In this document: positions 1 to 36,559 of the stretch, in pieces
How the letters are laid out: every line of letters starts with the position of its first letter
How positions within the stretch are numbered: the stretch's first letter is position 1
Assembly (NCBI GenBank): GCA_902799705.1
Contig: CADCBP010000018.1
Location: forward strand, 1 to 36,559
Direction: 5' to 3'
DNA from: an uncultured Bacteroidales bacterium
GTDB lineage: Bacteria; Bacteroidota; Bacteroidia; Bacteroidales; Paludibacteraceae
Length of the DNA: 36,559 nucleotides
The notes under the pieces: generated by a model
Database searches by the model: none
What the model was told of the DNA's origin: nothing
The model's input: the letters and a program-made list of their open reading frames with translations, nothing else
Program-made: the position numbers and the translations under genes

Positions 1-14
1 GGCATTTACGAGTG

Positions 15-46
15 CAAAGATACGAAAAAAAATCCACACTTGCAAA
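15..46 (-). promoter_or_regulatory. Bacteroidota-type promoter reading out of the left edge
   Basis: On the minus strand there is a TATCTTTG -7 box (complement of 15-22) and a TTTGC -33 element (complement of 42-46), 20 bp apart, which is the usual spacing in this window. It would drive a gene lying left of position 1. The -33 element lies inside the loop of the terminator hairpin at 26-63, so the two signals overlap. Confidence 0.55.
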
Positions 47-63
47 TAAATGTGGATTTTTTT
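26..63. terminator. bidirectional terminator hairpin
   Basis: An 8-bp perfect stem (AATCCACA at 31-38 with TGTGGATT at 51-58) is flanked by an A-run on the left and a T-run on the right, so it can end transcription on either strand. It lies downstream of the AAA+ ATPase gene. Confidence 0.75.
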
Positions 64-87
64 AGTAATCAGTAATCAGCGGTCAGT

Positions 88-144
88 TTATTTCACCTCT
101 GCTCCTGTGAGGGTATATACTTTCTCCCCACGGAGGATGTAGAT
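88..144 (-). pseudogene. orphan tail resembling a T9SS C-terminal sorting domain
   Basis: Read on the minus strand, this stretch is open for 18 codons, encoding IYILRGEKVYTLTGAEVK followed by TAA at 88-90; a TAG codon closes it on the upstream side. G-x-K-VYTLTG-x-EVK at a protein's extreme C-terminus is the typical end of a type IX secretion sorting domain in Bacteroidales. No start codon or upstream domain is present, so it looks like the stump of a displaced secreted-protein gene. A second stump lies at 1730-1798. The assignment rests on a short motif. Confidence 0.45.
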
Positions 145-163
145 CTATTATGGGAAAAAAATA

Positions 164-1483
164 TTATACCATTACTATTAATTGCAAAATCCAGTCTGCT
201 AACGGAAGAGGAATACTTATCAAGCCTCCATTATATTGCAGATTATTCATTGATAGACGCACACGCAATGAAGGATTATACCGGCTTGTATAAGATGCGA
301 GACTTCCTCCGCTGATACGTGTAGCCGATTTGACCTCTACAGGGATAACTTGGTCTATATGTTCTATCAGGAATTCTATTTCAGCTTGATTGCCGCTTGT
401 CCAATAATACGGCACGCCATCCAGTTGAGGTATTAATGCTTGCAAAACCATATTTTCCGCCATGGCTCCACGAAACTCTTTGTACTGTTCATTGCCGGAC
501 AATACCACTTCCGGAGACAATCGTGCTAATCTTCGCAATAATCCGCAATCCAAGGCGTAAACTTTAAATGCAGATAACTCGCGATAAGCGGAAAGCGGAA
601 TGCCCGGCTTGCTGACATTGTACAACCGGTAAATCAATCCTGCTTCTTCCAACCAGAACAGGCCATCTTCGTATTCGCGTGCCCGCGCTCCGCTTCGCAC
701 TACATTATAAAGGAACTTACGGTTTTCTTTAGAGAGCTGAGAAGGAAGTGATTGCCATAAAGCTGTTATGCGGTTTACTTCTACCGGAGTGGCATATTTG
801 GAGAAATCAGCCTGATAGAGATATAGAATGTCACCTAAAACGCGATCCACTTCTTGCATACCTCTGTTTTCCAACAAGGCAATAACGGCTTCCGGCATCC
901 CTCCGCATACCATATAGCGGCGATAAGAATCTGTCAGTTTGGACATGATAATCTCCGGCAGATGGGATAGAGAAAGATTTTGCTCGATGTAATCAAAGGT
1001 AGAAGGGTCAGCAGCGCGCAAAAATTCTCTAAATGTCAGCGGATAGAGCGACATCGTTTGCACTTTTCCAACAGGAACGGTCATGCTCTTTTTTCGCACA
1101 GCGACGCCTAATAGAGAACCGGCTGCTATGATGGCGTATTCGGGTGCATTTTCACAAAAGTATTTAAGCGAATTGAGCGCCGCTTCGGATTCCTGGATCT
1201 CATCAAAGATAAGCAAAGTTCGTTCCGGAACGATGGGTACAGGTACATAAAGAGCCAACTCACTTATTAAGCGTTTGGTATCTTTGGTTCGTGCGAATAA
1301 GTCGCGCAACTCCGGCATTTCGTCAAAGTTCAGTTCCGCCACGTACTCAAATTCACGTTTGCCAAACTCGCGCATTAACCATGTTTTGCCTATTTGCCGT
1401 GCTCCTTGCAGCAATAATGGCTTGCGATGCGGACTTGCTTTCCATGCTTTTAATTGCTCAAATGCATCTCTTTCTATTTGCAT
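164..1483 (-). CDS. AAA+ ATPase with C-terminal DUF4143 domain
   Basis: A 439-residue predicted ATPase of the AAA_14/DUF4143 class, common in Bacteroidales as single accessory genes; the biological role of the class is not established. Walker A is GARQIGKT (residues 27-34) and Walker B is LIFDEIQE (91-98). The region after about residue 200 matches the DUF4143 part, which resembles a nuclease-like fold. The start at 1483 (MQIERDAF) is preferred because AGGAGG lies a few bases upstream and the TATCTTTG promoter at 1514-1521 would leave the longer reading frame (from 1540) untranscribed. The upstream region carries two direct repeats (1568-1619) that may be operators. Confidence 0.85.
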   Translation of the reverse strand: MQIERDAFEQLKAWKASPHRKPLLLQGARQIGKTWLMREFGKREFEYVAELNFDEMPELRDLFARTKDTKRLISELALYVPVPIVPERTLLIFDEIQESEAALNSLKYFCENAPEYAIIAAGSLLGVAVRKKSMTVPVGKVQTMSLYPLTFREFLRAADPSTFDYIEQNLSLSHLPEIIMSKLTDSYRRYMVCGGMPEAVIALLENRGMQEVDRVLGDILYLYQADFSKYATPVEVNRITALWQSLPSQLSKENRKFLYNVVRSGARAREYEDGLFWLEEAGLIYRLYNVSKPGIPLSAYRELSAFKVYALDCGLLRRLARLSPEVVLSGNEQYKEFRGAMAENMVLQALIPQLDGVPYYWTSGNQAEIEFLIEHIDQVIPVEVKSATRISGGSLASYTSRYNPSLRVRLSMNNLQYNGGLISIPLPLADWILQLIVMV

Positions 1484-1513
1484 ATCTGACCTCCTCGTTT
1501 TTAGAAAACGGTG

Positions 1514-1545
1514 CAAAGATATGATTTTTTTTTGAGTCATACAAA
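1514..1545 (-). promoter_or_regulatory. promoter of the AAA+ ATPase gene
   Basis: The -7 box TATCTTTG is the complement of 1514-1521 and the -33 TTTG the complement of 1542-1545, spaced 20 bp. The start codon follows about 30 bp downstream. Confidence 0.7.
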
Positions 1546-1567
1546 TAAAAGTACTATTTTTGTGTAA

Positions 1568-1619
1568 TTTTACACATTTTCGGCACTATATTTTGTGATT
1601 TTTACACATTTCCGGCACT
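1568..1619. repeat. paired 20-bp direct repeats upstream of the ATPase promoter
   Basis: TTTTACACATTTTCGGCACT (1568-1587) and TTTTACACATTTCCGGCACT (1600-1619) differ at one base and are offset by exactly 32 bp, about three helical turns, which suits two protein dimers bound on one face of the DNA. They lie just upstream of the -33 element of the ATPase promoter. An inverted repeat GTGTAA-TT-TTACAC overlaps the first copy (1562-1575). An operator role is inference. Confidence 0.5.
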
Positions 1620-1620
1620 C

Positions 1621-1855
1621 GTAAGGTGCTTTAGCAATACATCTATGATTATCCGGACACAACACACGGGCGACTCATTGAGCCGCCCGATTTGTTTCTT
1701 TGTACTTGGTACTTAGTTACTTGGTCACTTTATTTGACTTCTTGTCCCGTGAGGGTATATACCTTCAGCGCAGCGTCAGCGCAAGGTCTGCTGATTTATG
1801 ACCATTTGAACCGATGTTGAAACGAGGTTGTTCTATTTCATCGGTTAGCCCTTTG
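1621..1855. other. non-coding stretch between dpnA and the ATPase gene
   Basis: No gene is seen. The stretch holds a GC-rich hairpin at about 1669-1689 (GGGCG-A-CTCA with TGAG-C-CGCCC), a loose 7-8-bp repeat of ACTTGGT type at 1703-1730, the T9SS-like stump at 1730-1798, and a further hairpin with arms AACCGATG and CATCGGTT at about 1811-1848, just past the dpnA stop codon. None has a clear U-tract. Confidence 0.4.
1730..1798 (-). pseudogene. second orphan T9SS-type C-terminal tail
   Basis: On the minus strand the open stretch encodes ISRPCADAALKVYTLTGQEVK, ending in TAA at 1730-1732 and closed upstream by TAA at 1796-1798. The last eleven residues match the stump at 88-144 (KVYTLTG-x-EVK), and the two share about 20 bp of DNA. 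It has no start or upstream domain. It lies 3' of the restriction cassette as the first stump lies 3' of the ATPase gene, so accessory genes may have replaced secreted-protein genes. Confidence 0.45.
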
Positions 1856-3040
1856 TTACTTTATCGTGATAAAATATCTAAGTGGCTCAATGTGCGCCAC
1901 TTGGGTGTATTTCTTCTTGTGGAGGTCTATCTCCTGATCGAAGCGGATGGACTTGTTCGGGTCAAAGAGGAAAACCGCATAATACGGTGCGTTCTCGGCA
2001 GAAAATCCAATGTTCTGTAAATCTTTCGCGGTATATATCCGAAAACCTTTGTTGGTTTGCTTGAATAGTAGCGGATTCTCTCCGTTGGTATGCAGGCAAA
2101 TATAGCCCAAACGCTCAAAACCTTCTTTCACCAACAACGAACCTTTGCTATCTCCTGCACGCGTGTAGGTTATACCTAATTGCATCGCTAGTTCGCGGTC
2201 TTTCTCGCGCATATGGTTCACCAGAACCGTTGCCTCTTGCCCGTTCTCGCGCATTTTGTCCAAGAGTTTCTTGCGTGTTTGTTCGTCCTCTAAGGCTTCT
2301 CGGCGACGCAAAGACAAGTCTGCGAAAGAACTATCTTGCTCAATGCCGATGTACTTGCGTCCGAGTAGATTAGCGGCTATACCTGTTGTGCCTGAACCGC
2401 TGAACGGATCAAGGATGGTGTCGTCTTCGTTGGTGGAAGCAAGAATGATTCGGTATAATAAACGTAAGGTCTTTTGTGTCGGGTGTTTGCCTTGCTGTTT
2501 CTCCCATGAACCCACCGCCGGAATACGCCACACATCGGCCATCTGCGTACCTCCGTTCAGTTGTTTCATGGTCTCGTAGTTGAACTTGTGCGTTTTCTTT
2601 TCCGACTTGCGCGCCCAAATGATGAGTTCGGTAGAGAAATTAAAATACTTGCACGACAAATTAGGTGGCGGGTCTGTTTTCTGCCAAGTAATCGTATTGA
2701 GCACTTTGTAGCCGAGCTCTTGCAGGCAGCGCATAACGACGTGGATGTTGTGGTGCGTGCCACTAATCCAAATCGTTCCGTTTTCTTTCAGTTTGGAGCG
2801 ACAAAGACCAAGCCATTTGCGATTGAACTCATAGATGTATTCAGGCGTGCCGCCTTTGTCCCATTCTCCTTTGTCCACACACACTTGCTTGCCGCTTTGC
2901 ACACTTATTCCTCCATTACTCAAGAAGTACGGCGGATCAGCAAAGATAGCATCAATAGAGTTATCCTCTATCTCGTTCAATCGTTCCATGCAATCGCCTT
3001 GCAGGATGCGAAAATCTGGATATGTAGTGTTATTTAACAC
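1856..3040 (-). CDS. dpnA: DpnA-like beta-class adenine DNA methyltransferase with a C-terminal extension
   Basis: Second methyltransferase of a DpnII-type system; in Streptococcus DpnA methylates GATC adenines and also accepts single-stranded DNA. Motif IV, DPPY (residues 35-38), precedes motif I, DPFSGSGT (211-218), which is the beta-class order; the W-x-x-P-A linker region (about 170-176) is also typical. The methyltransferase core ends near residue 255. About 130 further residues follow, a tail I do not recognise and which streptococcal DpnA (about 270 residues) lacks. The start overlaps the end of dpnII by 11 bp, so the two are translated together. Confidence 0.85.
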   Translation of the reverse strand: MLNNTTYPDFRILQGDCMERLNEIEDNSIDAIFADPPYFLSNGGISVQSGKQVCVDKGEWDKGGTPEYIYEFNRKWLGLCRSKLKENGTIWISGTHHNIHVVMRCLQELGYKVLNTITWQKTDPPPNLSCKYFNFSTELIIWARKSEKKTHKFNYETMKQLNGGTQMADVWRIPAVGSWEKQQGKHPTQKTLRLLYRIILASTNEDDTILDPFSGSGTTGIAANLLGRKYIGIEQDSSFADLSLRRREALEDEQTRKKLLDKMRENGQEATVLVNHMREKDRELAMQLGITYTRAGDSKGSLLVKEGFERLGYICLHTNGENPLLFKQTNKGFRIYTAKDLQNIGFSAENAPYYAVFLFDPNKSIRFDQEIDLHKKKYTQVAHIEPLRYFITIK

Positions 3041-3863
3041 GTTCGATAAACTCGCTAATGGTCGTTAAATTGTAGATACTGGGTATAGCAGCAAACGCTT
3101 CTTCCAATTTATTGCGGGCAGAGTTCCAACCTATTCCATCGGTAATCCACACAAACTCAAAGCCCGGCACTCCGTTTACTTTTGGCGCAACATCCGTATA
3201 GGAGCGAGCAACTTCATTGAGTTTAGAACCACCTCCGGAGTAGAAATTCACCTCAATGAGATAGGTTTTTCCATTAGCAGAAACCGCAAAATCAAAAACT
3301 TTCTGGTCTGCTCCAAGCACAGCCGAAATAGCCGGGAACTCTTTGGACGACACTTGTTCGCGGTACTTAACTCCCGCATTTTTAAAGATACGAGCCACAA
3401 GCGTCTCTGTAATCTCTCCGCTTCTATTCTTGCGCGCGTTCGTATCAAGACCTGTTTCAACACCAAAGACGTAATCCACCAAATCTTTGACTTCTTTGTT
3501 ATTGAAAACCTTATCCAAACCCGTTCCTTCTATAAATTTCATTACTCCATCTACCGAGTGAAATAGCGAGTGGATTGAGTGCATAGAGCCATCGTAGTCA
3601 ATGTATTTCTTATCGTCTTTCTTGCGAGTCGCTATGAGGATGTCCATTACCTCGAATACGCGTTTGTCCCGATTCCAAAGTGCTTCAACTGCTTCACGGA
3701 GATTTTCTTTTCCGATGAGATAGTTGAGTGTATTGAGACTTATTTCGATGTCTGCTACATTGCGCGCAATTTTCGGAAAGTCGCAGTAGAAATCAAGTGT
3801 TGCGTTCGTCTCGCGTAGTTGCGACATGAACAAATCGAATTGTGCTGTAGTATGTGCTGCCAT
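3030..3863 (-). CDS. dpnII: DpnII/MboI-family type II restriction endonuclease (GATC)
   Basis: A 277-residue endonuclease closely resembling DpnII. Recognisable conserved segments are LVDYVFGVETGLDTNARKNR, the catalytic block LIEVNFYSGGGSKLNE and EFVWITDGIGW near the C-terminus. The family uses a PD-(D/E)xK-like fold with EVN where EXK would be expected, and cuts unmethylated GATC. The length matches the family. The gene starts 3 bp after dpnM and overlaps dpnA, so it is the middle gene of a dpnM-dpnII-dpnA operon. GATC specificity is inferred from family similarity. Confidence 0.92.
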   Translation of the reverse strand: MAAHTTAQFDLFMSQLRETNATLDFYCDFPKIARNVADIEISLNTLNYLIGKENLREAVEALWNRDKRVFEVMDILIATRKKDDKKYIDYDGSMHSIHSLFHSVDGVMKFIEGTGLDKVFNNKEVKDLVDYVFGVETGLDTNARKNRSGEITETLVARIFKNAGVKYREQVSSKEFPAISAVLGADQKVFDFAVSANGKTYLIEVNFYSGGGSKLNEVARSYTDVAPKVNGVPGFEFVWITDGIGWNSARNKLEEAFAAIPSIYNLTTISEFIERVK

Positions 3864-3866
3864 AGT

Positions 3867-4778
3867 TTAGAATAATTGGTTTTGTTTAACATCTTTGTAA
3901 TTGTGCACCAAAATCTCGGTCAGTTTGCCGCGTTTGCTGGGGTTCGCATTCACACTGCGCGAAGCCCACACACGCTCAATCGTATATTGCCGATAGAGAT
4001 CATCAAAGAAACCATCCTGACAATCCGAATTGCTCAGCATGAAATGATAGCCGGAAGCGTCAACCGTGTCGCAAAACTCTTTCAAACGAACTTGCGCAAG
4101 GTCATTAAAAGCCTCTTTGGTGTAATCGTTGAAACTGCTGGTATTGTTCAAAGGACGGTAAGGTGGATCGAAATAAAAGAGTGTCTTTCCTTGGGCAAAA
4201 GGAAAAACTTGCTGGTAATCCCCGGTAAATATCTCTACCTTTTGCAATAACGCACTATCCGCATAAATCGTCTTGGCGTCGCATATCTGCGGATGATCAT
4301 AACGACCGAAAGGCACGTTGAAAAGACCTGCTTTATTGACGCGATAAAGGCCGTTAAAGCAAGTACGGTTTAGGAAAAAGAATAGTGTGGTATTACGGAA
4401 CGGGTCTAACGACTTGGTATTAAACTCGTCACGCCGTTGCATATAGAAAGCCCTGCGCTCATCTTCGGACGTGAGTGTATAATACTCATCTTGGATCTGT
4501 TGTAGAGACTCCACCAATTCCAACGGATGATTGCGCACCACCTTGTAGCACGTCGTCAGATCCGAATTGATGTCGTTAATAACGGCTGTTTGGATATTGG
4601 TGTGTGTACGTAACATATAGAAGAGCATCGCTCCTCCGCCCACAAAAGGCTCAATGTACGTCACATCTTTCCATTCATCAAAATCAGCCGGAAGCAAAGC
4701 TTCTAATTGCTCAATGAGCTGTGTCTTGCCGCCAACCCACTTTATAAATGGTTTGGCGACCGATTCAGTTAATTTCAT
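3867..4778 (-). CDS. dpnM: Dam/DpnM-family D12 class adenine DNA methyltransferase (GATC)
   Basis: A 303-residue alpha-class (D12) N6-adenine methyltransferase that protects GATC sites from the partner nuclease. Motifs in order are WVGGKTQL (14-21), PFVGGGAM (44-51, SAM binding), FNGLYRVN-K-GLFNVPFGRY (141-160) and DPPY (204-207), with NPSKRGKLTEILV near the end. It is the first gene of the restriction-modification operon, so methyltransferase is made before nuclease. The ATG follows, with one base between, an 8-bp stem hairpin (4780-4805), a likely point of translational control. Confidence 0.93.
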   Translation of the reverse strand: MKLTESVAKPFIKWVGGKTQLIEQLEALLPADFDEWKDVTYIEPFVGGGAMLFYMLRTHTNIQTAVINDINSDLTTCYKVVRNHPLELVESLQQIQDEYYTLTSEDERRAFYMQRRDEFNTKSLDPFRNTTLFFFLNRTCFNGLYRVNKAGLFNVPFGRYDHPQICDAKTIYADSALLQKVEIFTGDYQQVFPFAQGKTLFYFDPPYRPLNNTSSFNDYTKEAFNDLAQVRLKEFCDTVDASGYHFMLSNSDCQDGFFDDLYRQYTIERVWASRSVNANPSKRGKLTEILVHNYKDVKQNQLF

Positions 4779-4779
4779 T

Positions 4780-4984
4780 AGATAGCATTTTGCTGCCTGC
4801 TATCTTTCCTATTCTGCTTCTACGACCTGTATAAATACAAAATGCGGGCAAACTTGCTCGCACTGTGGTCGTAGGAATAGCACCAATAGAAAGACAAGTC
4901 GCCCGCAAAATCTGCGGGTTTGCTACTGTTCTTTCTAATTTGCTTATTCTTGAAATTTCCTACGTTTCAGTGCGAATAGACAAA
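4780..4984 (-). ncRNA. array of four consecutive hairpins upstream of dpnM
   Basis: No gene fits the 280 bp between dpnD and dpnM, but the stretch is dense with inverted repeats. Stem 1: AGATAGCA (4780-4787) with TGCTATCT (4798-4805), next to the dpnM ATG. Stem 2: CTACGACC (4820-4827) with GGTCGTAG (4867-4874), extended by CTATTC/GAATAG, enclosing TGCGGGCAA/TTGCTCGCA. Stem 3: AGAAAGACA (4888-4896) with TGTTCTTTCT (4927-4936), enclosing CCCGC/GCGGG. Stem 4: 4939-4949 with 4974-4984, enclosing TGAAA/TTTCA. This may be a structured leader, a separate RNA or a recombination site. No TAnnTTTG promoter was found within it. Confidence 0.5.
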
Positions 4985-5058
4985 TAGCAAACGCTAATTA
5001 ATAAATATGTTTACTCCGCCGCTGCGGATGTTTTTATGTCAATTATGTTTCTCGATTT
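4985..5058. other. remainder of the dpnD-dpnM spacer
   Basis: No gene is seen. It contains one small GC hairpin, CCGC-CGCT-GCGG at 5016-5027, in otherwise AT-rich sequence. Confidence 0.3.
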
Positions 5059-5223
5059 TCACTTACATGTTATGGTCGGTTCTCCAATGAAATCCCCTGC
5101 GTCCAAGACAATCTCCCCTTTGCGATAAAGTGCTTCAACAATCTCTTCCGCTTCCTCTGCATATTTTGCTTCAACAGCCACCTCTTTACGCAAAATCTCC
5201 TCTATGACTACAGAATATTTCAT
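5059..5223 (-). CDS. DpnD/PcfM-like small protein
   Basis: A 54-residue protein beginning MKYSVVIEEILRKEVAVEA, with an acidic middle and a VLDAGDFIGEPTI end. This resembles the small DpnD-PcfM family: a beta strand, an E/A-rich helix, then a D-F strand. The start at 5223 is where the similarity begins; the frame runs open to 5283 but the extra residues come from a repeat-derived sequence. DpnD was described with the pneumococcal DpnI cassette, so its place beside DpnII-type genes is unusual. Function unknown. Confidence 0.65.
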   Translation of the reverse strand: MKYSVVIEEILRKEVAVEAKYAEEAEEIVEALYRKGEIVLDAGDFIGEPTITCK

Positions 5224-5239
5224 TTGTTTAACTTTTCTA

Positions 5240-5275
5240 TGCTCCTTTTTTACGCTGTCGGTGAGGTCAGACCTG
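5240..5275. repeat. partial copy of the island 77-bp repeat
   Basis: Contains the segments TTTTTTACGCTGTCGGTG and GGTCAGACCTGGAT of the full repeats at 6004-6080 and 6903-6979, but lacks CCAGC between them and the right-hand hairpin. It lies between the DUF2442 stop and the dpnD start. Confidence 0.6.
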
Positions 5276-5282
5276 GATAGCA

Positions 5283-5537
5283 CTAACCTTCAATTACACC
5301 TGCGTGCAACTGTTCTATAGGGAATACCAAATCCCAACTCTTGCCCCACACTATATTTCCGTCTTCTATCTCAAAACGGCGAAAATTACGAGGGTCAAGA
5401 TACTTATTGTACTGCGGATGAGGGTGACGACGGATGAAATCACCTATATCCACTCTGCGAGTAGTTTGGTCGCTAAACTGCAAATCCACAGTACAGTTAC
5501 CCGCGTCTTTTGCTCCTATTACACAAAGTCTGCTCAT
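5283..5537 (-). CDS. DUF2442 family small protein
   Basis: An 84-residue protein matching the DUF2442 pattern: a beta-rich N-terminus (V-D-L-Q-F-S-D), then D-P-x-x-F-R-R-F-E-I-E-D-G-N-I-V-W and the closing W-D-L-x-F-P-I-E-x-L. Genes of this family often sit next to DUF4160 genes, as here with a 2-bp gap. The function is not established; a toxin-antitoxin-like module has been suggested for such pairs, and nothing in the sequence proves it. Confidence 0.75.
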   Translation of the reverse strand: MSRLCVIGAKDAGNCTVDLQFSDQTTRRVDIGDFIRRHPHPQYNKYLDPRNFRRFEIEDGNIVWGKSWDLVFPIEQLHAGVIEG

Positions 5538-5539
5538 AG

Positions 5540-5842
5540 TTATAATTTGGTTTTAATGGTTGTACTTTTTACTGCTTGCCTTAGTACAAAGAATTTAATC
5601 CACTTGGTAATTATATTCTTGCTATATTTCCGAATAAATTCCTCGGCTATCTTTTGATCCTTGGATGACAACGGTTCTTCCCCTGTCTTCTCGCGAACTC
5701 GGATCTCTACCAAAACACCATTATCCATAATAAGTTCAAAAATACTTTGACATCCTTTATGGGTGACATGCACATGTATAGGCTCATGTTCATTCGAATA
5801 GAAGAAAAAGACAAATCCGAAATATTCAAAAATCTTTGGCAT
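5540..5842 (-). CDS. DUF4160 family small protein
   Basis: A 100-residue protein beginning MPKIFEYFGFVFFFYSNEHEPIHVHV. The H-x-P-x-H-x-H-V motif near residue 20 is the hallmark of DUF4160. The start at 5842 fits the family; translation from 5941 would begin upstream of the -7 box. Downstream, the DUF2442 gene follows after 2 bp, so the two are one transcript that may continue into the restriction genes. The C-terminal KSTTIKTKL is basic. Confidence 0.78.
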   Translation of the reverse strand: MPKIFEYFGFVFFFYSNEHEPIHVHVTHKGCQSIFELIMDNGVLVEIRVREKTGEEPLSSKDQKIAEEFIRKYSKNIITKWIKFFVLRQAVKSTTIKTKL

Positions 5843-5849
5843 AGTGTTG

Positions 5850-5900
5850 GTTATTACATTTTGCGCTGCAAAATTACAAAGAATTTTCGAAATACGCAAA
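5850..5900 (-). promoter_or_regulatory. promoter and conserved leader of the DUF4160 gene
   Basis: -7 box TAATTTTG (complement of 5869-5876), -33 TTTGC (complement of 5896-5900), spacing about 19-20 bp. The 23 bp at 5850-5872, covering the end of the -7 box and the leader (GCAGCGCAAAATGTAATAAC), are identical to 7572-7594 in front of the antitoxin gene. Confidence 0.75.
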
Positions 5901-5963
5901 TATATAAGAAAGTATTTTTGATTTTGCATATTTTGATGCATCTACGGGCTGAAAAGCAGGCAC

Positions 5964-5995
5964 AAAAAAACAGAGCCTCGTTCCCGAAACTCTGT
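5964..5995 (-). terminator. terminator after the KilA-N gene
   Basis: Stem ACAGAG (5970-5975) with CTCTGT (5990-5995); on the minus strand it is followed by a run of seven U (complement of 5964-5970). It separates the KilA-N gene from the DUF4160 promoter. Confidence 0.7.
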
Positions 5996-6003
5996 ATATA
6001 AAA

Positions 6004-6080
6004 TATGTCACCGCTTTTTTATGCTGTCGGTGCCAGCGGTCAGACCTGGATTCCTGTTTAGCGTCAGTGAGTGACGATGT
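6004..6080. repeat. 77-bp island repeat, copy 1
   Basis: About 95% identical to 6903-6979, differing at four positions. It begins 2 bp past the KilA-N stop codon. Internal inverted repeats are CACCG/CGGTG, CCAG/CTGG, and CGTCA-GTGAG-TGACG at the right end. It has no sizeable reading frame. Confidence 0.85.
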
Positions 6081-6081
6081 T

Positions 6082-6888
6082 TTATGCTTTCAAGACATGC
6101 TTGCTTTCCACATTTTCCAACACAGTCATTTGTTGGATCGCTATTTGGTTGAGTTTCTGAAGCCGTTCTCCTTGCGGCATACCTTCATTGATAAAGACGG
6201 CATTCAGATTTTCCATGTTGCTCAGACAAATCAGCTGGTTAATCGTCGCATAGTCGCGTATATTGCCTTTATCCTCCGGATGGGCATCACGCCACTCCTT
6301 TGCCGTCATTCCGAACAACGCCACATTGAGCACATCCGCTTCGTTGGCATAGATAAGCGAACGATGGTATTGGCTTATCTCTTCCGGAACAAGGTTCGCT
6401 TTGATAGCGTCCGTATGGATATGATAATTAATCTTTGCCAACTCGCGCTTTGCAGACCAACCGAGTGCTTTTTGTTCCTCCTCTTTGAGTTGCTGATAAT
6501 CTTTGATTAAGTACACCTTAAATTCGGGACTAATCCACATTGCAAACTCAAAAGCGATATCTTTGTGAGCGTATGTTCCACCATAACGTCCTGTCTTTGC
6601 AATGATACCGATAGCACCCGTCTTCTCCATCCATTCTTTTGCACTCAGACGAAAACTATGAAGACCTGCCTGACTTTTTATTATGTCGAATTCGACAGAA
6701 TTAAAATTGGGGTTATGTACCTTTTCCCATATACCAAGAAACTCCACTGTATTACGATTGCGCAACCAGTTATGAAAGAAGAAATCCCCTTCCTTAATCT
6801 TCATCATATCGGTCAGACAGATATAATCTTCCTCGTGGATTGATATCACAGATACTTCAGTTCCTTGAACGTTTAGTTTATTTGCCAT
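6082..6888 (-). CDS. KilA-N domain protein
   Basis: A 268-residue protein of a family common in Bacteroidales accessory regions. The N-terminal part (residues 1-110) is a KilA-N-type DNA-binding domain, seen in D-Y-I-C-L-T-D-M, then F-H-N-W-L-R-N-R-N-T-V-E-F-L-G-I-W and G-R-Y-G-G-T-Y-A-H-K-D-I-A-F-E-F-A-M-W-I-S-P-E-F. The C-terminal half is helical and carries Y-A-N-E-A-D-V-L-N-V-A-L-F-G. KilA-N proteins are known from phages and mobile elements; no specific role can be assigned. The gene lies exactly between the two 77-bp repeats, with no obvious promoter of its own, so it may be read from the toxin-antitoxin operon. Confidence 0.85.
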   Translation of the reverse strand: MANKLNVQGTEVSVISIHEEDYICLTDMMKIKEGDFFFHNWLRNRNTVEFLGIWEKVHNPNFNSVEFDIIKSQAGLHSFRLSAKEWMEKTGAIGIIAKTGRYGGTYAHKDIAFEFAMWISPEFKVYLIKDYQQLKEEEQKALGWSAKRELAKINYHIHTDAIKANLVPEEISQYHRSLIYANEADVLNVALFGMTAKEWRDAHPEDKGNIRDYATINQLICLSNMENLNAVFINEGMPQGERLQKLNQIAIQQMTVLENVESKHVLKA

Positions 6889-6902
6889 GTATATAGTATT
6901 TT

Positions 6903-6979
6903 TATGTCACCGCTTTTTTACGCTGTCGGTGCCAGCGGTCAGACCTGGGTTCCTGTTTAGCGTCAGTAAGTGACGATAT
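6903..6979. repeat. 77-bp island repeat, copy 2
   Basis: Near-identical to copy 1. It begins one base past the RelE/ParE toxin stop codon and ends about 15 bp before the KilA-N start. The right end contains CGTCA-GTAAG-TGACG. Copies 1 and 2 are direct repeats about 900 bp apart, so the KilA-N gene could be lost or gained by recombination between them. Confidence 0.85.
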
Positions 6980-6980
6980 A

Positions 6981-7292
6981 TCATGTCGTTTTCTTTGCTT
7001 GTTTCTTTGGCTCACGACGTGTGTCCCAAATAGAAGAAACATAAATACAATCAGCCTCTATAGAATAAACGAGTTTATTCTTTTTAGTAACCACAATACT
7101 TCTATAGACACGTGATCGATGGGCCAAAAGCTGTTCTACCTTACCTAATTCAGGGAAAGACAATAACTCCGTTTCTATTTTATCCAGTTTGATATAAAAA
7201 TCTCGAAGGGCTTTCTCTCCGAATTCATTATATATGTATTCCGTAACTTGATTTTGTTGCGTTTGAGCCTTACGCGACCAACGAATAATCAT
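6981..7292 (-). CDS. RelE/ParE family toxin
   Basis: A 103-residue protein with the RelE/ParE layout: W-S-x-x-A near the N-terminus, two helices, then L-x-S-F-P-E-L-G-K, followed by R-S-x-V-Y-R-S-I-V-V and V-Y-S-I-E in the beta sheet and W-D-T-R-R at the end. Members are mRNA interferases or gyrase inhibitors; the sequence does not decide which. Its ATG overlaps the antitoxin stop in ATGA, so the two are coupled. Confidence 0.85.
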   Translation of the reverse strand: MIIRWSRKAQTQQNQVTEYIYNEFGEKALRDFYIKLDKIETELLSFPELGKVEQLLAHRSRVYRSIVVTKKNKLVYSIEADCIYVSSIWDTRREPKKQAKKTT

Positions 7293-7549
7293 TTCTTGAT
7301 GAGTTCAGCTAAATGAGCGTTACGTAATTTACGGGATTCCTCCAATGAGTAATATCGTCCGGCAGCAAAATCTGCCTCCGACTCATCTATCATGGCATCA
7401 ATTTCTGCCATTGTATACGGCTTCAACTGCTCCTTGGTTTCTGCCTCTACTTGCTCGATAAGATGCTCCGCAATCCAACGTTTGTTCTCTGTCGTCAGAT
7501 TAAAACCAAGAATGGTATTCCATACTTTTTGTAACGCCGCTTTGCTCAT
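7289..7549 (-). CDS. antitoxin of the RelE/ParE pair
   Basis: An 86-residue protein, M-S-K-A-A-L-Q-K-V-W, with an acidic centre (M-I-D-E-S-E-A-D-F-A-A-G-R) and a basic end, the make-up expected of a type II antitoxin that binds DNA and neutralises the adjacent toxin. It overlaps the toxin start by 4 bp. The start at 7549 has a purine-rich GGGGAAT upstream and leaves a leader of about 40 nt from the promoter. The exact family is not recognised; the role comes mainly from position and size. Confidence 0.75.
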   Translation of the reverse strand: MSKAALQKVWNTILGFNLTTENKRWIAEHLIEQVEAETKEQLKPYTMAEIDAMIDESEADFAAGRYYSLEESRKLRNAHLAELIKK

Positions 7550-7571
7550 AATTATTCCCCTTTGAATTAGA

Positions 7572-7622
7572 GTTATTACATTTTGCGCTGCAAAGATACT
7601 ACAAATTTCGCACATACGCAAA
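7572..7622 (-). promoter_or_regulatory. promoter and conserved leader of the toxin-antitoxin operon
   Basis: -7 box TATCTTTG (complement of 7591-7598), -33 TTTGC (complement of 7618-7622). The 23 bp at 7572-7594 are identical to those of the DUF4160 promoter at 5850-5872, and the -33/-7 spacing is the same. Confidence 0.75.
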
Positions 7623-7699
7623 CGTTCGGGCATTTTTTTTGAAAAATAAAATGAAATTTTATCTGTTTAGCGCAGACAAATAATAGCTATGTTTGCATA

Positions 7700-7845
7700 A
7701 GATGGTATTTGTATGGGCAAAACAGGAAACCGTTTTAGCGGTTCTCAAAAAATGTCCGCGGTGCTTAGTACATGTCCGGCAATATGCGAACATATTTTCG
7801 GTGGGACCCTGTTTATATTTTATAAATAGGGAGGACCGACGTTGC
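7700..7845 (+). ncRNA. candidate structured RNA sharing a hairpin with the 36-kb RNA
   Basis: Hairpins seen: AACCG-TTTTAG-CGGTT (about 7729-7744), ATATG-CGAA-CATAT (about 7781-7794), and at 7798-7839 TCGGT-GGGA, an 11-bp stem beginning CCCT and ending AGGG, then AGG-ACCGA. This last hairpin has the same outer stem and purine-rich internal loop (GGGN opposite AGG) as 36074-36104, while its terminal stem differs completely. A TATGTTTG promoter box lies at 7688-7695 with a weak -33. Transcription and exact ends are inferred. Confidence 0.4.
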
Positions 7846-7848
7846 ACA

Positions 7849-7885
7849 AAAAAAACGACACTCGCAAATAAAAGTGCCATTTTCT
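7849..7885 (-). terminator. terminator-like hairpin
   Basis: CACT/AGTG arms with a CGCAAATAAA loop, and an A-run on the left that gives a U-tract on the minus strand. Its loop and flanks resemble the terminator at 26-63 (CACTTGCAAATAAATGTG), so it may be a decayed relative. Confidence 0.4.
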
Positions 7886-7983
7886 TGTATTTTTGCAGAC
7901 TTTGATCCTTCAGCAACCGAAACGATACCCAAATCAACCTGCTGATTACCATCAAAACGATAGCGAATAAGGGACGAATAAGG

Positions 7984-8016
7984 GGTGCTACAGAGGCGCT
8001 ACAGAGGCGCCACAGA
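7984..8016. repeat. three tandem 11-bp repeats
   Basis: GGTGCTACAGA, GGCGCTACAGA, GGCGCCACAGA in direct succession. The plus frame across them is open for about 45 codons but has no start codon or recognisable domain. Confidence 0.75.
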
Positions 8017-8141
8017 GGCTTCCTAGACTTTGTTCTAAATAATCACGCATAATTTATTTATATTCAATGATTTACAGAGACACAAAATTTACGTAAAATC
8101 ACCCTATTTTGCGATTTCATTTGCCATTTTCTATACATAAA

Positions 8142-8167
8142 AAAATCTGCACTTTGATGCAGATTTT
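8142..8167. terminator. bidirectional terminator after the M20 peptidase gene
   Basis: A perfect 10-bp stem, AAAATCTGCA (8142-8151) with TGCAGATTTT (8158-8167) and a 6-nt loop; A and T tracts form the outer arms. Confidence 0.75.
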
Positions 8168-8172
8168 AGTGT

Positions 8173-8200
8173 TCACCGCTTCTTACGCTGTCGGTGTCAG
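8173..8200. repeat. partial copy of the island repeat at the M20 peptidase 3' end
   Basis: TTCACCGCTTCTTACGCTG followed by TCGGTGTCAGCG resembles the left third of the 77-bp repeats. It lies just past the peptidase stop codon, the same position relative to a gene as the full copies. Confidence 0.5.
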
Positions 8201-8212
8201 CGAGAGTTATTC

Positions 8213-9601
8213 TTAACTTGCAAATTCCTTGTAGAAATCCGTTACTGCCACGATTCCTTTCTCCCAGACCTCGAGGTCCATGGACTCGTTGGGCGAATGG
8301 ATAGCGTTCTGCTCGAGGCCGAAACCCATGAGGATGGTCTTGCAGCCGAGGATGGCTTCAAAGGCGGCGATGATAGGAATAGATCCGCCTCGTCGTGCCG
8401 CGAGCGGTCGTTTGCCGAAAGCTTTCTCAAAACCTTTCTCCGCCGCTTTGTAGGCAGGGATGTCAATCGGGCAGACGTACCCCTGACCGCCGTGCATAGG
8501 AGTGACCTTGACCCGCACGCCCTTCGGCGCGATAGACTGCATATAATCCATAAAAGCACGGGAGATCTTCTCGTGATCCTGGTTCGCCACAAGACGGCAA
8601 CTGACTTTCGCGAACGCCTTGGACGGCAGAACGGTTTTCGAGCCCTCGCCGGTGTATCCTCCCCATATACCGCAGACATCGAACGACGGCCGGCAGGAGT
8701 TACGTTCGAGCGTGCTGTACCCTGCTTCGCCGAAGACATCGTCCACGTCAATGGCGGCATTGTATCTCTCCTGGCTAAACGGAATCTGCGCAATCATGCG
8801 GCGCTCCTCTTCGGGGATGGGAAGTACGTCGTCATAGAACCCGGGGATAGTGATGCGCCCGTTGCTGTCTGTTACTTTCGCCATCATCTCGCAGAGGGCA
8901 TTGACGGGGTTCTTCACGGCTCCGCCGAAATGTCCGGAATGGAGGTCTCTGTTAGGGCCGTCCACTTCTATCTGCCAATACGCGAGGCCGCGCAGTCCGG
9001 TAGTGATAGAAGGGGTGTCCTTGCCGATCATCGAGGTGTCGGAAACGAGGATGATATCGGCTTTGAGCAGTTCTTTATGGTCCTCGAGAAAAGCCTCGAG
9101 TGAAGGGGAACCGATCTCCTCTTCGCCCTCAAAAATGAACTTCACGTTGCAGTTCAACTGACCTGTCTGAGCCATGTATTCAAAAGCTTTGGCCTGAATC
9201 ATCGCCTGACCTTTGTCATCATCCGCCCCGCGGGCATAGAGTCGTCCGTCGCGGATAGACGGTTCCCACGGATCGGACTTCCACTGATCAAGCGGCTCTA
9301 CCGGCATGACATCATAATGGGCATATACAAGGACTGTGGGTATCTCTCCTTCATACTTTAATTCTTTCACTCTTTCATTCTTTACCTTATACTCCGCATA
9401 GACGAAGGGATTGCCCTTACTCGGCAACACCTCTGCACGCTGGCAACCGGCTTCGAGCAGCAGTTCTTTCCACCGCTCGGCACAACGAAGCATGTCGGGT
9501 TTATGTTCCTCTTGACAACTGACACTGGGGATGCGAATCAGACTCGCCCACTCTTCCATGAACCGCGCTTTATGCGCTGCAAGATACTCTTGAATAGTCA
9601 T
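8213..9601 (-). CDS. M20 family metallodipeptidase
   Basis: A 462-residue zinc-dependent peptidase of the M20 dipeptidase (CNDP/PepV-like) type. Metal-site motifs are YAHYDVMP, GRLYARGADDDKGQ (bridging Asp), FEGEEEIGSPS (catalytic and metal Glu) and the C-terminal N-A-I-H-S-P-N-E His. LHSGHFGG marks the dimerisation (lid) domain. No signal peptide, so cytoplasmic. The start at 9601 (MTIQEYL) follows the TACTTTTG promoter box. Around residues 74-85 the segment K-N-E-R-V-K-E-L-K-Y-E-G is encoded by a short tandem repeat (CTTTCATT type) and looks like an expansion that the family lacks. Confidence 0.9.
   Translation of the reverse strand: MTIQEYLAAHKARFMEEWASLIRIPSVSCQEEHKPDMLRCAERWKELLLEAGCQRAEVLPSKGNPFVYAEYKVKNERVKELKYEGEIPTVLVYAHYDVMPVEPLDQWKSDPWEPSIRDGRLYARGADDDKGQAMIQAKAFEYMAQTGQLNCNVKFIFEGEEEIGSPSLEAFLEDHKELLKADIILVSDTSMIGKDTPSITTGLRGLAYWQIEVDGPNRDLHSGHFGGAVKNPVNALCEMMAKVTDSNGRITIPGFYDDVLPIPEEERRMIAQIPFSQERYNAAIDVDDVFGEAGYSTLERNSCRPSFDVCGIWGGYTGEGSKTVLPSKAFAKVSCRLVANQDHEKISRAFMDYMQSIAPKGVRVKVTPMHGGQGYVCPIDIPAYKAAEKGFEKAFGKRPLAARRGGSIPIIAAFEAILGCKTILMGFGLEQNAIHSPNESMDLEVWEKGIVAVTDFYKEFAS
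9352..9386. repeat. 8-bp tandem repeat inside the M20 peptidase gene
   Basis: CTTTAATT-CTTTCACT-CTTTCATT-CTTTACC in succession. It encodes a charged loop (E-R-V-K-E-L-K) just before the conserved P-T-V-L-V-Y strand. Confidence 0.6.
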
Positions 9602-9620
9602 AACAAAAAAAATTATGGCA

Positions 9621-9653
9621 CAAAAGTAGTAAAAATTTTGCATATATGAAAAT
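9621..9653 (-). promoter_or_regulatory. promoter of the M20 peptidase gene
   Basis: -7 box TACTTTTG (complement of 9621-9628). The -33 position holds TTTTC, a weak match. It overlaps the divergent GH13 promoter. Confidence 0.5.
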
Positions 9654-9668
9654 ATTTTTGTATTTTTG
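9636..9668 (+). promoter_or_regulatory. promoter of the GH13 operon
   Basis: -33 TTTTG (9636-9640), -7 TATTTTTG (9661-9668), spacing 20 bp, then CAGCGCAAA as at several other promoters of this window. Confidence 0.7.
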
Positions 9669-9690
9669 CAGCGCAAAAATGTGTTTAACC

Positions 9691-11736
9691 ATGAGAAAAG
9701 TACTATTTTTCGTATTATTAGCCCTTCTTTGGGCAGGTTGTCAACCGAGTAGTAACATCGCGGACACGATCGCCAAGAGCAAGCCTATCATGCCTGTCCG
9801 CATGACAAGCGACACGACTCATGTCGTGCTGACGGACTATGTGCCGGTTTTGTACGGAGACACGACACTTTGGCAGGGTCTGCAATGGACGACAAGCGAG
9901 TCGTTGGAATGTATCAACCTCATCGGCACCCCTCAAGTGGTGCGTGAGATGGATATCGTCAACCGCGACCGCTCGATACACGCCATGACGTTCCATGACA
10001 AGAGCGGCAGTTTCTCCATTCCTGTGTTACCGAACAAACCCGTTCGCCAGGCTCTGATATCGTTGGGTTACGAGAACGATATACTGCGCGTCGGTTTCTT
10101 CGACACGGTTGTCAATCCGAGTTTTGAAGCGTTTGTTCAGAACAGCCTCATCGACCATAGTCTATGGCAGGAAGAGGCGGACGGCACGTGGACGCTGGAC
10201 CTGTCAGCTATCAGTGAGCAGTTAGCAGCTATCAGTGGCCGTAGTTACCTGCGTATCTTTGCGGAGGACGAGACCTACCTCTTCAACGACATGTTATTGC
10301 CGTTGCAGGACGGCAAAGTAGTGACCGACGCATCGCAGTTGGACCGCCATGACCCGCAGGCACAGGTACTCTACTCGCTGCTCGTTGACCGTTTCTATGA
10401 CGGCAACACGTCTAACAACTGGAAGATGAACAGTCCCGAAGTGTTAGACATCGTGGACTATCAGGGCGGTGACCTTGCCGGCATAACAGCCAAGATAGTG
10501 GACGGGTATTTCGACCAATTGGGTGTGAACACCCTATGGATCAGTCCTATTACCCAAAATCCGTGGGACGCATGGGGACGCTATGAGTTCAAGAACGGCA
10601 ACAAATACGACCCGTCGAAAGAATATACAAAGTTCAGCGGCTATCACGGCTACTGGCCGATCTACGCTACTATGTTAGACAAGCGTTTCGGTACTCCGGA
10701 TGAGTTGCGCACCTTATTAGATAGCGCGCACGCGCACGGAATAAACGTGGTGTTGGACTATGTAGCGAACCACATGCATATCAATTCTCCGACCCTTCAG
10801 TCCCACCCGGACTGGCACACCGACTCGATCCTTCCTGACGGCCGGCGTAACTTCGAGTTGTGGGACGAGGCCCGTCTGACGACGTGGTTCGACACACATA
10901 TTCCCTCGCTGGACCTGGAGCGAGAAGAGGTATGCGAAGCGATGACGGACAGCGCACTCTATTGGCTGGAGAACTATCCGTTGGATGGTTTCCGTCACGA
11001 CGCGTGCAAACATATTCCTGAAGGCTACTGGCGCATGTTAGGTCAGAAGATCGCCACCCGCTGGCCGGGTCGTGCAATATGGATGATCGGCGAGACATAC
11101 GGCAGTCCGGAGCTGATCGGCAGTTATGTGAAGTCCGGCATGCTCGATGCACAGTTTGACTTCAACGTCTATTTCACGGCGCGCGAGGCGCTCTGCGGAC
11201 TGAAGGGCATGGACGAGGTGCTGAATAGTGAACTGACCTCCCTCCGCACATACGGTGCGCACCACACGATGGGTAATATCTCCGGCAACCACGACCAGAT
11301 ACGCTTTGCGTCCATCGCCGGCGGCGACATTGATATCACGAGCCAAGGCAAGGAAGAAGGCTGGACGCGCGAAGTAGGTATCGGCGATGCCGAAGTGGCA
11401 TACAAACGCGCGTTGCTGCTCGAGGTGCTGAACATGACGCTGCCCGGCGTACCGTGTATCTACCAGGGCGACGAATACGGAGAAGTGGGCGGTAACGACC
11501 CCGACAACCGTCACATGATGCGCTTCGAGACCCTGAATCCGGACGAGCGTACCATGCGCAATGCTGTGGCACAACTGATTCATCTGCGCCGAAACTCCAT
11601 GCCGCTCCTATACGGCGACTTCATTCCGCTTATCGACCGTCCCGACGAGATCATCTACCAGCGCATCTACTTGGGCGAAAAAGTGACCGTCATCATCAAT
11701 CGGAAAGACTTGAGTTATCAGATCTTGAAGGATTGA
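9691..11736 (+). CDS. GH13 (alpha-amylase family) glycosidase lipoprotein
   Basis: A 681-residue alpha-glucan-active enzyme. A lipoprotein signal (LLALLWAGC) predicts export and lipid anchoring. Residues 20-220 form a non-catalytic beta-rich N-terminal part; the GH13 barrel follows from about residue 225 (Q-V-L-Y-S-L-L-V-D-R-F-Y-D-G). Catalytic residues by motif are Asp437 (GFRHDACKH), Glu468 (WMIGETYG) and Asp535 (GNHDQIR); VLDYVANHMH is the calcium-site strand. The start at 9691 gives a clean signal peptide about 20 nt past the promoter. A 7-bp repeat run encodes part of the N-domain (10205-10239). A second GH13 gene follows after 45 bp. Confidence 0.9.
   Translation: MRKVLFFVLLALLWAGCQPSSNIADTIAKSKPIMPVRMTSDTTHVVLTDYVPVLYGDTTLWQGLQWTTSESLECINLIGTPQVVREMDIVNRDRSIHAMTFHDKSGSFSIPVLPNKPVRQALISLGYENDILRVGFFDTVVNPSFEAFVQNSLIDHSLWQEEADGTWTLDLSAISEQLAAISGRSYLRIFAEDETYLFNDMLLPLQDGKVVTDASQLDRHDPQAQVLYSLLVDRFYDGNTSNNWKMNSPEVLDIVDYQGGDLAGITAKIVDGYFDQLGVNTLWISPITQNPWDAWGRYEFKNGNKYDPSKEYTKFSGYHGYWPIYATMLDKRFGTPDELRTLLDSAHAHGINVVLDYVANHMHINSPTLQSHPDWHTDSILPDGRRNFELWDEARLTTWFDTHIPSLDLEREEVCEAMTDSALYWLENYPLDGFRHDACKHIPEGYWRMLGQKIATRWPGRAIWMIGETYGSPELIGSYVKSGMLDAQFDFNVYFTAREALCGLKGMDEVLNSELTSLRTYGAHHTMGNISGNHDQIRFASIAGGDIDITSQGKEEGWTREVGIGDAEVAYKRALLLEVLNMTLPGVPCIYQGDEYGEVGGNDPDNRHMMRFETLNPDERTMRNAVAQLIHLRRNSMPLLYGDFIPLIDRPDEIIYQRIYLGEKVTVIINRKDLSYQILKD
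10205..10239. repeat. five 7-bp tandem repeats inside the GH13 gene
   Basis: CAGCTAT, CAGTGAG, CAGTTAG, CAGCTAT, CAGTGGC in register, encoding A-I-S-E-Q-L-A-A-I-S-G. The same CAGT-containing heptamers fill several intergenic spacers. Confidence 0.6.
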
Positions 11737-11741
11737 TTTAG

Positions 11742-11762
11742 GGCTTACCGGTTACGGGTTAT
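11742..11762. repeat. 7-bp-period spacer repeat between the GH13 genes
   Basis: GGCTTAC, CGGTTAC, GGGTTAT in succession, 20 bp upstream of the second start codon. Confidence 0.5.
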
Positions 11763-11781
11763 GGATTTAAAATTTGATAGT

Positions 11782-13068
11782 ATGAAAAAGACATTATTGT
11801 TTGCATTGGCTGCACTGGCGCTCGTCAGTTGCGGTCCGGACATTCCGTTGCGTCATCCGAAATTTGCATACGACGCGACTATCTATGAACTCAACGTGCG
11901 TCAGGCAACACCTGAAGGTACGTTCCAAGCCGCCGAAGCACTGCTCCCCGCACTCAAAGATAACGGCATCGACATCATCTGGGTGATGCCCTGTCAGCCC
12001 ATCGGCAAAATCACACGCAAAGGGACACTCGGCAGTTACTACTCTATCATCGACTACTGCGCCATCAATCCGGAATTCGGCACACGCGCCGACTTCGAGC
12101 ATTTTCTCAAAGCCGCTCATAAGAAAGGTTTTAAGGTGATTCTCGACTGGGTAGCCAACCACACGGCACCGGATAGCGAGTGGACCAAGAACGAAGGCTG
12201 GCACTACCGCGATAGTCTGGGAAACCTGATGGTTCAGTATGACTGGACGGATATCTCCAAACTGAACTACGACAACCAAGACATGCGCAACGAGATGCTG
12301 AAATCCATGCATTGGTGGATGGACTCGATAGGTATTGACGGGTTCCGCTGCGACGTGGCAGGCGAAGTGCCGACCGACTTCTGGAACTGGGCTATGGCAG
12401 ACCTGCGCCAGACACATCCGAACATGTTCACCCTCGCAGAGGATGAAGACAAAGCCGATGAACTCACCGAGACAGCCTTCGACATGTATTACGGCTGGAC
12501 GCTGCATCATATTATGAACGAAGTGGCACAAGGCAAGAAGGGTGTGGAAGACCTCTGGGCATACTTTGCGAAAGCAGACACCACCATCCGTCCAGAAGCT
12601 ATCCGTATGAATTTCATCACCAACCATGACGAGAACAGCTGGAACGGCACGGAGCAGGAACGGATGGGCGATGCGGTCAATCTGTTTGCTACATTCTGCT
12701 ACATCGTGCCCGGCATGCCGATGATATACACCGGTCAGATAAGCGGAAACCATCATCGTCTGGAGTTCTTCGAGAAAGACCTGATTGACACCGACGAAGC
12801 CTATGCACAAGGTCCGTTGTACAAACAGTTAAACGCACTGCGTGAACGGAACAAGGCATTGTTCAGCCCGGAGGTGGGTGCACCGCTGGAGCGCATCGCG
12901 TGCGACAACGACGCTATCTTCGCGTGCAAGCGCAGCAAAGAAGGACGCTGGCACACCAACACGGTCATCGCCGTGATGAACATGAGCGACAAAGCGCAAA
13001 GTGTCACATTAGAGAGCGGCGAACACTTCGATCTGCAGCCTTGGGGCTATGAAATCATCGAGCACTAA
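11782..13068 (+). CDS. second GH13 glycosidase lipoprotein
   Basis: A 428-residue GH13 enzyme with signal peptide and lipobox (LALVSC). The catalytic domain begins almost at once (A-T-I-Y-E-L-N-V-R-Q) and there is no N-terminal accessory domain. Motifs: VILDWVANHTA, GFRCDVAGE (nucleophile Asp191), TLAEDED (Glu220) and TNHDENSW (Asp283), followed by a short C-terminal beta domain. It is co-transcribed with the larger GH13 gene, so both probably act on alpha-glucans at the cell surface or in the periplasm. No SusC/SusD genes lie in this window. The start at 11782 begins the signal peptide; the frame from 11761 would add seven residues before it. Confidence 0.9.
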   Translation: MKKTLLFALAALALVSCGPDIPLRHPKFAYDATIYELNVRQATPEGTFQAAEALLPALKDNGIDIIWVMPCQPIGKITRKGTLGSYYSIIDYCAINPEFGTRADFEHFLKAAHKKGFKVILDWVANHTAPDSEWTKNEGWHYRDSLGNLMVQYDWTDISKLNYDNQDMRNEMLKSMHWWMDSIGIDGFRCDVAGEVPTDFWNWAMADLRQTHPNMFTLAEDEDKADELTETAFDMYYGWTLHHIMNEVAQGKKGVEDLWAYFAKADTTIRPEAIRMNFITNHDENSWNGTEQERMGDAVNLFATFCYIVPGMPMIYTGQISGNHHRLEFFEKDLIDTDEAYAQGPLYKQLNALRERNKALFSPEVGAPLERIACDNDAIFACKRSKEGRWHTNTVIAVMNMSDKAQSVTLESGEHFDLQPWGYEIIEH

Positions 13069-13077
13069 ATGACAAGT

Positions 13078-13120
13078 CTGCCATTTTGGCAGTTACATAA
13101 CGATTGGCACGGCGTTTGAT
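13078..13120 (+). promoter_or_regulatory. sigma-54-like promoter and inverted repeat upstream of groES
   Basis: TTGGCAC (13104-13110), 4 bp, then TTTGAT (13115-13120) is close to the sigma-54 -24/-12 consensus TTGGCAC-N5-TTGCA; GG and the T-G of the -12 box are conserved. CTGCC-ATTTT-GGCAG (13078-13092) is a perfect inverted repeat just upstream. No CIRCE element (TTAGCACTC-N9-GAGTGCTAA) is seen. Heat control through sigma-54 is inference. Confidence 0.5.
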
Positions 13121-13198
13121 ACATGGTAAATGGATTTCGGTACTCCGATATACCGATATCCCTATATTTCGATCAATCGTTATAAAAACTAAAATACA

Positions 13199-13474
13199 AT
13201 GAGCAAGATTCAACCATTAGCAGACCGCGTGTTAGTTAAACCTGCGGCTGCAGAAGAGAAAACCGTCGGCGGCATCATCATCCCCGACAGTGCAAAAGAG
13301 AAACCGCTTCGCGGCGAAGTGCTCGCCGTTGGCGAAGGTACGAAAGATGAGGCAATGGTTCTCAAAGTCGGTGACCAAGTGCTGTACGGCAAATACGCCG
13401 GTACGGAACTCGAACTCGACGGAGAGAAATACCTGATTATGCGTCAGAACGACGTGCTGGCGATTGTAAAATAA
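13199..13474 (+). CDS. groES: co-chaperonin GroES
   Basis: The 91-residue heptameric lid of the GroEL chaperonin. It is full length: [12 protein letters not shown] at the start, the mobile loop [18 protein letters not shown], then [13 protein letters not shown] and the C-terminal [12 protein letters not shown]. The groEL gene follows after 117 bp on the same strand, the standard operon. Confidence 0.98.
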
Positions 13475-13570
13475 GGACCGCTTCGCTAAAAGAATAAGGA
13501 ATAATGACAAAAATGAGACCGATAGTAACAAGTCCATTGTCTTTCAGTGAACGAAGTGAACGGTCTGTAA

Positions 13571-15220
<1,650 letters not shown>

Positions 15221-15232
15221 CAAATGCTTCAT

Positions 15233-15277
15233 AAAAAAAAACTCACCTCGGTTACTGCCAAGGTGAGTTTTTTTTTT
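15233..15277. terminator. bidirectional terminator between groEL and the ccsA-like gene
   Basis: Stem ACTCACCT (15241-15248) with AGGTGAGT (15261-15268), flanked by an A8 run on the left and a T9 run on the right; it serves the two convergent operons. Confidence 0.85.
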
Positions 15278-15290
15278 GTTATAGCGTCTG

Positions 15291-16328
15291 TCAGGCGTAC
15301 GAATGCAGTCCTCCCAACAGGTGATTCACACCGAAATACGTGAACAGCACAAACAAGAAAGCAACCACGCAGAAGATATGATATATAATCTCCGATTTCC
15401 TGTTAGAAACAGCCAACAGCTTCTTCATCCAAGGCCAATGCAGCAACAGGGCATAGACGAGCATGGTGATTAGCGCCCAAGTCTCTTTCGGGTCCCAGCC
15501 CCAGTACCTACCCCACGACATATTCGCCCACACGGCACCGATGAAGATACCGGCTGTCAGACAAAACAAAGCCGGATATAGCAACACTTGCGACAGGTGC
15601 ATCAGCGGCACACGTCTTTGCGGCATGGCAAGACCTAATATACCATTGACCATGATGACCGCAAAAAGCGTATATGCAAGCATGATAACCGACACGTGGA
15701 TACCCAAAAGCGGCGTTTGCAGAACCGGCTGCAATGGCGGTTTGGGTGTGACTACTTTCGTCATTACAAAGGCTAAGAGTACTGCGACAATGCCCAAGCC
15801 GACCATGAGCCATGTGTGCTGCTTTCCGAGCAAGGCACGGAAACGGCTGTGTCTTTGGAAGAAGAACGTAATCATGCCGATAAGCAATAAAGCATAGCCG
15901 GCATAGGTGATACCAATCCCCCACGGGTCATAGTTATATGACAACACCACCCCCTGCAGGTCGCTGTCATAATCCGACTGACAGAAACGGAAACCATGAT
16001 ATTTGAGCGGCTTGTTCATCCGTACAGTCCCCTCCTCCACCACCAGCGGTTTCCGGTCTCTATCCAACAACCGCAAGTCCGTGATAAAATCCGCAGGGTT
16101 ATCGGAAGCATCATAGACCACTTGAAAATCCCATAGGAAGAGAGAAAGGGAATGTGTCCTGTTGAACGGGTTAACGGTCAGCGTCTCTGCCTTATCAGCA
16201 CGAAGGTGTATTTCTCCTTGCACACCAAAGAAATGCGTCACACACGCTCCGAGGACGATTGTCCCCAGAGCAATGTGCAGCAACCAAGTCGCGGGTTTAG
16301 ATCGCATTGATGAAAGCCACGACTGCAT
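15291..16328 (-). CDS. ResB/CcsA-type cytochrome c biogenesis protein
   Basis: A 345-residue membrane protein of the system II haem-lyase type, which attaches haem to exported c-type cytochromes. The N-terminal third resembles a short ResB domain (W-L-S-S-M-R start, one membrane segment, soluble beta part); residues 135-345 are CcsA-like with about six membrane helices and the haem-binding WWD motif WGRYWGWDPKETW (272-284), plus conserved His211. It is much shorter than typical ResB-CcsA fusions. Its start overlaps the upstream di-haem oxidoreductase by 32 bp; ATG at 16307 is an alternative. It probably matures that cytochrome. Confidence 0.82.
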   Translation of the reverse strand: MQSWLSSMRSKPATWLLHIALGTIVLGACVTHFFGVQGEIHLRADKAETLTVNPFNRTHSLSLFLWDFQVVYDASDNPADFITDLRLLDRDRKPLVVEEGTVRMNKPLKYHGFRFCQSDYDSDLQGVVLSYNYDPWGIGITYAGYALLLIGMITFFFQRHSRFRALLGKQHTWLMVGLGIVAVLLAFVMTKVVTPKPPLQPVLQTPLLGIHVSVIMLAYTLFAVIMVNGILGLAMPQRRVPLMHLSQVLLYPALFCLTAGIFIGAVWANMSWGRYWGWDPKETWALITMLVYALLLHWPWMKKLLAVSNRKSEIIYHIFCVVAFLFVLFTYFGVNHLLGGLHSYA

Positions 16329-17994
16329 CTCTGTCTTCTTTATTCAGTTTATAGAACTGCTGTGTCGGGTAGTACGCATCGCTCTCCTGACTATAGCCGT
16401 GCCACATGATAGCTTCGATAACATTGCGCGCACGCGTATCATGCAAGCGAGCCTCATAAACGTCACCCGTAGCCTGGCGGTGGAGTCCGCGGCCCCAAAG
16501 CGGGGTCGTACGGCACCAACCGGTACGAATGTCGTTCACCATGCAGAGTTTATGCTGTACCATATCGGTGTATGGCCAGATAGTCTGATTCTGATAACGC
16601 GGCATTTGCGCCGTGAAGCCCTTGAAATTATTCGGGTCACGGATCTCATCCTGCCCAGTCTTCCAAGAAGGACGATGGCAATAGTCGCAACCTATCTGGG
16701 TAAAGAGTTCCTTACCGCGAAGGACTTTTTTATCGGTGACGTCGCGCGCAGCCGGAACAGCCAGACCGCGATGCCATACCATCACTTGGGTGAACTCATC
16801 ATCGGTCATCTCAGCCGGAAGGGTCTTGGAAGTCAGATAGGTATAGATATCTTTCTCTACATTGCCCGTAGCCCATTCGGGATGTTCGCCCTTCGGATCA
16901 ATGGTCTTGATGAAATCCGGGAAAGCGGCTTGTACCTCCGGGTCTATCGAAGCGCAGGTAGCATAGACACGGCCATCGAGGTCGAGATAATGGTACTGAC
17001 GGTCGGAACGAGTCACATTGGTGATATTCCAGATAGCGTTAGCACCGGCTGCATCCATGATAGGTCCACGGGTGAGGGCATAGGTGAAACGCTTGGGACC
17101 CCATTGAGGGTCGTTCTTATAATAACCTGAATTCTGGAAGCCTCCGTTCCAGAAAGCGGGGTTGAGTCCGTTCTTGAGTTTGCCATCCTGTGCCTCTTTC
17201 GCATACTGATCGATGATATCCTGATCGGGAATGGCATCGAGGAGTCCGGAGCCATAGACTCCGATTGTATTCTCCAACCGCACGGCATACCCTCCGTCGA
17301 GGAGCGCTATATCGGTGTTGATATCGGATCCGGATTCCTTTTTAGGCAGTTGCGAAAGCGCCGTACGGAATTCTGCTCTTGCAGAATAAATAGCGGACGC
17401 AGGGATAGTAACCTCCGGATAGCGGAGTTCGTATTTATCTCCATTGGGGAACTGATTGCCGTGCTCATCGGTCACCGTTTTCCATTCCACAGTAATCTGC
17501 GAGGGATCGATAGGAGCTTTGAATGGTGCAACGCCGAAAAGTTGTGGCATTCCTGCTACCCAAGATACGTAAGGTTCTAACGGTTTTGACGGATCGTAGA
17601 GCACAAGGAGAGTTCCGTTTCCTACGTTCTTTGCGTCGTATTTACCTGCGGGAACCGAAGTTCCATGGGAGTAATTAGGATGGCAATGCTGGCATGATGC
17701 ACGTACATAGACGGGACCTAATCCATGCTGGCGTCCGGTAGGATTGGTGACATACTCTGTCTCTGCTACCTGGTCACCCTGCGTAAATTTCAGACCGGAT
17801 CCAACCGCTTCGGTAGCGGGCGTAGGTTGACGGAATGCCATAGAAGAAGTGATGGTGGTAGTACCTGTTTTACCTCCGGTATAATACCAATCCGGTTTGT
17901 CGTCTGTTTGGGGACCATCGCCTGAGCCTTCGGCTTTGCAGCCTACTAAAGCCACAGCGGCGAGTGCCGTTAGAAATAAAAATGATTTTTTCAT
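16297..17994 (-). CDS. di-haem c-type oxidoreductase (DHOR) lipoprotein
   Basis: A 565-residue exported lipoprotein (VALVGC, Cys19) of the di-haem oxidoreductase family, called thiol oxidoreductase in many annotations. Two c-type haem sites are visible, CQHCH (101-105) and CDYCH (436-440), with the usual family segments H-G-x-G-P in front of the first and T-P-L-W-G-R-G near the end. In other bacteria such genes sit beside imelysin genes in iron-regulated loci. Here the imelysin gene is upstream by 7 bp and the ResB/CcsA gene overlaps downstream. The substrate is unknown. Confidence 0.88.
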   Translation of the reverse strand: MKKSFLFLTALAAVALVGCKAEGSGDGPQTDDKPDWYYTGGKTGTTTITSSMAFRQPTPATEAVGSGLKFTQGDQVAETEYVTNPTGRQHGLGPVYVRASCQHCHPNYSHGTSVPAGKYDAKNVGNGTLLVLYDPSKPLEPYVSWVAGMPQLFGVAPFKAPIDPSQITVEWKTVTDEHGNQFPNGDKYELRYPEVTIPASAIYSARAEFRTALSQLPKKESGSDINTDIALLDGGYAVRLENTIGVYGSGLLDAIPDQDIIDQYAKEAQDGKLKNGLNPAFWNGGFQNSGYYKNDPQWGPKRFTYALTRGPIMDAAGANAIWNITNVTRSDRQYHYLDLDGRVYATCASIDPEVQAAFPDFIKTIDPKGEHPEWATGNVEKDIYTYLTSKTLPAEMTDDEFTQVMVWHRGLAVPAARDVTDKKVLRGKELFTQIGCDYCHRPSWKTGQDEIRDPNNFKGFTAQMPRYQNQTIWPYTDMVQHKLCMVNDIRTGWCRTTPLWGRGLHRQATGDVYEARLHDTRARNVIEAIMWHGYSQESDAYYPTQQFYKLNKEDRDAVVAFINAI

Positions 17995-18001
17995 GATTCT
18001 A

Positions 18002-19183
18002 TTATTTTACGATAATTGCCTTAACATCTTTTGCAAGCAGTTCTCCCACTTTTTCTACTGCCTCCATAGCGGCTTTCACCTGCGGGTTATTCTGGGCTGT
18101 GCTCTCAAAATTCTGGATAGCTTCGATAGCAGCTATGGCGTCCTCGATTGCTTTGCGAACCTCTGCATCCACCTTCTGGTCCTGGCTGTAGATATAATTA
18201 GAGATGGAGAAATCGCCTGCCTGTGAACCTTCGTAGGAATGCTGGATAGAACGGATATTATCCGCGAAATCGCGTGTGGAGGTGCAACTATACGGAGACT
18301 CGATATAGTCTCTTTCCTCATCCGTACTGCTCAGATAGGGGTTACCCATCTTCAGACCGGCTACCTCATCGGCGATATTTACACATCCATCGATGATTTC
18401 CTCTGCTGCATGCTGATAGGATTTATAGAGCGAACCGGCTTGTCCGGCATTCACCATATACTCGCCGTAGTTCTCGCCATAACTCATCGACTCGTCATCC
18501 TCGGTGATGATGGCTTCTTTCGCTGCAGAAACTTCGCCTGCCCAGCTATCCTCGATGAGGATTGCCTGCTGTACAAGATCCGTCACTACACCGAGCAGAT
18601 AAGCAGATTCTGCTTTGGAGAGATTGGTGTCGTGCGGATTGCCTGTTCCGACAGCGCGTCCGCCCTGCTCTACCGATTCAAAGAGCATATATTCCGCAGC
18701 ATGGAAACCCTGCAGGGACGGACCGAGATTATTCTTGACATAAGCTACGCCGTCTGCTTCTATATCTTTCATTTGGTCGAGGTTTTTGAGAAGGTTACTC
18801 ATTGCTGTGAAATCGAGAGGCCATGTATCGATATGGGGGTCGATATTATGCGCAGCGGCAGGTCCGTAAAGGAACGCTTCGCTTTGCTCCCAATACTTAC
18901 GCATAGCACGCCAAGCTTCACCGGCTTCCTTCATCGTTTGGGTGTAATCTTTTCCTTCGTTAACGGCTGTATTGATCTCTTTTACTTTTTCCAAGAGGAC
19001 CAGTCCTTCGTCCGCCATTGAACGATAGGTAGCGATAACCGTGTTTTCTACATAAGGCGTCATAGCGCGTTTAAGCGCAGCCTCTTTGTCTGAGACAACT
19101 TCGGAACTTCCTCCGTTGTTGTTGCATGCTACCATAGCTGTGAAGCATGCAGCACAGAGTGCGAATTTGAAAATCTTTTTCAT
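18002..19183 (-). CDS. imelysin family lipoprotein (M75)
   Basis: A 393-residue imelysin-like protein. The signal peptide ends at the lipobox A-M-V-A-C20. The family GxHxxE motif is G-F-H-A-A-E (159-164), and the flanking segments W-P-L-D-F-T, L-Q-G-F-H-A-A-E-Y-M-L-F and the N-P-H-D-T-N-L-S loop are typical. Despite the peptidase label, these proteins are thought to act in iron handling. It is the second gene of the operon, between the outer-membrane protein and the di-haem oxidoreductase. Confidence 0.9.
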   Translation of the reverse strand: MKKIFKFALCAACFTAMVACNNNGGSSEVVSDKEAALKRAMTPYVENTVIATYRSMADEGLVLLEKVKEINTAVNEGKDYTQTMKEAGEAWRAMRKYWEQSEAFLYGPAAAHNIDPHIDTWPLDFTAMSNLLKNLDQMKDIEADGVAYVKNNLGPSLQGFHAAEYMLFESVEQGGRAVGTGNPHDTNLSKAESAYLLGVVTDLVQQAILIEDSWAGEVSAAKEAIITEDDESMSYGENYGEYMVNAGQAGSLYKSYQHAAEEIIDGCVNIADEVAGLKMGNPYLSSTDEERDYIESPYSCTSTRDFADNIRSIQHSYEGSQAGDFSISNYIYSQDQKVDAEVRKAIEDAIAAIEAIQNFESTAQNNPQVKAAMEAVEKVGELLAKDVKAIIVK

Positions 19184-19208
19184 AATGATTAATTTTTAAA
19201 TGTTGTTA

Positions 19209-20642
19209 TTAGAGTTGAAAAAATCCTGCATACACAATACCGAGCGCAATTTGCGGTTCGTCATTATAGAGTTTACCCCGCGTGCCATCCGTGCGCGTTC
19301 CTTTTTTGAGGATGCCGTATGAGAACTCCGCCTTCACCCCTATCTGTTTGATAGGGAAATAGTTTATTCCTACGGCTACGCGGTGTCTCCCGCACCATGC
19401 AGCTTTATCGGTGAGTTGACCGTCATATTTGAACATGGAGTCGTAGTAATCATAGCGTGCGAAAACGTAGAACTGCTGCTTTTTCTCCACGAGCTTGCGG
19501 TTCAGTGAGAAGAAATCATATCCCGCTTCGATACCTGCTGCGAGTGCGTCGGAAGCCACATCTTGTTTCTTGGAGACACTCTCACGGCGCATGGTCTTAT
19601 TATATTGCGAGATAAGCGCAGCATCGCTAAGATGCCCGTATGTGAAACTACCGCGGAGAATAATGCCATGATCCTTGTATTGGAAATCAAATGCCCCGAT
19701 AGAGACGGTACCTTTGACATCCTTATAGGCACTCGCGTCCAGTTCGTTATTGGATTTGGAGAGGGTGTTTCGGAACGAATTGCCGCAGTATCCGGAGAGG
19801 GAGAGCCGCAAACCTTTCACGCCGGTATAATCTACCCTCGCGGCTCCGGCAAAGACATTCGCGATCTTGAATTCATACGGACTGCCGGCGCCTGTTTTAA
19901 CCCAGTTTTTCGTACCAAAGCGGTCACTATCGAGTCCGGGCAGGAACATCGCCTGGTAATGCCATCCGTTAGGCGTGGATCCCATGAACGTGAGTGCCAC
20001 TTCATGCCATGTAGATGGGATGATCGTAAAATCTCCGGCATTACGATAGACACCGAAATACTCTGTGGACTCATGGTGCGCATTCAGTCCGCCGACCGGA
20101 ATCACCTGCATTCCCGCACGCAGGATGGCATAGCGGTTGAACGCTTTCTGCAGCCAGAACTGCTCCAGCGCCACCTCGCCGCCACGCTCAATCTCGGATT
20201 CGTATTCCCCACCCTCGTCTTCCTCTATCTCGACTGCCGATTCCGTACCGCCGTGCTCGAACTCAATCTCCGTACCTACGGACCATCCTTTGCCGAAATC
20301 ATATCCCATGTAGATGACTACATGCGGCAGATCAAACTCGCCATAATGGTCATTTGCATATTTCTCCGGATTCTTGCCGTAACGCAAATAGTTGTTGGAA
20401 TAGAAACAATGCTTGGCTGTGATCTCTCCGTAACCGCCGATAGTAAAACGGCGTTGCCGCGTCACGCTGCCTACACTGTCCGCGTATCCCTTTTTTTGAG
20501 GATGCGCCTGTACTTGTTCCAAGCGTTCTACGCGTTGCATGAGCGACTGCAGATCCGAGGCACTCACTTTGATGCTATCCTCCGCGCACACATTTAACGC
20601 GCTTAAAATCAATAAAATAGTAACAATTGTTTGTCTATACAT
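19209..20642 (-). CDS. outer-membrane beta-barrel protein (porin-like)
   Basis: A 477-residue exported protein. A signal peptide (M-Y-R-Q-T-I-V-T-I-L-L-I-L-S-A-L-N-V-C-A) is followed by a short coiled-coil-like stretch (residues 22-45, L-Q-S-L-M-Q-R-V-E-R-L-E-Q) and then alternating strands ending in phenylalanine-rich Y-A-G-F-F-Q-L, as in porin-type barrels. It resembles phosphate- or anion-selective porin-like families, but the ligand is not evident. It is first in the imelysin operon and probably supplies outer-membrane passage for its substrate. The start at 20642 begins the signal peptide. Confidence 0.82.
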   Translation of the reverse strand: MYRQTIVTILLILSALNVCAEDSIKVSASDLQSLMQRVERLEQVQAHPQKKGYADSVGSVTRQRRFTIGGYGEITAKHCFYSNNYLRYGKNPEKYANDHYGEFDLPHVVIYMGYDFGKGWSVGTEIEFEHGGTESAVEIEEDEGGEYESEIERGGEVALEQFWLQKAFNRYAILRAGMQVIPVGGLNAHHESTEYFGVYRNAGDFTIIPSTWHEVALTFMGSTPNGWHYQAMFLPGLDSDRFGTKNWVKTGAGSPYEFKIANVFAGAARVDYTGVKGLRLSLSGYCGNSFRNTLSKSNNELDASAYKDVKGTVSIGAFDFQYKDHGIILRGSFTYGHLSDAALISQYNKTMRRESVSKKQDVASDALAAGIEAGYDFFSLNRKLVEKKQQFYVFARYDYYDSMFKYDGQLTDKAAWCGRHRVAVGINYFPIKQIGVKAEFSYGILKKGTRTDGTRGKLYNDEPQIALGIVYAGFFQL

Positions 20643-20685
20643 ATTCTTTTCGCCTTTCACTTATTGGCTTTCATTTTTCATAGTA

Positions 20686-20716
20686 CAAAATTACTGCTTT
20701 TTTCGCATACGGGCAA
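20686..20716 (-). promoter_or_regulatory. promoter of the porin-imelysin-DHOR-ccsA operon
   Basis: -7 box TAATTTTG (complement of 20686-20693) and TTG (complement of 20714-20716), spacing 20 bp. Confidence 0.65.
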
Positions 20717-20748
20717 TAACCAAATATTGTGAAAAAAAAGGAAAATAC

Positions 20749-20779
20749 TTGCACATGTCAAATAAATAGCGTACCTTTG
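20749..20779 (+). promoter_or_regulatory. promoter of the winged-helix regulator gene
   Basis: TTG (20749-20751), 20 bp, TACCTTTG (20772-20779), then CAGCGCAAATG. The start codon at 20788 is only 8 bp past the box, so the leader is nearly absent. Confidence 0.65.
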
Positions 20780-20787
20780 CAGCGCAA

Positions 20788-21384
20788 ATGTGGACGACTA
20801 TTACGGAACATATTACCATTGACCGCGAACAGCGGAGTGTACGCAAAGACGGTCAAGAGGTGCACCTTACCGGCTTGGAATACGGTTTGTTGGATTTCCT
20901 TACTGCGCATCCGAACCGGATATGCACGCGGCAGGAACTGCTCGACCATATATGGGGCGACCGCTTCCAATACGACACTGGGACGATAGACGTGCATCTC
21001 AATGCCCTTCGCCGTAAGATGGGTTGGGACGTCAAGCACCCCGTCAAAGCCATCCGAGGTATCGGGTTGATTTTCCAGGTGGAGCAGTCAGTCATGCAAC
21101 ACACCATCGATCTGCCGCTCTTCTTAGCCGAATGGCTGAAAAGCCATGAAGTGGAGATCCGCTCCGCCGGACTGGTTCCGCAAATGAACATGACACCGTT
21201 TGTCAACGAACTGACCATTGAACCCAAAGCCCTCCGCACATTATTAGACGGCGTGCTTGCCGCCCTCATGCCCGGCGCCAAGCCCGGGGTGTTGAGACTC
21301 TCTTCGCGCCTCACAATGCACCATTTTTCCCTGTCTCTCGACATTAACGGAACAAGGAATGAGTTAATCGTACCCTTGGAATAA
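20788..21384 (+). CDS. OmpR-type winged-helix regulator lacking a receiver domain
   Basis: A 198-residue protein. Residues 1-95 are a complete OmpR/PhoB DNA-binding domain: R-K-D-G-Q-E-V-H-L-T-G-L-E-Y-G-L-L-D-F-L, then R-Q-E-L-L-D-H-I-W-G, T-I-D-V-H-L-N-A-L-R-R-K-M and V-K-A-I-R-G-I-G-L-I-F. The N-terminal phosphoacceptor domain of a response regulator is missing, and the promoter position rules out a longer protein. The C-terminal 100 residues faintly resemble the end of a histidine-kinase ATPase domain (K-A-L-R-T-L-L-D-G-V-L-A-A-L) but lack its N, G1 and G2 boxes. It is divergent from the porin operon, which it may control. Confidence 0.75.
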   Translation: MWTTITEHITIDREQRSVRKDGQEVHLTGLEYGLLDFLTAHPNRICTRQELLDHIWGDRFQYDTGTIDVHLNALRRKMGWDVKHPVKAIRGIGLIFQVEQSVMQHTIDLPLFLAEWLKSHEVEIRSAGLVPQMNMTPFVNELTIEPKALRTLLDGVLAALMPGAKPGVLRLSSRLTMHHFSLSLDINGTRNELIVPLE

Positions 21385-21588
21385 ATGCTTTTATCCCTAT
21401 TTGTAGGGAATTTATGGCTTCTTAAGAAAATCTTAATTTTTATTTAAGAAAATCATTGTACTTTTGTCGTCGGAATTAGCTCGCTACGACTACATTACTA
21501 TGTAATGTGTAAAGTAGCCGCCATTCCTCCTCCCCCCCATCGGGTGCACATCGTTAGCGCCCGTCGGGGACCCTAATAATAAGTGATT
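21385..21588 (+). promoter_or_regulatory. promoter and structured leader of the outer-membrane protein gene
   Basis: A TACTTTTG -7 box lies at 21459-21466, leaving a leader of about 115 nt. In the leader ACATTAC-TAT-GTAATGT (about 21491-21507) is a perfect 7-bp hairpin, closed by an outer CTAC/GTAG pair, and GGGTGC/GCGCCC (about 21542-21562) forms a second hairpin shortly before the ATG. No known riboswitch is recognised. Confidence 0.45.
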
Positions 21589-22239
21589 ATGCGAGCAAAA
21601 GTATTATTAGTATGTCTGTTTATGATCTCTGCACTGGCAGCACAGGTGCATGAAGGGATAGAGAAGAACAGGGTCTATCAGGGTTTTTCGGGTGGCATGA
21701 TGTTGCACACCGGTTATCTGTTCGGCCGTGACGGCAACGCGCCTATGACTCCCGATGGGCGTTTATGCAGTCCGCAGGGAGCCTTGTTCGGCATCGGAGG
21801 TGCCTTGCGCGTACATCTATGGAAACATCTGCGCACGGGTTTTGAAGGGTTCGTGAGCACCATGCCCAGCGGTACCACCGACTGCCGTGACGTGCTCAAA
21901 AGCGGCAGTTATATACGCGTAGGATGCGGAGGTGTCTTGGCGGACTGCTGTTGGAGACTGGACAAGGCATGGCCGTACATAGGCGGTGTGATTGGCGGAG
22001 GTTCGATGAAGGGATTGTACATCCTGGACGGCAATCAGGACAGTTGGGAACCGGACAAGAACAGCACCTTCCACAAACAGTCCTTCTTCTACGTCACGCC
22101 TTACGTCGGATGCGATTATTGCCTGACGCGCAAAGTGCACATCACCTTCCGGCTCGACTGGATGTTAGCGTTCCACCGTTCCGAACTATGCATGCCTACC
22201 GGACCGAGGCTCTACTTCGGATTTATGTTTTGCCACTAG
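21589..22239 (+). CDS. putative outer-membrane beta-barrel protein
   Basis: A 216-residue exported protein with a signal peptide (M-R-A-K-V-L-L-V-C-L-F-M-I-S-A-L-A-A-Q). The mature part is glycine- and aromatic-rich with alternating strands (G-F-S-G-G-M-M-L-H-T-G-Y, P-Y-I-G-G-V-I-G-G-G-S, L-Y-F-G-F-M-F) and ends in an aromatic-rich strand, as in small eight-stranded barrels. It has several cysteines (C-W-R, C-D-Y-C), unusual for such proteins. A GTG at 21583 is an alternative start; ATG at 21589 gives the cleaner signal peptide. Ligand or role not recognised. Confidence 0.65.
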   Translation: MRAKVLLVCLFMISALAAQVHEGIEKNRVYQGFSGGMMLHTGYLFGRDGNAPMTPDGRLCSPQGALFGIGGALRVHLWKHLRTGFEGFVSTMPSGTTDCRDVLKSGSYIRVGCGGVLADCCWRLDKAWPYIGGVIGGGSMKGLYILDGNQDSWEPDKNSTFHKQSFFYVTPYVGCDYCLTRKVHITFRLDWMLAFHRSELCMPTGPRLYFGFMFCH

Positions 22240-22245
22240 AAAAAC

Positions 22246-22266
22246 AAATTAAAAATTAAGAATTAA
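22246..22266. repeat. 7-bp spacer repeat before the DUF4491 gene
   Basis: AAATTAA, AAATTAA, GAATTAA in register, ending one base before the ATG at 22268. Confidence 0.55.
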
Positions 22267-22267
22267 A

Positions 22268-22606
22268 ATGAATTATACAGGACTTATCATTGGCGCTGTC
22301 GTTTTTCTGAGTATCGGCATCTGCCATCCCGTCACCATCAAGCTGGAGTATTACTTCGGGCGTAAAGGATGGTGGGTGTTCTTTGTAACCGGATTAATCT
22401 CTACGACGGCATCGCTGCTGGTGGAGAACTACATTGTCTCTACCATCTTAGGAGCGTTTGCCTTTTCCTGTTTCTGGGGGATTGGCGAAGTGATCAAGCA
22501 AGAGAAGCGCGTTCTGCGGGGATGGTTTCCCGAGAATCCCGAACGAAATGCCTACTACGAGCAAAAGAGAAAAGGATTGAACAACCAATGCCCAAAAACG
22601 AAATGA
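22268..22606 (+). CDS. DUF4491 family membrane protein
   Basis: A 112-residue protein with three predicted membrane segments (8-26, 36-54, 58-75) and the family signature H-P-x-x-I-K-x-E-Y-Y-F-G near residue 20, then G-E-x-x-K-Q-E-K-R-V-x-x-G-W-F-P-x-N-P at the end. DUF4491 is restricted largely to Bacteroidota and Firmicutes and has no known function. It overlaps the next gene by 4 bp. Confidence 0.85.
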   Translation: MNYTGLIIGAVVFLSIGICHPVTIKLEYYFGRKGWWVFFVTGLISTTASLLVENYIVSTILGAFAFSCFWGIGEVIKQEKRVLRGWFPENPERNAYYEQKRKGLNNQCPKTK

Positions 22607-22950
22607 ACAAACGATATCTATACCTCGCTGCCGGATTGATTTGGGGTTTGCCGGGAGTGATGATTACCCTCAAAGGTATTCGTGCCTATTGCACGATGCC
22701 AAGCGATGAACTTTGGTGGCTTCTTCTGATTACCGCCGGCGTGCTGACAGGTTTCTTTTGGATGTTCGGCAGGATAGTAAACCGTTATTGCGGACTGATT
22801 GCCCAGGAGCCGGAACAAACAACTATCCTGCATACGTGTCCGCTTAAAGGATGGATTCTCGTAGTTTGCATGTCGTGTCTGGGCATTGTATTGAAATTCG
22901 TCCCGTGCATTCCGGATGAGTTCATCGCCTCTTTCTATAGCGGTTTGTGA
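22603..22950 (+). CDS. small membrane protein of unknown function
   Basis: A 115-residue protein with three hydrophobic segments (about 5-24, 36-57, 82-102). It does not match a family I recognise. ATG at 22603 shares an ATGA overlap with the DUF4491 stop, so translation is probably coupled; ATG at 22588 is also possible. Its pairing with DUF4491 suggests that the two work together at the membrane. Confidence 0.65.
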   Translation: MNKRYLYLAAGLIWGLPGVMITLKGIRAYCTMPSDELWWLLLITAGVLTGFFWMFGRIVNRYCGLIAQEPEQTTILHTCPLKGWILVVCMSCLGIVLKFVPCIPDEFIASFYSGL

Positions 22951-23048
22951 CCTGCTCTTATATGGTCCGGCATCCGTTTCTGTTCCCATATTGCAAAAGA
23001 TCCCAACCCGTAACCCATCCCTATTTTTAGTGATTTTTGCCTGCGGAC

Positions 23049-23079
23049 TTGCTCATATAGGATTTTTTTTGTAATTTTG
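23049..23079 (+). promoter_or_regulatory. promoter of the RIC-LuxR gene
   Basis: TTG (23049-23051), 20 bp, TAATTTTG (23072-23079), followed by CAGCG. Confidence 0.7.
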
Positions 23080-23102
23080 CAGCGTTTTTTGAATAAAATG
23101 CC

Positions 23103-23999
23103 ATGTATAAAGGGACTGACAAGATATGCGATTTGATGTCGCGCGAGGAGGATGCTATACAGATCATCAGCCGTTTCGGGCTGGAGATGGGAGTGGGAGC
23201 ACAGACCATAGAGCAGGTCTGTGCTGTACATGACGTTCATACGCCGACTTTTCTGGCTATTGTGAATTACAAAGTCTTCAAGCAAAAAGCCCTGCCGGCC
23301 GACATTGACGTCCCTACCCTGCGGCGTTACCTGCAGAACGCGCACAATTATTTCCTGAATTTCCGTCTGCCGCGTCTTCGCAGGGCACTTATAGAAGCCA
23401 TCATTCCGGCTGACCCGACCACGAAGATTCCGGGACTTATTCTTCGATGCTACGATGAGTTCGTTGATGAGATACGTACGCACATTGAGCATGAGAACGC
23501 CGGGTTGTTTGAGGAGCACGAGCATGATGACGAGCGTATTACCTCCAAACTGACGGAGATAAAAAATCTGATTATCAAGTATTATCCCGGAACGGTTCAC
23601 CCGCAAGCGGAAGGAGCAGTCTCTGAACAAGATGACACCATCACCTATCTGCTCATCAGTGTCATGAGTGATCTATGGCACACGGAGCAGGACTTTGCCG
23701 ACCATTGTGCGATTGAAGACGACATCCTCTATCCAATGCTTACCAAACATCGCCATCCGACCAAACAGCAAGATACCCAGCGCGAGACGGAAGAACTGAG
23801 TAGCCGCGAGCGGGATGTGCTGATCCAAGTCGTAAGGGGACTGAGTAACAAAGAGATTGCGGATGTGTTATGTATCTCCCAACACACCGTCGTTTCACAC
23901 CGCAAACATATCACCCGCAAGCTGAATATTCATTCGACAGCAGGTCTTACCATCTACGCCATCGTCAACCGGCTTATTGATCTCAACAGTTTGGAGTAG
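23103..23999 (+). CDS. RIC/hemerythrin-like diiron domain fused to a LuxR-type HTH
   Basis: A 298-residue one-component regulator. Residues 1-55 resemble the N-terminal ScdA domain of iron-sulfur repair (RIC, YtfE/ScdA) proteins. Residues 75-225 form a hemerythrin-like four-helix bundle whose histidines and glutamates (N-A-H-N-Y, H-I-E-H-E-N, E-E-H-E-H-D-D-E, H-T-E-Q-D-F-A-D-H, E-D-D-I-L-Y-P) could bind two irons. Residues 230-290 are a LuxR HTH (L-S-S-R-E-R-D-V-L, L-S-N-K-E-I-A-D-V-L, S-Q-H-T-V-V-S-H-R-K-H-I-T-R-K-L). It probably senses nitric oxide, oxygen or iron at the diiron site. It overlaps the convergent GNAT gene by 17 bp. Confidence 0.85.
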   Translation: MYKGTDKICDLMSREEDAIQIISRFGLEMGVGAQTIEQVCAVHDVHTPTFLAIVNYKVFKQKALPADIDVPTLRRYLQNAHNYFLNFRLPRLRRALIEAIIPADPTTKIPGLILRCYDEFVDEIRTHIEHENAGLFEEHEHDDERITSKLTEIKNLIIKYYPGTVHPQAEGAVSEQDDTITYLLISVMSDLWHTEQDFADHCAIEDDILYPMLTKHRHPTKQQDTQRETEELSSRERDVLIQVVRGLSNKEIADVLCISQHTVVSHRKHITRKLNIHSTAGLTIYAIVNRLIDLNSLE

Positions 24000-24501
24000 T
24001 TTCTTTGAGCCAGATGATAGCATCAGACTCAAGTGTCCAAGCCGGAAGGGGTGAAGAAGGTGTATAGCCTGCCTGACGATAAAGCGCCGAGCAGGCTGTG
24101 TTTTTCGTAGCGATGACGGCATAGAGCACGCGCAGGTTCAGATGTCCGAAGGCATAGTCTTCGAGCATACGCAGTGCTTCTTTCCCCACTCCCTGGCCTC
24201 GGAACTCCGGCGCGACATACATTCCTATTGCCGCACGACGGTTGCGCGGGTCGAAGTCGAACAGGTCAATACAACCGAGGGTTAGAGTGTTAGAGGTTAG
24301 AGTGTTAGAGGTTTCTTCAATAATCAAGCGCAACTGGCCGTCTCTATAGATGTCGCCGGTGGTGGACTCAATATACGCACGCAAGTCCTGTTGGGACAAC
24401 GGGTTATGGTTCGCGCCGTCCGCCCACACCGAAGCATCGTTCTCCCAAAGATAGAGGAACGGCAGATCCGTAGGTTCTATTTTCCTTAACTTTATCTGCA
24501 T
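23983..24501 (-). CDS. GNAT acetyltransferase (RimL/SpeG-like)
   Basis: A 172-residue N-acetyltransferase. L-R-K-I-E-P-T-D-L-P-F-L-Y-x-W-E-N opens the fold, I-G-M-Y-V-A-P-E-F-R-G-Q-G-V-G-K-E-A-L is the acetyl-CoA loop (R/Q-x-x-G-x-G/A), and L-Y-x-x-A-G-Y completes it; the lay-out matches the RimJ/RimL and SpeG group. Substrate unknown. A tandem 15-bp repeat adds S-N-T-L-T twice in the loop before L-G-C-I-D-L-F-D. The end overlaps the RIC-LuxR gene. Confidence 0.85.
   Translation of the reverse strand: MQIKLRKIEPTDLPFLYLWENDASVWADGANHNPLSQQDLRAYIESTTGDIYRDGQLRLIIEETSNTLTSNTLTLGCIDLFDFDPRNRRAAIGMYVAPEFRGQGVGKEALRMLEDYAFGHLNLRVLYAVIATKNTACSALYRQAGYTPSSPLPAWTLESDAIIWLKETTPNC
24280..24309. repeat. 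two tandem 15-bp repeats inside the GNAT gene
   Basis: GGTTAGAGTGTTAGA occurs twice in direct succession, an in-frame duplication of five codons (S-N-T-L-T). Confidence 0.75.
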
Positions 24502-24567
24502 TTAACCCCGATTCGATAGTCTCCCGTTCTCGGTCGGCTTGTGCTCCCCGCACGCCTTCCCTGTTCA

Positions 24568-24590
24568 AAGACAAAAGTCAATTGTCTTTT
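24568..24590 (-). terminator. hairpin downstream of the HAD gene
   Basis: AAAGACAA (24568-24575) and TTGTCTTT (24583-24590) form a perfect 8-bp stem. On the minus strand, downstream of the HAD gene, it ends in a short T-rich arm but has no full U-tract. Confidence 0.45.
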
Positions 24591-24610
24591 CCATATCTCG
24601 TTAGTCTGAT

Positions 24611-25033
24611 TTAGTCGAACAAACGCTCAAAGAAACCTTTTTTCTTCGGACGGAGGTCCTCCATGTTTCCTTGTGGAGCAGGCTCATACGGATGTCCTGT
24701 ATGGATCATATTATAGATTACCCCCCAGTCAGGCAGTCCGCCCAAGTTACGGTCATCAATCCACAGGTCAGCCACCAGTTTGCGAGCCGTGCCATGTTCG
24801 GGTTCTTCCTCGGGATAGTTGGAATTGACTGCGTAGAACTCCAATCCTCGCTCCTTGCAGTAATCAACCGCCTCTTGTAACAACGCGCCTTCACGCACCG
24901 TCCATAGAATGATCTGATGATGGTCCTCATCCTGCAACTTCTTCAAGGTCTGGATGGCAAAAGGGATAGGTTTGCCTATTTTCGGGTACTCGTGCGTCAC
25001 GATAGTCCCGTCAAAATCACATGCTATAATCAT
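24611..25033 (-). CDS. HAD-superfamily phosphatase (BT0820-like)
   Basis: A 140-residue cytoplasmic HAD hydrolase. Motif I is ACDFDGTIV, with the nucleophile Asp and the acid/base Asp two residues on; motif II is IILWTVREG; the W-I-D-D-R-N-L-G motif IV holds the metal aspartates. There is no cap insertion, so it belongs to the small polynucleotide-kinase-phosphatase-like group found in Bacteroides. Substrate unknown. The spacer to the upstream gene consists entirely of 7-bp repeats. Confidence 0.85.
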   Translation of the reverse strand: MIIACDFDGTIVTHEYPKIGKPIPFAIQTLKKLQDEDHHQIILWTVREGALLQEAVDYCKERGLEFYAVNSNYPEEEPEHGTARKLVADLWIDDRNLGGLPDWGVIYNMIHTGHPYEPAPQGNMEDLRPKKKGFFERLFD

Positions 25034-25034
25034 A

Positions 25035-25076
25035 ATTCAGTAATCAGCAATCAGTAATCAGTTTTCAGTAATCAGG
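25035..25076. repeat. six 7-bp tandem repeats filling an intergenic spacer
   Basis: ATTCAGT, AATCAGC, AATCAGT, AATCAGT, TTTCAGT, AATCAGG without a gap, from one base past the HAD start codon to the stop codon of the next gene. Confidence 0.9.
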
Positions 25077-25511
25077 TTAGTACGTCGGTACATTGGGGTC
25101 CTCTGGTTTCATCTCCTGCTCCATTTTGCCGAGGGTCGGCTTGGAGAAATACCATGCGATAGCAGCAATAGCTGCTACCCAGAGCATGGACTGATAACAT
25201 CCGAAACCGTAATAGGCCAGGATACCAAGCGGCATTGTATTACTTGCCAGCAGGATGCGGGAAGCCGCTACTTTGAAATATTGTTTATCGGTCTTCGGCT
25301 TGAACAGTTTGACAAGATACAATCCGAGCGGAATGGTGATCAGCGCATCAAAGATGATGATGTACTGAATGAGTTGACCGTTCGCGGACAATCTGTCCAA
25401 TGGTTCGTAAAGCCCTTTCGAGAAGGCATAGTACATCGCACTCAGCACGATAAGCGCTATGACCATCTGACCATAATAAATCCAATTAAGTTTTTTAATT
25501 ACGTTTTCCAT
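25077..25511 (-). CDS. four-helix membrane protein of unknown function
   Basis: A 144-residue protein with four predicted membrane helices (about 12-30, 47-66, 81-101, 106-121) and a short acidic C-terminal tail (M-K-P-E-D-P-N-V-P-T-Y). No family is recognised with confidence. It lies between recR and the HAD gene in one direction, with 7-bp-repeat spacers on both sides, so all three are probably co-transcribed. Confidence 0.75.
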   Translation of the reverse strand: MENVIKKLNWIYYGQMVIALIVLSAMYYAFSKGLYEPLDRLSANGQLIQYIIIFDALITIPLGLYLVKLFKPKTDKQYFKVAASRILLASNTMPLGILAYYGFGCYQSMLWVAAIAAIAWYFSKPTLGKMEQEMKPEDPNVPTY

Positions 25512-25515
25512 ATTG

Positions 25516-25564
25516 ATTCAGTATTCAGTATTCAGTATTCAGTATTCAGTTTTCAGAATTCAGC
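25516..25564. repeat. seven 7-bp tandem repeats between recR and the membrane protein
   Basis: ATTCAGT five times, then TTTCAGA and ATTCAGC in perfect register. The last unit runs into the recR stop codon. Confidence 0.92.
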
Positions 25565-26174
25565 CTTTAAATTCCGTTCTGTTGACAATGGAGCGGCCGA
25601 GGGTAATCTCGTCCGTATATTCGAGTTGGTTGCCGACAGCGACTCCGCGGGCTATTTGCGAGATTCTCATGTCGATACCGGCATTCTGTATTCTCCGGTA
25701 GATATAGAAATTCGTAGTGTCACCTTCCATGGTCGTGGGCAGCGCCAGGATGATTTCGTGGATGTCCCCTTTCGCTACACGCTCGATGAGACTGTCGATT
25801 TCGATATCTTTTGGTCCTATTCCTTCCATCGGTGAGATGACCCCTCCGAGCACATGATACACGCCGGTGTACTGGCCTGTATTCTCGATGGACATGACGT
25901 CCTGCACGTTCTCCACGACACATATTATTGTGTGGTCACGCCGCGCAGAGCCGCAGATAGGGCATATCTCCGTATCGGAGATGTTATGACATTCGCGGCA
26001 GTAAACCACTTCTTTCTTCAGTCGTGTGAACGCCCCTGCAAATGCCTCTACCTGCTCATCCGACTGCCGCAACAGGTGCAACACCAGTCGCAACGCCGTC
26101 CTGCGCCCTACCCCCGGAAGCGAACTCATCTGGTTCACTGCCTGCTCTAATAATATACTGGGATATTCACTCAC
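25560..26174 (-). CDS. recR: recombination protein RecR
   Basis: A 204-residue protein of the RecFOR pathway, which helps load RecA at single-strand gaps. The helix-hairpin-helix is L-P-G-V-G-R-R-T-A; the zinc finger is [16 protein letters not shown]; the Toprim domain follows ([20 protein letters not shown]). Full length. The start overlaps the stop of the RelA/SpoT gene by 4 bp (ATGA). Confidence 0.97.
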
Positions 26175-27610
26175 CTTTCCCCTTTCTTCGCCCAGCGGGC
26201 AGGAAGTACTCTATATGGATATCTTTTTCGGATGTCTTCGGCATTCGGGCAGTCACAACGGTGTATGCGGATGCCTTTGAGCACCGAGACGAAAGCGAAG
26301 ATCGGATCTCCGGGCTGCGGGTTGCAACACTTGGAGAGGTTGTAATCAACGTTCTTCACATTCATATCCACCTCGATTGCCAGGCCTTTGAGTTCGCTCT
26401 TGTCCACATACTCTGTATGCTCGCGTTGCGTAGGCGCATCTTCGGGCTCGGAGAGCACGTCGCGGAGCCGCTGTACATCCTCCTTGCCGGTGGCTACCGA
26501 CTGATACATGTCCGACACCGCCTTGTAACCCAACCGAATAGCCATCTTGGTGATGTCCCCTTCGGTATATGTTATCTTCCAGTTCTTGAATTTCCGGTCA
26601 ATGATTTCTTTGCCTTCCGCCGCCTGCTTGTACTCTACTTCCTTGAGCGCCTGACGGATCTTGTTCTTCGCCTTGGTGGACGCTACGAAATTGAGCCAGT
26701 CGGCATTCGGGTGCTGATTCGGTGACGTGAGAATGGAGACCTGGTCGCCGTTCTCCAGTTTCTGACGGATGGAGACGTTCTGGTTGCGGATAGTACCTCC
26801 TACGCAGTGCGCGCCTACCTCGCTATGGATCGAATAAGCGAAATCGAGCACCGTTGCGCCTTCCGGCAGTCTCCGTAAATCACCGGTAGGTGTGAAGACA
26901 TACACGTCTCCCTTGCGCTGTACAAGCGAACCCTTGACACCTTTGTACGACCAGTGCGCCGCGACACCTTTCTCCGCTACCTCGTCCATGCGCTTCGTGC
27001 GGATCTGCACCTCCACCCATCGTTTCTCGGGACCAAGCACCGTCGTATGCAACGACTCATAACCGTTCTCCTTCGGCACGGACAACCAGTCACGCAGACG
27101 TTTCGGGTTCGGGGGGAAGATATCGGTGATGAGTGAATAGACCTGCCAGCAGTCCGACTTCTCTTTCTCCAAAGGAGAATCAAGGATGATACGGATTGCA
27201 AAGAGGTCGTATATCTTGTCCACTCCGCAGTGCTGCGCTTGCATCTTATGGTAGATGGAGTGAATAGACTTCGGACGGCCCTTGATGGTAAAAGTGAAGC
27301 CTTCGGCTTTGAGTTTCTCCTCCAACGGCGCGATGAACGACGCGATATACGCCTCGCGTTCCGTCTTCTTCGCATTCAACTCATGCGCGATATACTTATA
27401 CGTATCGTAGTCGAGGAACTTCAACGCAAGATCTTCCATCTCCGTCTTAATCTGATACAAACCCAGACGGTGCGCCATAGGCGCATGTAATGTCTGCGTC
27501 TCTTTCGCAATGTGGCGACGGCGCTCAGAGTCACCTTCCGCGTCTAACTGGCGGAGCAGTTCAAGACGCTCATTAAGGATGTCATAAAGGACTTTATTGC
27601 TGTCTTCCAT
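26171..27610 (-). CDS. compact RelA/SpoT (p)ppGpp synthetase lacking the hydrolase domain
   Basis: A 479-residue alarmone synthetase homologue. It begins where the HD hydrolase domain of full-length Rel ends (E-R-L-E-L-L-R-Q-L, then [11 protein letters not shown]). The synthetase core is intact: [10 protein letters not shown] (111-120), Y-D-L-F-A-I-R (134-140), G-Y-E-S-L-H and V-E-V-Q-I-R-T (Glu200). The usual linker of about 50 residues after S-Y-K-G-V-K-G is absent and TGS follows directly (236-296). A zinc-finger-like domain ends the protein; the ACT domain is missing. ATG at 27610 lies about 25 bp past a good promoter, so the short form is real. Confidence 0.85.
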
Positions 27611-27634
27611 AAGGGTCGAATCAAAAAACGTCGG

Positions 27635-27666
27635 CAAATTTAGTGAAAAATTTCTATTTATACAAA
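27635..27666 (-). promoter_or_regulatory. promoter of the RelA/SpoT-recR operon
   Basis: -7 box TAAATTTG (complement of 27635-27642), -33 TTTG (complement of 27663-27666), spacing 20 bp. Confidence 0.7.
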
Positions 27667-27690
27667 TAAACGCGATTATTTTTCACAAAA

Positions 27691-27723
27691 TTTTGCATAT
27701 ATCAAAAAAAAATAGTACTTTTG
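27691..27723 (+). promoter_or_regulatory. promoter of the conserved hypothetical-rsmD unit
   Basis: -33 TTTTG (27691-27695), -7 TACTTTTG (27716-27723), spacing 20 bp, followed by CAGCG. TTTTGCATATAT is also found at the GH13 promoter (9636). Confidence 0.7.
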
Positions 27724-27760
27724 CAGCGAAATTTTGCAAACATATTAAATTTAACCGATA

Positions 27761-28519
27761 ATGAAAGCAACAAGACTCATTGTTATTTGTGTGCTCGCAT
27801 TGTGTGCAGTGCTGATGACAGTATTCTGCGTAAAGAGCGTCACAACCCCTATTAAGTTTGAGAACACGCGCACTGAGCGTGAGGTAGCGGTGATTAAGCA
27901 CTTGGTTGATCTGCGTACTGCTGAAGTGGAGTTTCATCACCAGAACGGCCGTTTCACGGCGAACTACGACAGCCTGCTCCTATTCCTTCGCACCGCTCCG
28001 AAAAAAGAGGTGTTGAAAGAAGGTAGTTTGACCGACAAGCAGTTGGAGGCCGGTTTGACCGAGCCGAAGGCTATCAAAATCCTTAACGAGGCAAAGAAGA
28101 AAGCGCTGAAGAAGGGAAGTTTCGATACTCTGGAAGCACTCTATGCCTACATCTGGGAGAATGACGCAGACGTGATCAAGAACGGTTTAGCAGGTTTCCG
28201 CCGCGACACCATCGAGTCGAATATGCTGCAGTCGCTATACAAGGGTGAGTACGACGAGAAGAGCATTGCCGCCATCACGGAGATCCCGTACAGCGAGGGT
28301 AAGTTATTCGAGATCGAGGTTAACAATGACTATAAGACCAGTCAGGGCATCCGCGTTCCGCTGTTCGAGGCACGCGCACCGTTTGAGAGTTATTTAGGCG
28401 ACCTGAACAAGCAGGAGCTCGTGAACCTCATCGACCGCGAGCAGAAACTGGAGCACTACCCCGGACTGAAGGTAGGTGACATCTTCTCGCCGAACAACAA
28501 CGCCGGTAACTGGGAGTAA
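27761..28519 (+). CDS. conserved Bacteroidales protein with one N-terminal membrane anchor
   Basis: A 252-residue protein with an uncleaved N-terminal hydrophobic segment (residues 5-24), then a soluble domain rich in charged helices. V-D-L-R-T-A-E-V-E-F-H-H-Q-N-G-R-F right after the membrane segment resembles the start of pilin-like or minor-pseudopilin proteins, but the resemblance is slight. Function unknown. The rsmD gene follows 36 bp downstream through a 7-bp-repeat spacer. Confidence 0.75.
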   Translation: MKATRLIVICVLALCAVLMTVFCVKSVTTPIKFENTRTEREVAVIKHLVDLRTAEVEFHHQNGRFTANYDSLLLFLRTAPKKEVLKEGSLTDKQLEAGLTEPKAIKILNEAKKKALKKGSFDTLEALYAYIWENDADVIKNGLAGFRRDTIESNMLQSLYKGEYDEKSIAAITEIPYSEGKLFEIEVNNDYKTSQGIRVPLFEARAPFESYLGDLNKQELVNLIDREQKLEHYPGLKVGDIFSPNNNAGNWE

Positions 28520-28535
28520 ACGCATTGCGTTTAGT

Positions 28536-28556
28536 TGAAAGGTGAAAGGTGAAAGA
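28536..28556. repeat. three 7-bp repeats running into the rsmD start codon
   Basis: TGAAAGG, TGAAAGG, TGAAAGA; the last base is the A of the rsmD ATG. The purine-rich GAAAGG could also help ribosome binding. Confidence 0.75.
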
Positions 28557-29086
28557 TGAGAATTATCTCAGGCAAATATGGGGGGCGGCGGTTGTCGCCC
28601 CCTAAAAATATCACCGCGAGGCCCACAACGGATTTTGCGAAGGAGAGTTTGTTCAATCTCCTGAACAACCGCATGGACATGGAAGGCATCGACATGCTGG
28701 ATCTCTTTGCGGGTACCGGCGGCATCGGTATCGAATGTGTCAGCCGCGGTGCACGGGAAGTGACGGCGGTGGAGATCGCGCATGTACAGCAGAACTGGAT
28801 CATCGCCTGCTGCAAACAGCTCGGGATACGCAATCTGTCCGTCATCCGCGGCGATGTATTCAAGTTCCTGAACGCGTGCCGCACCAAGTACGACCTCATC
28901 TTCGCCGACCCGCCTTATGCCTTGGAATCCCTACCTGCTCTGCCCGATAGTATTCTCTCACAAGGAATACTTAAACCCGAAGGCTGGTTGGTGATAGAAC
29001 ACGGCAAAGACACTGACTTCACAAGCCATCCGAATCATGTAGAGACGCGTACCTACGGAAGCGTACATTTCAGTTTCTTCCAATAA
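28556..29086 (+). CDS. rsmD: 16S rRNA (guanine966-N2)-methyltransferase RsmD
   Basis: A 176-residue SAM-dependent methyltransferase that modifies the 30S subunit RNA. R-I-I-S-G-K-Y-G-G-R-R-L at the start, R-P-T-T-D-F-A-K-E-S-L-F-N, the SAM loop D-L-F-A-G-T-G-G-I-G-I-E and the catalytic A-D-P-P-Y are all diagnostic. Full length. A strong bidirectional terminator follows. Confidence 0.95.
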   Translation: MRIISGKYGGRRLSPPKNITARPTTDFAKESLFNLLNNRMDMEGIDMLDLFAGTGGIGIECVSRGAREVTAVEIAHVQQNWIIACCKQLGIRNLSVIRGDVFKFLNACRTKYDLIFADPPYALESLPALPDSILSQGILKPEGWLVIEHGKDTDFTSHPNHVETRTYGSVHFSFFQ

Positions 29087-29113
29087 AAAAAGAGGCGGGC
29101 GCCTCTTTTTTTT
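29085..29113. terminator. bidirectional terminator between rsmD and manA
   Basis: AGAGGC-GGGC-GCCTCT stem-loop with a long A-run on the left and T-run on the right; it serves the two convergent genes. Confidence 0.88.
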
Positions 29114-30107
29114 ATTCTTCCAGGTATATCTCCAGGAGTCTGCATTTTCCTTGGGGTGTGATGCGGATATCATTCAGCGTAGCCGGCACCAGCACGGCTT
29201 CTCCCGTACGCATCGTCACGGACTTATCCTCCGCCTCGCTGTCGAGCGCCTCAATCGCGCATGCTCCTTCTATGCACATGTACGCCACAAAACTATCCAA
29301 GGGCGCGTAGTCACGTTGAGCGGTCGTAGTGAGTGTCAGCAGGTTAACCGTAAAATACGGGGTCTTGCGCAAGTTCACCGCGCCGTTTTCTTTGTCATCA
29401 GGATGTGTCAGTGCGGCATCGTTGTCCGGATGGAAATCCATGACTTGGAGCGCCTTGTCGAGTTTGAGAGGACGCATCCGTCCGTCGTTTCCTACGCGGT
29501 TATAGTCATACAGACGATAGGTGACATCGCTGTTCTCCTGGATCTCCGCCACGATGGTATTGCGACGCATGGCATGCACCGTTCCGGAAGGGATATAGGC
29601 GACATCGCCTGCGCGTACCTTATATTCGCGCAGGTAGCGCGCGAGGGAACCGTCTTGAATGGCGGAATGGATCAAGGATGCATTCATCTCTTTGTTCCAC
29701 CCAAGATAGATAGACGCTTCTTCCGATGAGGGGAGTACGTACCACATCTCTGTCTTCCCGAGGCTCTGCTCGTTCTCCAGAGCGTACTCATCATCCGGAT
29801 GCACCTGTATCGAAAGGTCATCCGTGGCATCGATGAACTTGAGCAGCAAGGGGAAATGGTTACCGAACAGTTCATACACGCGTTCGCCCACCAATTCATC
29901 CATATAAACCTCCAACAAGTCCTGCAGGCTGTCTCCGGCATGCGAGCCGTTGATGACCTCTGTCGGGTATTTCTCTACGTCCGACATCACCCATGCCTCG
30001 CCTACGTTCTCATAGTCGGCGGGCACATGGTCGTACCACTGCTCAATCGTATGCCCTCCCCAAATCTTATGGAAGAGATGCGCCTTGAATTTAAAAGGGT
30101 ATAGCAT
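29112..30107 (-). CDS. manA: class I mannose-6-phosphate isomerase
   Basis: A 331-residue zinc cupin that interconverts mannose-6-phosphate and fructose-6-phosphate. Zinc-site motifs I-Q-V-H-P-D-D, K-T-E-M-W-Y-V and Y-I-P-S-G-T-V-H-A are visible, along with I-W-G-G near the N-terminus and the R-P-L-K-L-D-K-A-L-Q-V region. It lies 40 bp past galE in the same direction, in a sugar-nucleotide neighbourhood. Confidence 0.93.
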   Translation of the reverse strand: MLYPFKFKAHLFHKIWGGHTIEQWYDHVPADYENVGEAWVMSDVEKYPTEVINGSHAGDSLQDLLEVYMDELVGERVYELFGNHFPLLLKFIDATDDLSIQVHPDDEYALENEQSLGKTEMWYVLPSSEEASIYLGWNKEMNASLIHSAIQDGSLARYLREYKVRAGDVAYIPSGTVHAMRRNTIVAEIQENSDVTYRLYDYNRVGNDGRMRPLKLDKALQVMDFHPDNDAALTHPDDKENGAVNLRKTPYFTVNLLTLTTTAQRDYAPLDSFVAYMCIEGACAIEALDSEAEDKSVTMRTGEAVLVPATLNDIRITPQGKCRLLEIYLEE

Positions 30108-30117
30108 CTTTATTAGT

Positions 30118-30138
30118 TGAAAGGTGAAAGGTGAAATC
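30118..30138. repeat. 7-bp spacer repeat between manA and galE
   Basis: TGAAAGG, TGAAAGG, TGAAATC; the first two units and flanks match the rsmD spacer at 28536. Confidence 0.75.
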
Positions 30139-30147
30139 CACTCTCAT

Positions 30148-31179
30148 CTATTTAATATTTCTAATATGTTTCTCCCATTTCCATGCGGAGGCGAGCACTT
30201 CGCGAATAGGTGTGTCTGCTTTCCAGCCCAACACTTCGTTGGCTTTCTTCGGCGCAGCCCATACTTTCTCTATATCTCCTTCACGACGGCCGACGATGGT
30301 ATAAGGGATCTTCACACCCGTAGCGGCCTCGAACTCTTTGATGAGTGTTAGTACACTCAGACCTGTTCCCGTACCGAGGTTGAAGACCTCTACCTGCTCG
30401 CGATCCTTGGCATGGAGCATGCGGTCGATAGCCTTCACATGCGCCTTGGCGAGATCGACTACATAGATATAATCGCGGATACATGAGCCGTCCGGCGTGT
30501 TATAGTCATTACCGAAGACTTTCAGTTCGGGACGCAGTCCGGCAGCAGTCTGGGTAATGAAGGGCAGCAGGTTCTGCGGTACGCCGTTCGGCAGTTCTCC
30601 GATGAGTGCTGAAGGATGCGCGCCGATCGGGTTGAAATACCGCAGGATGGTTGCCTGCAGGTTCTTGTCCGCATGCGCCTCGTCGCAGATGATCTCTTCG
30701 TTGATCTGCTTGGTGTTGCCGTAAGGCGAGAGGGCTTTCTGAATAGGCGCCGTCTCGTCAACGGGCAGATGGGCTGCATCCGGTTGTCCATAGACGGTAC
30801 AGGACGAAGAGAAGACGATATTCGGCACTTGGTGCAACTTCATTACTTCGAGCAGCGTACAGAGACTGCCGAGGTTATTTCGGTAATAGAGCAGCGGTTT
30901 CTCCACTGACTCGCCTACGGCTTTGCTGGCCGCGAAATGAATCACTCCGACGACATCAGGATAAGCGCGGAAGACATTATCGAGGTCCATGAAGTTACCG
31001 CAGTCTATATTCGCAAACTCGGGTTTGCGTCCTACTATCTCGGCGATGCCGTCTAACACGTCGATGGACGAGTTGCTGAGGTTATCCACGATGGTTACGT
31101 CGTAGCCCTGTTGCATCAGTTCCACCGTTGTATGCGATCCTATATACCCGGTGCCACCGGTTACAAGTATTCTTGCCAT
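30148..31179 (-). CDS. galE: UDP-glucose 4-epimerase
   Basis: A 343-residue NAD-dependent epimerase linking UDP-glucose and UDP-galactose. The Rossmann motif is G-G-T-G-Y-I-G-S-H-T, followed by V-D-N-L-S-N-S, F-A-A-S-K-A-V-G-E-S, the catalytic S-S-S-C-T-V-Y-G and Y-G-N-T-K, and R-Y-F-N-P-I-G-A-H. Full length. It is co-directional with the nucleotidyltransferase gene upstream and manA downstream. Confidence 0.96.
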   Translation of the reverse strand: MARILVTGGTGYIGSHTTVELMQQGYDVTIVDNLSNSSIDVLDGIAEIVGRKPEFANIDCGNFMDLDNVFRAYPDVVGVIHFAASKAVGESVEKPLLYYRNNLGSLCTLLEVMKLHQVPNIVFSSSCTVYGQPDAAHLPVDETAPIQKALSPYGNTKQINEEIICDEAHADKNLQATILRYFNPIGAHPSALIGELPNGVPQNLLPFITQTAAGLRPELKVFGNDYNTPDGSCIRDYIYVVDLAKAHVKAIDRMLHAKDREQVEVFNLGTGTGLSVLTLIKEFEAATGVKIPYTIVGRREGDIEKVWAAPKKANEVLGWKADTPIREVLASAWKWEKHIRNIK

Positions 31180-31183
31180 GAGT

Positions 31184-31204
31184 ATTCAGTGTTCAGTATT
31201 CAGA
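31184..31204. repeat. 7-bp spacer repeat between galE and the nucleotidyltransferase
   Basis: ATTCAGT, GTTCAGT, ATTCAGA, the same heptamer family as 25516-25564; the last unit overlaps the stop codon of the upstream gene. Confidence 0.75.
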
Positions 31205-32099
31205 ATAATTTAGCGGGATATTCTCCCTTTGCGATGAGTTGATTGATTTTCATTACCACCTGTGGACGGTCCTCGGCGTAAGTCACTCCGAACCATTTGG
31301 ACGGGGTGTCGAGCACGCGGCAGGTTGCTTTGCCTTCTCCGATGAGCTGGTTCACAAGCGTCGGGATATAGAACTCCGACTTCAGCTCCTGTCCATGCTC
31401 GGCGAGGAAGGTGCGGAAGGCTTTCTCCGTATATTGGAAGTACTCCGGTGTGAAGCCCCACATGTTCATCGACACGGGTGTATGCGGGTCGAGCGGCGTA
31501 TCAACATCGTTCTCGGTGAAGACGATGGTGCCGTTCTTATCCTCTATCTTTGTGCGCTCCACGACATCTGTCAGCAGTCCGTCGGCATCGGTAGTGCAGA
31601 CACCGCGGCTTACTGCGCCGTTCTCGCTGAGGGTGTTGGCAACGCGGTAACCGACCATGCAGTACTTGCCTTCGGTGCCCTCGATTGAACGCAGATAGTC
31701 GGCTAAGACCTGAAAGGACTCGCGGCCGTAGAAGTCATCGGCGTTGATGACGGCAAAGGGTTCATGTATGATATCTTTCGCCATGAGCACGGCATGGTTG
31801 GTGCCCCAGGGCTTGGCGCGTTCAGGGTTGAACGTACAGCCTTCCGGCACTTTGTCTATCGCCTGGAAGCACACTTCGCAGGGCACTTTGTCTGCATATT
31901 TGGACAACACTTTCTCACGGAAGTCCGCCTCGAAATCCTTACGGATGACGAAGACAATCTTGCCGAACCCTGCGCGCAGGGCGTCAAAAACACTGTAGTC
32001 CATGATGGTCTCGCTGTTAGGGCCGAGTCCGTCAAGTTGTTTGAGTCCGCCGTACCGGCTTCCCATGCCGGCGGCTAAGATAAATAATGTTGGTTTCAT
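31200..32099 (-). CDS. sugar-phosphate nucleotidyltransferase
   Basis: A 299-residue NTP-transferase fold protein. The P-loop-like L-A-A-G-M-G-S-R-Y-G-G-L-K-Q-L is the nucleotide site, V-I-N-A-D-D-F-Y-G carries the metal-binding Asp, and W-G-T-N-H-A-V-L is typical. It resembles Bacteroides proteins annotated as nucleotidyltransferase or dTDP-glucose pyrophosphorylase; the sugar is not clear. With galE and manA it forms a small sugar-nucleotide operon. Confidence 0.85.
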   Translation of the reverse strand: MKPTLFILAAGMGSRYGGLKQLDGLGPNSETIMDYSVFDALRAGFGKIVFVIRKDFEADFREKVLSKYADKVPCEVCFQAIDKVPEGCTFNPERAKPWGTNHAVLMAKDIIHEPFAVINADDFYGRESFQVLADYLRSIEGTEGKYCMVGYRVANTLSENGAVSRGVCTTDADGLLTDVVERTKIEDKNGTIVFTENDVDTPLDPHTPVSMNMWGFTPEYFQYTEKAFRTFLAEHGQELKSEFYIPTLVNQLIGEGKATCRVLDTPSKWFGVTYAEDRPQVVMKINQLIAKGEYPAKLF

Positions 32100-32114
32100 A
32101 TCAATTGATTTATA

Positions 32115-32146
32115 ATTTCAAATTTATGATTTCAAATTTATGATTG
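32115..32146. repeat. two 14-bp (2 x 7) tandem repeats upstream of the nucleotidyltransferase
   Basis: ATTTCAAATTTATG occurs twice in a row, then ATTG. Each copy is two related heptamers. Confidence 0.8.
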
Positions 32147-32152
32147 ATTATT

Positions 32153-33262
32153 CTACTCTTCTGTTACGGCTTCCAGTTTGCCGTTGTGCTTGTAATGTTT
32201 AGCCCAGAGTCCATAGACTTCGGAGCAGTTACCGGCGGTGATGAAGGCCTGCAGTTTGCTGTCGCGCACGAAAGCCATGAGGCTGGAGAACTCGTCCTGC
32301 GTGAGCAGCACCTGTATCTCCTTGTGCGCTTCGCCGCTGTAACCGCCCTGTACATCGTACAGCGAGCAGCCGCGCAGCAGTTTCTTGATGATGAACTCGC
32401 GTATGCGCTCGTGTTCATTAGATATAATACATACGCGCTTGCGTTTGTTGAGCGAAGCTGTGAAATAGTCTATCGCCAGTCCGTTGATCCATGTGCCGAT
32501 GATGCCGATGACCACCATGCGGAAGTCGTTGATCAGGAAGGAGGTGCAGCAGATGATGATTCCTCCGATGGCGACCGAAGTGCCGATATCGAAATGGAGG
32601 TATTTATTGACAATCTTGCCGAGTATGTCGAGTCCTCCTGTGGAAGCGTTGATACGGAAGAGGAAAGCCTGGCAGGCGCTGAGTAAGAGCACAAAGCAGA
32701 TGAGGTCGAACCACACATCGGCTATTCCGAGTCCTCCGCTCATCACCGACTCGCGTACCTGCTCCAGCACTTCGCCCGAACGGCTCAGGACGTACGGGTG
32801 TCCGTGCGCATCAAGCACTGTCTGTCCCGCCTGCAGTTGAGCGAGGATGTCGGGATTGTCGATCACCTGATGCGTGAAGTTGGTATTCGGATAGATGCGG
32901 TCCCATAACTGCGTCAACGGACCAAGGATCATTGCTGTATAGACGGTTTTGGCGCCGAACTCATTACCGATCAGCAAGAAGGCCAGTAACAAGAGGAACG
33001 CATTGATACCCATCACAAGATACGAGAAGGTGTCTGCATTGCCTCCGATGAGGGTGTTGAGGACGATGGAGAGACCGGAGATAGAACCGACGATCAGATG
33101 GCTCGGCATCAGGAAATAATAGACCGCGGCAGCGCCGAGACTCATGCCGGCCGTCATCATCAGCAGTTCTTTCCAAAACTTAAGGGTACACAGCGCATGC
33201 CCGAAGGCGTTCAGCAGTTCACGCCAGTACGCTGCAGTGAAATAAATCTTAACGTGTTCCAT
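32153..33262 (-). CDS. YitT family membrane protein with DUF2179 tail
   Basis: A 369-residue membrane protein. There are about five or six membrane helices, the YitT/DUF161 segments G-S-I-S-G-L-S-I-V-L-N, A-S-T-G-G-L-D-I-L-G and G-T-S-V-A-I-G, and a C-terminal cytoplasmic DUF2179 domain (R-V-C-I-I-S-N-E-H-E-R-I-R-E-F-I, R-G-C-S-L-Y-D-V-Q-G-G-Y-S). A soluble loop of about 60 residues (near 125-185) between helices 3 and 4 is longer than usual. The transported substrate is unknown. Confidence 0.88.
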   Translation of the reverse strand: MEHVKIYFTAAYWRELLNAFGHALCTLKFWKELLMMTAGMSLGAAAVYYFLMPSHLIVGSISGLSIVLNTLIGGNADTFSYLVMGINAFLLLLAFLLIGNEFGAKTVYTAMILGPLTQLWDRIYPNTNFTHQVIDNPDILAQLQAGQTVLDAHGHPYVLSRSGEVLEQVRESVMSGGLGIADVWFDLICFVLLLSACQAFLFRINASTGGLDILGKIVNKYLHFDIGTSVAIGGIIICCTSFLINDFRMVVIGIIGTWINGLAIDYFTASLNKRKRVCIISNEHERIREFIIKKLLRGCSLYDVQGGYSGEAHKEIQVLLTQDEFSSLMAFVRDSKLQAFITAGNCSEVYGLWAKHYKHNGKLEAVTEE

Positions 33263-33269
33263 GGTGTTG

Positions 33270-34523
33270 TTATTTTGCTTGCGGTACGCTGTCTTCTTTA
33301 ACGACGAGCCGTGCCGTTCGACGGGTTGTCTGGCTGAGCATGATAGTCCTGTCGGCCTTTGCGCGCTCGAGTATCTCGGGAGTCGTGCCGCGGATTGTCA
33401 GCAGAGACAGATGGTCATTATAGGTTACGTTGAAATGTTGTTTCAGTTCTTCTATCGCCTCGGGCACGAAGCGTGTGTTATCGACGCAAACGGAGATAGT
33501 GACCGCGGAGGACTGTATGAGCGCCACTTTCAGACGATGGCGATGGATGATCTCGAAGATCTCGCTCAGGCTCTCTTCGAGCACAAAGGCGAAGTCTTTG
33601 GCACGCATGGTGATGAGGAGCTGGTTTTTGCGCCAAATATACACCGGCACGTCGATCGGTCCTACACCGTCCGCCGCTATCTTCGACCCTGCCGCCCCGG
33701 GGTCTCCGAAAGGCTTGACGAAGAGCGGTATCTGCTTGTTCTCCAGCGGACGGATGGTCTTGGGATGGATGATCTGCGCGCCGGAATAGCTGAGTTCGAC
33801 AGCGTCTTGATAGCGCAGTGAAGGGATGAGTATCGTGTCGGGTTCGAGGCGCGGGTCGGCATTGAGAATACCCGGCACGTCTTTCCATATCGTCACCGAT
33901 TCGGCATCGAGGTAGTTACCTAATAGTGCGGCGGTGTAGTCTGAACCTTCGCGTCCGAGCGTCGTACGTTTGCCTTCGGCGGTGCCGCCGATGAAGCCTT
34001 GTGTCACGACGATGGACGGTCTGTTGGCTCTCTCCCACCCTGCGCGGATGGTAGCCGCACTCGTCTCGTTGTCCACCTTCGCCTCGCGCCATGTGTTGTC
34101 CGTACGCAGCAGTTTCGGCATGTTCCACCATTCGACGGACAGGCCTTGTTTCAACAAATAGACCGCCACAATCTGGGTGGACATGATCTCGCCGAGGGAA
34201 ACGACTTGGTCGTAGTTCTCGTCCAGCGGTAACTGCGGGTCGAACGGGATCTCTCCTTGCAGGCGGATGTCGGAACCGGGTTGGAGACCCAACTCTTTCA
34301 TGACGGCAACGTGGTAGTCAATGATATCGACCCATTGGTCGAGGGCTTGTTCTTCCTTTCCGGCATCGAGGAACTCCACCACCCGTTCGAGGGCATTCGT
34401 TGTCTTGCCCATAGCAGAAACGACGACCATCAGGTCACCGCCCGCCGCGCGGACGATGGACTCCAGGTTACGGACGCCCGCAGCGTCCTTGACCGATGCT
34501 CCACCGAACTTATAAACCTTCAC
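33270..34523 (-). CDS. lysC: aspartate kinase
   Basis: A 417-residue monofunctional aspartokinase, the first step to lysine, threonine and methionine. K-V-Y-K-F-G-G-A-S-V-K is the ATP-site start, V-V-V-S-A-M-G-K-T-T-N and G-R-E-G-S-D-Y-T-A-A follow, and the C-terminal 110 residues are the ACT region. GTG at 34523 is preferred because it gives the family start M-K-V-Y-K-F-G-G with GGAG just upstream; TTG at 34529 is the longer alternative. A CCTAAA heptamer spacer separates it from ribH. Confidence 0.93.
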   Translation of the reverse strand: MKVYKFGGASVKDAAGVRNLESIVRAAGGDLMVVVSAMGKTTNALERVVEFLDAGKEEQALDQWVDIIDYHVAVMKELGLQPGSDIRLQGEIPFDPQLPLDENYDQVVSLGEIMSTQIVAVYLLKQGLSVEWWNMPKLLRTDNTWREAKVDNETSAATIRAGWERANRPSIVVTQGFIGGTAEGKRTTLGREGSDYTAALLGNYLDAESVTIWKDVPGILNADPRLEPDTILIPSLRYQDAVELSYSGAQIIHPKTIRPLENKQIPLFVKPFGDPGAAGSKIAADGVGPIDVPVYIWRKNQLLITMRAKDFAFVLEESLSEIFEIIHRHRLKVALIQSSAVTISVCVDNTRFVPEAIEELKQHFNVTYNDHLSLLTIRGTTPEILERAKADRTIMLSQTTRRTARLVVKEDSVPQAK

Positions 34524-34531
34524 CTCCAAAC

Positions 34532-34559
34532 CCTAAATCCTAAATCCTAAACCCTAAAC
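34532..34559. repeat. four 7-bp repeats between lysC and ribH
   Basis: CCTAAAT, CCTAAAT, CCTAAAC, CCTAAAC in register, ending 1 bp before the ribH stop codon. They resemble a telomere repeat by chance only. Confidence 0.85.
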
Positions 34560-34560
34560 T

Positions 34561-35037
34561 TTACAGATTCGCCATGTGAATGGCCGTCACAGCGCCTTCG
34601 ACTCCTTTATTGCCTAGTTTGCCTCCACAACGGTCGAGAGCCTGCTGTTTGTCGTTCACCGTGAGGACGGAGAAGACGACGGGCACTTTGCCTTGTGCAT
34701 TAAGGATAGCGACTCCTTGCGTCACGGATTGGCACACGTAGTCGAAATGGGGAGTGTCACCCTGGATGACGCATCCGATGACGATGATGGCGTCGACACG
34801 TTCCTCTTTCATGATGTGAGCGGCGCCGTAAGTCAGTTCCACCGCACCGGGCACATGTACCACATCGATGTTATCGAGGGATACGCCGTGTTTGGTAAGC
34901 GTCTCCACTGCACCGAGCATCATCGGATAGGTGATGTCATTGTTCCAGTCTGCTACCACAATAGCATAGCGCTGACGTCCGAGGACCTCAGCGCTAGGCA
35001 GTTGATTCGCATCGTATTTCGATAAATCAGTAGTCAT
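34561..35037 (-). CDS. ribH: 6,7-dimethyl-8-ribityllumazine synthase
   Basis: A 158-residue enzyme of riboflavin synthesis. V-A-D-W-N-N-D-I-T, the phosphate-binding V-P-G-A-V-E-L-T-Y-G-A, V-I-G-C-V-I-Q-G-D-T-P-H-F-D-Y-V, and F-S-V-L-T-V-N-D-K-Q-Q-A-L-D-R-C-G-G are all conserved. Full length. Confidence 0.96.
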   Translation of the reverse strand: MTTDLSKYDANQLPSAEVLGRQRYAIVVADWNNDITYPMMLGAVETLTKHGVSLDNIDVVHVPGAVELTYGAAHIMKEERVDAIIVIGCVIQGDTPHFDYVCQSVTQGVAILNAQGKVPVVFSVLTVNDKQQALDRCGGKLGNKGVEGAVTAIHMANL

Positions 35038-35072
35038 AGTAATTTACCATTGGGTCATTTACCATGTACGAT

Positions 35073-35756
35073 TTATTCGGCTATAGCGATATATTTGTCG
35101 ATATCCTGCGCCTCTGCGCTCTGCGGGTAGTTGTCTTTGATAGCTTTGAACGCGCGGAGTGCTTTCGCCTTCTCGCCTTCATGCAGATAGACGATACCGG
35201 CTTTCTTCAGGCTCATCGGAGCGATGATCTCGTTGCCGGACTCGGCAGCAGCCTCAAAGGCCTTGGCTGCTTTGCCGAACTCTTCCAGTTCTACGTACGC
35301 GTCACCGAGGAGCTGATGAGCGGCGGGGTTGATGTTCAGGTCGCCTGCGGAGAATTTCTTCAGATACTTGGCAGCCTCTTCGTACTCGCCCTTCTCGAAA
35401 TAGCAGATACCTGCGTAGAGGGCAGCGAGCTCGCCCTGCTGGAAATGTTTGTACTCCTGCGCGATAGCCTCAAAACCGATGCACTCGGCGTCGTCACCGT
35501 TGAGGGCTTTGTCGAAATCGCCGGCGAGGAAATAAGCTTCTGCCTTGGCGTTCTCATTAGCTGCCTCAACAGCCTTCGGCTTGATGACATAGGTGTTGAT
35601 GGCGATGATGCCGATCACTATGACAGCGATACCGCATACGATCCAACTGATGAGGTTAGCGTTGTCCTCAATCCATTTACCGGCGCCTGTCAGCGCTTCA
35701 TTTACTTCTTGCAACTGTTCGTCTTGTTTCTCGAACTCTTGTTTCTTTTTTGCCAT
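35073..35756 (-). CDS. TPR protein with one membrane anchor
   Basis: A 227-residue protein: a charged N-terminal cytoplasmic segment, one membrane helix (about residues 35-53), then tetratricopeptide repeats (A-A-L-Y-A-G-I-C-Y-F-E-K-G-E-Y-E-E-A, A-H-Q-L-L-G-D-A-Y-V-E-L-E-E-F-G-K-A). The layout resembles YfgM-type periplasmic chaperone-associated proteins. In Bacteroidales this gene often precedes ribH. Its promoter is at 35806-35836. Confidence 0.85.
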   Translation of the reverse strand: MAKKKQEFEKQDEQLQEVNEALTGAGKWIEDNANLISWIVCGIAVIVIGIIAINTYVIKPKAVEAANENAKAEAYFLAGDFDKALNGDDAECIGFEAIAQEYKHFQQGELAALYAGICYFEKGEYEEAAKYLKKFSAGDLNINPAAHQLLGDAYVELEEFGKAAKAFEAAAESGNEIIAPMSLKKAGIVYLHEGEKAKALRAFKAIKDNYPQSAEAQDIDKYIAIAE

Positions 35757-35805
35757 ATTATTTGATTGTTTTATTGTTTACAATAATTTTTTTTCAAATC
35801 GGCTG

Positions 35806-35836
35806 CAAAGGTACAACAAAAATTGCACATACGCAA
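35806..35836 (-). promoter_or_regulatory. promoter of the TPR-ribH-lysC operon
   Basis: -7 box TACCTTTG (complement of 35806-35813) and TTG (complement of 35834-35836), spacing 20 bp, followed by CAGCCG. Confidence 0.7.
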
Positions 35837-35880
35837 GTTTTAGAGCGAAAAATTTTAGCAAAGTAGAATTTTATTCTATT

Positions 35881-36120
35881 GTTACGGGTACGGTTGCGCA
35901 CTCGGGTGCTTGCACACGGAGGGCGTAAACGGGCACGGAACATAGGGCGCAGCCCTGCTAAAATTTATCGATCCTCCTTGCGTATGTCCCGCAGGTGGAG
36001 AACTGCCTTGACTTGGCAGTTCGAACGGAAGGAGCAGTGGGGAACGTCGCTCCGACATAGATAAAAACGTACTTTCGGTGGGCCCCGCTTGCGGGAGGAC
36101 CGAAGGTACTGCTTTTTTTT
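35881..36120 (+). ncRNA. candidate structured RNA ending in a strong terminator
   Basis: About 240 nt with no convincing gene. Hairpins in order: GCAC-TCGG-GTGC (35898-35909), AGGGC-GCA-GCCCT (35944-35956), then a multi-branch region closed by TATGTC (35983-35988) with GACATA (36054-36059) that holds GAACTGCC/GGCAGTTC (36000-36022) and GGAGC/GCTCC (36031-36053). The last hairpin (36069-36109) is followed by eight T. The ACGGAAGGAGCAG segment recalls the SRP RNA loop, but the arms do not pair as required. It also fails checks for RNase P RNA and tmRNA. No clear plus-strand promoter is seen; family unassigned. Confidence 0.5.
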
Positions 36121-36121
36121 G
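36069..36121 (+). terminator. long terminator hairpin with purine-rich internal loop
   Basis: GTACTTTCGGT pairs with ACCGAAGGTAC with one wobble; an internal loop GGGC opposite AGG follows; then CCCG-CTTG-CGGG caps it, and T8 trails. It shares the TTCGGT-GGGN...AGG-ACCGA frame with 7798-7839. Confidence 0.7.
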
Positions 36122-36246
36122 AATTATGCAACTCTTTTTGATAGAAAAAAAAATAGTAGTAAATCAAAATGTCAAAAAATGCTTCCTCCGTTCACCCGTT
36201 AACCCGTTCATCCCTTCTCCCCCTCCAGGAGGTTAGGCTTTGTCTG
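36122..36246. other. spacer between the structured RNA and the small protein gene
   Basis: No gene is seen. It contains 8-bp repeats of the CGTTCACC/CGTTAACC type (36189-36212) and the start of a CCGGATA/TATCCGG hairpin (about 36253-36267) that falls in the 3' end of the downstream gene. Confidence 0.3.
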
Positions 36247-36531
36247 TTAGTGCCGGATAGTATCCGGCGGGTTAATATTTTGTTTATTTTCTGGCATGCT
36301 ATGCCGATTAACGTCGTCTGTTGTGCGAGATGCCATCTCGCGTTTCCGTTTCCCTGCGTACTTAGCCGCAAACCGACGCTGGTTAGCCGCTTCGTCTTCC
36401 GTCTTGACGTGTTTCGATCTGTCCGGACATTTCTGTACGATCTGCTGACCTCTGTACTTTCGGAAGTAAAACCCGTCTTGCCGTAATTTGCCTCGTAGGC
36501 TGTCAATGGGAATGATTAATTCTACTTTCAT
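36247..36531 (-). CDS. small basic protein of unknown function
   Basis: A 94-residue protein starting M-K-V-E-L-I-I-P-I-D-S-L-R-G-K-L-R-Q-D-G-F-Y-F-R with H-V-K-T-E-D-E-A-A-N-Q-R-R-F-A-A-K-Y-A-G in the middle. This pattern (a strand with G-K, then a x-T-x-x-E-x-x-N-Q-x-R-F-A segment) recurs in short Bacteroidales proteins of unknown role that I cannot assign to a named family. An overlapping minus-strand frame (36192-36506) lacks this pattern and is rejected. Confidence 0.65.
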   Translation of the reverse strand: MKVELIIPIDSLRGKLRQDGFYFRKYRGQQIVQKCPDRSKHVKTEDEAANQRRFAAKYAGKRKREMASRTTDDVNRHSMPENKQNINPPDTIRH

Positions 36532-36559
36532 AATGTTTTGCTTATTCTTTGCTTTCTTT

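Follow-up and report, generated by a model that had tools for sequence, protein, structure and literature searches.

Two matching hairpins lie ~28 kb apart in the window, the 36,559-nucleotide stretch of Bacteroidales DNA analyzed here, and comparison with related copies shows that each forms the right-hand end of a small non-coding element present there in two copies. It is probable that the element is mobile and non-autonomous, and that it moves, most likely, as single-stranded DNA. In one genus of gut Bacteroidales such elements lie at a constant position within gene promoters, and each is apparently matched to its insertion site by base pairing with the promoter found there. Mobility and promoter activity are both properties that we infer from the sequences.

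The hairpin and the element it terminates

The sequence-only reading placed the hairpins correctly: TCGGT starts at 7798 and 36075, and ACCGA ends at 7839 and 36103. Inspection also bears out its description of arms and a GGGN/AGG loop common to both hairpins, with unrelated inner stems. The outer stem extends beyond what was described, down to GTAnn...nnTAC. A strict pattern, TCGGTGGG-N(3-33)-AGGACCGA, has seven matches in the 2.3 Mb genome containing the window and none in a reversed control. Further copies and covariation, the proposed checks, were both found. A covariance model matches at E ≤ 0.1 in 104 of the 151 genomes of the genus, and an order-wide search matched 2 of 295 genomes, both from the same genus as the window. 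The genus yields ~582 model matches, and the hairpins analyzed below were drawn from the best-scoring of those listed. Compensatory changes are present at 21 of 36 pairs in alignment A5 and 13 of 29 in alignment A6, the alignments comprising 30 of the 40 class-B sites and 26 of the 28 class-A sites. A strict-pattern scan of a species-genome collection was set aside, as the matches listed came mostly from GC-rich genomes and were taken as chance. A scan of viral sequences returned 24 stretches.

As delimited by sequence comparison, the element is non-coding, 150–300 nt long, and runs from nACAAA... to ...CGAAnnTAC. Its parts are, in order, a long hairpin, a second hairpin in the middle (distinct in class-B copies), GTAnn, the short GGGN/AGG-type hairpin, and nnTAC. 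Table 1 gives the layout of the window copies. The model, which was built with both copies included, matches copy 1 at 7786–7851 (59.1 bits) and copy 2 at 36063–36115 (67.2 bits); the left end of copy 1 lies 196 nt before its match. The ACATA or GACATA stretch that was thought to precede each hairpin is not a general feature. In copy 2 it belongs to the extra module (~35995–36067), which by eye is lacking in most of the other copies inspected, a similar module being seen by eye at one other locus (L008/L039).

Table 1. Features of the two element copies in the window.
Feature	Positions	Strand	Basis
CAAA-GA-TAC, target of copy 1 (leftward −7 box TAnnTTTG in antisense)	7591–7599	+	Sequence; left-end rule
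Putative element copy 1, long class	7600–7845	+	Comparison with related copies; DNA fold z −6.5
Guide of copy 1, ATA-TT	7792–7796	+	By eye
HP3 of copy 1, short right-end hairpin (first hairpin of the sequence-only reading)	7798–7839	+	Strict pattern
CAAA-GG-TAC, target of copy 2 (−7 box in antisense, upstream of the TPR gene 35073–35756)	35806–35814	+	Sequence; relatives
Putative element copy 2, long class plus extra internal module	35815–36109	+	Uninterrupted relatives
HP1 of copy 2, long hairpin, approximate limits	35824–35991	+	DNA fold
Extra structured module of copy 2 between HP1 and guide, holding GACATA	35995–36067	+	By eye
Guide of copy 2, GTA-CT	36069–36073	+	By eye
HP3 of copy 2, short right-end hairpin (second hairpin of the sequence-only reading)	36074–36104	+	Strict pattern
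Right terminus of copy 2, GG-TAC	36105–36109	+	Pairs with guide as base of the HP3 stem

The right-end hairpin is strand-specific, copy 2 scoring 67.2 bits on the plus strand versus 11.9 on the minus strand, and G·U/G·T pairs favor the plus strand. When folded as RNA, six plus-strand hairpins give z-scores of −1.8 to −4.5 (equalled by 0 to 11 of 200 shuffles); three minus-strand hairpins give −2.6 to −3.5, so the minus strand folds too. When the whole window elements are folded as single-stranded DNA, copy 1 has the z-score given in Table 1 and copy 2 reaches −6.8, with no equal among 200 shuffles. A single-stranded DNA hairpin would account for the features of the element better than an RNA role.

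Insertion sites and promoter geometry

When left ends are anchored from inside the element, leaving out 23 copies that lack the anchor, a −7-like CAAAnnTAC is found directly 5′ in 120 of 128. Read in antisense, CAAAnnTAC is the Bacteroidetes −7 box of a promoter that faces left, and the element sits 3′ of TAC. Relatives carry the corresponding promoters uninterrupted at the two loci compared, TPR (30 of the 59 genomes with a match) and glyA (30 of 57). At the TPR promoter the short hairpin is present in the window copy and in none of 29 relatives. There, an uninterrupted relative (L127) reads GGCTGCAAATTTAC followed directly by TGCTTTTTTTTGATATATGCAAG, and the window flanks read GGCTGCAAAGGTAC ... 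TGCTTTTTTTTGAATTATGCAAC. At the glyA promoter, three hairpin subfamilies occupy the same −7 box position (G000, G004, and G061).

In 103 of 104 elements a −33-like CAA follows TAC at a distance of exactly 19 nt, and the same spacing holds for 24 of the 25 uninterrupted TPR promoters that were parsed. The element's first 22 nt thereby supply a −33-like box with the native spacing of 19 nt. The class-A long hairpin includes the letters of the spacer and the −33 box; therefore, both belong to the element. A displaced spacer and −33-like box (TGCTTTTTTTTGAATTATGCAA) are seen 3′ of the copy 2 terminus, and a displaced CAA at 18–20 nt is found in 37 of 104 right flanks, versus 6.3 after shuffling (maximum 15). 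Elements were also considered as 5′ leaders of a leftward transcript; with a −33-like box in only these 37 right flanks, an old promoter that has been displaced is the better fit. Background non-coding AAANNTAC sites, in a promoter-biased sample, come after GC in 45 of 83 cases and have CAA at 19 nt in 50 of 83. Promoter targeting beyond the pairing itself is thus not proven, because the sampled background sites are often promoters anyway.

These observations bear on the proposal that the hairpin is a 3′-terminal module of small RNAs. The recurrent structural motif stands, as judged by covariance-model matches and covariation. A free-standing RNA motif, at one time the main reading, does not: the flanking DNA revealed that copies share their bodies and begin at a constant left end. 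The hairpin instead closes, on the right, a dispersed element whose left end is sharp, whose sites are uninterrupted in relatives, and which shows a guide-like coupling to its target (see below). It is quite improbable that the copies are a transcribed regulatory RNA, either a 5′ leader or a small RNA, that spread by duplication and whose hairpin binds a protein. In its favor, the structure covaries and carries G·U pairs on one strand, and nearly all left flanks resemble promoters of leftward genes. However, relative to the promoter in which the element sits, the plus-strand fold is in antisense, Rfam has no match at E ≤ 1 in the window, and a regulatory RNA does not account for the single fixed −7 box position, the uninterrupted sites, the three subfamilies at glyA, or guide bases that track the target.

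In being small, non-coding, dispersed, and structured, the element is like a MITE. In contrast to MITEs, its direct repeats are the shared nnTAC, and no terminal inverted repeats, a feature of DDE-type MITEs, were seen by eye in alignments A5 and A6. In 18 of 104 cases, 10 nt or more from the left end of the element recur in the right flank, versus 3.1 with shuffled partners (maximum 10). Some of these are by eye tandem copies (L199); the remainder could reflect a longer duplication. The invertible promoters of Bacteroidales are likewise mobile DNA acting at promoters; they work by inversion, whereas the present element would work by insertion.

Pairing between guide and target

The nn of GTAnn, located 5′ of the hairpin foot, is complementary and antiparallel to the nn of the target. 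The test of this relationship started from 155 hairpins, some fetched twice. Thirty-six were dropped (18 without a left end, 14 without a right end, and 4 without a guide), and 15 more were dropped as repeats of a site, leaving 104 independent sites, of which 91 have GTA in the guide. Both window copies are among the hairpins dropped before the test, copy 1 because its right-end TAC reads TGC and copy 2 because its length is beyond the classes parsed. In copy 1, guide TT pairs with target GA (T-A, T·G), the guide carrying ATA rather than the GTA of most copies; in copy 2, guide CT pairs with target GG (C-G, T·G).

Guide and target pair at 174 of 208 positions, versus 115.5 ± 6.3 when shuffled, a level reached in 0 of 10,000 shuffles. 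Shuffling within length class and hairpin subfamily raises the expectation to 143.7 ± 4.4, again with 0 of 10,000 shuffles reaching the observed value. Among twelve guide offsets the true one has a z-score of 9.6 and the other eleven range from −2.2 to 1.7. In a scan of 120 element positions for covariation with the target, the two guide bases come first and third by z (27.6 and 13.7); about as strong as the second guide base are a subfamily-marking position in the hairpin (z 14.4) and a position at the left end (z 12.9). In class A alone, the left-end position has a z-score of 5.4 and the guide 5.3.

It is unlikely that the match arises after insertion, through conversion or because selection favors a longer stem or a promoter effect, rather than by target choice. 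The guide also pairs with the element's own right-end nn at 151 of 208 positions; ends and guide thus evolve together. Against this, the coupling is stronger to the left flank: at the 61 sites with different left and right nn, 98 of 122 positions pair between guide and left nn, and 75 of 122 between guide and right nn. Moreover, the coupling persists in within-subfamily shuffling.

A folded recombination site like an integron attC is scarcely credible. The element resembles attC sites in its paired boxes, its nn spacer with poor pairing, and its terminal stem, which varies, and tandem copies of it exist. No GTTRRRY/RYYYAAC boxes, the attC consensus, are seen by eye, however; the copies lie in promoters of unrelated genes, and attC recombination gives no prediction of target complementarity.

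A mechanism for movement as single-stranded DNA can be proposed, as follows. An HUH/Y1-type enzyme would hold the hairpin on one strand, and GTAnn, as the guide, would pair with nnTAC in single-stranded target DNA. The strand would be cut after TAC and then joined, as in IS608. The target would be reached as the template strand exposed where a promoter is open, and the insertion would be tolerated since the element restores the promoter it interrupts. A more specific version is offered tentatively, namely a DNA-guided family that homes to promoters. Its guide, extendable to GTAnnTT, would pair with the template strand of the open −7 box; the element would be joined to the bubble's upstream edge and would rebuild the promoter with its own −33 box. 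Natural guide variation would re-target the element, shifting it among −7 variants. The enzyme might be an unrecognised HUH transposase or other ssDNA-joining enzyme that escaped the Y1 models used.

Candidate enzymes and known systems

No autonomous partner emerged beside the hairpins: when 467 ORFs from 61 loci were clustered, the largest shared family occurred in only 7 loci, and is judged by its sequence to be a shared neighborhood or the element itself. The multi-copy RAYT-like Y1 proteins of the genus (MPDHVHFIL ... YVQINPQR, ~330 aa) were first favored as the cognate enzyme. They were later downgraded because hairpins flank none of the genes examined and some hairpin-rich genomes lack RAYT. 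We now regard as doubtful the idea that the elements are REP-like sequences moved in trans by these proteins. The RAYT-like protein has six matches in the genome, and the NCBIfam REP-associated tyrosine transposase model gives a weak match (23.7 bits; cut-off 80). The GTA that precedes the foot of the hairpin on its 5′ side is similar to the GTAG motif of REPs (PMC6006769, PMC8266576). Hairpins and RAYT-like proteins also co-occur (83 genomes with both, 21 with the hairpin only, 26 with RAYT only, and 21 with neither; Fisher p = 0.003). Among the 21 hairpin-only genomes, one (G069) has a 255 aa open frame matching the RAYT model at 62 bits; RAYT fragments are found in G076, and weak matches with several stops, perhaps remnants, in G117 and G063.

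Other observations argue against the RAYT-like proteins. The covariance model finds no hairpin at E ≤ 5 within ~1.5 kb of the genes at 30 RAYT-like loci, and nothing at E ≤ 5 at 33 loci from other Y1/RAYT searches, some of them the same genes. The NCBIfam RAYT model has no match at E ≤ 0.1 in 17 of the 21 hairpin-bearing genomes without a RAYT-like protein match. Genomes G019 and G024, with 9 and 8 RAYT matches, have no hairpin match at E ≤ 0.1, whereas G004 and G157, with 11 and 10 hairpins and both 96% complete, have no detectable RAYT. The RAYT-like proteins have a large C-terminal part, and such subclasses are not REP-associated according to PMC6006769.

REPs and their RAYT/TnpA_REP enzymes (REPtrons) include the Bacteroidetes subclass 2.6, with 'atypical secondary structures'. 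The element is like REPs in its short bulged hairpin, its GTA-like motif 5′ of the foot, and its many intergenic copies and clusters (PMC6006769, PMC3733652, PMC8266576). It differs in being 150–300 nt long with two or three hairpins and defined ends, in having GTA plus a variable nn where REPs have the GT[AG]G foot, in its CAAAnnTAC target, and in flanking the RAYT gene in 0 of the 30 loci examined.

The guide pairing works like that of IS200/IS605 elements (IS608, ISDra2), but with a different geometry. PMC5934647 states that IS608 inserts 3′ of TTAC, keeping the target in its left flank, and that IS200/IS605 targets are chosen via a re-programmable guide 5′ of the hairpin foot. The present element shares the subterminal hairpins on one strand, the insertion precisely 3′ of a short target that remains as left flank, and the guide 5′ of the hairpin foot complementary to that target. 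In contrast, it holds no transposase, a single guide was detected, and its pairing is plain, contiguous, and antiparallel, where that described for IS608 is a complex network. IS200/IS605 elements have a separate left-end guide, for which the covarying left-end position would be a candidate. They are mobilized by a TnpA Y1 transposase; 12 of 28 genomes have a PF01797 match (E ≤ 0.1), with no hairpin in the loci examined. It further differs in combining varied guides and matching varied targets in one natural family, and in having its sites in promoter −7 boxes, with a left end that mimics the spacer and −33 box. IS200/IS605 insertions make no target-site duplication, and the right-flank repeats in 18 of 104 copies, some of them tandem copies, may or may not depart from this. 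Searches of open-licence papers, with PMC6006769, PMC3733652, PMC5934647, and PMC8266576 among them, brought up no account of elements like these.

Re-targeting of IS608 is described for altered guides (PMC5934647). If the present reading is true, the family would be a natural, large-scale case of a small DNA element choosing its target by base pairing, with guide and target co-varying in one family. It would also be a transposon that renders its insertion into a promoter harmless by bringing the missing half. The correspondence of guide nn with −7 nn would constitute a testable code, and would offer a route to asking whether open promoters are the entry sites for single-strand transposition.

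The right-end hairpin and its distribution

The hairpin that the sequence-only reading had noticed twice in the window was confirmed at both positions. A strict pattern of 16 fixed bases has seven matches in the genome of the window, G000 (2.3 Mb, 45 contigs), with none in the reversed control. Of 36 further genomes in the genus, 4 contain a single match each, and 24 genomes that represent other families in the same order contain none. A covariance model of the short hairpin, R1, was trained on 14 copies, and as both window copies are among these, its scores for the window follow by construction. Further copies, whose absence from related genomes would have refuted the sequence-only reading, do exist: at E ≤ 0.1, R1 matches 104 of the 151 genus genomes, and G000 alone has 13 matches. 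The order-wide search at E ≤ 0.001, under strict filters that lose weak matches, matched 2 of 295 genomes, both of this genus.

The common form, from 56 distinct rows representing 64 matches, is GCGAAC-GTAnn-TTCGGYGGGN(1-2)CCC-stem-GGGAGGRCCGAA-nnTAC. Its Y/R pair is U-A in 31 rows and C-G in 18, and the inner pairs vary among U-A, G-C, A-U, and C-G. Compensatory changes are seen: the covariation score is 0.239 versus 0.096 ± 0.009 for shuffled alignments (reached in 0/500), with 75 double-change cells versus 31, counts that lean towards R1 because the alignment was fitted to it. Two coarser measures lie within the shuffle range (double-change pairs, 25/500; further pair types, 139/500). Weaker R1 matches include further subfamilies of the same plan, TTCGGGGGG, TTCGAAGGGG, and TTCGGAGGG. 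The plus strand is favored, as RNA or single-stranded DNA, because its conserved G.U becomes A.C on the minus strand; the minus strand is also able to fold.

Element ends and uninterrupted sites

In this analysis, which is throughout a comparison of sequences from draft genomes, the hairpin motif is identified as the terminus of an element. Its left end, common to the copies, falls at one of a few set distances 5′ of the hairpin (about 100, 110, and 195 nt). Placed from inside the element, without use of the preceding letters, 120 of 128 left ends directly follow a −7-like CAAAnnTAC; most of the eight exceptions look mis-anchored by eye, and 23 more copies lack an anchor. CAAAnnTAC is the complement of the Bacteroidetes −7 box, TAnnTTTG, which is described together with a TTTG near −33 (PMC7366714).

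Two alignments give the order long hairpin, middle hairpin, guide, short hairpin, the middle one being GTTYGCAC-nnnn-GTGCGAAC, clear in length class B. Compensatory changes occur at 21 of 36 predicted pairs in class B and 13 of 29 in class A. Extra structured modules, of at least two unrelated sequences, lie between long hairpin and guide in L044, L045, L058, L155, and the window, and are possibly second-order insertions. Two short copies (L003, at the same place as L432, and L010) keep the left end, guide, and short hairpin with the long hairpin mostly gone, possibly through internal deletion.

Features of the window and of related loci
Feature	Locus	Position	Strand
Copy 1, element	window	7600–7845	+
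Copy 1, hairpin	window	7798–7839	+
Copy 2, element	window	35815–36109	+
Copy 2, hairpin	window	36074–36104	+
Extra module of copy 2	window	35995–36067	
TPR gene, left of copy 2	window	35073–35756	
Cassette-like array	window	5230–8202	
GTCACCGCTTnTTACGCTGTCGGTG-like repeats	window	5230, 5999, 6898, 8163	
83-nt repeat pair (93%)	window	6004–6086, 6903–6985	
7-nt unit repeats (AATCAGT/ATTCAGT), intergenic	window	64–87, 25039–25076, 25520–25557	
RAYT-like Y1 family, long conserved C-terminal part	L032	802–1869	
Y1-domain protein, ~250 aa	L244	1144–1896	
Y1-domain protein, ~250 aa	L245	1441–2211	

At the TPR promoter the R1 hairpin is matched in the window only, and in 0 of 29 relatives. Both flanks of copy 2 resemble the relatives' uninterrupted promoters (e.g., L127), its right flank (TGCTTTTTTTTGAATTATGCAA) being similar to the spacer in many of them. 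By eye, one of the 29 (L130) has the left portion of an element there; in another relative, L131, the spacer is instead similar to the element's left end and is a possible remnant. At the glyA promoter, short hairpins of three subfamilies occupy the identical −7 box position in G000, G004, and G061, and G066 (L445) has a copy with a 3′ deletion (by eye). The site is uninterrupted in L434 and several others; some of the glyA stretches read (L438, L446, and L459 among them) have no such −7 box.

Copy 1 lies within a region that looks like a gene-cassette array, where GTCACCGCTTnTTACGCTGTCGGTG-like repeats, the 83-nt pair among them, separate small minus-strand genes (DUF4160, KilA-N, ParE-like toxin). 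The repeat does not match the attC boxes.

Guide, target, and candidate enzymes

The variable bases of the guide, GTAnn 5′ of the short hairpin's foot, pair antiparallel with those of the target, CAAAnnTAC, in 174 of 208 cases over 104 independent sites (shuffled 115.5 ± 6.3, 0/10,000); Watson–Crick pairs alone number 140 of 208 (shuffled 78.5 ± 6.1). Both bases pair at 72 sites, one at 30, and none at 2. With shuffles confined to members of one length class and hairpin subfamily, the expectation is 143.7 ± 4.4, and 0/10,000 reach 174. Site independence was judged by left-flank similarity alone, which reduces shared ancestry among guides but does not remove it. Pairing of the guide with the element's own right end, CGAAnnTAC, is weaker (151/208; within subfamilies 141.4 ± 3.3, reached by 30/10,000). 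When 60 positions from each end were scanned over all sites, the guide bases ranked first and third (z = 27.6 and 13.7), separated by a subfamily-marking hairpin position (14.4) and followed by a left-end position (12.9). Near-invariant positions rank equally high within classes A and B, and within class C the second guide base falls outside the top ten. Copies 1 and 2, neither among the 104, pair at both bases by eye.

IS608 is described as inserting 3′ of TTAC, which stays in the left flank; this target is selected through base pairing to a guide located 5′ of the hairpin, and a changed guide gives a new target (PMC5934647). The element resembles an IS200/IS605 end in its working; it is not assigned as a member.

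G000 encodes RAYT-like Y1 proteins that carry an HUH motif and a tyrosine motif, and such genes co-occur moderately with hairpins (both 83, hairpin only 21, RAYT only 26, neither 21; p = 0.003). No hairpin was found in 30 RAYT-like loci or in 33 loci from other Y1/RAYT searches. A profile of 14 RAYT-like proteins had no match in the 21 hairpin-bearing genomes previously without a hit. The NCBIfam RAYT model did match four of these: G069 through an open frame, G076 through fragments, and G063 and G117 weakly, with stops; the other 17 of the 21 had no match. Many genomes are incomplete; G004 (11 hairpins) and G157 (10) are 96% complete. We infer that the enzyme may be a lost or unrecognised Y1 enzyme.

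The RAYT-like family is multi-copy, with as many as 13 matches in a single genome (G147); many matches are confined to the stretch beyond about residue 130. The ~250-aa Y1-domain protein of two genomes, next to what we take to be a TilS-like gene, has an HUH motif that reads GYVH and is perhaps a domesticated, catalytically altered transposase.

Right flanks and proposed promoter repair

At 18 of 104 sites a stretch of 10 nt or more from the element's left end recurs in the right flank (3.1 with shuffled partners, never above 10), and 60 of the 104 right flanks open with nACAA, as the element does. These 18 repeats count against a clean insertion. Tandem copies occur in L093, L094, L095, L096, and L199, the last among the right-flank repeats (by eye), and in these arrays the CGAAnnTAC of one copy seems to be the target for the next. 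The other repeats could be left over from a second copy that had inserted at the first's CGAAnnTAC, or could reflect a duplication.

In 103 of the 104 independent elements, TAC is followed by a CAA at a distance of exactly 19 nt. This CAA is the TTG of the −33 on the other strand, and the spacing recurs in 24 of the 25 uninterrupted TPR promoters that were parsed (29 in total, 4 not parsed). The displaced CAA persists at 18–20 nt in 37 of 104 right flanks (shuffled 6.3, maximum 15). On these spacings, element-bearing promoters would be functional.
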